Part shown: positions 1 to 64,000 of the stretch, piece after piece | Layout of the letters: each line of letters begins with the position of its first letter | Numbering within the stretch: position 1 is the stretch's first letter | Source of the DNA: Branchiostoma floridae | Taxonomy: Eukaryota > Chordata > Leptocardii > Amphioxiformes > Branchiostomatidae | Assembly: GCF_000003815.2 (NCBI RefSeq) | Contig: NC_049991.1 | Location: forward strand, 387,769 to 451,768 | Length of the DNA: 64,000 nt | Direction of reading: 5' to 3' | Notes under the pieces: generated by a model | The model's input: the letters and a program-made list of their open reading frames with translations, nothing else | What the model was told of the DNA's origin: nothing | Databases searched by the model: none | Program-made: the position numbers and the translations under genes

Positions 1-2476
<2,476 letters not shown>

Positions 2477-2866
2477 CCTGGCAGCTCAGCGTGTCTGTGC
2501 AACAAATCAAAAATACCTCAAGTAAGCAGCTTCAGTGCATAGAACAATACACTACAAAGATGAACTTTTGGGGTGTTATCAATAGAGTACCTTAAGGCAG
2601 AAAACAGTTACCTATGCAAGGTTGGGATGGGGTTTTGTGTTCGGGAAAAATCTGCGCTTGAAAATATGGCACCGAGAGGAGGGAAGCCGGCTTAGGGGTG
2701 TGTTTCACACCTTTTGGCTGACTACACTCCTTGGCCAGTTTGGTACTATTTTATACCATTGTAGGATCTGCTTGGAGATTACAATACAGGAAATACTAGA
2801 CTCTGTGATACCCACAGTCTAGTTGGACAGCCCTGGCTATGCATGCTGAACAGCCAAATCAATTAA

Positions 2867-3080
2867 TAAATACTGTAAATGCATTTAAGTTCGCAGGGAT
2901 TTACTTTCACGGTAGCAGGAAAATGGAGTGTTCGCAGTGGTCTGAAGTTCGCGGCAGTGTCATAGCTATAGCTACATACTATAATGTATAAATGGTCTCG
3001 GTGGTTTTAAGGTCGGGGTGAAGTGGCCACCACGAAAACAGCAAACATAAAACCACCGCGAAAGTTTCTGAATTTAGAGT
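2867..3080. repeat. Dispersed MITE-like repeat (ACTGTAAATGCATTTAAG end)
   Basis: Begins TACTGTAAATGCATTTAAG followed by TTCGCAGGGATTTA, and carries further TTCGCGG/CCGCGAAA motifs towards the other end. The same end occurs in inverted orientation at 44,228-44,395, which identifies a dispersed family. The right boundary is approximate. Confidence 0.6.
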
Positions 3081-4790
3081 TAATAAAAACAGGAAAAGGC
3101 ATGATGCCTAAAATTAATCAAATACTGAAATAGTACAAGGTGGTGCTACAGTTCTGGGAAGGATACACTTTTTTTGTGTACATTACTTTGTAACTTAAAT
3201 GTGGTAGGGGATATGGTATGTGCAGACACACTTGTTGTGGAGATGTATCAGGACCAGCTATGAGGAAACACATGTCTCCTTTCTGATCAGTATGGAGTGG
3301 TACCCTGAATATTCTCTCTCCCACTTGTACCACTGGTCCTACCACCATGACAAGGCAGTCCAGCGTAGTAGCGGGATTCTTAAGAACTAAGGATATTTTT
3401 AACAGTAAACCCAGCCCACGTCAATTTAACGTCATGTCTGTGTTTCTGTTTGGGTTACTAAACAAGCAATAGATGCCAGTGAGCCACATGTAATCATTTG
3501 CAAATTAAAAATCAAATGAAATCTGTTGCAAAACGCAGTCATTTGTGGTAATTTTGAAACAAAAATTAACTCCAAGCAGATCCTACAGTGGCATAAGATT
3601 GTATCATAAAGCTGGCAAGGAAGTTAAACAAATATTTTTAGTCATTTTCAACGCATATTTCTCGATCAGTGTTTCCGCCAGAGGGGCGTCCGCCCGTCCA
3701 GTGACGGTCTCATTTCGTTTTGGACGGCTTGAACGCAACCAGAGGCCGTCCTCATAAAAAAAATTGCGACCCACATTTTGCCCAGAAATCTGTACAAAGT
3801 CGATAAATGTAAACCGCAGTTTTGTGTTTTGTATTGAAGCTAGAGGCTTAGGGGACGCCGTCCACAGTCAGAAAGCCGCTCACTGTTTGTTTTGCTATTG
3901 TTATGGTTGTTGACAATGTGTGTCGGCGCCTTTAGCATACGATAATCTCATTAAAACCCGTTTTTCAAGGTCTCCGTTACGCGAATTCGCCCTGTCACAT
4001 TTCGAAAACTTGGCGGTAGGACTCGATCTCGCTATAAGTATAACACTACAAACTAAAGTTTGTTATTGGGAGAAATAAGACAACACACTAACTTTGTCTA
4101 GATTAACAACTTTAGTCTCTGTTTTCATCGTCAATCATCGTAAACAAAACAAAACACAAATTATCAGAAACATGTGCCCACCGGCCCGGGTGCTCGGCAC
4201 GGGAAATCCCCGACCTCGTTCAAGTTCGTTATCGGCAACACAGCGGAAAATAAAGTGTTCACATAAGAGGTACTGGACGTAAAAAACATCAAGTATAACT
4301 TTGGTTCCTTTTGATATGAGTTTTGAGCCCGCAAAATCTCCGAAAACGGCAGAAATTTTCGGGATAAATACGCATCAAAAATGGCGGTCAGTAGCTGTTG
4401 TGTATCCTAGCCAATCACAGCGCTAGTTTCCCGTGACGTCGCTAGCTTTCCCAGATATCGCGAGAAGTCACCACGTGAGATTGCGGGATTTCGGCCGCCA
4501 TTACGCACATTGCCGCCGATAGACGATGTTTTTCGTCATTTCTGAACGCAAATTTCTCGATCTATGGAAGGTTTTAGATGATTTATAAGTATACTACAAC
4601 ATAAAAGAGAATATATACAAATGTTATTTCTTTTTTGAAAGTCCAAGAACCGTTTCTAGAACTTTTTAAAAGTCGTAGTACCCGTTCGGTGCGGCATACC
4701 GGTACGCGGCACAGATCATAACACTTCGGCACTGAACTTAATCGGACGTTAGTTGTTTTGTTTTTTCTTGCGACAGTTAACCATTAACTT

Positions 4791-4889
4791 TAATTTTCGC
4801 GATTTTACAATCAAATTTAATTTTCGCGGTTTTACAATTAAATTTAATGTTCGCGGTTTTGCAATTAAATTTAATTTTCGCGGTTTTCG
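4791..4889. repeat. 27-bp tandem repeat, ~3.6 units
   Basis: Unit AATTTTCGCGGTTTTACAAT + TAAATTT repeated with single-base changes. The 27-bp period keeps short reading frames open on both strands by chance; these are not genes. Confidence 0.85.
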
Positions 4890-5132
4890 CGCCCCAATGT
4901 GGACGGCCTCCCAGCTGAGGTCTGGCGGAAACACTGTTCTCGATCAAGTCAACATGCAAAAATTAGACAAGTCATCAGAGCCAACAGCCATGGTTATCCT
5001 TGTGACGTATACAGAGAAATAGTTTGACCTAGACAGAACTGTCGCATAGGGGTTTGCGCCAAGTTGGGCCCGGTCGACTTTCCCGAGTTGGTTAATCATA
5101 GTCCAAGTCGTCGGACAATTGCAAATTTTCAG

Positions 5133-5526
5133 TAGGGCCTAGGAAAAAAAATGTTGTGTTTCCTGTTTCCCTACCTACCCTAGAAAAACCTGCCGACCCT
5201 AGACTTTTTTGGGGGGTGGGCAGAGGAGTCACAGTTTCCAGTTAGAATTTTTATTCAGCCTGCTTCCTATTGAAGCAAAAACACTGCTTGTCCTATCTAA
5301 TGAAGGATAAATGTATCTATTGTGCACAAAATTAAAGTTTGACATTAAAAGAGAAGTGTCCTCATGCACTTCAGTTTACTTTGTTCGACTGTATTGTAAT
5401 ATGTATCACTAGAGTTTTGGCCAGCCAAAAAAAAATTACAAGAAAAAAAAGAAGATAATCCCTACCTACCGACCCTAATTTTTTCAGGACTGAAACAGGA
5501 AACACAACATTTTTTTCCTAGGCCTA
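5133..5526. mobile_element. MITE-like element with ~38-bp terminal inverted repeats
   Basis: The left end TAGGGCCTAGGAAAAAAAA then TGTTGTGTTTCCTGTTTC is mirrored at the right end (GAAACAGGAAACACAACA ... CCTAGGCCTAG). Inner segments CCCTACCTACC and GACCCTA are also shared between the arms. No coding capacity. Superfamily not determined. Confidence 0.8.
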
Positions 5527-5819
5527 GTCGTCAAAAGCAGGGCCCATGGATAGCGTGCCTCCTGCCGATTGTGATGCTTCGGCCCTAGTCCTAGGACGTT
5601 TGGGCCCAGAGTCCATGCTGTTGCATGTGAAGTACCCAGAGATATTGTCTGACAAAGAAATGCGGTCTCTACTGCAAATCATCTTCACTGCTGATGTGCC
5701 GGCAGTCAGTGGATTATCAAACTGCCCCCAACAAGACAGTTTTTACTTCACTATGCAGCAGCGGTAGTATCGTATGGATTCTTCTTCGATTTAACAAGTG
5801 AGCATGTTTGTCACTAATC

Positions 5820-6162
5820 CAGGGCTCGAAATACTGGGTGCATGTGCACCCAGGTGCACCCAAAATTGGAGCTGTGCACCCAATTATTTTCTGTGGGTGC
5901 ACCCAAATATTTTCTTAGGTTTATGTATGAAAAGATATCAAAGTATACTAGTATACATCATATTCTTGACATCTAACTGTTAGAAGGATAATAAAAATGT
6001 CTATCATGGTACTTGTTTAAGAATTTGATAGCTTGTAACTAAGTTTTATTATCAGGTTGTTACTTACAACAAAGTGGTGCACCCAAAATTTTTTTGGTGC
6101 ACCCAATTTTTTAAGCTGGGTGCACCAGTGCACCTAATCCCAAAAACGAATTTCGAGCCCTG
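5820..6162. mobile_element. hAT-like MITE with CAGGGCTCGAAAT ends
   Basis: Terminal inverted repeats CAGGGCTCGAAAT (left) and ATTTCGAGCCCTG (right) are flanked by matching CTAATC on both sides, a candidate 6-8-bp target duplication. Subterminal GTGCACCCA motifs occur in both arms. CAGGG ends with ~8-bp duplications are typical of hAT MITEs; the assignment is an inference. Confidence 0.75.
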
Positions 6163-6717
6163 CTAATCTGTACATAATTTGCATACACATAACCACATGA
6201 ACTAACGGGCCAAACCGTCCTGGATCTGGGGCCTAAACGTCCTCGACCTGAAGCAGAGCCGTTTTCGACTTTGGCCCGAAACTATCCTGATACCCTGCTA
6301 GGGTGGGTGCTAGACCCACGTGCGCAACATCCAACTCAAAGTGCGATGTTGGTGGGAAAATCGGACTTGCTTACTGCGTCGCGTAAAATGTGCACCAAAT
6401 AATTTTTCTCTGACCGACTTTTAAAAAAAACTGCGCTTTCTTTTAACGCCACATATTAACGCTGGCGTTTGGTTATGCTGAACTTCTGAAGTAGGTTCAA
6501 GCAGGTTTTTATCTGATATAAAAGCTCCTTGGTTCAAGTTACAGCATGACTGGTTTCCAGGCACTTTTTCTAATCGACATTTACCTGACTTGAAGTCACC
6601 TATTGCGAGAATTGACCGTACGCATGGTTTCCACGCGATTAAAACTCATGCGGCATTACTGTTTGAAGAGTAAACGTTATGCATAAGGTTGATTTTTTTT
6701 AAACATTTCCAACTCAC

Positions 6718-6759
6718 CTCGTGTTCCACGACCACCAAGATGGCGGCAAGCGAGAAAAG
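6718..6759 (-). other. RPS9: RPS9 non-coding first exon (5' UTR), predicted
   Basis: The sequence CCGCCATCTTGG...GAACACGAG ends in a strong donor, GAG|GTGAGT (6717-6716). It starts in a pyrimidine tract, CTTTTCTCG, typical of ribosomal-protein transcripts, about 31 bases after a TATA box. Splicing to the acceptor at 2495 would leave a short 5' UTR before the RPS9 ATG. This is inferred from sequence only. Confidence 0.6.
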
Positions 6760-6790
6760 AGGGAGCGGAAAGGGCAGTCCGGCTTATATA
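6752..6790 (-). promoter_or_regulatory. Predicted RPS9 core promoter: TATA box plus TOP-like start
   Basis: On the minus strand TATATAAG (6790-6783) lies 29-31 bases upstream of a pyrimidine run (6765-6752) containing C-start candidates at 6761 and 6759. A 5' terminal oligopyrimidine tract couples ribosomal-protein mRNAs to mTOR-dependent translation. The position fits the first exon of RPS9. Confidence 0.55.
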
Positions 6791-8299
6791 CATATCCATC
6801 TGCAGCATCAAAAATAGTTCCGAACAGTCAATGTCTTGCTTGGCTGGAATATCATTCGAAATAAGTATGTGATAATATAAAAATATTTCAAAAATGAAGA
6901 TTGATATGGCTAAAATGCGGCTTCTCCGTAAGACTGAGAGAAAGAGATTATGTTGATAAAAATGGATGGTTTGGGCGGATTGATTTTACTGGAAGTTAAC
7001 CGATGTGCATAACTTTGCATAATTTAGTCTGACGTCATCAGCCGGTGCTGCCGGTGGGTATGAGGAGGGGCCGCCTGCAAAGGAAAACTCAGCAGAAAAT
7101 ATTAGTAAATCCACGAGCTCGGGACCGACTTTCCACGGGATAGTGTAGCTGTAGACATCGCAAGATGCCACAGGAAGAACCACCCAAAGCGGGCACGCCT
7201 GGGGCCGATCAAGCCCGGACAAGGTCCATGTCCACATCTGGTAAGGCTGCAAGATAATTCTGAATTTCTATTCTGACTGGCAAGTATCGATTCAAACATG
7301 GACATAGCGAAGGGAACTGGTGACAGCTGTGAGGTTTATTGGTTTATTATCCAACAGTTCATTACAGAAGTGCATCTCCCTCGCCATTATTCATGCTAAC
7401 ATGGTGGTAGGATCAGTTCGGGCTAGAATTTGCCGACCAAACTAAATATAATTTGGTGTGCAGGTGCGTGTAACGTTATAACCTGTGTAGTGTACTCAGT
7501 AGGCGTGGTGCCACCATCACCCCTCACACACTTTCACTCACTCTCTGCACAGGGTCTTCCATCAACGCGAAAAATACACATACCAGGCTCACACATACAG
7601 ACGCGCACACACATAGGCAGACACTGCTATTTGATATCGTAAGATCAGCGATCTTCATCTGTTTTATGATTGTGACTGTTCAATTAATGTGGGGTGGGGA
7701 GGGGGGCATATCTCCCCAGTCCTGTCACCCCAAGGTGGGTTGAAGGTGAGGATTGCTCATCACATAGTGTTATCTGGTCATATTACCTGGGTTTACCATG
7801 GCAACTGGATGTCTGGACAGAGGACTGGAGAATACAAAATAGCATTGCCAGTAGAGTTAGCTGTCTCCTTATTTGTTTGTTTGTTACCCATACTAAACCA
7901 GTAAACTGCCTTCAGGCATAACACACCTTTTATGTACAGTAGCTGTGCAGGACTGGACTGTCAGGTGTCATCACTTACTCCATGATGGACCCTTGCTCAT
8001 TGTAAAGTGTGGTGGGTTTACTAACATGCTCGAAGCGTGACTCTCCTTAGATAGGGACCTCCGGCTTGGCATCTCATCCAACAATGAGTACAGAGAGAGA
8101 GTGCACAGCGAGCGCCGTGAGAGGCAAGAGAGCGCGTAGACCTCCGCCCCCACCCCCCCGTGTACACTGTACCACTCCCAGTAACTTTCGAGCGAGGACG
8201 AATCATATCGCTACTGATACTGATACTACCGAAAGAAGAAGATGACTATCGAGTGTGGGGCCATTCGCACCCTGCCTATCATGTAAATGTCATAAACTC
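6791..8299. other. Intergenic, no gene recognised
   Basis: Upstream of the predicted RPS9 promoter. I see only short unsupported reading frames and simple-sequence patches (CA-rich near 7,590-7,625, poly-C near 8,150). Confidence 0.4.
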
Positions 8300-8883
8300 A
8301 CACCAAGCAGTTCCTGGACCGAATGACTTGAAATTTGGCACAAGGGTTGAGTGAGCCAATATTCTTAGGCTTTTTAAAAAAATTTTTCATATCTGCATTT
8401 AAAAGGATTTTAATCTTGTTTTTTTTGCAAGTTTTATGTAAATTTTGGCTGGCTGTACCCTGGTATTACAGCCGAATGACCTGAAATTTGGGACAGAGGT
8501 GCCTTGATCATATGCCCACAAAAATCCAATAACAGTTTTAGCATACGGTACCCAAAAAATGTCTTTCTTGGGTCCTGTAACCTCATTTTACAACCAAATG
8601 ACCTGAAATTTGGTATGAGTGTCATCTACATATGCTCACATGGATTCAATAACACTTTTGCCATACAGTACACTTAATTTTTTTATTTTTTGGCCATTGT
8701 TTGACCAAAAATGTACACTTTTGGCTCCTGTTCCATGGTCTTACAACCAAATGACCTAATTTTGGTAAAAAGGTGCACACGATATTTATTCAAATGACCC
8801 ATGTATAATTCCTGGCATTAACCACTTCAAAATGATATATTTTGGGATTTTTTTGGTAATTTTCCACTCTCCAGAGACCTCAA

Positions 8884-9173
8884 TACTGGTGCAATGGCCG
8901 AGTGGGTAGAGTGTTCGCCTTGCATTCGGTAGGTCGTGAGTTCGATCCCCGGCCGAGTCATACCAAAGACTTTAAAAATGGTACATGCTGCTTTCTCTGC
9001 TTAGCACTCAGCACTAATGATGAAGAGTGTGGAAGTTAAACACACATCACTACCACTGGACCAGCCCCCTGCTGTAGTGACTTGTACATGTGTGGCCCAA
9101 GGGCTACAGAAATGCCATTGTTATGGAGATGGGCGCCACCCCTACGCATCTGTACGGGCAACTTTAACTTTAA
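8884..9173 (+). mobile_element. tRNA-derived SINE with 12-bp target-site duplication
   Basis: The Pol III A box TGGCCGAGTGGG (8895-8906) and B box GAGTTCGATCC (8938-8948) sit in a tRNA-like head. The body is unrelated to tRNA and the tail ends ACTTTAACTTTAA. The exact duplication CAGAGACCTCAA flanks the element (8872-8883 and 9174-9185), and the copy at 29.4 kb lacks the insert. Boundaries are therefore precise. Confidence 0.93.
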
Positions 9174-9679
9174 CAGAGACCTCAAGGTCGTTGACCTCCC
9201 ACCTGAAGACAGCATGTGTACATGTCTATATACTAGTAACTTGATTAAAGAGGCAACCAATCAGGTAGCCTGAATCAACATCCCGAATGGGATTTGGCAG
9301 CCAATCAGTGAGCCTGGTGTTGCCAATCAGTGAGCCTGGTGTTATCTGGAAGAGTCCATTCTAGCATGGAGGGGTCCTTTTTTTTTAGATTCATCTTTGG
9401 ACTGTTGATTACATAAAGTCTCTCAGACCCCGTTCACACTCAGAAAAACGATTTGAATAAAACGTGTTATCCGAATAAAACAACCCTCGAATAAGTTTCT
9501 GCGGTGTGAACGCTCTCAAACCACTTGGATTTCGTCGAAAAGAGTCCTTCGTGATCCACCTGGAGGAGGTGGATAGTATTGGGGGAAGTGGATAGAACTG
9601 CACTGCGGGGGTCTCGATTTGTGCGGTTTGGCAGTGTGAACGCGCAAGTGGATAGAATTCCACTTATTCCGGGGTTCAT

Positions 9680-11534
9680 CCTAGTCTCTACCAGACTCCG
9701 GATCGCTGGAAAATCGTAGAAATGGAACAAATAGAGAGGAATATAACCGGCCAGAGAACAGCTCGCGATCCCAGGAGTCTGTCGACTTTCGGTTAGTTGA
9801 AAGGCCATAAAACTAATCCGCTCATTTTCTGCACAAAGACAGTAGCTTCGGAGTTCAGATCATTTGAGCCATAAATCAATTAACGCGCCGTGGGGCGCGT
9901 CTCTCAGCGTCCGGCAAACGCGGACTATTTCTATAAGCCTTTTTCGGTACAAACGTCAAACTGTTCCCAATCCTTGATTTAATAACGATAACTTACATTT
10001 AGCGGTTTTAACGACCACTAAATTTTCATCGTGGCTACTTTTTGATTACGCGAATCCACCCCCCTCCCTCTTGATGCGGCACTGTTTACTGGTGTCAAGT
10101 CATGTTTATACTAGTACGTTCACAATCATGCTCCATTTCGTAACCGAAACATGCGCACATAACACTAGTAATTCACACAGGAATAAAAAGTGTGTCGTTC
10201 TTCAAGAAATAAACATTTATTTATACGGAAAATTTGTCGTAATTTTTTTACAAACGCAAGGGTATCAAAGCATGGGTATGAAAGCATGGCGTGTTATCAT
10301 ACGCAAACAAATTCGTTACGAGCTGAACTTCGCTGCGTATTTACACAATTGTATTTATCAATACTATTTCACACTACACTTTCAAAGTTTCTCCATACAA
10401 TTTCCAGAATGCTTACGATATTCACGTTTTGCTAAGAGGTTACATAAATCTCCAGAAAATGCCAGCGACATCTTAGCGTGCAGACAACAGCAGCAGAAAT
10501 GGCGTCACACCAAGGCTTTCTTTAACCTCCTTGGTCACACAAATTGTTAAAAAAAAGAGCAACTACGAAAAAATGCGTTTTAAACCTACAAATTTCTAGC
10601 TAGAATTATTCTAATTCATAGCGTCAAAAGTGTAATATGTAAGTGAGTTTTTTACTTATGTAAAAAAAATATATAATTACTAATTCGGAATCAAACCGCC
10701 AGATTTCTCCCGCCAGCCGAGCGCACAAACAAAACAAAGAAAATGGCGCCGCTGTGTGGTTCTTACAAAGTCCGGTAACAGTAACACCGCATCGAGGTCA
10801 CCAAGTTTCTGGGGCCTGCCGATGTTTTTGTGTGGGAAGTTTGCGATCTCTTTCGTTTCGAAGCGGGTGACTTCTTTCTGGGACGCCTTCTTGATCGATC
10901 ACGTGGCCGATTCGCTGACGTCCTCCCGAGTTCTTCGCTGCTAAACCTCAATGCCGAGTTTGGTCCTGACTTCTGAACCATAGTCTGTGGTGGTTATCGC
11001 TATGTTTTCTCTTGTCGCTCGCCACTCGCATGTTTTTCTAGATCTCCATTTCGTGACAGCAGTATCGAGTGGGCTGTTGTTGTTGTGTTGGCAGCCTCGG
11101 CCTAGCTGGCCGCAGACCGGCCAGAGTCGGCGGCCGTCAAGCGTACGGTACTCGTCGTGTCAATAAAGTTTTGACTAATTATTCAGAACAACATGAACCG
11201 CGCTCCGGCGTGTTTGTTATTTCTATTCATGTACTTTTTTTCGGAATTTAAGCCTGTAAACTGCCGAGTATTAATTTTAGAGGAAGGTCACATGTGACAG
11301 GCTCGCCCCGCTTGGACCGTCACGGGCGAGTAGGAAAGCAATAAAAGGGTTATTTAGCCACTTCGCACCTATTGGATAGCAATTAGTGGACATCAAACAA
11401 GACACCGGGATTCCACAGACTCCGACGATCGCGTGCTGTTCCCTGGCCGGTTATATTCCTCTGGCCGGCTTACTCCTCTGATTTGTTCCATTTCTACGAT
11501 TTTTCCAGCGATCCGGAGTCTGGTAGAGACTAGG
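9680..11534. mobile_element. Inner TIR element nested in the Harbinger-like transposon
   Basis: Ends of ~105 bp are near-perfect inverted copies, starting CCTAGTCTCTACCAGACTCC and continuing through CGGATCGCTGGAAAA and AATATAACCGGCCAG. Flanks share TTCAT (up to GGTTCATC), a 5-8-bp target duplication. A segment near 10,000-10,070 is also found inverted at 39,490-39,590. No transposase recognised in its 1.85 kb. Confidence 0.8.
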
Positions 11535-11644
11535 TTCATCCGGGAACTTGGGGTCATAGTTGGCATCGCGCGGGGAACGCAGCACACGCCAGATCGCTCC
11601 TTTCTTTAGCTAGTATTTTCCGCCATGTTTTACTTTCAACAACA

Positions 11645-11866
11645 ATGAATGGATGGAAAGGGAAACCTTCATCATTCACCAAGTGGACGCCGGAACAAAC
11701 AAAGCTGCTCATTTCCAGGAGACGCAAGAAAAGCTCGGAAGGTTCATAAAAACGGACATTTATGAAGATATATCCAAAGGAATGGCGGAGCATGGAGTTG
11801 AGAAATCCCTCGTCCAGTGCAGAAATAATGTGAAGAATCTCACCGCCAACTACCTCAAGACGTAGC
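11645..11866 (+). pseudogene. Myb/SANT-like (trihelix) domain remnant of Harbinger second protein
   Basis: One frame gives FTKWTPEQTKLLI. A second frame continues FQETQEKLGRFIKTDIYEDI, then SKGMAEHGVEKSLVQCRNNV and KNLTANYLK before a stop. The W...L...I...QCRNKVKNL layout is that of the Myb/SANT-like DNA-binding protein encoded by many animal Harbinger elements. The domain is split by a frameshift and is probably dead. The family call rests on motif layout only. Confidence 0.6.
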
Positions 11867-12780
11867 GATACGTCTGTGAAATGCAACTAATGTTTTATTC
11901 AGATAAGACTGAGGGCGCGCTAATCGGATTGCTGAAGAGCAGTGTGAACACAATTTTGGATCTGATAGAAAATTTTTTATTCGGATAAATGTTTCATTCG
12001 AATCATTTTTGTAAGTGTGAACGTGGTCTCAGTGAGAGTATTTTTGAACTGGTCTATTTTGCAATTTTACGTGGGAGAGTCCATTTTTGCACGGAGGGGG
12101 GCAGTTTTTTTAAATTCGGTTTTGGACTTTGGTGATTATGTCAAAGTGTTTCAGTGTGGTCATTTCTGGACTGGTCTAGTTTGCAATTTACATAGTGTGT
12201 GCTGGAAAGAGTCCATTCTTACATGGAGGGGGGAATTTTTAAAATCCAATTTTGGGATTTGGGTGATTACGTCTATGTCCAATTTAAGCGGATGTATTTT
12301 TGGACTGCACCATTTTACATAGGGGCATCGCAAGAAGAGTCCATTCTTGCACGGAGGAGGGATGTTTTCAAAATTAGTTTTGGATAGGTGATGATACAAT
12401 ATTCCATTTTTAGCGGAAGTGTTTTTGGACTGGTCCATTTTATCTTTTCATGCACGGGGCCGACGGGGAGCGTTTTTTGTTAGTTCAACTTTGGACTGGG
12501 TTTCTTAATCAGAAGGCCATGTTTTCAGTGGGAGTATTTCTGGACTGGTCTATTGTGCAAATTCACTTGGGGTGCACTGGAAGAGTCCATTCTTGCACTA
12601 GGAATTTTGTAAGATTCATTTTGGGGCTAAAGTGTCATTAGTCATTAGTAGAAGTGACTTTTAAGCAAAAGTGTTACATTTTTGCACGTGGGTGATTTGG
12701 AACAGTGTATTGTTGCATGGGGAGGGAGATGGCTGAAATGTGCTGTATTTGCTTTCAAGCAAATGTCCGCCTTTCTAGTT

Positions 12781-14316
12781 TTGGTAATATCTAATTATTT
12801 ATCACTTATACGATGGTTGTACATCTGTAATTGAAATGTTGCTTTACACAAGGCTTTGCTTCTTGTGAGCCCCTAAAAATTGTAAAGTTTTAATCCTTTA
12901 ACTAGATGAGCTAAATATGCATTCTTCATTATACATACCTTGTAGTTTTATTTCGATGTCTGTATGTAAAGAAATCATGGTACGCAGTTCTAAAACTTAC
13001 AAGGCAAGAATACGCCTTTATGGCATTGTAAAATAAAACAATCTACTCCAAATAACTAGCAATCTATTAAAACAATCAACATACAATAGATGTGAAATAT
13101 TCATCCCTGCCCCTTGCATGCCACCCAATCAGTGGTAATTGGCTATCTTATATGCAAAAGAATCGAGGGTATGTTCTCACTAGAAATCTACTGGTTGTGG
13201 CGCTTTAAAAAGTTTAACAACCCCACCCCCACCCCACTACAAAGCAATTTTGAGAACTTCAGATTACCTCTGGTACATTCTTTGACCGTGCGCACATCTC
13301 TGCCGATGCGCTCCGCAGAGGCCCGTTGGAACTTAGTCGATCAGTTGCTGTATTAACGTGCAAAATGCCACAACTTTGTCACAAGAACGCCCAAAAGTTT
13401 CGTGCAAGCATGGTTTCTACTTGGAGTGAAACAAGTAGGAAGCTAAGTTTCATTTTTCTATCATAGACAGCATCATTTCACGGCCTTGTTAACTAATCGT
13501 AAATTATCAAATTAAGTATGCACCCCAATTAAAGTCCGCACACCTGACTCGGGGCAAGACAGATCTATGGGACTGAAAGGTGAAATGGAAAAATGCAAAT
13601 TAAGTTCTCACCCCTTCTCCACCAACTTTTAACAGACCTTGAACTGGACAAATCTAAATTAATGATGTTTCCCCCAGGTTATTTTGCATAAAACAACCTG
13701 GGCTTTCACTGCCATTGTCTCTAAAAACTTGTGAATTGCCAACTGCAACTTATAGAAATCACTGAGAATTAACTGGTAGAAATCACCTACTAGTAGTACA
13801 TCTAACTGGAAAAAACAGTTGAACAATTGTCAAAGTCCGTAACTCGGAAGGATTGTATGCAAATGCCATCTTATCATGTCAAATCATGTTTGCTTGCTTA
13901 CTTGCAAGTCATGTTTATAGACAAGCTTTTCTTGGTAAGACAACACTAAGACAACACCAATGTGTATGTTTTGAAACCTTTCTAGAGTAGAAGTGTAGCT
14001 CCACAGTACTTTACTTTAGGCTCTTGTACCATTTATTTGTGCAATAACCTTAAATAAAGTATGCACCCCAACTTGGGCAACAACTTGTAGCACCTTTTCA
14101 ATTTTGAAAAGTTTTTAAAATGTGTACTTTATTCAAGAAAATTCTGCCTATGAGAGAGCTATTACTAGTGTTAGCTGCCAGCCAGATATAGAAAGTGACC
14201 TGTGTTTATAGAGAGCTATGATTGGTGGTAACTCACATGACCTACTGTGCGTCAGATGTCACAGTCCATAATGACGTAGTGTACAGACTGGTACAGAGTA
14301 CAGTACAGACGTGAAC
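12781..14316. other. Presumed DNAJC5 upstream region and 5' UTR
   Basis: No coding sequence or clear transposon recognised. The motif AAGTATGCACCCCAA occurs twice (near 13,518 and 14,058). The segment just before the DNAJC5 ATG (14,230-14,316), with repeated TACAGAGTACAG-type motifs, is the likely 5' UTR or promoter. No TATA box assigned. Confidence 0.4.
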
Positions 14317-14365
14317 ATGCCCAGGAGCCACAGTTATTCCAGTCTCTTGCACCAGGAGGAAGAAG
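14317..14365 (+). CDS. DNAJC5: DNAJC5 coding exon 1 (predicted start exon)
   Basis: Starts at ATG 14317 and encodes [16 protein letters not shown] plus one base. The donor is G|GTAACA at 14366. It was chosen because its phase joins correctly to the internal TAG acceptor of exon 2. An alternative first exon, using an acceptor ~40 bases upstream in exon 2, cannot be excluded. Confidence 0.65.
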
Positions 14366-17300
14366 GTAACATTGCTGGGGTAATACTAGTGTTAGATTCT
14401 AGTCGACATCTGATTGGATGTCCAGTGAGACATTCCATACATTAACATGATACCTTAATGGCTATAGATCCTGCACTTGGGCAGTTTTATGCTATGGATT
14501 TGACTGAACATCCCAACTGTTTTACAATTATAAAGGAGTAGCCATATTTATCAGTTTACGTCTTTGTTTATCTTGTAATCTTTCATAGCAGTGCCTGGTC
14601 TGTGGCTATGGGGTTGGAATCTGGAGGCTGCTGGCCAGGTCACTCCCGACTTGCCATGTTTCTCATGATTTACATATTGAAGCGGCCAGTTGAAGCACAT
14701 GTCCACATTTTAGTAATTATTAACCAACCAGGATGTCCCCAGATGATGTAACTAAGGCCATTTTTATTCAACTCTTTGATGCACACTTGCTTCAAATTTA
14801 TCTTTTTGCAGTATATATCAAGACATAAATTTTCATAAAGAGTAGAGGTATAAAATGGATTTTTATCCAAATGATATGCACTTATTCTAATCTATTTAAG
14901 GACAAATGATGTAGTCTTTTGTAGTTACGAACAGATAATGCTTTTAATTAATATGATGAACTTGTTTTATTCCTGTTGTCTTAATGAATGTGTTTGTACA
15001 TGTCGACGCAAAGTTGCTGCAAAGCATTTGAAATAAACCTTGTCTAAAACCTTGTCAAAAAAATGGCCACTTCTTGTCCGGTCCCCCTGGTGACAGTCTT
15101 GGGCAGGTTTGACTGTATATAGCTCTTAAAAAGTAAACATGTTTCTGTTCCAAACAACAGATTAACGTTAATTCCATCTGTTCAAAAGCCCTTTGCGTGA
15201 CGAATGCTGAATAAAGCACCTTGAACGTGTTCAAAAAGGTGTCCCTTCAATGTCTGCTATGTTTGCTTGCCGTAACGTAAAGCTATGATCAAGCCGTGCC
15301 TGGCAAAGTGGCGGTGTGACGGAGCACTGTTCTACTTATCGTGTGTGGGGAGACAGAGGGCTATAGCAAACTTTGTTCTTGTGCATACAGGGCCATTTCA
15401 CATAAAACTTTACAGAAATGTCCTGACATTTTTATTGAAAAAAAGTTCTGTGAGAAAACGATGTAGATTTTGTTGCACCTAGATGTAAAGAAGAAATTTA
15501 TCCTTACTCAGCGGCAATGTTTCTAACCATATTACAGTAGCGACTGCCTCAGACCCAGACAGAATGCCTCATCGTGCAACACTTTGCCATCAAAATCTAG
15601 AGTGGCCGTTTTCACCAAGATTCCTCAATATTAATCATAAGAAGTCAGTGTACCACATGACTGAAAATGAGGTGGCCATCTTGGGCAGGAATTGGGACCC
15701 TTTCTGGTTCCCATTCGACCTGGCCGCTTTAGACAGGTGGCCGTCTTGGGAAAGGTTGCTTAATGCTTTAGGACCAAGAAGGAGTGGCCATTATGGCCAG
15801 GTGACTGGCTTGAAGAGGTGACCACTTGGGCATGTTTGACACAGGTCACAATGTTGACAATCCAATCATTTATTACATGTACTTAGTTGAATTAGGACAC
15901 TTTCACATTAATTGATCATGCAAATTAGGGACTTATTTGCATAATTGGTATCTGCTAATCTTTCACCTGCCACAAATTACATATGTTATTAATACTAGTA
16001 CATGTATTTGAGTTCTATAATAGAAAATACTGGAAATATAGATTTTCCTCATTAAGTATGCAAATTAAGTCCAAATTTTCATAATTTGCACTTCATTATG
16101 TACATCTCTGCATACCTACATGCTAAATATCATGGAAATCCATCATTCCTATGTTCCATTATGCTCATTGCAAAATTTTTACAAAATTGACCCTGCAGTT
16201 CCAGAGCAATCCGCTAGGGGGCCCAAACCTATATACCCCCTTCCTTACATCACAAGCTATCTGCCACAAAAAAAAATCAAGACCATAGCATGTTCAGTTC
16301 AAAAGATACAAAAAAATCGAAGTTCTGCTGCAGTACCAAGGTCACACACAAGGGGGTCCAAAATCGACCTTGACCTGTCTTCCAAACACCTACCCCCATA
16401 CCAAATATCATTATGGTTCTAAAGTTATGCTGACCACAAATATCCGGACACACAGACAGACAGACAGACACACACACAGACACACCAAAAACTATACCTC
16501 CATTTTTCATGGAGGTAAAAACAAGTAGCAAAAGATCTAGAAATTTTATATCTTGACACTTGAATGACCTAATCAAATGGAAAACTTTTTGTCAAGATTG
16601 TGTTTTCCATATTTGGATATTTCAAATTAAGCCCAGAATTTTTTTGATACATTTATTATGACTATGTTGTTTGTTTGTCTTTTTGGGTATATGATACGTT
16701 GATTAATGCAGATTTGAAAGTTTGACTGAGAAGTCTTCTGCCCCATGTGTAGGAGAGTCTTTATATGTAGTGCTGGGCCTGAAGAAAGATGCCACACCAG
16801 ATGAGATCAAGAGAGCCTACAGAAAACTTGCGCTGAAATTCCACCCTGACAAGAACCCTGATAATCCGGAGGCCACCGAAAAATTCAAGGAAATCAACAG
16901 AGCACACAGCATCCTGAGTGACGAGACAAAGAAGAACATCTATGACGAGTATGGATCTTTTGGTGAGTCATAACCTGCAGCCACTTACATACAGGACCAG
17001 TCTCACATGCATTCTTTTGTGTTGTGTAGTTGACCTTTTATTTTATACCTGAAGTGTCTAGGATCTCAATGTTGCCATGCACATGTATGTGTGTATGTTT
17101 ATTACTGCTGTATACAGTATTGTCATGCTGGTTTGAATGCTTTCAGGCCATGTATCAGCTATTTTGTTGGGTAAATATCGTGTGTTTTTCTTTAGGTCTG
17201 TACGTGGCAGAACAGTTCGGAGAAGAAAACGTCAACACGTACTTCATCCTGACCAGCGGCTGGTGTAAAGCGCTGTTTGTGTTCTGCGGCATCATTACCG

Positions 17301-17551
17301 GCTGCTACCTCTGTTGCTGCTTCTGCTGCTGCTGTAACTTCTGCTGTGGGAAGTGCAAACCCCGGCCGGAGGAAGACGAGGAGTTTGTAAACCTCAACCC
17401 GGAGGATTTACAGGTGGATGAGGAGGACTCGCCCGTCACGTCTCAACCTCAGGCCTCGGCCGCGATGCCCATGCCGGCGCCGGCACCGTCAGAAACGACA
17501 AAGTTAGACACAGCAGACCACCCGTCATATACAGAGGAGAAGAACTTGTAG
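14317..17551 (+). CDS. DNAJC5: Cysteine string protein (DnaJ homolog subfamily C member 5)
   Basis: CSP is a palmitoylated J-domain co-chaperone on synaptic and secretory vesicles. It works with Hsc70 and SGT to keep SNARE proteins such as SNAP-25 folded. Three coding exons (14317-14365, 16753-16962, 17196-17551) join in phase to give 204 residues, the usual family length. The J domain spans about residues 18-87 with HPD at 47-49. A linker ([16 protein letters not shown]) follows, then the cysteine string at about 117-140 (12 Cys plus Cys110), then an acidic/proline tail ending [14 protein letters not shown]. The exon-1 choice is inferred: its phase-1 donor matches the TAG acceptor at 16751-16752 and yields [10 protein letters not shown], as in other CSPs. 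The serine-rich N-terminus of vertebrate CSP is here replaced by HQEEEGES. Confidence 0.95.
16090..16515 (-). repeat. Dispersed repeat with CCTCCATG hairpin end (inverted copy)
   Basis: Shares GAGCAATCCGCTAGGGGGCC, the CAGACAGACAGACACA run and the hairpin ACCTCCATTTTTCATGGAGG with copies at 24.5, 34.66, 39.64 and 59.74 kb. It lies in intron 1 of DNAJC5. Boundaries approximate. Confidence 0.65.
16753..16962 (+). CDS. DNAJC5: DNAJC5 coding exon 2 (J domain)
   Basis: Encodes [20 protein letters not shown], the [11 protein letters not shown] loop and [20 protein letters not shown], nearly the whole J domain including the catalytic HPD. Donor TTTTG|GTGAGT. The frame is also open upstream to an AG at 16711, which would add [13 protein letters not shown]. 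Confidence 0.93.
17196..17551 (+). CDS. DNAJC5: DNAJC5 coding exon 3 (linker, cysteine string, tail)
   Basis: The acceptor TTCTTTAG ends at 17195. It encodes [16 protein letters not shown], a hydrophobic stretch, the cysteine string [18 protein letters not shown], then an acidic and Pro/Ala-rich tail and the stop TAG at 17549-17551. Palmitoylation of the string anchors CSP to vesicles. Confidence 0.97.
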
Positions 17552-20500
17552 GGATCCATAGTTAATATTTGTCTCCTAGGTGTCTGGAACAGTCTCATGT
17601 GACACGGGCTTTACCATGGCAAATAAGACAAGAATAACTATAACATTTATGTCAAGAGGTTTACAATACCTAATTTACCAGCCCATGGAGGTAACTCCAA
17701 CAGAACTTGACCTCTTTCATGTTAGTGGTTTGGACTATTAGCTCTAAAATTCTTAACAGAAAGTATGACAAACAGGAAAAGAAATTCTACAGATTTTTAC
17801 TGATTTTACTTGATTTTAAATTGCAGCACCATATATTGAGGTACAAAAGTCAGTGGAATATTGCTGGGTCATGTCTAAATTTTTCATCAGAAACAAATTC
17901 CTCAATCAAGACCAGCATTCCTACTGTCGATGGTAACAGGGTTTTGTTGGCTCAAGTCAGAGGGCAAATAACCTGGACATTTCCAACACCGAACCAATCA
18001 TTTGCAAAATGTCGTACCTGGTTTTGAAAAGCTAAAGCTGTCTGCCAGCAAAAGGTTCTTTCCATTAATTTCTTCCTGGTGTATCGTACCAAGGATAACG
18101 TCCTTGATCGTACAATGCTTTCTCTTGATGGTCCATGCTGCTGGTGCATGATGGGATACAATTGACAAAAGCCACTGCCAAAGATTTTGGCCACACCAGT
18201 GTTAATGTCTTGGCTCTCAAATTTGCCACTTTGATTTGGTAAAAGGTTGAAATATACCACATTACACAAAATAACTGAAATGATTGGATACATTTTCTGT
18301 AGAGTCCAGCATTTCAGTTTATAACATGCGCAATCTTCCATCACTGACTGGGAAACTGAGAATGAGGCTGAAGGCTATTATATTATTATGACTGTCTCTG
18401 ACTTCATGTATAATTAGTTTCTGAACAAAGACAAGTAGGTCCTTTTGGACCACAAGATTGTCAGCACCACCCAGTCAATGAGGAAAGATAGTGTATACTA
18501 TCTAAAATGTCTGGCTTTTTCAATACTTAGTTGTTCAGGTTATTTTGTATAGTAGAGCATTTTGCCAGGCTGTCTAACCTTCATTTAGTCAACCCCATAA
18601 TGCTCATATTTTTGTTTGTTTGTATTGCATATTTGATAAACCGCCTCATTGCATAGCAAACTGGATTTGTACTAAAGCTGCATTTCTGATTGATGCACCA
18701 AAAGACATTTTAACCAGCCTTGTGTTGCCCCTGTGGTATCATTTGGATCGGTCACGAATACAATGTACATGTTTCATTTTTTGCCCACCTACTCCATTCT
18801 TTTGCAAAAACTTGCAGACCAAGAAATGAAATTGGTGTGGGCTCATTATCAAGTAACAATCATCTGTCACATGAGACTGAAAATGTTTAAATTAAGAGCT
18901 AGGTTTACTTTAATTTGTTTATAAAATTGGTATATGATTTGGCAAGGAACATTCCAGTCACTTCTATGAGTTCTAGCTATTTTCATTGTCGTTTTATTTA
19001 TACCTGCCCACCTAAGTTACGACATGTTTTGAAAAGCCAAGTAAGACTTGTTGTTTGATGTTGTGTATGTAAAGTTGTTTAATCTCAGGAGTTTGGTTCC
19101 ATATTGTTGTATGCTGTAGTGTTGAGCATGGTGACACACTGTGAGAGAAGCACCTACAGTGTACATGTGTCACATGGCAATCAAGTCTGTAGTCCCTGGA
19201 TATTCTGAGTGCTCATTCACAAAGTACTTCCATGGTTGATAATGTATGTCTCAGATGATAGTGTACTACTTGCACAAAACTAAATACTCTATAGGTGTAA
19301 CAAACATTGGTATTGATAAGTCAACTCCCATGATGGCCCCAAAACTTCACTCCCTGTCTTTGTCTTTATCCTCTGTTGTTCCTGTCCTGGCCAGAGTTTA
19401 ATAGACTTGCTTAAAGTTAAACAGAGAAACAATGCTGGAATTATCCAGGATCCAAAATTCACTTCAAACTCTTACTTTTCCCAAGTTGGTGACAGTGATA
19501 CCAGTATGCCCTTTTTCTGCCTCAGAATAGCAAGCATTTCGTCAATTCAAACTTTGAGGCTTAAGTTATTATTCAAATGATAATGGTTTTAGATGCTGCT
19601 TCTACATAATATGTAATTATACTATGAATTTAATGCTGTATTTTGGTTGTTATGGACGGTGTAAAGTTCTGGGTGCATGTGGAAGTGTTTGCTCATCAAA
19701 CCCTGAAAGTGGCTTTGTAGCCACAAAAGATGTACATGTATCTGTACTGTACATAGCACCATATATAGTATTCTCACTAAAAACTCCCACGTACAAAATG
19801 TAGGATGCTGCAGAACAATGACATGTAAATACATCTGTACAACGCTAGTCTCTAATATTATCGAAGTGAAAACTATAATGGTGTAGGTTGATATAAATAT
19901 GCAACCATGTGTATCAGGATATGTAGGACAGAGAAGTCTATGTACGCCAGATTCACAAGTAGTAATGTTTAGAATAGAATTGTGTCATGTTCTATCAAAT
20001 GGGATTTGTAAGCCATTGTTGTTTTGTATCCCATTGTAACAATAGATGTCACCAAATGCTTGCTGAGGTAGCCATCTTGGTTAGTAAATGTCAAAGGCTA
20101 ACAGTGCAACATGAGATGAATGCAAGCAAGAAAATTCAAGAAAACTCAAGTATTTGCTAATATTTTCTAGACTTTGTCAAGCTATGTAGACATTATAGTA
20201 GTTATTGTTGGGAGAATTGGCATCCATCCCAGTATGAGGTGCACTGTTGATATGTGGTGTATAATGGACAGGGTCAGTAACACAGAGAAAGAAAACTGAG
20301 CTGCTTTCGTTTGGTCATGTACAAAGATAGTGTCCACATCATGTTTTTCTGGTAGTCATGTTACAACATGTTTGTCCACAATACAAATACTTTATTTGCT
20401 TACAGAATTAGTATAATGATATGGCAACAGTCTGCAAATTAGACTCCTGGAAAACATCAATGGCACAAGTACATGTATGGCTTAGGGATGTAGGGATGAA

Positions 20501-21443
20501 GTCAATTCCTATAAACTAGTATTCTGTACGTTATACAAGAAATCTGCATGCCAGAAGTGTGGGCTGGTTTCAATATTTACTTCTACATCCCATAGGCTGT
20601 CATTTCATGTCTACTGGTGCAGTAATATACGTGAAAGGCTATTTTACACATAACAGACCGTTACATGCATTGCATAGCTAATATCAGCTCTTTTTTAGAC
20701 TTAAGAATTGTGATGTATTAAAAATCTTGATTCATGTGTACACCTTACATCTGTGTTTGTTGGATACCAGATGCCAGTTTTGGTTTATGATACCAGGTGC
20801 AGACATTTTTATATTTAAACATGTGCCATTATTCTTTGTCACTGAACATAAAGCAACTATTGTTATTATGTTAAGATATTTCTGTTACGTTAGGTAAATG
20901 GTTTTGCTGCTTAATTTATTGTGGTTGAAGAATTATTACACATATTTATTATTTTGAATATAAGATGACCTCTGCAGAAAGGTAGTTTAACTTGAACTGT
21001 ATTTTGTATTTTCTTTTTTGATTTCAACATCACAACTTTTATATCAATCTATGGATTCAATAGATTGACTTTTTGAGACATGTAGTTTGTTCATAGCTGT
21101 TTTTGCAAAGCATGGTTTTGTATTCTTCTAAAATGTTAACTTATGACAGCCATCTGTTAGGCCCACTGTGGGAGGGCATGTCAATTGTCACTGTTTTCCC
21201 TGATGAATACCAGTTAGAACATACATGGAAATGACACAAGGGAAGCATGGCTATACTTTTCATGTCAAAACCACCATACATCAATCATGACTCTTAAGTT
21301 AAAGATGTGAAATCTTGTACATCCTTAGTGCCATTCAAGGTCCATCAAATTGAAGAAATAGTAGGTAAATATGAATAGCAGCATTAATAGCAACAGCTGA
21401 CACTGCGCTGGTATGGGAGGTTGGGACATGATGTAACAAACAC

Positions 21444-21572
21444 CCTGGTCACACCAGCCCTTAGTCCACCTGGTCTCACCAGCCCTTAGTCCACCTGGTC
21501 ACACCAGCCCTTAGTCCACCTGGTCACACCAGCCCTTAGTCCACCTGGTCACACCAGCCCATAGTTAACCTG
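21444..21572. repeat. 25-bp tandem repeat, ~5 units
   Basis: Unit CCTTAGTCCACCTGGTCACA + CCAGC, almost perfect with one T for A change. It lies in the presumed DNAJC5 3' UTR. Confidence 0.9.
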
Positions 21573-22050
21573 TGAAGAATGAGACATGAAAACACCTGGG
21601 ATGCTACTATCTCCAGTCCACTGGTGGCAGCATGCCTGTCCTTATAGATATTACTTACTAGAGTTGACATGAACGCAACCTCAAGTGACATGATATATAA
21701 TTACACCAGAAGAAACTGATTTTATCTTGAAGAGAACCAGATAAGATTGAATCTTAGGCAGCTTGATATATATATACATATATGTGTGTGTGTGTGTGTG
21801 GCAAATGTTTGATGTTTACTTGGTGTACGAGCTTGTACATTGTGAGACGTGTGTTTTTCGGGTATGCCATATATTAGAAGTGCAAACCCCTATTTGCTTA
21901 CAATTGTAGTTCTTGAGATGTACGATTACCTTGGTCAGGAGTATATTATGTAGGATGTAAGTCAAACTGTAATATAAACATGTAGGCTAAATTATTGTAG
22001 GGTTTTCTCTGTACTTTCTCCAAATCTAGAATGTCTACATTGTCCAAGAA

Positions 22051-22056
22051 AATAAA
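22051..22056 (+). terminator. Candidate DNAJC5 poly(A) signal
   Basis: AATAAA followed within ~30 bases by CTGTGCCTGTC. No transcript evidence is available here. Confidence 0.35.
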
Positions 22057-22100
22057 ATCATAAGTCTTTTATCACTGTGCCTGTCATTGATTCAAACTAA

Positions 22101-22394
22101 AAATTGGTCTGAAGAAAATCGGACATCGTTTCGCGATATCATTTTTTTAAGCGAAAAATGCTCTTTTTGCCTCAGAAGAGCAAATTGAGCTTTTTGGACC
22201 AAAAAGTTACATATTTGATGTCAAAACATTATTCCGCACCCAATAAAGTTGGTGTAAGGAAAATCAGACATCGTCTCACAATATCTTTTTTTTATGCGAA
22301 AAAAATGCTCTTTTTGCCTCCTAAGAGCAAATTGAGCTTTTTTGACCAAAAAGTTACATATCTGATGTCTGAAAAGTATTACGCACCCAATAAC
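22101..22394. repeat. Two tandem copies of a ~145-bp repeat
   Basis: Both copies contain ATCRGACATCGT, GCTCTTTTTGCCTC, AGAGCAAATTGAGCTTTTT, GACCAAAAAGTTACATAT and CGCACCCAATAA in the same order. No gene recognised. Confidence 0.85.
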
Positions 22395-22802
22395 CCTACA
22401 ATTTCTCAGGTTATGACTAATTGGAGTCTCATACCTCCATGAAATTTTTGAGACATGTATTGTTGGTAGCACACAAGTACATGTAATTGTCTTGATGATG
22501 TTGTCCATTGTAGTTGATGAAGACCTTGATTTAAGTCGCTTCTGTGGGTGCAAGCATGACTAACAAATCCAAAGCTACATTTGTACATGTAGCACAGAAC
22601 CGTTCCACTGGAGATTGGCTGGCAGCTGCCGAGAAGAGTTTTCCTCCCTTGCCTTGTTATTGTCTTACTGCTATTACCTTCACCTATAAGGTATTATGTA
22701 TAATATGTTTTTGGTGGCTTTTGGCCAAAAACGTTGGTGGATTTTCCACTTGTGCCTTGCCTTTTGGCTCATTGACATCATCATCTGGACATCCGAGCAC
22801 CC

Positions 22803-24447
22803 ATGTCCAGTATCAGGGTGAAATGCACGAAGTTGTCCTAAGTTAAGTTAGATGGCAGAAGTTGTCCAAAGTTGTCGGAAGTTATGACGTCATCCAAACC
22901 ATTATGCATCCTAACTTTGGACAGTCATCCGGATGGTGTACGAAGTTGTCCGAAGTTATGACGTCATCCTAACCATTACGTCATCCTAACTTTGGACAGT
23001 CAGTCGGGTGGTGTACGAAGTTGTCAAAACTTGTCCGAAGGTATGACGTCATCCTAACCATTACGTCATCTTAACTTTGGACATTCAGCCGGGTGGTGTA
23101 CGAAGTTGTCCGAAGTTGAACAAAGTTATGACGTCATCTTAACCATGACGTCTCCAAACTTTTTACAGCCAAGAGGAATGTGTCTACAGGTGTACGAAGT
23201 TGTTCAAATTTTACTTGTCTTTTATCTTACTCAGGATGGTGGTTAACGTTAATATTTATTTGACACAGAGTTCTCCTAATAAACTTTATAATGGACTTCT
23301 GTTGCAAGAGAAGACCATCAACTTTAAGGTTTATGTCTATCATAACCAATAAATATGAAGAATACCTACCTAAATTAACGCAACTTCTGAAAAGTTTATG
23401 TAATGTGCAAATAACTGCTACTGTGAAATCGTACTTATTAGGCTTCACATGTCTATTTCCCTTTGACTGTTCGAACTTGAATTCGAATTCGAAACAAAAG
23501 GTTATCGAACCAAACTGTCACGTTCTTTTTATTTCTATGGAAGTAAGCTTGCAATAAGCAACAAAATGCTTCTTACGTTACAAGAGGTATCTTTATACCA
23601 CCGTCCACCCAATAAGTATCCTGAGAGGAGGATGAGTTTTGCTGGGAAGACTAGAGGGATAGAGGAATGAGGCAAAACGCTACTCTTGGCGAATATAGAT
23701 TCTTGCCACGACTACGTCCGCGCATTCATCAATGTTACCTAGGAAAGGTCCCTGACGGCGAAAACAACTGTAGTGACCGTAGTCCTGATATTGTTCGCGC
23801 TGTTTCGCGGAAGCTGAAGAAGATGGTGGAATTATTTTTACGACACAGCAGAATGACATCACCCAACTTTGCACAACTTTGGACAACTTCGTACACATGC
23901 CACCCTACCCTGCCTACTGTACGAAGTTAGATGACGTCACGTAACTTTGCACAACTTTGGACAACTTCGTACACATGCCACCCTACCCTGCCTACTGTAC
24001 GAAGTTAGATGACGTCACGTAACTTTGCACAACTTCGGACAACTTCGTACACTTGCCACCCTACGCTGCCTACTGTACGAAGTTAGATGACGTCACGTAA
24101 CTTTGCACAACTTTGGACAACTTCGTACACATGCCACCCTACCCTGCCTACTGTACGAAGTTAGATGACGTCACGTAACTTTGCACAACTTTGGACAACT
24201 TCGTACACATGCCACCCTACCCTGCCTACTGTACGAAGTTAGATGACGTCACGTAACTTTGCACAACTTTGGACAACTTCGTACACTTGCCACCCTACGC
24301 TGCCTACTGTACGAAGTTAGATTACGTCATCCAATAAATGATTTGACGTCATCTGTGACTCCCGATATAGCCTCAAAGCCAGTAGGAAATGGTTGTAACT
24401 TCGTACAACTTCGTACACCCTAACTTCGTGCACTTCACACTGGACAT
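22803..24447. mobile_element. Foldback/TIR element with subterminal ACGAAGTT arrays
   Basis: The ends ATGTCCAGT...GTGAAATGCACGAAGTT (left) and the inverse AACTTCGTGCACTTCACACT GGACAT (right) mirror each other. Each arm carries tandem repeats built from GTACGAAGTT, CAACTTTGGACAACTT and TGACGTCA: ~80-bp units on the left (22,820-23,160) and ~78-bp units on the right (23,855-24,330, about six). The 650-bp centre has short reading frames that I do not recognise. Superfamily unknown. Confidence 0.8.
23855..24330. repeat. 78-bp tandem array, right arm of the foldback element
   Basis: About six units of AGATGACGTCACGTAACTTT + GCACAACTTTGGACAACTTC + GTACAC...GCCTACT, >95% alike. Each unit has one TGACGTCA palindrome and two ACGAAGTT sites in opposite orientation. 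Confidence 0.92.
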
Positions 24448-24479
24448 AGCTCCATCCGAGAGGCGGGAAAAGTGAAAGA

Positions 24480-25260
24480 CAAGTTTGATTATTGACCTAC
24501 AAGCCTGGAGATGTGTGTCTATGCTTCTGGATTTTTGTTGTCAGCATAACTCTAGAACCTCTGAATGGATTTGGTGTGGGCAGATGTTGGGAAGACAAAG
24601 TTTAAGGTAAATTTTGGACCTCTTTCACTCATACTCAATGCAAAAGTGCCATAATGCTTAAGTGGAACCAAAAATGTCCTATTTTGCATAATTAGGATCT
24701 TTGTTTTTTGTCTAAGGTACCTACATACCAAAAATCATGAAAATCCCTTGATCCTTTCTTGAGTTATCCTCTTCAGAAATAAAGAGGTTATTTTTGGTAG
24801 CGTTTGGGTGTGTGTGTGTGTTTGTAGAAGACAACCATAACTCGAGAATGCCTGCATGGATTGTATCGAGATTTGTTGTGTGAGAAGGTCTTCATGAGAC
24901 CTGGAAACACTTAGCTTTTGGGCCCCCTAACAACCTGTTGCGGTACTGCAGCGGAACTTCCAGGTTGGATATCTTGAGTTTTTGACATGTCGACATGCTG
25001 TGGTCATGAGCTTTGAGCGGTAGATAGCACATGGGGCCGAGAGTAAGTGGTGTAGGTTTGGGCCCCTAGCGGCTTGTTTTGGAATTGCAGGGACCAGTGA
25101 AGTGTTAGACTTTGAAAGGGAATAAGTCAAGAAGGGGTTGGCAGATCGTCATGTTTTTTTGGTATGTATGTAGCTTATATAGGATGCTGCATATAGTTAA
25201 ATATTAATGATGCAAATGAGATCTCATTTGCATAATTAATGAGGAAATTGTCTGAACCAG
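24480..25260 (+). repeat. Dispersed repeat of the GGGCCCCCTA family
   Basis: Contains TTTTGGGCCCCCTAACA, GGTACTGCAGCGGAACTTCC, a (GT)n stretch and the tail ATTTGCATAATTAATGAGGA, shared with the 34.66-kb copy. Boundaries are vague. Confidence 0.6.
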
Positions 25261-26480
25261 CTCTGTTCCATCATCATCCGGGCGTGACACTTGTAACTGG
25301 GAAACAGAAGAATGTTGAAAGATAGTAAAATTGAAGAGAAAATGCTATAATCCCATTGCAGTAAATGACAGAAACTTCTTACTTATGGCAATGCTGTTAT
25401 GTACTGGTGAACATCATCGAAAATGCAGATTATGCAGATGAGGGCGTCATTTGCAAAAATCATCAGGAAAGCCTTGTCTCTTAACGTTATCTGTTATTTG
25501 GGTGGAGATGATCAACTAATATAAATTATGCAAATGAGGACCTTGTTTGCAATATTAATGACAAACAAGTGACCGTAGGTAACAAACTCTGTGACCTAAT
25601 TATGGTTTATGTTGGTTGTGATGTTTTCTGTGGTGTATGACTCGGTGTTTATATATATGAATATTATGATCAGTCGGCGTCTGCGACACTGCTCCAGAAT
25701 TCATGTGTAGAAACGAGCCGTTGATATGGTACGTGCTAGTGCACGTACCTGTTCCGTGTTGTAGTGCTACAAATAGTTATGATTTCTTTCCCAACGTTTG
25801 CTTGGAGATCGTCACAATGTCACCACCCTATATCTGCTTTACTTATATGTCAAGCTCTGAATAGATACATGAGCCCTGTACCTAAATAACCGCCTCTGTC
25901 CTCGTACATATTCTGGCCCCCTATCGCTAAGTCTGCGTCTGCATACCCTACACCTGAGGGAGCCTAGCTTCACTGGGCTAAAATTGTGTGTTCACGTTAG
26001 TGTCTGTTTATTCCCGAGTTGTTGACAAAACCTTATCACAGAGTTCATCTCCAACAGCTGTTCTGGAATGTACTTTCCTGTGTGGCTCATTGATGTTATT
26101 GACCCGTCAATCAAATGCCGACTTTTTCCGGGTACGAGGTAGCACAGTTGTTGTCAATTTCCGACGAGGACAACATCTGCTTGACCATATCTAATTACCA
26201 CAAGCACGATCATAACGAAGACCTGACCAATATATCGAAGACGTAGGGGTGATTTCTGAAATTATTATATCCATAATAAAAACAGTTGCCGTGAAATAAA
26301 AACAACGTGCATCATTTCCCAACGGAGTACAGACGACATGCCAATCCACATATGATTGCGGCATACGGAACATAGAGATATAGGTGCGAACACTCAACAC
26401 ACAAAGTGATTACAAGACTGTTGCTGGAGGTTACCCTCCAGTCACAGAGTAACAATTAATACACAAGTTATACAGGTTAA
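25261..26480. other. Intergenic, no gene recognised
   Basis: AT-rich DNA with repeated ATGCAAATGAG-type motifs near 25,440 and 25,535, likely decayed repeat tails. No coding signal that I trust. Confidence 0.4.
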
Positions 26481-26485
26481 AATCA

Positions 26486-26760
26486 TTTGGCAAAGGTATG
26501 GGGTTGTGGAGATCTAGTGTCATGATTAAGTGTGTCAAAGGCTCTGGACAAATCACAGAAGATGGACACTGGGCTGTAGTTAGTGCCACCTTTCTTGTGG
26601 ATAGGCATGATCATGACTTTGGCCATCTTCCACTTTGCCGGAAATTCTCTGGTAGTCAGGGACATGTTGAACAAAGTTGTAAGGGAGGTGGCAAGGACTT
26701 TGCACATTTTTACTATAAATTGTAAGTACTGTCCAGCATTAACAACAGTTAGTCTCCAGT
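26486..26760 (-). pseudogene. Non-LTR retrotransposon reverse transcriptase remnant
   Basis: The minus strand reads REFPAKWKMAKVMIMPIHKK GG, then FCDLSRAFDTLNHD. PAKWK-AKV-PI-KKG and the D-x-SKAFDT-NHD palm motif (with the first catalytic Asp) are hallmarks of LINE reverse transcriptases. The normal stretch between them is missing (a deletion) and the rest of the polymerase is absent, so it is a dead fragment. Confidence 0.75.
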
Positions 26761-27069
26761 CTCCACTGACAGACTGTGTAAGTGAAAAGGGTGAGATAGT
26801 CCTTGAGTGTATTACACAGGTCCTATATGACTTTCTGAAAGAAATCATTGCTATAAAACTTCTCCATATTTTTATTGTTATCCAAAAAATTATCATTTTT
26901 AAGGTTGTTTCAAATACTTGGATATACCAAAGTTGATATTCCAAAACTTTTTGTGCCGAGTGTATATAGGGCCTACACGGGCCAGTTGAGTTTGACCGTA
27001 ATAAACAGGAGGTTATGATGTTCATAGCATCATTTCAAATGATGCCTTCAATTCCATAGTAGCATATAC

Positions 27070-27290
27070 ATGAACAATGCATTGCACCCAAATGCATGCA
27101 TGTGCACACACACTCACACACAAATGAATACACATGGACAAACACACATATGCACACGTGCATGCACACATGCTATTACAAACACTGATACAGATCAACA
27201 CACACTGACACGCAGATACCTACATGCACTAAGAAGCAGACACATACATGTACACACACACACATGAACACACTAATGTTACATTTGAAT
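27070..27290. repeat. CA-rich simple repeat
   Basis: Degenerate CACACA/ACATGCACAC sequence over ~200 bp. The reading frame through it is low-complexity and not a gene. Confidence 0.75.
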
Positions 27291-28566
27291 GAGCTTTATT
27301 GTCATATGTAACTCAGGAAGAGATCAATACAAAGGTTTTTAAACAATATCAATGTCAACAGTAGCCGAAAACGTTTAAAAAATAGGCAGATGCTCTTTTA
27401 AGATACCAGACTTTGTCCTTCCATTAAAGTCTTCTTGTGTCATAAAGCATGGATTACTTGATTGTAGAACAGTGCTCAATGTACAATGTACTACTTTTTG
27501 CTAGCTGCCTCATAGCAATATGAGCAGACTGACATGGTATCAAATGCATGAAATTTCCAATTAAAAAATGTATTACTAATTTATTGAGGAAAATTTTGCT
27601 TTTGGTGAGACTCATACTATTTATATACATATATGATGATGATACAGATAGAATGTTTATCAAGTGCCAATAGTAAAATATATTCTTTTACAAAAGATTA
27701 GGCTGAAATCTGGTAGAATCCTCAATTGAATTGTCAATTCACCACAAATTCACACGATGCTTAAAATCAAGCCTTTCCCTTTCAGATCAAATAACTATAG
27801 AAAAAAAAAAACATTCCACAAAGTCAAACTGCAGACAGCTTAAAACAAAACAGACATGTACAATCCTTCTGTACTGCAATCTGTTAACAACCCACTCACA
27901 GCATGCCTAATTCCTGCACAACTGTTAGCTCCAAGTTACAATCATAGAAATCCATTCTAAAAGCAAGTTGAAATATGGGTCCTTCAAATCAAATAATGGA
28001 TACTACTACTACTACAAATTCAGCATTGCACAATTTGGAATCAAAAGAAATTTACTTAAAAAAATAGTAATTCAAACAAAATAGTAATTGACATGCCGGG
28101 GTCATGCCCTGATGTCATCAGACTAAGTAATGGGAATTTGAGCAACCTGAAAAACACTTTCATCTATTGCCTTGCTGCAAGTCATTGCTGCATTCTGATG
28201 GATTGTAGACATGCTGCAGTCCTGTTGTTTGACAGCAGGACGTCTGGGATGGGGTTTAAGTAAAATCAACAATCAAGTCCTTAGGTTAACTAAGCAATTC
28301 TGTTCTCACTTTAAGACCTCTATCATCATTTAACTCATTTCGACTTTAAAATCTCTTATTTGACATAAGATTGCAACTTGAAAAAGATACGCTTTGCTAC
28401 TGTATCATGCTTTTTAATGATGATGATTCTAACAGGTTCCACTAAGGGATTATTAAAGGTTCATTATTAAAATTTGATGGTATGGTACAAAATCTATAAT
28501 ATTTTAGTATTAATTATAGTCCTAGTGAATATGTAACATTGCACTGTTGTTAAAACTTCTGAATGC
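27275..28566 (-). other. Predicted 3' UTR of the FN3-kringle gene
   Basis: Runs from the stop codon at 28569-28567 to a poly(A) signal AATAAA at 27300-27295. Nothing else is recognised in it. The extent is inferred. Confidence 0.5.
27295..27300 (-). terminator. Candidate poly(A) signal of the FN3-kringle gene
   Basis: The minus-strand AATAAAGCTCATTC lies 1.27 kb after the stop and just before the CA-rich repeat. It is the best-placed signal that I noticed. Confidence 0.45.
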
Positions 28567-28862
28567 TTAGCCACCATTTCTACACTGTTGTATGGCACAG
28601 TACTCATATGTTCCCTCTGCATCTGCATAACACCACGGCTTAGCATCTCCGTCTGGGTTCCTACAATAGTTATGGTCCCCTATACCAAATTCCCCCTGCG
28701 TGTACTCATGTGAACTATACTGGAAGAAGTCAGAGGCACTCCATTTTACACACTGAGAGCCCTTCTCAGTGGTGCTGGCTTGTCCTCGGTAGTCCTCTCC
28801 GTTGCCATGGTAACAATCCTCGTCGTGGCCCTCCTCTGGCGCTGGCGTCGTCGCTGTCTGGC
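28567..28862 (-). CDS. Last coding exon: kringle domain and stop
   Basis: Starts in phase 1 after CCCAG and encodes a short Thr/Pro/Glu-rich lead (QTATTPAPEEGHDED), then a kringle of ~80 residues with all six cysteines: DCYHGNGEDYRG, QCVKW, NYCRNPDGD, PWCY, EYC, QQC. The DGD before PWCY keeps the Asp-x-Asp pair that forms the anionic centre of lysine-binding kringles. Stop TAA at 28569-28567, four residues after the last Cys. Confidence 0.95.
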
Positions 28863-31800
28863 CTGGGATTGAAAGATAAAATTCAGTGCTGTGTCCCAGC
28901 ACAAGACAAGAGGACGTGTTAGTGGGTCATAGGTCAGACTGACCAGGAGAGAGGGAAGTTTAGTCAATGGTGAACTCACAGAAAATTAGTACAACAGTGT
29001 CTACAGGGTTAGCCATTGAGGTTACTGGTACAGTATTGATGTAGTAAAAGGTCACCAAGAGTAATAGATTAAATGTTAGAGCCTTTGTTGAAACCCCAAA
29101 TTTTGCACACGGTACAACAAAATTTTGTGATTTTTTTTACCGAAATAGTACATTTTTGGCTCCTGTACCCTGGAATTACAATCAAGTTACCTGAAATTTG
29201 GTATAGGAGTGCCCTGCACATATGCGTACATGGATTCAAGAACACTTTTGGCATACAGTACAACAAAATGCTCAATTTTGCAATTTTGGGGCTATTTTCA
29301 ACCAAAAAAGTACACTTTTGGCTCTTGTACCCTGGTTTTACAACCAAATGACCTAAATTTTGGTATTGTGGCACACTTAGGTATTTATTCAAAAGACCCA
29401 TGTATCAGTTTGGGCATGAACCACTTCAAAATGATTTATATGGGGATCTTTTTTTTCATTTTCCAATGGCCAGAGGGGTGAACAACCCCTACCTGGAGAC
29501 TGTTCTCTTGCAGGTGCAGGCCTTGACATTTCTATAATTTAATCAAATATGCAGCCAATGACCTAGCCTGAATCAATATCCTGAAGAGGATTCGGCAGCT
29601 AATCAGCAAGCCTGGTGTTATCTGGAAGAGTCCAGTCATGCACGGGAGACCCTTTTATAATTTTGGACTGGGTTGCATATACAAAAGGCCATGTTTTCAG
29701 CGGGAGTATTTCTGGACTGGTCTATTTTGCCATTTTACATGGGGTGTGCTGGAAGAGTCCATTCTTGCACGGAGGGCAGGGGAGGGGGGCATTTTTTAAA
29801 ATTCATTTTTAGACTTTGGTGATAATGTCAAAGTCCTATCTTAGCAAAAGTATTTTTGGACTGCTCCACTTTACATAGGGGTATTATAGGAGGAGTCCAT
29901 TCTTGCACAGATTTTTTTCAAATTCAGTTTTGGACGAGTGATGAAACAAAGTTCCATTTTTTAATGGAAGTGTTTTTGGACTGTTCTATTTTACCTTTTT
30001 ACTCGGGGTGCACTGAAAAGTCCATTCTTGCATTCAATTTTGGGCTAATGTGTGATAAGTCATTTTTAAGCAGAAGTGTACCATTTTTGCACAGGGCTGA
30101 TTTTGGACGGTCTATTGTTGCCTAAGGGAGATGGCTGAAATATGCTGTACTTGCTCTCAAGTAAGTGTCGGCCTTTCTTGTTTAAGCTGATTTCTGTATA
30201 AAATGAAAATGTATCCCAACATATGCAGAAGACAGCTGTACGAAACACCAAGCTGTACAGTACGAACTGGTACAATTATAGTACTGACCAGATTGTAGGG
30301 CATCATCAGGCCTGCCGTTGAAACGATGCACCACAGTCTGTCCATCCCGAGTGCTGCCAGAAGAGCCCCCTACTGGTACTAGAAATGCCTGCCCTCCACT
30401 GGAGCCAGACCCACCACGGTTAGTGATGACTCCTGCCTGGTTAGGGCGAACAACAAACGTTTGGCCACCTTGACCAGTAGTAGAGCCTCCATTGGCTGGA
30501 ACTAGAAAGACCTGCCCATTGGAAGTGGAGCTCCCATCTGTTCTGATGACCACACCTTGTCCTGCGGCGCTCTCTCCGTCAGGCAGAAGAAAAGAGCGCT
30601 GTCCGTTGGCATCGGTCCTGATGACAAATGACTGTCCCGAGGTCAGCCTCGGTCCGGCGTCCCCACCACCGCGCACAATGACTCTGCCTGTACCGCCACT
30701 GGACGGAACTACAGACATGTGGGCAGTGGAGCTGATGCCGGTGGATCCGCTCACACCAACTCTGCCCAAGTCTGGATGGCTGCTAGCTGATGTGCGCACG
30801 CTGATCTGCGGACTCCTGTACTCCTGTCCTGACGCTGTGAAGGCCAGAAGCTGCAGGACGTACTCCGTGTCTGCTTCCAGACCTGTCAGAATGTACTCCG
30901 ACTCATCAACACCAACCTGTAACATACAAAAAATGTACATGTAGATAATGTTCAAATATTTTGAAGACAAGACGACAGTGAGATCAAATGAAACCAAAAA
31001 AATCTTACAACAAATTGTTAGAAATACCAACATAATACGTTTTTTTTTTTGTAAACGTAATGTCTTCATAAGGACTCATTCAGAAAGATTGGATGCATTA
31101 TTTGAGACATCATGTCATGATAACGGCACTGAACTTTAATCCAACACATTCCAGCATATTCAAAACTGAACCATAAATAAACGAGCGGGCTTTTGCGCAT
31201 TCCAAAAACTGTTTAGTGCATTGTTTACTATGTTTCTCCGGCTATTGCTACACATGCATTGGCCTGCAACTTTCTGTGTTGTCGCGAGAAAATAACACTT
31301 CAAACAGAGTGTAACGGATAGCAAGTCCCTTGGGATTCTATTCCCAGTGGAACTTTAATCCAACACAATGATATAATAAGGCTGTTTATCTATGGATTTC
31401 ATATTTACAACGACAAATTTGTATCAATTGGCAGGCACTTACTCAAGGTTAAATTGGCAAATCGGCATGTCAGTAAATGGCTGATAGTCGCGATCAAAAC
31501 ACGGCCCAAAAATGCATCAACCAGCGGCAAATCCGTTCTGCTGTTCTACTATACAGTTATGACGTTCTATGAAACTTTTCATCAGTTGTTTGGTAAGCAA
31601 ATGGTGGCAAAATACATTGTTTGTGAATGGCTCCCAAAAAATATACCCGCAAAACACAGTACAAACTCCCTACAGTACGTCCCCCATGTGGGGCTGTTGG
31701 TTTCGCCGGTGAGATCCGTCCTACTGGCCTTTGGATGTGATCACTTTCATAAATAGGGGCGAATGGGCGTGCTGAAATATGATTCAAAATGGCGCGTGTT

Positions 31801-34800
31801 CGGATTTCCACTGAATTTGTGTAACAAAGCCTTGCCCTGTACTTTAAAGAGGGACACTTCAAGGCATGTTGGTTGTGCTGGATGGACAGTTTATTAATAT
31901 TTCGCTATATTTACTGTGATGATTAATGTGTAATGTGAGGACAAAGAGTAGAATTGCTTGAAATTACAATCGCTGCCCTCTTCCCACGGCTTGATTAACG
32001 GCATGAAAACATACCAGAAGATTGATTGACCTGTCACTGCAACGTGCGATCTTTGCGAGCTCAAACTTACAAGGTTTTAAGTCGTATACCTTACTGGTTT
32101 TGTAAAACACTAAAAGGAATTTGCATACCGGAGCTAGTTTTTGACTGACAGATGGGTTCTGAAAAGTGTTGGATTAAAGTTGCGTTGGATTAAAGTTCAG
32201 TGCCGTTACATGTAAATGTAATTTGAATGCAGTAGACATTTTTAGAAACAGCAGAGCATGATACATGCAGGAATGGGCAAACATGTCACTACTTGCCTCT
32301 ATAGTTTGGGTCTGGTCTTCACCAGCACCGCGGTACAGGATACCATAGCCGTCAACCACATCTACGGAATCTGTCGGCTTCTCCCATTGGATCTTGATGC
32401 TGTTGGGGGTTAAGGCTGTGAAGGTGACCTCACGAGGTGACGCAGACCCTCCAACTGGGACAAAATGACAGATTAAGTCATAAGCACGGGTAACACACTT
32501 CTCTTTACAAATCAACATGACAGGATAAGTTTTAAGTTCAAACTTTTCCGTACAGTTCAATAGAAATCATAAAATTGTTAGGGCAAAGAGATGCTGTAAC
32601 AGTTACAGTTACAACGTAACCCATAACGTTGGAATGGTCATCAGCTCACACTTTGAAATGACCTTCAGGTTGACCTTCAGGTCTTGTTACGTGGGGACCA
32701 TTAAGGAAAAAAAAAGGCTAGTCAAGTAACAGAAAGGTTACCTGATGATCCCCTCTGTGCTCGTGGTGGCAGCATGATTGACAGGCTGCGCTGCCCCTCC
32801 CGTGCCTCTGTGAAGGCCAGGACCCAGATGTTGTACCCCAGGTAGGGGTCCAGGTTCATCAGACTGTACTCTGTCACAGTTGGACCCACCTCTTGCACGT
32901 TCAACATGTTAGTGAGGATGGGGTTGTAAAAGATGCGATAGCCCAGGATGGGTCCTGACAGTCCCGTTGGAGGCTCCCAGTTCAGCCTGATTGTGGAGGG
33001 GTTCACCACTGCCATCTGTACATCAGCAGGGGCTCTGGGTACCTCACCTGAACAGGCAGCAAACGGGACTCAGGTTATTTCAGTGAACAGCACAATGTAG
33101 TCTTGTATGTTGATAATTATGTACAAGCAAAGAAATAATCTTAATGAATTAGCATGCAGATGAAAATATCATTTGTATCATCTGACATCATTTGACTCTT
33201 TTATATGAAACGAAGCAACTTTTTTAAAAGACCAAGGTTGTACTATGTAGGTATGTATGTGCATAGGCCAGGACTGGCCCCTCGCGTAGGGTAATACCGC
33301 CCCTTACGAGGTGATATACCCTTCTTTGGCAGAGTACAAGACGGTGATGCACCATGTCTCCCGTCCTGTTGTACTATAAAATCACCCAATAAATTTGGCT
33401 AACGTAAACTACCAGCCCTCAGTCTGGTCCCAACCACCATGGTGTTCACATCAGTGGAGGCAGCTAATACAGATTAGCAAGTACTAGAGTACTATAAATA
33501 TCACCATAAGCCATATTACTAGGTATCAAAGCTAGTTGAGGTGTGGGGAAGACAGTTACAAGTTGCAAAATATAAGTAGTTCAAACTTGACAGGGGATGG
33601 TCTTTGCTGAGAGGCAGTTCAAACAAGGATTTGAAACTGAAGGCCTTGATACTACATTAACATGCATTGGCATAATACCGGCCGTAAGACTTATACCGGC
33701 CGATAAAAAATAATGGAATTTAAAGAGATCTACACATGCAACAATAGTTATTTCTGAGGTATGCACACTTCAGACATCTAGGTGTCCAATACATCTTTTA
33801 CAAAGCATCGATTGCAATGCATTCGAAGACGACAAGGCGAAAAGTTTTCAGTATCTTTTTCGGGACAGGCAGCTCGTCGTGGGACGAACACACTGTCACA
33901 TTCATTGCCAGATTTGTAGATCATAATTACACATGCTCACGGCACAAGACGAACATGATTCAACAGCAATCTTGAATTTCTGTTGGTGACCTACAACTCA
34001 TGTAAAAGTGTGAAGAACCGTTGCATAATAGCCCGGATCTACGACTGAATGGGCAAAATTGAACGCCATTTTTATATCTACGCTAGCAGTAAAGTGTTAC
34101 GTCACAGCGGTTGTGATGGACAAAAGTTAAATGAAAATTCTTAACAGTATACGTCCGTTTTCTCATGACATTTTGTATGCTCATGCAGGTTTATGTTTTA
34201 TGCATTTACTAACATAAAAGGAAGGAACGTGGAGGATGTATAAAGGTACATAGCGACAGTTAATTGTGCCGTGTTTCTTCCGGCCGGTTTTTGTACTCCC
34301 TCCCAACCACGCGCCCGTTCACCGTGTAATTCCGCGGCGTGTTACAATTACGATATTACGCTTTTAGCAGGACAAGAGTGGCAGAAAAGTTACACAGAAG
34401 AAGTGGCAAGGGTAAGCTATAACAGCAACATGTAACTGGAGAAAATGATGCGTTGACAATTTGTCAAATCAGTATGGCTAGAGAAATCGTCGTAAACGTG
34501 CCGGTATTATGATAATAGATGTTATGCCCAAGCTCTTGAATGTGTGAAAACAAACTGTGAAAACCTGAACTTGGGTTTGATGCTTGCAGCAACTATCTGG
34601 GTCTTTTTTCTGGGTCTGACAATGATTTCTTGAAATATTTGTGAAATCTTGATGTCAGTTATTACCTCCATGAAATGTCATGGAGGTTATATTTTACCCT
34701 GCGTTTGTGTGTGTGTGTGTGTCTGTGTGTGTGTGTGTAAACAAGATAACTCAAGAACGGTTGGGTGGATTGGTTTCATACTTGGTGTGTTGGTAGTGTG

Positions 34801-37800
34801 TGATGAAAGCTGGAAATGATTAGATTTTGGGCCCCCTAGCGACTCCCCTTGGTACTGCAGCGCAACTTCTGGTTTTGCTATCTCGGTGTTCTGAACATGC
34901 TATGGTCACGATTTTTGCGTGTTAGACAGCTCTTGTGCTCAGGAAGAAGTGACATAAGTTTGGGCCCCCTAGCAGCTAGTTCTGGGATAGCAGGGGCATT
35001 TCTGTCAAAAACTTCTGAAGAGGATAACTCAAGAAGGGGACAACGGATTTTCATGATTTTTGGTATATAGGTACCTTAGACAATGTTGTACAGGATGAAA
35101 TACAGATTATGCAAAATAGGAGTAACTTAACATAATTAATGAGGATATTCTATCCTATCAGTTTTTTCAATGTATCTCTTGTTCCAGATATGCTATGGTC
35201 TTGACATTTTGGTGGTAGATAGGTTGCAGTGTCATGACAAAGTGGGGCAAGTTTCAGTCCCCTAACATTCAATTTTGGAACTGCAGGGGCATTTTTGTCA
35301 AGACATTCCAAAGAGGATAACTGCAGAAAGGATTGACGGATTGGCATCATATTAGGCATGCGGGTACCTTAGGCAAAGATGTTCATAATAATATACATGT
35401 TATGCAAATGAGAGCTTAATTTGCATAATTAATGAGGAAATTGTATAATTCAATTGTTTTTAATAACTGGACTTCAATAAATGTAACACATGTTAATTAT
35501 GATGGGTGGAATATAAGCAGATACCAAATATGGTAATGAGAAACTTATTTGCATAATTCATGAAAAAAATTCAAAACTGCTTTATGATTGATGATGGGAA
35601 TTTTATAATTGTGACATGTGTACGTTAGTCAATGATGAACAACACCATGCATAAATTATGTTAATGTTTTAGTCAATTGCATGAAATTTACGAAAGCTCT
35701 AAATTTTCATGGAGGTATGAGGTCGCCGAACTCTAGTTATGCAAATATCTTCCTGTCGTCTGCTGTAATACCAATCCTTTGTTCTTGGTTGCCAGACGGG
35801 TAGAGGTCTCCCACTGGGTCTAAGCCATTTATGATGTTGGGAGCATGTGAGGAGTCAATTTAGCAACTGAGGAGATTATGGTTCTGAACCCTGGGCACAG
35901 ATTTTGGATCTTTAACATTATGTATGATAGTGTGAAGCTTTTGGCAATATTACTACCAAAGATTTATCTGATTGCTAAATCCAGAAATGTACCTGTCATA
36001 CACTTCTCTTCATATTCATAAGCTTTCTGAGTGTGAGTCTTGTTCATCTGCTGTACTGACCTTGTGGGTAAGTCCTGATGGTGAAAGAGTCACTCTGTGG
36101 GTAAGTCCTGATGGTGAAAGAGTCACTCTGTGGCCCCATGCCTGCGGGTGAGAAGGCCAGGACCCAGATGTTGTAGTCCGGGCAGAAGGAGGCGTTTCTA
36201 TGGACCGGCTCTCGTCATCATCTGGACCCTGAACACATGAGAGCATGGATCATCTCACAGACATTAGACACTAGCATGGATCATCTCACAGACATTAGAC
36301 ACTAGCATGGATCATCTCACAGACATTAGACACTAGCATGGATCATCTCACAGACATTAGACACTAGCATGGATCATCTCACAGACATTAGACACTAGCA
36401 TGGATCATCTCACAGACATTAGACACTAGCCCCGGGCTTCATCATTTCCACAGTATTCATCAGCAGTAGCATTTGTCAAATGTTTCAACCAAACTAATTG
36501 CTGATGTCATTGTTTTCCCCAACTTACAGGATAGGAAATACAGCTGACAACCCCATCAAAGACTTTGTACATGATCAAATCTTTTCACTATTGTATAATT
36601 TTCATAGCCCCCATAGCAGGCTTTGTCATCACAGTTGTTTTTTCTTACATACTGATGATGTGATAAATTCAGGAATTTGAACTGTGTTCTGAGAGTCACC
36701 ATTGTTGAAAACTCAGCCATCAGCCAACAAAGTAACAACCAGAGAAGACATGTACGTAGCACAGCCTGCAGTACACTAAGATTTTCCATGTGTCAGAATC
36801 AGCATCATGTGCAGGTGGTGCGGATAATTGCTGCATGAATATACACATGGGTATATAATTATGTCACACCTCCGCCCTTTCTCTGAGGTGAGTTTGCCAA
36901 GAGGATATTTGCTTGTGATGCTCCCCAAAAGAAGAAGCCTGTCCCCAACCCGGGGAATAACAGACCAGCTGGGTGCTGCAACAGGACAAACTCTCAGGAA
37001 CAACAGATGGACTTAAGGATCTATTATAGTATGAATATAGCAAAAAATCAATTTGGGACATTGGGGGATGCTCGGCAACGGCTGATATTACCTGACATGT
37101 GACTACCCTTGTTATTTGTAGATGTGGTAAGCAATCATTGTATTTTTTGCAATGCACATGTAACTGGGACATCACTGGTTTTATTTTATGAGGCATAATT
37201 ACCTGGTAATATATTCTGTAACCAGCTACCCGTCCTCCTGTGGTGGGGGGCATCCACTGCACCCGCATGGTGGTGGCATCCACACGAGCCACCTGCACGT
37301 TTTCAGGTGAAGCAGGCAGACCTAACAGGGCATACCGGTCCTCCTGGTCTGGTCTGGACCCAGAGCTGGGTTCACGGACAACCACGCCTGGGATGATATT
37401 GATCCTGTCCTCTTGTCCTGGGTATGTGGAGCCACCAATGACTGGGGGGAGAAATTGTTTACATCTTAACCTTCAGAACAGTGGGTTCCACCATCTCACT
37501 CCATTGTCAAATGTCAAATGATGTCTAGTATACTACCTACCTACCCTATACCTCAATGAACAATGGAGGCATTGTTTGAGCCTAATTGTTTTGAATGTGT
37601 CTGTTTTTGTTTGTGTTTCCAGATATTGTTGTCACCATAACTTAAGAACCTCTGGATAGCTTGTGATGGAGCCTCAGGAGGTATTGTTTTGAGTATACCT
37701 TTGTGTCTGTCTGTGTTTCTGGATATTATAGTCACCATAACAAGTTAGAAAAAGAACACACACCTTGTCTGTCAATCCGTACATTCATTTTTGCACTGCG

Positions 37801-40800
37801 CAGTCCCTCCCCCTCCTGTGTGAAGGCTACGATCCACACCACATAGTCCACTCCAGGCTCCAGCCCCCGGATGGGGTGGGAGCTGACATCAGGACCAACC
37901 TCCAGGTTAGAGACATCTGTAGACCCTACAGGCTACACATGGCAGATCAACAACAACCGTTAACAGGATTGTTCTTGGTATTACCGTAAAGTTTCTGATT
38001 AAAATGTCTGATTAAAACTTTTCAAGTCACAAGCAGGTGTTCCTGACTGACACAAAGACAGGGTTCTGCCCCATTGGACCATCGCAAACAAACATGGCAG
38101 CTGACAGCACAGTCACCCTCACACGGAGGAAAAAAAGTCAAACCCATCAAATAGCTTATTAAGTAGAAATAGAATTAGATTAGATGTTATTTCCTTTTTG
38201 ATTTATCTGTAAATCTCATTTTCCTTCTTTTTTTAAGTATACAATTATGTATACCACTTCTTTACTTTGTTTGCAATTAGTCCTTGGGCATGAACTTGCA
38301 TTAAAAATTATCATTATTGTTATCATTATTGACATAATAAATGGCAGATTGGAAACTATATAGCAGATAGGCCAGAAAAAGTTCTACATCAAGTATTTCA
38401 TGATATAATGGAATTAAAAGAGTTTGAAAACAACAATTACTGTAGCAACAGTAAGGCAGTAGATGAAACTATCTGTGGACATTTCTGTGTTTCTGTAGTA
38501 GTAGACTGTTCCTACCTGGTAATACAGCCTGTATCCCAGGATCCCATCAGATGCCTCAGGTGCACTCCACTGCAGCAGCACAGACTCATCATCCAGCAGA
38601 GACACCTGCAGGTCTGCAGGGGGGCCCAGCTGGGTGGAACCTAACATCACACATAACAGACATGTCAGCCTTCAGTCAGATATCTACATGGTGTAATATA
38701 TCACCAGACTGCCAGTTTTAACCTTCCCCCTACTACAGACATGAGTGAATGGGTTAGAGCAGGGAGGGTTAAGTGCCGTGTACCTTCTGACTCCATGGTA
38801 ACAGACAGGATCTGACTGCGACGTCCGTCCCCGGCAGCAGAGAAGCCGACCACCCAGATGTAATACTCTGTGTCCGGCTTCAGTTCACGGATGACCTGAG
38901 AGTACACATTGGACCTGACTTCTATAGTGGTGGCCTCTTCATTTCCAGCCTCCTATTTTATTAGGAAACATACAAACATACAGTATGAAGGTACTGAGTG
39001 GAGAGGAATTCAATTTCATGGGTAAACAAAAAAAAACATTGAATCATCATCACTATCATCATCATCACCATTACCATCATCATCATCATCATCATCATCA
39101 TGTGTTTTAATTCAAAAGAATTTTGCAGCCCAAGGATTTGATTGCTTGTTCTGTACAGGTAAAAACCTAAACAATAGTACCTTCAACAGAAGAAAAGCAC
39201 TTGATAAGAAAATTGCTAGCACCTGATAGTTGATTCGGTATCCTAACACCTCGCCACCAGATGTAGGGGGCAGCCATTCCACTCGGATGGACGAGTCATC
39301 TTCCAAACTGACTTGAATGTCCTCAGGACTGCCTGGAACCTCCGGCACTGGGAAGTATAAACAACTTGTGAACAGAACATAAAAACCCACCCAAACCTTG
39401 GGACTTTCTGTTCTGCATTTGTGGGCATGTTTGGTAAAGAAACAGAGCTTGCAGATGAATGTATATATATTAACCACACTAGTAATCAGTGCCACGGCAA
39501 GAGGTGGCGGGGGTGGATTTGCGTAATCAAAAAGTTGCTACGATGAAAATCTAGCGGTCGACTAGTGACCGTTAAAACTGCTGGGAAACATTCTGCATTT
39601 TCAGAAAAACGTTGCCTCTCTAGTTAGTATTTCACTTTGTACAACATTGTCTAAGGTACCTACAAACCAAAAATCATAAAAATCCGTTGTTCCCTTCTTG
39701 AGTTATTGTCTTCAGAAGTTTTTGACAAAAATGCCCCTGCTATCCCAAAACTAGCTGCTAGGGGGCCCAAACATATGTCACTTCCTGAGCACAAGAGCTA
39801 TCTAAGACCCCAAGATTGTGACCATAGCTTGTTCAGAACACGAGATACTAAACCCGGAATTTGCGCTGCAGTACCAAGGGAAGCCGCTAGGGGGCCCAAA
39901 ATCTAATCATTTCCAGCTTTTATCAAACACTAGAGACCAACACACAAAGTTTGAAAACAATTCAGCCAGTCATTCTTGAGTTATCTTGTTCACAGACAGA
40001 CAAACGCAGGGTAAAATATAACCTCCATGTAATTAGCAGTACGATGGAATGAACTGCCCTACCTGCATCTGGGGTTGCCAGTGTGAGACTTGGACTTGGT
40101 TGGCCGACACCTGCTGCAGAGAGCGCCACCACCCAGATGTTGTAGGTGGTGCTACTCGCCATGCCCGGAATGGTTAAAGACCTCTCATTAGCTTGTGCCA
40201 CACGGAAGGACGGCGTAGGAGCTCGACTGGCCTGTACAAGTGTTCATATAGAAAGATGAACCACCAAGTTTAATCAACATGACTTGGAAAGTCCCAACAA
40301 CACATCATCACATTTGAAACACATCTAACATTCACATGCAATATATTACGAACATACAACATTCAGTTACATATATGTACACAAATCATAAGGAACACAG
40401 CTAATTTTCACATACACAAGAATGTGTATATGCCATCTTTACAATATTAGAAACACATTACACAACATTAGAAACACTAACTTTATATACACTGGACTAT
40501 GTACACACAACTCCCATACATACATACACTATATTTGTCATCTTTTGGTCTTGTTCAGAGTTTTTTTTTATGATTGGGGGCCAGTCTGAAACTTTCTAAC
40601 AATGACGACAGCGCTTATTGAAACATTATTTTCTGGACAAATCAATGTTTCCAGTGGAAAGGGGTGCCTTGCCTCTGACCAATAGCCTCATTTTCTGTGG
40701 AAATGTTATTTTTTGCAAAATCCTTAACAAGCAACTTTTTACCCCAAAACTAATATTTTGAAGGCATTTTCCCAAGGCCGTTGCATGGAAAAGACAAGTT

Positions 40801-43800
40801 TTCCTAGGATAATGACTGAGCAATAAAGGTTATCAATCCGTCTGTGCACTAAAGTAAAATAAAACCGCTGTTAGGATTCCGCAATCTCTGATCGTGCAGA
40901 ACCACGCAAAACACCCATACGATTTGGGTAATCAGATGACAAGGCCACGTAATTGTATTATACCGGACGACCAAATCTGCTCTACTGAATAATGTTATGA
41001 AGAATAGGCTGTTTGGGAAATATAAAAGATTATACATTGCTATTAGTGATAGCCAAATAATCTGGACCCAAAACTATCAAAAAAACCAAGGACTTCCGTC
41101 TTATCTTTAGTGACTATTTTGCCATCTGGTCAGAAGTAATTCCAAACCAGAATCATTTGTTCCTACCTGATAGTACACCCTGTATCTTTCCACCAAGTCT
41201 GCCCCTCTGACAGGTTCTTGCCACTGCACAAGCATAGTCGTGGGATTCACAGTCTCTGCTCGGATGCTTCTTGGTCTTCCTGGGGTTTGAGGTGCTGTCA
41301 AGAGGACAATATCTATAAACTTTAATTACCTGCTTCCTTCAGCAATTAACAAAATTATACAAGTCATGTCTTCTGACAAAATTATACATGTCCTCTGTCT
41401 AAGTCCCATCCGTCCCACTATGTGTGTATAATGTGTGTACATGTGTTCTGTCCATGACACCTACCCATCTCGGGTGTTCGAACCATGACGGAGGGTGTCC
41501 GTGGACTGCTGCCAGCTGAGGAGAAAGCAGTCATCCAGATGTCATAGCTGGTCGATGGGCGCAGTCCAGACAACATCAGGGCACGATCCGTGGGTCGCAC
41601 TTCAACAGTAACAGCTTCAGGCTCTCCAGCCACCTGCAACAGAAAGTCATCACTACTAGAAGTCTTGGAATAAAAACAATCTTTTTATAAAAGTTTTAAA
41701 TATAAGATGTAAATAGGAATAATAGGCATCAAAGGTTAACCAACACTACGTATCTTAATTACTGTGTACAGTAAGAGTTAAAAATGAGTGATGGCAGATG
41801 TGTGAAGCTGACTGATGATGGCAGATGTGTGAAGCTGACTGGTGATGGCAGATGTGTGAAGCTGACTGGTGATGGCAGATGTGTGAAGCTGACTGGTGAT
41901 GGCTGATGTGTGAAGCTGACTGGTGATGGCAGATGTGTGAAGCTGACTGGTGATGGCAGATGTGTGAAGCAGACTGGTGATGGCTGATGTGTGAAGCTGA
42001 CTGGTGATGGCAGATGTGTGAAGCTGACTGGTGATGGCTGATGTGTGAAGCTGACTGGTGATGGCTGATGTGTGAAGCTGACTGGTGATGGCTGATGTGT
42101 GAAGCTGACTGGTGATGGCTGATGTGTGAAGCTGACTGGTGATGGCTGATGTGTGAAGCTGACTGGTGATGGCTGATGTGTGAAGCTGACTGGTGATGGC
42201 TGATGTGTGAAGCTGACTGGTGATGGCTGATATGTGAAGCTGACTGGTGATGGCTGATGTGTGAAGCTGACTGGTGATGGCTGATGTGTGGAACATAAAC
42301 CTACCTGGTAGTGCACCTTGTACCCGGCTGCTGCCCCCCCACGTGTGGGGTGTCTCCATGTGACTCGGACAGAGCTGGAGTCCACAGCTGAAGCCCTGAT
42401 GCTCAGTGGTGCGCCTGGAGGCTGAGGAGTTGGTGCTGTACATGGGACAAGAAAGCAAAACATTGAGAAGACATATTACCATATATGCTACCTTCGTATG
42501 AAAGTTCAGCGAAGAATCCTACATTTGGTGAAACTGGAAGGTTGCTTAAGACCAGGTTCTCAGAGCACAGACCGCCAAGTTCTTCAACCTCAGAAGACTA
42601 AAAATACATACACATGGAGTCCCTGGACATTTTTAGACAATGTCAGAATTCTGGACACTGAACAGGATTATTTTCTAAGAGGAGTGAAAGAGGCCATCTA
42701 CATCAAGGCCCATCAACCTTTGTTAACAGAGATGGAGACAGGGGCCGATAGCCTGGTATCCAGTCATTTTATAGCTTCTGAGTTTCTTCTGTCCTCTCTG
42801 CAAATTCTGCCCTCTCTGCAAATTTGTGGTCTAATTTTCTACCACAAAATCTATTTGGTGGAGTATCCGACTCCCGCTGGCATTTTAAAATCCTGTTTTC
42901 ATGTAATCTCTGTAAGTTTGACAGTGGAAACTTGGTAGAAACAAGGAGCTTTTATCTGATATAAAAGCTCATTGGTACAATTTACTAGAAACTCTTCTTC
43001 ACTTTGCTCTTAAACAAGTACAGTGCCAAAACATGTAAACCCCTGCCGCTATAATCTGGGTATTTTCTACTCTGGCTTACTGATTTTTTTCAGGTCTGTT
43101 TTATTCGGACAGGTCCAACCTGAGATAAGCCAGTTTTGTATCACAGTGATCTTGCATTTAGGTCCAGGTCCAAGACCAAAACCTGATCCTCTGGACCTGA
43201 ACCGTACCTGTAGCTGAATTTTCTGTACCGGTACCCACCCCTAATCATATGTACAAGCAAAATGTGGCACCTACTCGACTGCGTGCGTACACTCAGGACA
43301 GGACTGCTAGTTCCCACTCTGTCTGAGGAGAAGGGCACCAGATAGATCCTGTAGTCTGTGTCTTCTTCCAGACCAGTCAGGGTAAAGGAACGTTCATCAG
43401 GGCCGATGACACGTGTTGGGGACCTCATGCCATCATCACCTACACGCTGAAATGATATGCAATAGACAATTATATTCTGCATCCATCCCATCACCTTGTT
43501 GGGTATCTTAAGGCACATCAAGTGCTTTAATGTATAGCCTCTGTAACACTTTACAAATGAAGACTATGTGCTAATAAATCAGTTAGAGTGACTTGAACTT
43601 CATGATGAAAACAAAGGTTCTTTGTACATAACCAATGACATTATGCTAAAAAGTCAATGTGCATGTTATTCCGTATGGCCTATTGCAGAATATCATTCTA
43701 AATCTAATAAGTTAGTGTATGTATTGTATGTTAAGTATGTAAAGTCCAGACCTGATAATAGATCCTGTACCCCTCCAGCTCCCCCCCTGATGTTGGTGCC

Positions 43801-46800
43801 TCCCATGTGATGGTTACAGATGTGAGTTCTGTGGATTCAACCTGGAGGTTCTCAGGTTCACCTGGGGCTGAAATTGGCCAAGAAAAGACAAAGAAATTGA
43901 TTTCCCATGGCTTCAATGGTGGATCATCATTGAGACATGTGACATTACAGATTCAATATGGCACACTGTGATGAAATACAAAATAGGCCATACCTTCTGA
44001 AGGAGTCTGTACATTTAGAACATCAGTCCTGGGTCCACTGCCAGCTGAGTTGACAGCTTCTATCCACACCATGTAGTCCAGGTCAGCTTGCAGTCCTGTG
44101 ATGGTCCAGGTCTGCTCATCACCACCCACAGGGATCTGGGAAACACTGGAGTCCTCTGAGGACTGGAGACATGGAGACAGGAATTAGAAACTTGTTGTAG
44201 CTCATCTCTTTATTTATAGTATGATAAGCTACTGTAAATGCAGAACTGTTCGCGGTGGATTAATTTTTCTATAATTATGGTATTATACTGTAGTCTATGG
44301 TGTTACCGCGAAAATAAAACCACAGCGATAAGTCCTTTTTCCCGCTGCCGGGAAATTAAATCCCCGCAAACTTAAATGCATTTACAGTATTTGTTAGTTA
44401 AAATCAAATTGTGTCATGTAATGTTACAAGTATATATATGGCCATTGTTTGACAATATTGACCATCATGGTAAAATCCTACTTCACAGCAGCCCTTCAGA
44501 ATCGGCTTTGGCTAAACAGTTTTAATTATAAAAAAATGAACAGTCCCTGCTGCATAGATCACATCTGTATTACAGAGTTGACTGGTCATGTAAGCTGACT
44601 CAGTTCTATTGCAAATTTCTTTCCTTCTGCAGTGCAAATCTGACTAGCTTCTCCTGATTTTAGCTGCCTGGACAGTATGTATCTTTGGCTGGAATGGGCC
44701 TCAAAGCCATCACTGGAGCCAAAGCAAGGAACAACAAGGAACTGACTGGTTCCACCACTGATGCAATTGACAGAAAACATTTCCAACTAGTATCTATTGT
44801 AAACTAGAGAATGGCCTTTCATGTTGTATATTTGTACATTTGTAGTTCTCTCGTCGTTCTACGAGAGATGAGTGTCTCTTGCGCCTCGTCCCCTTGCATA
44901 CAAATGTATGTACATTACACCATATGTTACCTACAAGCAAGACAGAAACACAAGGTTCAAAACTACAACATTTGTGACATTACAATAATCCTTTACAGGT
45001 AGATGATGGAAGGTGTATCCCACCCTGTAATAAATCTGGTAGCGCTCCACATCACCCCCGGATCGCGGTGAGTCCCACTGGATCACGATACTGGTGGGTT
45101 CTGTTGAGCTAGCACGGACATTCAACGGGGCACCAGGCAGCGATCCTGTGTCAGCAACAAGATGACAGCAGTTTTGTGTAATATTCCCAATTGAACACAT
45201 GGTACCTTAAGTTTATAACATTATTTTCATACAGACATTTTGCTGTAATAACAAACGTAGCAGCAATACCAGTCTTGTTCAGAATCTGAAGTCAAGAAAA
45301 CAAGCAAACGTGACATATCTTAATTTTGTACCTTGTGGCATTCTCAGGTCAATTCGTTGTGTGACTTCACTGATCCCCCTGGAGGAGTAGGCTGCGATCC
45401 AGATCTGGTATTTCTGTCCCGGCTGGAGGTTTTCCAGGATGTAGGAAGTGGTGCTGAGGCGGACGTTCAATGTAGTCACTGATTCTGGGTCTTCTGCCCT
45501 CTATTAAGGAAATACAACCTTTGATCAGTAATTCATCTAGAAAATTGAACACAAACTTGACCAAACCTTAAGTTCACTAACAGGTTAATCAAAAATACAC
45601 TTACCCATTGAAGACAGCAATAATTTCTTCAGCATACATACATGTACCTATTGTGCCACAGGTGCTCTGTTCCTATAACCACCGAATGAACCAGGTGGTG
45701 TATATGTTGATTATGTGAACAAAGTTGGCCTTATGTCACCATGTACACTGAGGAAAAGGTGGGACATTAACGCCATCGTCATATAGCCTAACGTTACCCA
45801 CGATCCTTTACGGACTTTAACTAGATCATGTCCAATGCAAATATCAAGCTTGAACGCCATGCATGTTGCATGAGCTCACTTAGACTTCTTATCGAATAAT
45901 AAAGTAATCTCCCCACCTGGTAGTAGACCCTGTACCCATCAAAGTCTGCTCCACTAGATGGTTCCTGCCAGCTCAGCAGGGCTGTTGTCGGGTTCACAGC
46001 ACGAACTCTCAGCCCTTCAGGCGAACCAGGCAAACCTGCACCTACAGGGTACAAGCACATAATACACCTGTAGCTACAGGGCACAAACACTATACATCTG
46101 AGCTACAGGGCACAAACACTATACATCTGGAGCTACAGGGTACAAACACAATTCACCTGTAGCTACAGGGCACAAACACTATACATCTGAGCTACAGGGC
46201 ACAAACACTATACATCTGGAGCTACAGGGTACAAACACAATTCACCTGTAGCTACAGGGTACAAGCCAGGTATGTAAGCGTGCCACACAGCACGTTTCGA
46301 CGGCGTCAAAAGTGCACAGGAAACACGCAATGACGGCAGTCCCAAGGTGCCATATTGGGTACCCACAACCGTGACAACGGCTGTTTCTTACGGTCTCAAC
46401 ATTGACAAAGGGCACAAACAGTGGACTATACTCGGTCACAAAATAGATTAACAATCATACTTTACGACCTTTTGGTTTCTATGAACGACAGAGCTTACGA
46501 AAATACCGAAGTTGCCAAGTTCGTACGGAGCGCCTGTCAGAACTTGCGAGCGCGGATCTTGAAGATCGTTCAACTATCCCGTCCTGAAAATAAATAAAAA
46601 CAGCACCAAAACTATAAACTTTTCCACTTCTTATAATCTTCAGATGTCATAGTTATGATTTGCTTCGCAGAATCTGCCAGTAAACCTGCGAAAAACCTGC
46701 AGGTACCGCCGATCTCGGCTCGGTGCTCGGCACGGAAAAATCCGCCGCCATGATGGATTTGTGGGACAGAAGCTAGCCTCTTATTGCGACACAAACGATA

Positions 46801-49800
46801 CGGCGACACGCGCGAGTTGTCTGCATACGCCGAACTCAGGGTCTTTTTTTGTTTTTGTGAGTCCGTCACCACGGAGATTTTCGGACTAAAAGCTTATTTA
46901 TACGTAGTAGTAGTATGTTTATGAATTATGTGTTTTGATTTCGCACAATAAAATATCAAAAGGCATTTTAAAAGGAACTTTCCTCATGCCGTCGCTACGT
47001 GTCCCTCAGCACGTCAAGACGTGTTGAGCTGCACGCTGTGACGTTGAAGTTTCGTGGACTGATGGTGAACTGGTTAAGGTGTAGCATATTTCTGTTATAA
47101 TTCTAAGATTTAGATAAGGGTATTTTACGTATACAAGACTTTGCTAAAAGTGCCAGGTTTCTGCAAGAATGTCGTTTAGAATCCCCAACGGTCATTATCG
47201 GCGCTGCGTTATAGTGTGCCCCCCACGCACACTTCGACGGTGCGGTGGGAAGAAGGAATGGGTGGGTTGAATGGGTGGGTTACTGCTTGTCTTTCAGTTA
47301 CATGACGATGAGAAATTTTTCAACAGCTGACTTTTGCCGGTACAACCCCAGCATCTGAATTAACTTCCAAAAATTCCGATGCTACATGCTAAGCAGCATG
47401 CAACTCCATGCCCCGTCGCTCCGTGTCCAGACGTACGCGATGACGCCATGAGGCATGACACCGTTACAGGGTGCCCATTGGCACGCTGTGACGTTAAAAT
47501 TTTGCATAAGATCTTAAATTCCCGGACAGCAATAGTGCTTCCTGTAGAACCATGTCATACCCAAGGAGACGTTTCAGTCTCGTAACTCTCGTTGTATGTT
47601 CTAGAACAGTCTTATGGATCCCGCAATAAAACACAAGTTGGATAGAAGGTCAGAGACGTTGTGAGACCTCATTATTACGTCATAATGTAGTAAGTAGGAT
47701 CCCAGTACGTGCGCCGTTTTTCCACATTTAAGGTTAGGCTGTTAGGGCGCGCTGCCACCGACGCATTTTGGTGTAGTGCACCAATTGGAAAACAGGATCT
47801 CAGGGCGCTCTTACTGTAGTTTCCATATTCAAGGTTAGGGCGCTCTGCCACCGACGCACTTTGGTGTAGTGCACCAATCGGAAAGCAGGATCTCAGGGCG
47901 CTCTGACTGATTTTACATCACGATTTAAGGTTAGTGCGCTCTGCCACCGACCTCATTATTACGTATTTGGTGTAGTTACCAATCGGTAAGCAGGATCTCG
48001 GGGCGCTCTGGCTGATTTTCCACATTTAAGGAAAGTGCGCCCTGCACCGACCTCATTGTTACGTAGTCGGTGTGGTTACCAATCGGAAAGCAGGATCTCA
48101 GGGCGCTCCGACTGATTTTACATCACGATTTAAGGGTAGGGTGCCCTGCACTGACCTCTTTATTGTTACGTTTTGGTGCAATGACCAATCGGAAAGCAGG
48201 ATCTCATCGTAGCAGGGCGCTCTGACCGATTTCCATTGTTCATCTGTCGACCAATCGAAAAAGGATGGTGTTACGACGAGACTGTGACGGTGTACACAGA
48301 GCAGTGTTCATTTCAACACACAAACGCCGATGGAGAACTACAAGCACATTATACACCTGTAACTACAGGGCACAAACACTATACATCTGAGCTACAGGGC
48401 ACAAACACTATACATCTGGAGCTACAGGGTACAAACACAAGTCACCTGTAGCTACAGGGTACACGCACATTATACACCTGTAGCTACAGGGCACAAACAC
48501 TATACATTTGTACATCTAGAGCTACAGGGTACAAACACAATGCACCTGTAGCTACAGGGTACAAGCACTTTATACACCTGTAGCTACAGGGCACAAACAC
48601 TATACATCTGGAGCTACAGGGTACAAGCACTATACACCTGTAGCTACAGGGTATAAACACTATACACCTGTAGCTACTGGGTACAAGCACAATTCACCTG
48701 TAGCTACAGGGTACAAACACTATACACCTGTAGCTACAGGGTACAAGCACAATTCACCTGTAGCTACAGGGTACAAACACTATACACCTGTAGCTACAGG
48801 GCACAAACACTTTACACCTGTGGCTACAGGGTACAAACACTATACACCTGTAGCTACAGGGTACAAACATTATACAACTGTAGCTACAAGGTATAAACAT
48901 GACAAACCTGGATCTACCTGTACAGGGTTCTAACAGTTTAGAAGTCATTGCCAGTACTTGACTTAATCATTATCAATCCTCATCATAACTTGTCATACTT
49001 CACACAGTACATTTTAAGCATTAATGTGTGTAACACCATCTACAGGCATACACCATGTTATCTTCTTGAACTAGTTTAACTGTAATATTCACCATGTAAC
49101 CTTGGTTGAATAATATTGCTTGCTTTAAACCGAGATCCATGCCTAGTTTGACAAGACCCTACCTTCCTGCAGTGTCCGTATAGAAACAGTGGGGCTGTTG
49201 GGACTGGTACCATCAGGTGAGTAGGTGACAACCCACACAGTGTAGGTGGTGTCTGGCTGCAGACCTCTGATGGTGGACTGAAGGGTTGTGGGGTCTGTCT
49301 CCACACTGGATGGACTAGTCTCTGTCTCGGCCTGTTATCAAAATATACAAGATGTCTCACTTAATGGCTTTCAAGCAGCAGGAAACTGATATCGTTGGTA
49401 GATATGGTAATCAACCACATCTCATTGGAACAGACACTGGTATATTCTAATTCTGTGTATTTCTTTATTTCAGACAGTCTAACTCAAAACTCACCTGATA
49501 GTAGATGATGTACCCTTGTACATTGTCACTCTCAGAGGCCTCCCATTCCACTACAAGAGAGGTCCCATCTAGGGGAGAGGCTCGAATAAAGGCCGGGGCA
49601 GAAGGACCTGTGTAGTAGAAGGACAAATGACATGACTAAGCAATTCTAGACATTGTACATTGAACTTTAATCAGTAGACTCTGTCAATGGTACATGTGTA
49701 TGATCAGAGTTCATAGGAAGCTAATATTAGACAGGAGGACAGCAACTAGCCAAGTCCTAATTACAAGTACAGTGTCCCTTGGGAAGACCAAAGAAAAGAT

Positions 49801-52800
49801 GGACAGACAGGGACACTAACAAAGTACAGACTGAGCAGGCTGGAGGTTGAACCAAAGCAATGTTGCTCTCATCAGTTTAGGATTGCATATTTGGGTGTAT
49901 TACTTATGGACTGCACATCTGTCAGCCCAGCCACCAAGAACAAACATTAAGCAAGAACTTTTGTGCACCCACCCATCCACCACTCCCTCCTGCAAAGAAG
50001 GCTACATCTCCCTCCTATAAATCCTCAATTCAATTTGCCAGTTGTGCATTTGTTTGGTAGCAATATACATGAATTTAAAGTGATCAGAGATGTACCAATG
50101 AATGCAGCATTAGTAGTCCTGAGGTATACAGTATACACTTCAGATATTTAGGCGTTCAAGGCAATCTTGAGCAGGCCTCTACAACAATGTTTTGTTTATG
50201 TGGTGCTATCATGGCTGCTGGTGGAATTATGAAAGTTGATGTTGATCTCCTTTTCTGTTCTCTATCATTTGTGTGTTCTGCATTCCAACAGAAATGAATG
50301 AAAGTGATGTTACTAGTGTTACCAACCTCGTGCCACCTGCATGGTGGTTAGTGTTTTCATCAAGCTTCTCTGGCTCATCCCGGCAGGGGAGAAGGCTAGA
50401 ACCCAGACATTGTAGGTCGTGTCAGGCTGCAGGCCGGTCAGGAGGAAGGACGTGACTGAGCTAGGCGTGTCCACAAAGCCAGGAGTTGAGTCTCCAGGAG
50501 CCTGGAATGAAGAAGACAACAACCTCCAGTTCCAAAAAGATAAGGATGGAAAATTCTGTTGTAGGTACGTCTGTGACAGTGATTGAAAAAAAAAAATGCT
50601 ACATTACCAAGTACAACATAACACTGAAAATACCTCATAATAGATCCTGTAGCCTTGGAAGTCTCCGCCTCTAGTTGGTGCCTCCCATTCCACAGTGAGG
50701 GCAGTCGCATTGAAAGGAGTGACCTGCACATTACCAGGTGCACCAGGAATCTCTGCTAGGGAGTACAAAATACGGAAGACATCAACTGATGATTTCCAGG
50801 CAAATCTGACTTGGAACAGGCGACACTATTAATCCGGAAAAACACTCTAAATCCGGAAAACATTGATTATTATGACATACTTCGAGATTGAAATTTAGTA
50901 TTCTATAATATGACATAGTACATGATGACGATTACGTAGATAACATCGGCAGGTCCCTCGGGACTAGGTCAGTTCTGCAGAATTCTGCATTTTGACCGCA
51001 GAATTCTGCACGTTGGTCGCAGAATTCTGCACTTCGGTCGCAGAATTCTGCACTTCGGTCGCAGAATTCTGCACTTTGGTCGCAGAATTCTGCAAACCAC
51101 TTGCAGAATTCTGCAACCTACTTGCAGAATTCTGCAGCCCAAATGCAGAATTTTCCATTGAAGTACAAAATATGAAATAATATGCCATGCTTCATTCATT
51201 TCATGGCGTTAGAGAGTAGATTTACTTCTACTGCTACTTCATGTACTACTTCATGTGTGTAGAAGATGCAAGAAACATGTTACATTTTTACAAAACAATT
51301 CACTACAGTACTGGATTCATCTTAAAGGCATCACTACGGTAAGGGTCACACATGAGCATATTTTGTACACAATCTTTTAAACGAGGAAATGAGTGCAAGT
51401 GAAATAACTTCCGAACATTTGAGGTATGTACGTACGAATGAGCAATAATCTAGCATGTCATGTCAATGTTTATTTGTTGGACACATGAAGTCCGTATGAA
51501 ATTCTGTCAATACCCTGGTCCAACATTTGGACATTTTTGAATACATCACGTGGGCGTAGCAGATCCAGCACATTCATTGTGTATGAGGTTCATGTGCAGA
51601 CTGCGCAAAACTTTTTCTCCCTGCGAACAGGTGTGTATATGCATGGCTTGTTCCGAGCGTATTTCTGTCGTACCCAACATATGCTGATCTCATGATTAAC
51701 CCATTTTCGATGAATGCAAAGCATATTCAAAGCTTATTTTTGATTGATTTAAAAGAAAAATGGTTGCCTCCCGCTGTTACTATCGCTTACTGGTCTATGG
51801 CAGAGATCCACAGCATGATCTTCAAACTTTTGAAATCATGGGCCACCCGAAATGTGAGTCACCATTATATACTCATACCAAATCTCGAGTGCACCCTTGG
51901 TGTTTGTCCAGTGCACTATCTGTACCTATCCGTGTGTTTGTCATACGTACAATGCGCAGAACGATATACTAATTCATGCAATGTGTTGTGTGTTGTATCT
52001 TCGCTGCACATACGCTTTGTCTATGCTGCTCAGATCTAGAGCTCGTTTCGAGAGATCAACATATCACAGCGTATGAAGTGCAAAAACATAGCGTACTCAC
52101 AACGCATGGTACTTACGTGGGACTGATGCATTGCAAATTCAAGCATATGAGCTGTGAAACAGCGTACATGTACGTACGATAGTTTTGTGCATGTCAAAAG
52201 CTATCAGGATGCTCTGCGTATGCCTTTGTACCTAAAGCCAGTTTCACACGTGCGTTTATATCCAAGTCCATTTGAGGTCTGTATGGAAATCTTTGCCTCT
52301 ATCAGGCTTCACAGGCCGCTGGAGAAATAGTAGAAATGGACAAGTATATTAGACACATTACATGCCAGAGGAGTTAGCTATCCTAGGAGTACGGTTTGCG
52401 ACCAGCTAACTCTGCTGGCATATTTTATAGCTACGTTTGTCCAATTTCATACAGACTTGAATACATGTATATGTCGCAGTAGAGATTGCGAGCGATTGTC
52501 CAGGGACAGATTGCGATCTGAGTTTGTCATACGACAGACTGCGGTTGGGATCTGTCCTGGCACAATCAGTGATTTCTGCACTAGTATAGATTGCATTCAG
52601 TAGCTGTCCTAGGACAAACTCCGATTTAAACTCAAATGATGCTAAGTTATAGGAAACCAGCTGCAATCGGGATCTGACCTAAGACAATCGGCGATTCTAG
52701 TTCTGTAGAACAATCTCCAATTCTACTAGGAGAAATTCTGATTAGTTCAAAATATAATAAATCCTTGCACAACTAACATTTCAACCAGTGTTCAGCATAC

Positions 52801-55800
52801 TACCTGCATTCAAAATTACTATTTTACTATAATAATAGGTGAATTACTTTGTAATTTGTAACAGATGAATTTTATGTTTAACTTACATATATTTTCTGTT
52901 AAAAGTAATGTCTGATAATAGTGTCAAAATCTAATGATATGTAAAAGATACCCAAAAGGTGATCAAACAATGTGCCAGTATGAAAATTTCTATTCAGTAC
53001 ATTACAATTATAGTCAATAGACATAGTTTACATGTATACTGAACCATTTTGAACTTTGAAAGAAAACAACTGAAAAGTCCAGTGATCAAAAGTGATCAGA
53101 TGTCAAAATATCAATCACAGTTTCACTTACATTTTCAAACCTATTCAGTACATTTTACTAGTCAGATATGAGTGCAACAACATCAAATTGACAAGTCTGG
53201 TAGCCTTGAGTGTAGTTGGTAATAAGTGCTAGTACAGGTTTGCAGTCATCCGAAATAAAATCATGGTTTATAAAAAAAGTATTGTGGTTTCCTTTATCTT
53301 AGCATCATTTGAGTTGGAATCAGAGTTTGTCGTAGAACAGATCCCGGTTACAATCTGTACCTAGTAGAATCACTGATTGTCCTAGGACAGATGCCGATGC
53401 CATAGGACAAACTCTGATCGCGATCTGTCCTACGACAATTGGTGATTGTCCTGAATTGCAATCTCTACTGTGACATATATATGCAATTGTGAACCCACCT
53501 TAAAACAAAATAATTGAGATGCAAATGGTGTGCGTATTGCGCATATGACTGCATATGTAAAAAATGTCGAATACGGACCGCAGATAGACTAACATCTTAT
53601 GTATGCACGTGTTACCCTATCTGAGTGTTTTAGGGGAAATGCTCAGGTATCCATTGATTCTATGCAGTGATGTAAATGTGACTAGTCTATTAGCCGTATC
53701 TAATTGAGCCATTTAAATGATATAATAATGCTACCACCAAGTAATTATGACTTCTTTGTTGTACATAATTTTTGTTTTATTTTGCACATATCTTGGCCTT
53801 TTAGGAAAGCAATTTCAGCAATACCAACATGTATTGGGCTATTGACAGATACAATAAGAGTCAGAACAATCATATGCAAATTGGCCCCCAGTGTGTACAT
53901 GTACATTAATCACTGCAAAATAGCAACCTGGATCATTATCAAGAAATATCTGTAGCATTTTTTAAATATATTGTCACAGACAGAAATCAGCTTGATCTGG
54001 TGCCAGGAATCAAGAACTGAAAGTTGTGGTTTTTGTGAAATTCAACGTTTGAGAACACCATTGGAAAATCAAAAGGGTGTACATTTAGTAGAAACGTCTA
54101 TGAACATTGAATAATATACAATGTATAATGGCTGCTTTTTATCTGTTGCATTTTTGTTAGGATTAAAATCAGTTGTTAAAATCAGGCGGTTGGTCTGTAG
54201 AAGTGGTCATCTTGTCAGGTTTTACTGATGCTTGTTTATTCAGAAGTTCAGATTCAGCTCTTGTGAGGGAGCTTAAATGTACATGTACTAATTGCACTTA
54301 GATCATCTAACTCATTTAGTAGTTTTAAAATTAGTCTCTTGGTTTTCATTTAGTTTCTCTTAACTAATTTTATTCCATCATCAAACAACATGTACATGTA
54401 AGCTAGAGAGCAATGTGGCATGTGATTCTGATATTGTCAGTTCTGCATGTCTTGAAGTAACGTTATTATTCAATATGACCTACATGTAGTTACTTGGGCT
54501 ACTGGAGAGTCTGGAGAGCTATGGTAGGTTCCCCCATGGTACACTGTGGTTAATCCTTGTGTAAACAGACACTTAAGGCTGCTACTGGATTCAGCACTGA
54601 TTAGTCACAGTCCCACCTACATCATTGTTAAAACAAACAAACCTCAGGCCCAGGGGCTTGGTAACCTTCTTGGGTTGGCCCATTCTCCTAGAAAATCTTC
54701 ATTAGTTACACCAGCAAGTCTGGCACACATTTGCCTGAACTCACTTGGAGCCCCTCCCTGCAGACCTAGGGAGTCGGGCTTGTCCTTATCTGCTAGATGA
54801 GGACTCAACCCTAGATGGGAGGGGTTACCATATGCATGCAGGACAGAGATATACATGTGTTGTATAAGGTTTGCTCCAGGAAGAAATCTTGATTAAAAAA
54901 TCCTAGGTTCCAGCAAAAATATCTAAAAGCCAATCTAATCACCTCCTTGGTCTAATAAATTAAATTATGTATATTCATTTCCCTCCGCTCGTGCATATGT
55001 TTCGCTCCTTTTGATTGGTCGATGGCTTTGTGTAAGACAGAAGAGACTCTGGTCAACCTTATTTTTTAAACTTACATTTACTTGCAACAAGGAGCCTAAA
55101 TAAACCCACTAAATACGTTAGATTTGAAAGCTACATTTGAATAAGGCTGAATCAGGCAGTCTGTTCTGTGATGCTCCAAATCACCCATTTTCTCTTGCCT
55201 TTCCCCAGATCAGACTGGTCCTCCTGGAAAAACAATAGGTTGACACATAGGGGTACTGGGGTCAGCTCAGGGGGACCTGGGGTCAGCTGGATGACCCACT
55301 CCAGCCACCCATGAAATTTCAGCTTAAGAAAGGCATTCTTGATAAGGAATGCTCAAATTACATTGTTCCAGAGGAATTCAAGGCAATGAGAGAACCCAAA
55401 AGTCTGAAAATGAAAAGGCCAAGTCATTAGGAATTGAAAAAAATGCAATCACTCAGATTCTGTTTACTATTCTTTACTACTTGTACAGAGATATTCAGGT
55501 AACATTCCCATGTCATTTAGAAAATTGAGACAACTGATCACTTTATCAATAATTTATGGGCTATCCAACTGTCATATACCCAAAATTGTTTCAGTTCAGT
55601 TCTCATCCCCCAGCATAGTGCAAGTTGACACTGTTGTTGCAACACAGTGTGACTCTCTTCCAAGCACTCACATGGGTGATTACTGAGATCCAACTCCAAG
55701 ATGATCAAAGATACCGTTTAGTATTGAGGGTAAAGCATTGAAAATTTGTTTCTGTGGCAAGGTGACATTATTGGCATTGTTCCCCTGAACCTGTTGAGGG

Positions 55801-58800
55801 CAATTGACTGGCATCTGTATTGAGTAGAATAGGAGAAAGTTTGTACCAAGGAACCTCACAAAAAGCTGAAAGGCTTTCCTGTGCCATCTTCAAGTAGATG
55901 GAAGCAATGCACAATATCCCTTCAAAACGTCTAGTTTCATGCATGATGTTTTGCCTGGTGGTGGGGTACTGGTCTTAAGCAGTTGTTAAAAGCACACACA
56001 TTAATTGGGTAACAGTAAGATTCCTTTCGTGTTTCTTGTGTATAACTAACAAAGCCAAACGTACAAAAAAAAACGAACCAACATACAAACGGAAGTACCA
56101 TGTATTGCTCTTACAACTTGGAAAAAAAGTTGATTTCAAAGAGAGCATAAAATTATGTGTCTCCTAGTTCTGTGATAGACTCCATGAAACAAGAGTACAA
56201 GATGCAGGCTAACGCATACATGTGTGAACAGCAAAAACCTAATCCAGCCGTACAGCTGCGGCACTCACGGTTATGTCTTTGCATGAAACACAAGGCCAGG
56301 TCCCGTGATCGTGCTTTTGAGGTCTGATGAATCAATCACAATGTATTTTCTGTCAACTAAATCTCCTCCTATACTTTGTACTTGTCCAGATACTACTAGT
56401 TCATGCAGTGCATGATTCTAATTTAAGCTTGGTGAGACTTTGAACTGATTTTATGTTTAGAATTTTGTCAATCCCAGAACTGGTGGTGGCTTTTATCAAG
56501 TTGGAATCCACTGTCACTGTGGTCGAGTCCCTAGACTGGAATAAACTTTCCCGCATTGATTAAAGATGGGTCATTTCCATCCAATTTTTGTGTTGAAAAT
56601 AGGACATGGGCTTGGAGGCTCTTTAAATTTGCATACTAGTCAAATAGTCAGAGCAAATGATCTCACTTTCCTCGGACACTAATTATACATTAAATAGAGA
56701 CCTTCCGACTCAGAGAAACTTCGCTGCAGTATTGGTATACCAAGATAGCCGTGAGTGGAGGGCACTCCCCTGGGGTGATGACGTCACATGAATAAGCCCT
56801 ATAAAGTTAACTTTGTACTTTATAAATCATAGGGACATAGATTCACAACACACGGGAAGGAGATAGCTATCCCCCATAAACCGGATATGACTGTGACTTG
56901 AAGAGCGGTCGTTCCTACCTGGCCTGATGAACTCTACTCTACTCTACTCTACTCTACTCTATATATAGTATACTCATATCAAATGTTGCCAAAATGTGTA
57001 CAAACATTGACTCAGAGACTGAGCCAGATCCTTACATCTGCTTGGAGTTTAAGCAAAGGGCTTATACATGCAGGGTAGCCAGTGGGGATAGTCTCACCCA
57101 GAGGTCAAGCAAGTAATGTCCAATCTGTGTTTGTGTTGAGTCTGTAGGTAAACATTCCAATGTCCTGTTCACATGGATGAGACCAATGGGATCAGCCATG
57201 CATTATCAAATTTTAGGTAATTGTCATAAGACTTGACAATGTTTCCAATGAGAAAAAAAGTAGAATTTTATACTTGATTGTACAAACTGTAGTCTGCTGA
57301 AATTTTGATGAAAGGAGATACTACTTGACCTCTTACCCTTAGACAGGCAGTTTCCCTTGTGGTTTGTACACTATGAGCTGAATGACTAACACTGTACAGA
57401 TTTCCTTTGCACTCCTTTCACTGGGGACAAATTTATTAACTTTTGAAGGAATGCAATGAGAAGTCATAGGATGAAACTTTTCTTTGCCTATCACAAAACA
57501 ATGTGAAAATGAATAAATCAACCATTACTGCCTTTAAGTTTGTAGATCCAACAAGTCTTGGAGATGGTAAGGCCACACCAATTTAACTTGTTGGTTCTTG
57601 CACTTTTGTAGAAAAAATATGAAGTGACAGGGCACTAAAAATGACAATAAGTCTGGGGATATATTCATATAAGAATAATCAGTTTTCTGTTTAAAAAAAA
57701 CACTACCCACTGTACTGTAGCTGTGCCCGTTTGTTTAGATTAAAGTACAGTGTACATGTACATTACTTCTTGATTGAAAAAAATTAACTGTAATGATCGA
57801 TGTACCCATATTGTAAGGACCTTTAAGATTAAAACAAACAAACAACTGCATTTAGGTCCATTTACTGTCCTGAAAATAGTTGTGGAACGGCTGCATAGTA
57901 ATCTTAGAAGGACATATGGATGTCGCAATTGTAGGGTTTCTTCCTTGGGCAGCGACTCCATTGCTTCCATGCAAAGAAAATGCACAGTTCAGATAACGTT
58001 AAGATATGTTTGACACATAGTATGACACAATCATATGGTGAAAATTAGCTGAATGGAAAGTGTGGTGAATTTTTTTTTTCATTTTTGGAAAAATAGCAGC
58101 AGGCTGTCGAAAAAAAACAATCAAATTGGTGTGGTCTAAAGAACCAAGACATAAAATTGCTGTGGCTTAAATGGTGAAAAAAGGATCAAAGTTTAGCTAA
58201 TTTGTAAGTTCACAAATTAAGAGTTTTATGTACATCCACAAGTTTTGGTTACTAATTATCATTGGAGAGGTCCATCTTAATTAGACAAATATGATCTTGA
58301 GTCAGGCTATCTTTCCTATGTCTTCTTAATCCCAGGCCTGCAACAGGCATTAGCCACTACACCACTCTGGCAGGCAGAAAAGGCAGAAAATCAGGCACAG
58401 ACTGAGACCAGTGTTAATGACATCTGGACCAGTCTGACATGACAGGGTATTGACCTCTTGCAGGGGTATGTTGTTTTGGAATTCCAGACAGACTCAAGAG
58501 TCCTATTTCCATTATTGTCATGTAGTACCACAGCTGTAGGTGGTTGATTTTATCATGTATGACTTTTATTACTCTACTCTTCTCTTACCTTCAAGTAAAA
58601 AAGCAGAGCCTGACAGGTTATAAATACTAGTAGACGTTCATTCAAGGTATCCATACTAGATCAATATAGACATGCTACAAAGAAACAAGTGTCTATTATG
58701 GGCAAGTTATTTTTACACATTCACACGTGGGTATTAGAAATGCCGTAATGTTGCATTAGTGGGACCGCGTGGCACGATCGGGAGCGCGTTGGTCTCAGGC

Positions 58801-61800
58801 CCGAGAGGTCCGGGGTTCAAATCCGCTTGCCGTGTCACCGATCTTGTGCCCTTGGGAAAGGCACTTTACACGACTTTCCTCACCTAGCTCAGGTGTAAAT
58901 GAGTACATAGCTGCGGCTAGTGGCAGTGACAGGCCTTTGTGGTGGTGACAGGCCATAGGGGCATGTTCGGGCATGACGCACCCGCCATGACACATGAGTC
59001 AGGGGTAGGAGGAACCCCTTGCATCCTTGGTCGGAAGTCCTCCTAGGAGACGCAACTCCAAACAACAACCTGCATCTGCTGGCCNNNNNNNNNNNNNNNN
59101 NNNNNNNNNNNNNNNNNNNNNNNNNNNNNNNNNNNNNNNNNNNNNNNNNNNNNNNNNNNNNNNNNNNNNNNNNNNNNNNNNNNNAATAAATGGAAGAGGC
59201 GAACTAGCCGGCACACTCTGAATGGCTGCAGATCTGTATGTTGTGTTGCAGAATCTGCAAGTGATTGCAGAATCTGCATGTGGTTGCAGAATCTGCAAGT
59301 AATCGCAGAATCTGCATGTGGTTTGCAGAATCTGCAAATGGTTTGCAGAATCTGCAGTCAACTGCAGAATCTGCAGAACTGACCTATCCCGAGGGACCTG
59401 CCGATGTTATCTACGTAATCGTCATCATGTACTATGTCATATTCTAGAATACCAAATTTCAATCTCGAAGTATGTCATAATAATCAATGTTTCCGGATTA
59501 GAGTGTATTCCGGATTAATACATTTACCAAACACAATCATGTATTTATACAACCATATACAATGCACAATGACACTCCTGATCAGCCTGTCATTTTAACC
59601 ACATAGGTGCTACTGGATTACAATTATAGAGAAATTTGCAGACACATTCAGAAATAAAAACACTGGTCTGAAAGTACATAAATGATGCCTTGCTCTGCAT
59701 AAATAAAGACTGCATTTGATTTATGTTAATCATCAGCTACAGTACCTATCTGCAAATCCCCACTGGAGTTATCCTTCTAAAAAGTTCCAAACAAAAAGGC
59801 TCACTGCAGTTCAAAAAAGGCTGCTAGAGGGCCAAACCTACATCACTTGCTCCCTTCACCAATTGCAAGATCTATCCAACACTAAAAAAATAATGAACCT
59901 GGAACCAGGAGAAAATTTAGAGTCTAACTTTGACGCGCCGCTGCAGCACCGTAACTTGCTCCTTGAAGGCCCATTATCAAACTACACCTTCCATTTTACA
60001 ACCCCTACCGATTCACCAGGTGAAACATTTTCAAACTAGACCTTCCTTTTCACAACAGCTACCCAAATAGCAAAAATTGTGAAAATACATCCACAGGTCC
60101 TCGAGTTCTGAGTTCTGACCTACCATACCCACACTACAACTGCTCCGCTCCAACTGAAAGCATAGCCTTCAAACTCAAGAGAATAATCTCCTGCTTAACA
60201 AATATGTCCTAATACCTTCTGCTGCAGTTTGAACATAATACACAGAACTTCTCTCGCCCTCCCCCTCTGCTGAGAAGGCCACTATCCACACAGTGTAAGG
60301 TGTGTTAGGCAGGAGGTCCTGGATAGTGTACTGCCTTGTAGTCTGGTCCAGCTGAACAGTCAGCACAGGTTCATCCTCCGTCTGACAAAGAAACAAACAA
60401 ATGTTACAATAGTCTATAGATGGCTAGTCTATGCCCACATCCAGTTCCAGTACACATGTACACATGTAGAGAGAAACATGTCTGTTACCACCAGGCTTTT
60501 CTTATTCAATATCTGACAGCCTAACATTTTTACACCATCTTAGCAATGCAGGCCTATCTAAATAGGCAGGTGATGTTATGCATATATTCTTAAAATTCAA
60601 AAGCAAGCTTATGTGTTTCCTTACCTGGTAATAGATGACGTAATACTCCACATCTCCACCTGTTGAGGGAGTCTCCCACTCCACTGTGATGGAGGTGGGG
60701 CCACTTGGGGTCAAACGGACACTGCCAGGGGCAACCAGGCACGTTGGGGGCTGATTGAGGGTAAGGTTTGAATTCTTTAATGTAGCTNNNNNNNNNNNNN
60801 NNNNNNNNNNNNNNNNNNNNNNNNNNNNNNNNNNNNNNNNNNNNNNNNNNNNNNNNNNNNNNNNNNNNNNNNNNNNNNNNNNNNNNNNNNNNNNNNNNNN
60901 NNNNNNNNNNNNNNNNNNNNNNNNNNNNNNAAGAGTTATGAGAGCTGTAACATGTTCTATACATGTCATACTTTTCAATAGTCCATATAAATGCACAATT
61001 GCATTACTGAAAATGTGTCTTACCTTCCTGAGTGCTGACAGAAAGAGCAGGGCTTCTCTCTCCCATTCCTTCAGTAGAGAAGGCCACAATCCAGATGGTG
61101 TACTGGGTGTCAGGCAGCAGGTCCCTGATGGTGTAGGGAATGTCACTGGGACTCACTTGTACTCTCATGGTAGGTTCATTCTCAGCCTGGAACAGGACAT
61201 GGAACATGGGAAGTCACAAATAGAAAATGGCCGGTAGGGTCGCTGCTGCACTAGACGATGACATCATGATCAATGGTCTCTGAACTGGGGCAGGATACAT
61301 TACTAAACGGAAGAACAGCTAACAGAGTTTAAAAAATACCTTGTAGAGGATAGTAGTACTGGCCATGCTGGTCAAAGCACAGTGGTAGGCAAACTTGCAC
61401 CAATCACAGCACACCAACAACTCCTACAAACCAATCACATTCATCACAGACTGCCATCTCACCTGGTAATAGATGACGTAATACTCCACATCTCCACCTG
61501 TTGAGGGAGTCTCCCACTCCACTGTGATGGAGGTGGGGCCACTTGGGGTCAAACGGACACTGCCGGGGGCACCAGGGGTTGAAGGAGCTGGGGACACGGA
61601 GGGAAGAATTCACTTTGCTTAAATCTCACAGTCATGTAACAACTAGCAAAAACAGTTTCTGTTTGAAGTAGATAATAACCAAATATGTATCAGCACAAAT
61701 GTCATTGGCATAAACTTGCAATACAGAGTACCTACATTGTTGTTCACATTAAATTGAGCATATGAAGATGATCCCTACCTTCTTCTTGTGTGCTGATAGT

Positions 61801-64000
61801 AAGAGCAGGGCTTCTCTCTCCCATTCCTTCAGTAGAGAAGGCCACAATCCAGATGGTGTACTGGGTGTCAGGCAGCAGGTCCCTGATGGTGTAGGGAATG
61901 TTACTGGGACTCACTTGTACTCTCATGGTAGGTTCATTCTCAGCCTGGAATAGGACATGGAACATGGGAAGTCACAAATAGAAAATGGAGAAAACCAGCG
62001 TCTTGCTTAAAGGCATCCAGAGTGATTGTTTTTGGTCTTTTCAAATTTAATTTTCAAGTCACTTTTACATACAATAATGTTAAATAACATTATCTCATTG
62101 CATATCCACCTTCATTGAGCAAAGATGAGATGTCGTTGGGTGGTGAGAACTTATTGAAAATCTTAGTGCTGCACGCACGAGAACATGACCGATGAGTCCT
62201 GAACGCTTCCAGAGATATCGTCACTTGTTCGAATCAGGTTTCGATTTGCGAACGCGTGAATCAGATTCAATTCGCTTGGTGACCTCACGCATTCAAAAAG
62301 CACCGAAAATTACCGACGGGAAACCGTTAGTGGCTCGATCCTGTACTGATTTATTGAAGGATGTACATTGTGTAATTAATCAAATGGGTTCGTCTGTTGC
62401 ATGTTTGTGCGTCCTTTTAAATGCTGAAAGTATGAAATAATGATACACATGTGCTAGTATGGTGAAGTTAGTGTCAATATCGTACTGATGGTCTCATCCA
62501 GGATATTTTCATTTTTAATGCTCTAAAATTGCTCTGGGCGCCTTAAAGCAGAAGTGCTGACAAAATCTGGATTTTAAGTCAACACAAGGATACATGCACA
62601 ATGTATGTCTTTCATAATTGTCTTCCACAAAAGAAATCAGTACTAGTATGCAGAAATAACAAAGATTTGTGTTACAGCACACCAACAACTCCTACAAACC
62701 AATCACATTCATCACAGACTGCCATCTCACCTGGTAATAGATGACGTAATACTCCACATCTCCACCTGTTGAGGGAGTCTCCCACTCCACTGTGATGGAG
62801 GTGGGGCCACTTGGGGTCAAACGGACACTGCCGGGGGCACCAGGGGTTGAAGGAGCTGGGGACACGGAGGGAAGAATTCACTTTGCTTAAATCTCACAGT
62901 CATGTAACAACTAGCAAAAACAGTTTCTGTTTGAAGTAGATAATAACCAAATATGTATCAGCACAAATGTCATTGGCATAAACTTGCAATACAGAGTACC
63001 TACATTGTTGTTCACATTAAATTGAGCATATGAAGATGATCCCTACCTTCTTCTTGTGTGCTGATAGTAAGAGCAGGGCTTCTCTCTCCCATTCCTTCAG
63101 TAGAGAAGGCCACAATCCAGATGGTGTACTGGGTGTCAGGCAGCAGGTCCCTGATGGTGTAGGGAATGTCACTGGGACTCACTTGTACTCTCATGGTAGG
63201 TTCATTCTCAGCCTGGAACAGGACATGGAACATGGGAAGTCACAAATAGAAAATGGAGAAAACCAGCGTCTTGCTTAAAGGCATCCAGAGTGATTGTTTT
63301 TGGTCTTTTCAAATTTAATTTTCAAGTCACTTTTACATACAATAATGTTAAATAACATTATCTCATTGCATATCCACCTTCATTGAGCAAAGATGAGATG
63401 TCGTTGGGTGGTGAGAACTTATTGAAAATCTTAGTGCTGCACGCACGAGAACATGACCGATGAGTCCTGAACGCTTCCAGAGATATCGTCACTTGTTCGA
63501 ATCAGGTTTCGATTTGCGAACGGGTGAATCAGATTCAATTCGCTTGGTGACCTCACGCATTCAAAAAGCACCAAAAATTACCGACGGGAAACCGTTAGTG
63601 GCTCGATCCTGTACTGATTTATTGAAGGATGTAATTAATCAAATGGGTTCATCTGCTGCATGTTTGTGCGTCCTTTTAAATGCTGAAAGTATGAAATAAT
63701 GATACACATGTGCTAGTATGGTGAAGTTAGTGTCAATATCGTACTGATGGTCTCATCCAGGATATTTTTATTTTAAATGCTATAAAATTGCTCTGGGCGC
63801 CTTAAAGCAGAAGTGCTGTCAAAATCTGGATTTTAAGTCAACTCAAGGAATACATGCACAATGTATGTCTTTCATAATTGTCTTCCACAAAATAAATCAG
63901 TACTAGTATGCAGAAATAACAAAGATTTGTGTTGCTGTATACTTTCTGCCATGGAACAACTGTTATGACATACATGTAAACACATACCTGGTAATAGATG
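28567..64000 (-). CDS. Large multi-FN3 protein with C-terminal kringle (5' end outside window)
   Basis: About 32 exons on the minus strand encode 16 fibronectin type III domains, a ~130-residue Gly/Ser/Thr-rich linker with repeated FVIR/FLVP motifs, and one kringle followed directly by the stop. Fifteen FN3 domains follow a two-exon plan: the first exon carries the PG-P-x-V...W-P---G---GY-I-YQ half, a phase-0 intron follows, and the second exon carries the L-PDT-Y-IWV-AFS half. Domain borders have phase-1 introns. One FN3 (32,742-33,047) is a single exon. There is no transmembrane segment after the kringle, so the protein is probably secreted or matrix-bound. The N-terminus, any signal peptide and further domains lie beyond 64,000. 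Two exons (36,061-36,228 and 60,625-60,750) are frame-disrupted as assembled. I do not recognise a named orthologue. FN3 and kringle domains are certain; function is unknown. Confidence 0.9.
29050..30190. mobile_element. Dispersed element, uninterrupted copy B
   Basis: The same family as the copy at 8.3-12.8 kb, but without the SINE and Harbinger insertions. It lies in the intron between the linker exon and the kringle exon. Internal ~100-bp degenerate repeats (GAGTCCATTCTTGCAC...TTTTGGACTGG). Class unknown. Confidence 0.75.
30289..30916 (-). CDS. Exon: second half of FN3-16 plus repeat linker
   Basis: Phase 0 in, phase 1 out. Encodes VGVDESEYILTGLEADTEYV and LQLLAFTASGQEYRSPQISV (FN3 half), then a low-complexity Gly/Ser/Thr region. 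That region contains imperfect repeats of G-Q-x-FVIRTD...GQ-x-FL(L/V)P...G, ending HRFNGRPDDALQSG. The 628-bp length is far above the ~169 bp of the other second-half exons. The donor CTG|GTCAGT matches the phase of the kringle exon. Confidence 0.92.
31121..32208. mobile_element. 1.09-kb TIR element (TA-flanked, Tc1/mariner-like size class)
   Basis: Perfect 25-bp inverted ends beginning TAACGGCACTGAACTTTAAT; the motif ACTTTAATCCAACAC recurs inside. If TA is the duplicated target, the ends are ACGGCACTG. No transposase recognised. It makes up nearly 80% of the intron between the two FN3-16 exons. Confidence 0.85.
32297..32454 (-). CDS. Exon: first half of FN3-16
   Basis: Encodes VGGSASPREVTFTALTPNSI, KIQWEKPTDSVDVVDGYGIL and YRGAGEDQTQTIE. 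Only a GC donor (ATAGAG|GCAAGT) gives the phase-0 end that joins to the next exon, so this is a predicted GC-AG intron. Confidence 0.88.
32742..33047 (-). CDS. Exon: complete FN3-15 in a single exon
   Basis: Encodes GEVPRAPADVQMAVVNPSTI, RLNWEPPTGLSGPILGYRIF, and LDPYLGYNIWVLAFTEAREG to RGSSG. 306 bp, phase 1 at both ends. It is the only visible domain without the internal phase-0 intron, suggesting intron loss. Confidence 0.93.
33048..36060 (-). other. Intron between FN3-14 and FN3-15
   Basis: Contains the dispersed repeat at 34,657-35,722. The rest, including a GC-rich patch with CCGGCCG motifs near 33,672-33,704 and 34,270, shows no exon that I can support. Confidence 0.5.
34657..35722 (+). 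repeat. Dispersed repeat with CCTCCATGAAAT hairpin start
   Basis: Starts with the palindrome ACCTCCATGAAATGTCATGG AGGT, then (GT)n, AACTCAAGAACGG, GGGCCCCCTAGC twice, ATTTGCATAATTAATGAGG, and ends TTTTCATGGAGGTATGAGG. It is the longest copy of a family with at least four other members in the window. Confidence 0.75.
36061..36228 (-). CDS. Exon: second half of FN3-14, frame-disrupted
   Basis: Begins GPDDDESRSIETP in phase 0. The conserved DYNIWVLAFSPAGMGPQ stretch then lies in another frame, because the exon is ~34 bp shorter there than its paralogues. A 33-bp direct duplication (QSDSFTIRTYP twice) follows. The donor CACAAG|GTCAGT is normal. Either an assembly fault or a genuine disabling deletion. 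Confidence 0.7.
36241..36430. repeat. 31-bp tandem repeat, ~6 units
   Basis: Unit AGCATGGATCATCTCACAGA + CATTAGACACT, essentially perfect. It directly follows the acceptor side of the damaged FN3-14 exon. Confidence 0.93.
37203..37441 (-). CDS. Exon: linker plus first half of FN3-14
   Basis: Longer than its paralogues (239 bp). About 38 linker residues (VIGGSTYPGQEDRINIIPGV onward) precede LPASPENVQVARVDATTMRV and QWMPPTTGGRVAGYRIYYQ. Phase 1 in, phase 0 out. Confidence 0.92.
37530..37750. repeat. Two tandem copies of a ~110-bp repeat
   Basis: Both copies carry GAGGYATTGTTTTGA, TGTGTTTCYRGATATT and GTCACCATAAC. Related to the dispersed GGGCCCCCTA family. Confidence 0.6.
37764..37932 (-). 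CDS. Exon: second half of FN3-13
   Basis: Encodes PVGSTDVSNLEVGPDVSSHP, IRGLEPGVDYVVWIVAFTQE and GEGLRSAKMNVRIDRQG. 169 bp, phase 0 in, phase 1 out. Confidence 0.92.
38516..38640 (-). CDS. Exon: first half of FN3-13
   Basis: Encodes GSTQLGPPADLQVSLLDDES, VLLQWSAPEASDGILGYRLY YQ. 125 bp, phase 1 in, phase 0 out. Confidence 0.92.
38784..38952 (-). CDS. Exon: second half of FN3-12
   Basis: Encodes EAGNEEATTIEVRSNVYSQV, IRELKPDTEYYIWVVGFSAA and GDGRRSQILSVTMESEG. 169 bp. Confidence 0.92.
39050..39101. repeat. (ATC)n microsatellite
   Basis: Runs of CATCAT interrupted by CACCATTAC. Intronic. Confidence 0.9.
39223..39347 (-). CDS. Exon: first half of FN3-12
   Basis: Encodes VPEVPGSPEDIQVSLEDDSS, IRVEWLPPTSGGEVLGYRIN YQ. 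125 bp. Confidence 0.92.
39640..40030 (-). repeat. Dispersed GGGCCCCCTA repeat (inverted copy)
   Basis: Inverse copies of the 34.7-kb element: GCTAGGGGGCCCAAA twice, CTTGAGTTAT, and the closing AACCTCCATG. The (GT)n part is missing. Confidence 0.75.
40063..40231 (-). CDS. Exon: second half of FN3-11
   Basis: Encodes ASRAPTPSFRVAQANERSLT, IPGMASSTTYNIWVVALSAA and GVGQPSPSLTLATPDAG. 169 bp. Confidence 0.92.
41167..41294 (-). CDS. Exon: first half of FN3-11
   Basis: Encodes APQTPGRPRSIRAETVNPTT, MLVQWQEPVRGADLVERYRV YYQ. 128 bp. Confidence 0.92.
41465..41633 (-). CDS. Exon: second half of FN3-10
   Basis: Encodes VAGEPEAVTVEVRPTDRALM, LSGLRPSTSYDIWMTAFSSA and GSSPRTPSVMVRTPEMG. 169 bp. Confidence 0.92.
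41775..42295. repeat. 27-bp minisatellite, ~19 units
   Basis: Unit TGATGGCTGATGTGTGAAGC + TGACTGG, with T/A variation at GGC(T/A)GAT. The period is a multiple of three, so several frames stay open for ~230 codons. It lies in an intron and is not coding. Confidence 0.95.
42305..42435 (-). CDS. Exon: first half of FN3-10
   Basis: Encodes APTPQPPGAPLSIRASAVDS, SSVRVTWRHPTRGGAAAGYK VHYQ. 131 bp. The intron after it holds the 27-bp minisatellite, in which the frame stays open by chance. Confidence 0.92.
42600..42740 (+). pseudogene. Possible retroelement remnant (GIY-YIG / RT C-terminal type)
   Basis: The plus-strand frame reads RILDTEQDYFLRGVKEAIYI KAHQPLL. The E-x(4)-RGVKEAI-I pattern is found at the end of GIY-YIG endonuclease modules in some animal retroelements. 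No catalytic residues are preserved here. Recognition is tentative, resting on one short motif inside an intron of the opposite-strand gene. Confidence 0.35.
43275..43446 (-). CDS. Exon: second half of FN3-9
   Basis: Encodes RVGDDGMRSPTRVIGPDERS, FTLTGLEEDTDYRIYLVPFS and SDRVGTSSPVLSVRTQS. The donor CGA|GTAGGT was preferred over the nearby AG|GTGCCA because only it ends in phase 1, as the next exon needs. Confidence 0.88.
43752..43867 (-). CDS. Exon: first half of FN3-9
   Basis: Encodes APGEPENLQVESTELTSVTI, TWEAPTSGGELEGYRIYYQ. 116 bp. Confidence 0.92.
43994..44162 (-). CDS. Exon: second half of FN3-8
   Basis: Encodes SSEDSSVSQIPVGGDEQTWT, ITGLQADLDYMVWIEAVNSA and GSGPRTDVLNVQTPSEG. 169 bp. 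Confidence 0.92.
44228..44395 (-). repeat. MITE-like repeat, second copy of the ACTGTAAATGCATTTAAG family
   Basis: Both ends are related inverted copies (TACTGTAAATGCA / TGCATTTACAGTA), with ACCGCGAAAATAAAACCAC inside. Intronic. Confidence 0.75.
45024..45145 (-). CDS. Exon: first half of FN3-8
   Basis: Encodes GSLPGAPLNVRASSTEPTSI, VIQWDSPRSGGDVERYQIYY R. 122 bp. Confidence 0.92.
45332..45500 (-). CDS. Exon: second half of FN3-7
   Basis: Encodes RAEDPESVTTLNVRLSTTSY, ILENLQPGQKYQIWIAAYSS and RGISEVTQRIDLRMPQG. 169 bp. Confidence 0.92.
45917..46035 (-). CDS. Exon: first half of FN3-7
   Basis: Encodes GLPGSPEGLRVRAVNPTTAL, LSWQEPSSGADFDGYRVYYQ. 119 bp. Its acceptor (GTGCAG) directly abuts a 29-bp minisatellite, whose units each contain the same CCCTGTAG just upstream. 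Confidence 0.92.
46045..46262. repeat. 29-bp palindrome-containing minisatellite, first array
   Basis: Units ACACCTGTAGCTACAGGGTA + CAAACACTAT; the core CTGTAGCTACAG is a perfect 12-bp palindrome. Some units have CTGGAGCTACAG. The same repeat forms the array at 48,338. Confidence 0.92.
46263..47719. other. Intronic spacer between the minisatellites
   Basis: Includes two related ~100-bp segments (near 46,985-47,060 and 47,398-47,505) sharing CCGTCGCT(A/C)CGTGTCC and GCACGCTGTGACGTT. The minus-strand frame at 46,612-46,872 is not recognisable as a gene. Confidence 0.4.
47720..48235. repeat. ~100-bp tandem repeat, 5 diverged units
   Basis: Each unit contains AGGTTAGGGCGCTCTGCCAC, GACGCACTTTGGTGTAGT, CAATCGGAAAGCAGGATCTC and GGGCGCTCTGACTGAT. 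Confidence 0.88.
48338..48905. repeat. 29-bp palindrome-containing minisatellite, second array
   Basis: About 19 units with core CTGTAGCTACAG and spacer GGTACAAACACTATACAC. Same family as the array at 46,045, ~2 kb away in the same intron. Confidence 0.93.
49163..49331 (-). CDS. Exon: second half of FN3-6
   Basis: Encodes AETETSPSSVETDPTTLQST, IRGLQPDTTYTVWVVTYSPD and GTSPNSPTVSIRTLQEG. 169 bp. Confidence 0.92.
49495..49607 (-). CDS. Exon: first half of FN3-6
   Basis: Encodes GPSAPAFIRASPLDGTSLVV, EWEASESDNVQGYIIYYQ. 113 bp. Confidence 0.92.
50327..50501 (-). CDS. Exon: second half of FN3-5
   Basis: Encodes APGDSTPGFVDTPSSVTSFL, LTGLQPDTTYNVWVLAFSPA and GMSQRSLMKTLTTMQVARG. 175 bp. Confidence 0.92.
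50634..50752 (-). CDS. Exon: first half of FN3-5
   Basis: Encodes EIPGAPGNVQVTPFNATALT, VEWEAPTRGGDFQGYRIYYE. 119 bp. It is preceded (gene direction) by a ~9.5-kb intron, the longest here, which contains an assembly gap and several transposons, so exons may be missing. Confidence 0.92.
50820..51150. repeat. Dispersed repeat with 21-bp GCAGAATTCTGC array
   Basis: A unique-looking part (TTAATCCGGAA...CGAGATTGAAATTTAGTATTC...GGCAGGTCCCTCGGGA) is followed by ~8 units of GCAGAATTCTGCACTTCGGT C. An inverted copy of the whole structure lies at 59,230-59,522. Confidence 0.88.
52236..53503. mobile_element. Foldback element with inverted subterminal GACAAT/GGACAGAT repeats
   Basis: Both arms contain GCAGTAGAGATTGC-type and GATTGTCC / GGACAGATYGCGATC motifs in opposite orientation. 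Weak outer ends AGCCAGTTTCACA and TGTGAACCCACCT are flanked by TAA, which would fit PIF/Harbinger. No transposase seen. The outer boundary is tentative. Confidence 0.55.
53504..58760 (-). other. Long intron interior, no gene recognised
   Basis: Part of the ~9.5-kb intron between FN3-4 and FN3-5. AT-rich; contains a pentanucleotide (CTACT)n microsatellite at ~56,932-56,961. I found no exon or transposon protein that I could support. Confidence 0.45.
58763..59084 (+). mobile_element. tRNA-derived SINE, running into an assembly gap
   Basis: The head has A box TGGCACGATCGGG (58770-58782) and B box GGTTCAAATCC (58814-58824) in a tRNA-like fold. The body has CCCTTGGGAAAGGCACTTTA. It is a different family from the SINE at 8.9 kb. 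The 3' end is lost in Ns. Confidence 0.8.
59085..59184. other. Assembly gap (100 N)
   Basis: Exactly 100 N, the usual size for a gap of unknown length. Confidence 0.99.
59230..59522. repeat. Inverted copy of the GCAGAATTCTGC repeat
   Basis: ~7 units of GCAGAATCTGCATGTGGTT, followed by CCCGAGGGACCTGCCGATGT and TCCGGATTAA, the reverse of 50,820-50,990. The unit is 19-20 bp here (one T lost from the core) against 21 bp in the other copy. Confidence 0.88.
59740..60120 (-). repeat. Decayed GGGCCCCCTA-family repeat
   Basis: GCTGCTAGAGGGCCAAACCT, GCCGCTGCAGCACCG and GAGTTATCCTTCT resemble the 39.64-kb copy, with many changes. Confidence 0.5.
60216..60381 (-). CDS. Exon: second half of FN3-4
   Basis: Encodes TEDEPVLTVQLDQTTRQYTI, QDLLPNTPYTVWIVAFSAEG and EGERSSVYYVQTAAEG. 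166 bp. Confidence 0.92.
60625..60750 (-). CDS. Exon: first half of FN3-4, one-base insertion suspected
   Basis: Very similar to the exons at 61,463 and 62,731 but 126 bp instead of 125. An extra T in CCTGGTTGCCCCTGG (GGTGCC in the paralogues) shifts the frame relative to SVRLTPSGPTSITVEWETPS. It lies 38 bases from an N-gap, so a low-quality base is likely. Confidence 0.75.
60788..60930. other. Assembly gap (143 N)
   Basis: 143 N inside an intron of the FN3 gene, close to the exon with the suspected extra base. Confidence 0.99.
61024..61186 (-). CDS. Exon: second half of FN3-3
   Basis: Encodes AENEPTMRVQVSPSDIPYTI, RDLLPDTQYTIWIVAFSTEG and MGERSPALSVSTQEG. 163 bp, one codon shorter than the near-identical copies at 61,779 and 63,047. 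Confidence 0.92.
61463..61587 (-). CDS. Exon: first half of FN3-3
   Basis: Encodes APSTPGAPGSVRLTPSGPTS, ITVEWETPSTGGDVEYYVIY YQ. Apparently identical to the exon at 62,731. Confidence 0.93.
61779..61944 (-). CDS. Exon: second half of FN3-2
   Basis: Encodes AENEPTMRVQVSPSNIPYTI to ALTISTQEEG. It differs from the copy at 63,047 by Asn for Asp (SNIPY/SDIPY). 166 bp. Confidence 0.93.
62731..62855 (-). CDS. Exon: first half of FN3-2
   Basis: Same protein sequence as the exon at 61,463; it lies in the second unit of a 1.27-kb tandem duplication. Confidence 0.93.
63047..63212 (-). CDS. Exon: second half of FN3-1 (first complete exon in view)
   Basis: Encodes AENEPTMRVQVSPSDIPYTI to ALTISTQEEG. 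Phase 0 in, phase 1 out. Confidence 0.93.
63988..64000 (-). CDS. Partial exon at right edge: first half of FN3-1
   Basis: Only the last 13 bases (CATCTATTACCAG, IYYQ) and the donor GTATGTG are inside the window. The match to the other first-half exon ends shows that the gene continues to the right. Confidence 0.8.

What the first reader, a model, noticed from the sequence alone, without database searches (positions are those of the whole stretch)
28567..64000. Unfamiliar architecture: at least 16 FN3 domains, a repeat linker and one C-terminal kringle
I know of no standard family combining a long FN3 array with a terminal kringle. The exon design is strikingly regular: a phase-0 intron in the middle of almost every FN3 and phase-1 introns between them. 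The kringle ends the protein, and its DGD motif suggests possible lysine binding. This may be a lineage-specific product of domain shuffling.
Basis: partly seen in the sequence, partly recalled or inferred. Interest (0 to 1): 0.75.

Follow-up and report, generated by a model that had tools for sequence, protein, structure and literature searches.

The report
Galaxin–FN3-array–kringle giant extracellular protein gene
The finding is the tail end of one very large gene, probably from a lancelet, that appears to encode a secreted protein made of cysteine-rich galaxin-like repeats, a long and recently lengthened chain of fibronectin type III domains, and one kringle domain at the tip; a second gene on the same chromosome has much the same plan, so the combination is unlikely to be a gene-joining mistake.

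Summary
On the minus strand, 64000→28567, lie 31 exons: 15 whole FN3 domains plus half of a 16th, a Gly/Ser-rich repeat linker, and one C-terminal kringle ending in TAA. Splice phases are as described, with two frame flaws (domains 4 and 14).

The window holds only the 3' part. Adjoining sequence shows 38 FN3 domains in all, preceded by five exons of galaxin-like dicysteine repeats and a candidate signal-peptide exon. A paralogue 16 Mb away has galaxin-like repeats, VWC, six FN3 and a 69%-identical kringle. Its FN3s match domains 1–3, the middle and 37–38 by tree or best BLAST, so the middle was expanded, partly very recently.

Reading: a secreted matrix or adhesive protein with a disulphide-rich head, an FN3 spacer and a kringle docking tip. 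The kringle keeps the acidic and aromatic lysine-site residues but not the basic ones, as in plasminogen K5. The FN3 array is nearly lysine-free (13 K, 198 R in 3590 residues). No transcript was available, function is inferred, and an in-genome lysine control could not be run. Galaxin+FN3 is in print; I found nothing adding a kringle.

The parts
28567..28862 (-). Kringle exon (K), C-terminal, enters phase 1, ends in TAA
   Evidence: PF00051 E 1.1e-21; paralogue 69% over residues 33-93; pN 0.186 vs pS 0.941
28413..28418 (-). candidate poly(A) signal ATTAAA about 150 bases after the stop
   Evidence: hexamer match only
30289..30916 (-). exon B16L: second half of FN3 16 plus Gly/Ser-rich linker with GQxFVIR / GQxFLVP repeats; no lysine in the linker
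   Evidence: one match in the whole genome, itself
32297..32454 (-). exon A16: first half of FN3 16; GC donor (GAG|GCAAGT)
32742..33047 (-). exon AB15: FN3 15 in one exon, no mid intron
36061..36228 (-). exon B14: second half of FN3 14, about 28 bases short and out of frame
37203..37441 (-). exon A14: about 30-residue spacer plus first half of FN3 14
37764..37932 (-). exon B13 (FN3 13)
38516..38640 (-). exon A13 (FN3 13)
38784..38952 (-). exon B12 (FN3 12)
39223..39347 (-). exon A12 (FN3 12)
40063..40231 (-). exon B11 (FN3 11)
41167..41294 (-). exon A11 (FN3 11)
41465..41633 (-). exon B10 (FN3 10)
42305..42435 (-). exon A10 (FN3 10)
43275..43446 (-). exon B9 (FN3 9)
43752..43867 (-). exon A9 (FN3 9)
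43994..44162 (-). exon B8 (FN3 8)
45024..45145 (-). exon A8 (FN3 8)
45332..45500 (-). exon B7 (FN3 7)
45917..46035 (-). exon A7 (FN3 7; a second acceptor 6 bases upstream is possible)
49163..49331 (-). exon B6 (FN3 6)
49495..49607 (-). exon A6 (FN3 6)
50327..50501 (-). exon B5 (FN3 5)
50634..50755 (-). exon A5 (FN3 5)
60216..60381 (-). exon B4 (FN3 4)
60625..60750 (-). exon A4 (FN3 4), 38 bases from the 143-N gap 60788-60930; one base out of frame as assembled
61024..61186 (-). exon B3 (FN3 3)
61463..61587 (-). exon A3 (FN3 3), part of the recent tandem block
61779..61944 (-). exon B2 (FN3 2), recent tandem block
62731..62855 (-). exon A2 (FN3 2), recent tandem block
63047..63212 (-). exon B1: second half of the first FN3 in the window; its first half is hit at 64110-63988, across the window end

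Best explanation
The feature is the 3' part of one gene for a giant secreted extracellular protein: signal peptide, about 395 residues of galaxin-like dicysteine repeats, 38 FN3 domains, a Gly/Ser-rich repeat linker and one C-terminal kringle. It is one of two paralogues in the genome; their ancestor had about six FN3 (3+1+2), and the single middle FN3 was multiplied here to about 33, with roughly ten modules copied very recently. Most likely it works as a matrix or adhesive tether: the disulphide-rich head fixes it in a matrix, the FN3 chain is an extensible spacer, and the kringle at the free tip docks onto amine (lysine-type) groups of a partner. SHOWN: exon order, domain identity, phase agreement at the junctions read, the paralogous kringle with FN3 upstream, recent module copying, constraint on the kringle, lysine scarcity of the array. 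INFERRED: one transcript, secretion, head anchoring, kringle ligand, trans-acting docking, the 3+1+2 ancestor.
For: Domain HMMs and Pfam. Phases chain from the first galaxin exon into FN3-1 (read by eye), through the in-window exons (flaws at A4 and B14) and from linker into kringle. A looser scripted test over the 75 half-domains: 68 of 75 have a donor where it looked, and all 75 an in-phase AG nearby; six of the seven donor exceptions read well by eye. Candidate signal-peptide exon MKVNIFSLAFVCVSV with phase-1 donor. Paralogue on C13:16.43-16.457 Mb, one strand: galaxin-like exons (BLAST to gene 1's; best of those near the VWC E 1.2e-13), VWC, six FN3, kringle. FN3 tree pairs g2_2/g1_2 98/90, g2_5/g1_37 100/99, g2_6/g1_38 96/88, the only three starred forks. 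Kringle pN 0.186 against pS 0.941 over 82 codons. Ten near-identical A halves, 92.7-100%. Lysine site: acidic pair, Trp, two Tyr present, Arg70 to Thr and Arg34 to Ser. FN3 array 13 K against 198 R.
Against: No transcript or protein evidence. Domain 14 is out of frame and domain 4 has an extra base near a gap, so the array could be decaying, or these could be assembly errors. One donor beyond the window (second half at C13:478,289) stayed unresolved. The gene-1 galaxin exons are not among the 10 matches of the genome-wide single-exon search with PF24748, and exon 1 alone is below the Pfam cut-off. In gene 2 one junction before FN3-1 does not fit as read: the third VWC piece leaves in phase 0 and FN3-1 enters in phase 1, so an exon between them was missed or the model is wrong there. 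Gene 2 has VWC pieces that were not seen in gene 1. The signal peptide is a hydrophobicity guess. No ligand, tissue or localisation is known. AlphaFold on the kringle alone was useless (pLDDT 42.7).
Confidence: 0.6

Rival explanations
1. The kringle exon (or the galaxin exons) belongs to a neighbouring gene, and the combination is a gene-model fusion, as reported for many lancelet architectures.
For: PMC4967905 (passages read) argues that many lancelet domain combinations are prediction errors; no transcript here.
Against: Phase-1 donor meets phase-1 acceptor with nothing convincing as a first exon in the 1426-base intron; galaxin exons chain in phase into FN3-1; a diverged paralogue with saturated synonymous sites keeps galaxin-like repeats, FN3 and kringle in the same order and orientation.
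Confidence: 0.07
2. The gene is a decaying pseudogene or a partly mis-assembled locus; FN3 number and the frame breaks reflect assembly of a polymorphic tandem array.
For: Frame breaks in A4 and B14, N gaps inside the array, perfect 31-bp and 33-bp tandem repeats at B14.
Against: Of the 31 in-window exons 29 read cleanly and one of the two flawed ones lies near a gap; open half-domains with usable splice sites continue for about 30 kb more, though exon-by-exon frames were not checked there as fully; the kringle is under strong constraint; the domain-14 module is phase 1-1 and can be skipped without shifting the frame.
Confidence: 0.15
3. The kringle works in coagulation/fibrinolysis-like proteolysis, as in plasminogen or tPA: a scaffold that brings a protease to lysine-rich matrix.
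For: Best single-kringle match is tPA kringle 2 (84.1 bits), then urokinase (78.4), KREMEN1 (71.9), apolipoprotein(a) (70.6) and plasminogen K4 (68.7).
Against: No protease domain follows: the kringle ends the protein. 150 kringle matches over the cut-off occur in this genome, and in print lancelet kringles sit in SRCR-LDLRA-trypsin proteins and in adhesion GPCRs alike (passages), so kringle alone does not point to proteolysis. The basic half of the lysine site is absent.
Confidence: 0.1
4. Lysine scarcity is a chance property of this FN3 lineage and has nothing to do with the kringle.
For: Human PTPRF FN3 domains are also lysine-poor (7 K, 27 R in 381 residues); all array copies descend from few ancestors; gene 2, with the same kind of kringle, is less depleted (7 K, 41 R in 579).
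Against: Domains as little as 21% identical all stay near zero; R/K exchange between domains is 12 RK to 134 RR pairs, ratio 0.09 against about 0.79 expected from BLOSUM62; 10 lysine codons against 53.8 expected from base composition.
Confidence: 0.4

Closest known systems
Usherin (USH2A) and large sponge galaxin-FN3 proteins
   Same: FN3 domains together with a dicysteine, galaxin-like region (PMC12419799 passage: about 5000-residue sponge proteins with FN3, laminin EGF and a 200-residue galaxin-like part; PMC4878875 passage, for the paired cysteines of usherin; its FN3 arrays recalled).
   Different: No kringle mentioned in those passages. Here galaxin repeats come first and a kringle last. 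Laminin domains, membrane span and PDZ-binding tail of usherin (recalled) were not seen; only selected ORFs of the 5' region were scanned.
Lancelet tenascin
   Same: Dozens of FN3 domains in one extracellular protein (35 in B. floridae, 41 in B. belcheri; PMC11401434 passages).
   Different: Tenascin ends in a fibrinogen-related domain and carries RGD motifs; here a kringle ends the protein and no RGD occurs in the window part.
Fibronectin
   Same: FN3 modules of two exons with phase-1 borders (recalled).
   Different: No FN1 or FN2 module in the window segments; PMC5006582 (passages) says no fibronectin gene was detected in cephalochordates.
Plasminogen/tPA-type kringle proteins
   Same: Kringle family, six cysteines, acidic pair and aromatic residues of the lysine site.
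   Different: No protease domain; basic residues of the site missing, as in plasminogen K5 (L70 there, T here).
Apolipoprotein(a)
   Same: A coding array of near-identical tandem modules (KIV2 present in 3 to over 40 copies: PMC11555715 passage).
   Different: There the kringle is the amplified module; here FN3 is amplified and the kringle is single. Copy-number variation was not tested here.

Membership tests
FN3-array protein | tandem PF00041 domains | tested here: met
Kringle (PF00051) | whole-domain match over the curated cut-off and six cysteines | tested here: met
   77.3 bits against 34.3; six Cys in 85 residues
Lysine-binding kringle (plasminogen type) | acidic pair D54/D56 | tested here: met
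   alignment against Table 1 of PMC11231438 (passage)
Lysine-binding kringle (plasminogen type) | aromatic W61, Y/W71, Y/F63 | tested here: met
   W, Y, Y
Lysine-binding kringle (plasminogen type) | basic R70 (and R34 in K1) | tested here: not met
   T and S at these places; K5 has L70
Galaxin-like repeat protein (PF24748) | dicysteine repeats over the curated cut-off | tested here: met
   cut-off 28 bits: joined exons 3-5 of gene 1 51.5, exon 2 29.7; exon 1 alone 23.1, below it; none of them appears in the six-frame genome search
Tenascin | C-terminal fibrinogen-related domain | tested here: not met
   kringle then stop
Tenascin | tenascin-type EGF repeats before FN3 | tested here: inconclusive
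   galaxin exons sit directly before FN3-1, but only selected ORFs were scanned
Fibronectin | FN1 and FN2 modules | tested here: inconclusive
   none in the window segments; 5' region not scanned exhaustively
Usherin | laminin domains, transmembrane span, PDZ-binding C-terminus | tested here: inconclusive
   C-terminus is a kringle and stop, so a membrane span with tail after the FN3 array is not met; laminin domains not searched exhaustively
Usherin | FN3 array plus dicysteine region | tested here: met
Kringle serine proteases | trypsin domain after the kringle | tested here: not met
   TAA four residues after the last kringle cysteine

The most novel reading that the evidence does not exclude
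A two-gene family of galaxin-FN3-kringle matrix proteins in which the FN3 spacer has been purged of lysine so that the lysine-type kringle at its tip cannot bind its own chain and is free for partners; in the window's gene the spacer is lengthened by ongoing tandem copying of a ~1.3-kb two-exon module, so that its length should differ between individuals.
Probability: 0.2. Interest if true: 0.72.

Novelty: new variant of a known kind. Interest (0 to 1): 0.52.

Why it matters
Lancelet 'new domain combinations' are disputed as annotation errors (PMC4967905, passages). Here a combination is supported by splice phases and by a diverged paralogue that keeps it, and the 3+1+2 comparison suggests how a long FN3 array grew from one middle module by 1-1 phase duplication. 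The lysine-poor spacer beside a lysine-type kringle is a testable idea of self-avoidance. If the copy number varies, it would be a coding length polymorphism comparable to the kringle repeats of apolipoprotein(a).

Tried and rejected
Separate gene for the kringle: the 1426-base intron was scanned for first exons. It holds 11 ATG-started ORFs of 20 or more codons (some nested); several have phase-1 GTs, but none looks like a signal-peptide exon with a good donor. The longest (starting at 29401) resembles a repeat also seen in ORFs near 8.4–8.8 kb and beyond the window. Judged unlikely, not excluded.

Tenascin, fibronectin and kringle-protease membership: see the membership table. RGD, KGD and LDV motifs: none in the window part; one NGR and one DGR occur. 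Histidine is also scarce in the array (0.44%) but no control was counted, so I make no claim on it.

Kringle structure: AlphaFold without an alignment gave pLDDT 42.7; no fold search was run on it.

The C1:7.46 Mb galaxin locus has no FN3 half at E<0.1 within 8 kb.

In-genome lysine control: the PF00041 search of the own genome did not complete in eleven tries, so the control rests on four PDB proteins: PTPRF 4 of 4 printed domains, PTPRD 4 of 5, PTPRS 3 of 3, titin 3 of 16. Background frequencies for the RK/RR expectation were recalled.

Full report
WHAT IS IN THE WINDOW. The gene is on the minus strand and runs out of the window at base 64000. HMMs built from its own exons (so partly circular) find 15 first-half and 16 second-half FN3 exons in strict alternation, all at E≤3.6e-11; the best plus-strand hit is E 0.11 and the best hit in reversed sequence E 0.17. 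Pfam, which is independent, gives fn3 and Kringle. Splice sites were read by eye and checked by script: 31 exons, 30 introns, 29 GT–AG and one GC–AG (GAG|GCAAGT, domain 16); one search prints one acceptor one base off (B14), corrected. The mid-domain intron is phase 0 and follows the '..YYQ' strand in 13 of 15 complete domains; domain 16 has it 11 codons later, domain 15 has none. Borders between domains are phase 1. After FN3 16 the same exon continues into a Gly/Ser-rich linker with GQxFVIR and GQxFLVP repeats, leaves in phase 1, and the kringle exon enters in phase 1 and ends in TAA.

FLAWS. Exon A4 has one base too many, close to a 143-N gap. Exon B14 is about 28 bases short and shifts the frame; perfect 31-bp and 33-bp tandem repeats adjoin or overlap it. 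The domain-14 module is phase 1 at both ends, so skipping it restores the frame. Whether these are assembly errors or real alleles is open.

BEYOND THE WINDOW. The window is C13:387769–451768 of an unnamed 513,431,437-base genome in 431 contigs. The size fits a lancelet such as Branchiostoma floridae (recalled, not proven). The next 80 kb were fetched. Scanning window plus 80 kb gives 38 A and 37 B halves, alternating except for one missing B that falls in a 1108-N gap: 38 FN3 in all. A scripted test finds an in-phase AG within 60 bases upstream or 15 inside for all 75 halves (a lenient test), GT or GC right at the core end in 33 of 38 A halves, and an in-phase GT near the end in 35 of 37 B halves. 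Of the seven donor exceptions, three are in-window and already read (domains 15, 16 and the linker exon). Three more read well by eye: domains 1 and 2 have phase-2 mid introns and domain 4 a phase-0 donor one codon later. One (second half at 478,289) stays unresolved. Domain 3 proves to be one exon, its 'GT' being coding. Before FN3-1 lie five exons of dicysteine repeats that match Galaxin_repeat PF24748: 51.5 bits for exons 3–5 joined, 29.7 for exon 2 and 23.1 for exon 1, cut-off 28. Their phases chain correctly, 1-2, 2-2, 2-0, 0-2, 2-1, into FN3-1 (read by eye). An exon at C13:493,121–493,076, MKVNIFSLAFVCVSV with a phase-1 donor, is a candidate signal peptide; it was one of two candidates that met a hydrophobicity rule.

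PARALOGUE. The genome has many kringles: 150 of 528 candidates were scored and all 150 pass the Pfam cut-off. The kringle nearest to ours is at C13:16,457,452, 69% identical over residues 33–93; the next are at 47% and 46%. Upstream of it, on the same strand, lie six FN3 domains, VWC pieces (two over the Pfam cut-off, one below it) and galaxin-like exons at 16,426–16,441 kb, recognised by BLAST against gene 1's galaxin exons (best E 1.2e-13) and not tested by Pfam. Further up, at 16,413,689–16,415,191, are lysine-richer galaxin exons that do pass Pfam but may be another gene. Phases read in gene 2: last galaxin exon out 1, second VWC piece 1-1, third VWC piece 1-0, FN3-1 in 1, kringle in 1; the third VWC piece and FN3-1 do not fit, so an exon there was missed or the model is wrong there. 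In a tree of 35 FN3 domains (29 of gene 1, with one representative of the recent block; 23 of 32 inner forks open, bootstrap not settled) the only three starred forks are g2_2 with g1_2 (98/90), g2_5 with g1_37 (100/99) and g2_6 with g1_38 (96/88). By BLAST g2_1 and g2_3 are best with g1_1 and g1_3, and g2_4 with a middle domain; g2_6's best BLAST hit is g1_15, not g1_38. The simplest history is an ancestor with 3+1+2 FN3 and expansion of the fourth in gene 1. Between the two kringles (82 codons) pS is 0.941, saturated, and pN 0.186. The gene-2 kringle has two exons, ours one. The linker has one match genome-wide, itself.

RECENT GROWTH. In C13:448–462 kb, ten A halves are 92.7–100% and eight B halves 94.6–100% identical to a reference copy in the window, the reference counted. 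In the window a 1269-bp unit is repeated at 98.3%. A2 and A3 have no difference; B1 and B2 differ by one nonsynonymous base.

KRINGLE SITE. Compared with Table 1 of PMC11231438 (passages read), the kringle keeps D54, D56, W61, Y63 and Y71 but has T for R70 and S for R34 (alignments). The paralogue has the same residues at the acidic, aromatic and 70 positions. Plasminogen K5, which has L70, binds the lysine analogue more weakly than K1. Best single-kringle match in the PDB is tPA kringle 2, 84.1 bits.

LYSINE. FN3 halves of gene 1: 13 K and 198 R in 3590 residues; without near-identical copies 12 K and 172 R in 2926; gene 2: 7 K and 41 R in 579; galaxin part 8 K and 30 R in 395; kringle 3 K and 3 R in 85; linker 0 K and 12 R in 176. 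Over the window exons (kringle included, A4 and B14 left out, 1708 codons) 10 lysine codons stand against 53.8 expected from base composition. Between the 14 aligned domains, RK pairs are 12 and RR pairs 134 (pairs among the three near-identical ones left out), against an expected ratio near 0.79. Controls: PTPRF 1.84%, PTPRS 2.89%, PTPRD 4.96%, titin 7.48% lysine. For the window part (7 K, 104 R in 1718 residues) against the lowest control, PTPRF, Fisher p is 0.007 for lysine share and 0.02 for K:R, so that contrast is modest. An in-genome control was not obtained.

PRINT. Eight searches combining kringle with FN3, amphioxus, lancelet, domain shuffling, domain combination or galaxin showed no description of this architecture; searches returned no paper, the others were seen as listings. 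I opened passages, never a whole text, of 13 papers; two of them, PMC11231438 and PMC11555715, came from a ninth search on the lysine site. PMC11788884, a domain-shuffling survey, names kringle only with Gla in the passages seen; PMC2246102 reports kringles in lancelet adhesion GPCRs. For galaxin with FN3: PMC12419799; for galaxin and usherin: PMC4878875 and PMC6824150. The library is open-access only, and NCBI gene predictions could not be consulted, so an automatic gene model of this protein may exist.

VERDICT. The gene is a galaxin–FN3–kringle mosaic with a paralogue. Function as a matrix tether with a docking kringle is inference.

Noticed in passing
window 1-2008, minus strand: Exons reading like ribosomal protein S9 (name recalled; the 690-998 ORF gave a Pfam S4 domain, E 1.7e-7).
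   Followed up: partly
window 16722-17551, plus strand: A DnaJ domain (E 1.6e-28) and a cysteine-string-like exon, reading like DNAJC5 (name recalled).
   Followed up: partly
whole genome G000: Kringle matches are very numerous: all 150 scored of 528 candidates lie above the Pfam cut-off.
   Followed up: partly
window 41788-42290: A 27-bp tandem repeat, 18.6 copies, 97% matches, lies in the intron right after exon A10.
   Followed up: no
window 36061-36430: A perfect 31-bp x6.1 tandem repeat just before exon B14 and a perfect 33-bp duplication inside its 3' end, at the frame break.
   Followed up: partly
L040 (C1:7456001-7464000): Dicysteine-rich, galaxin-like ORFs without FN3 halves at E<0.1 within 8 kb.
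   Followed up: partly
window 32296 (intron A16-B16L): GC-AG intron with the consensus donor GAG|GCAAGT.
   Followed up: no
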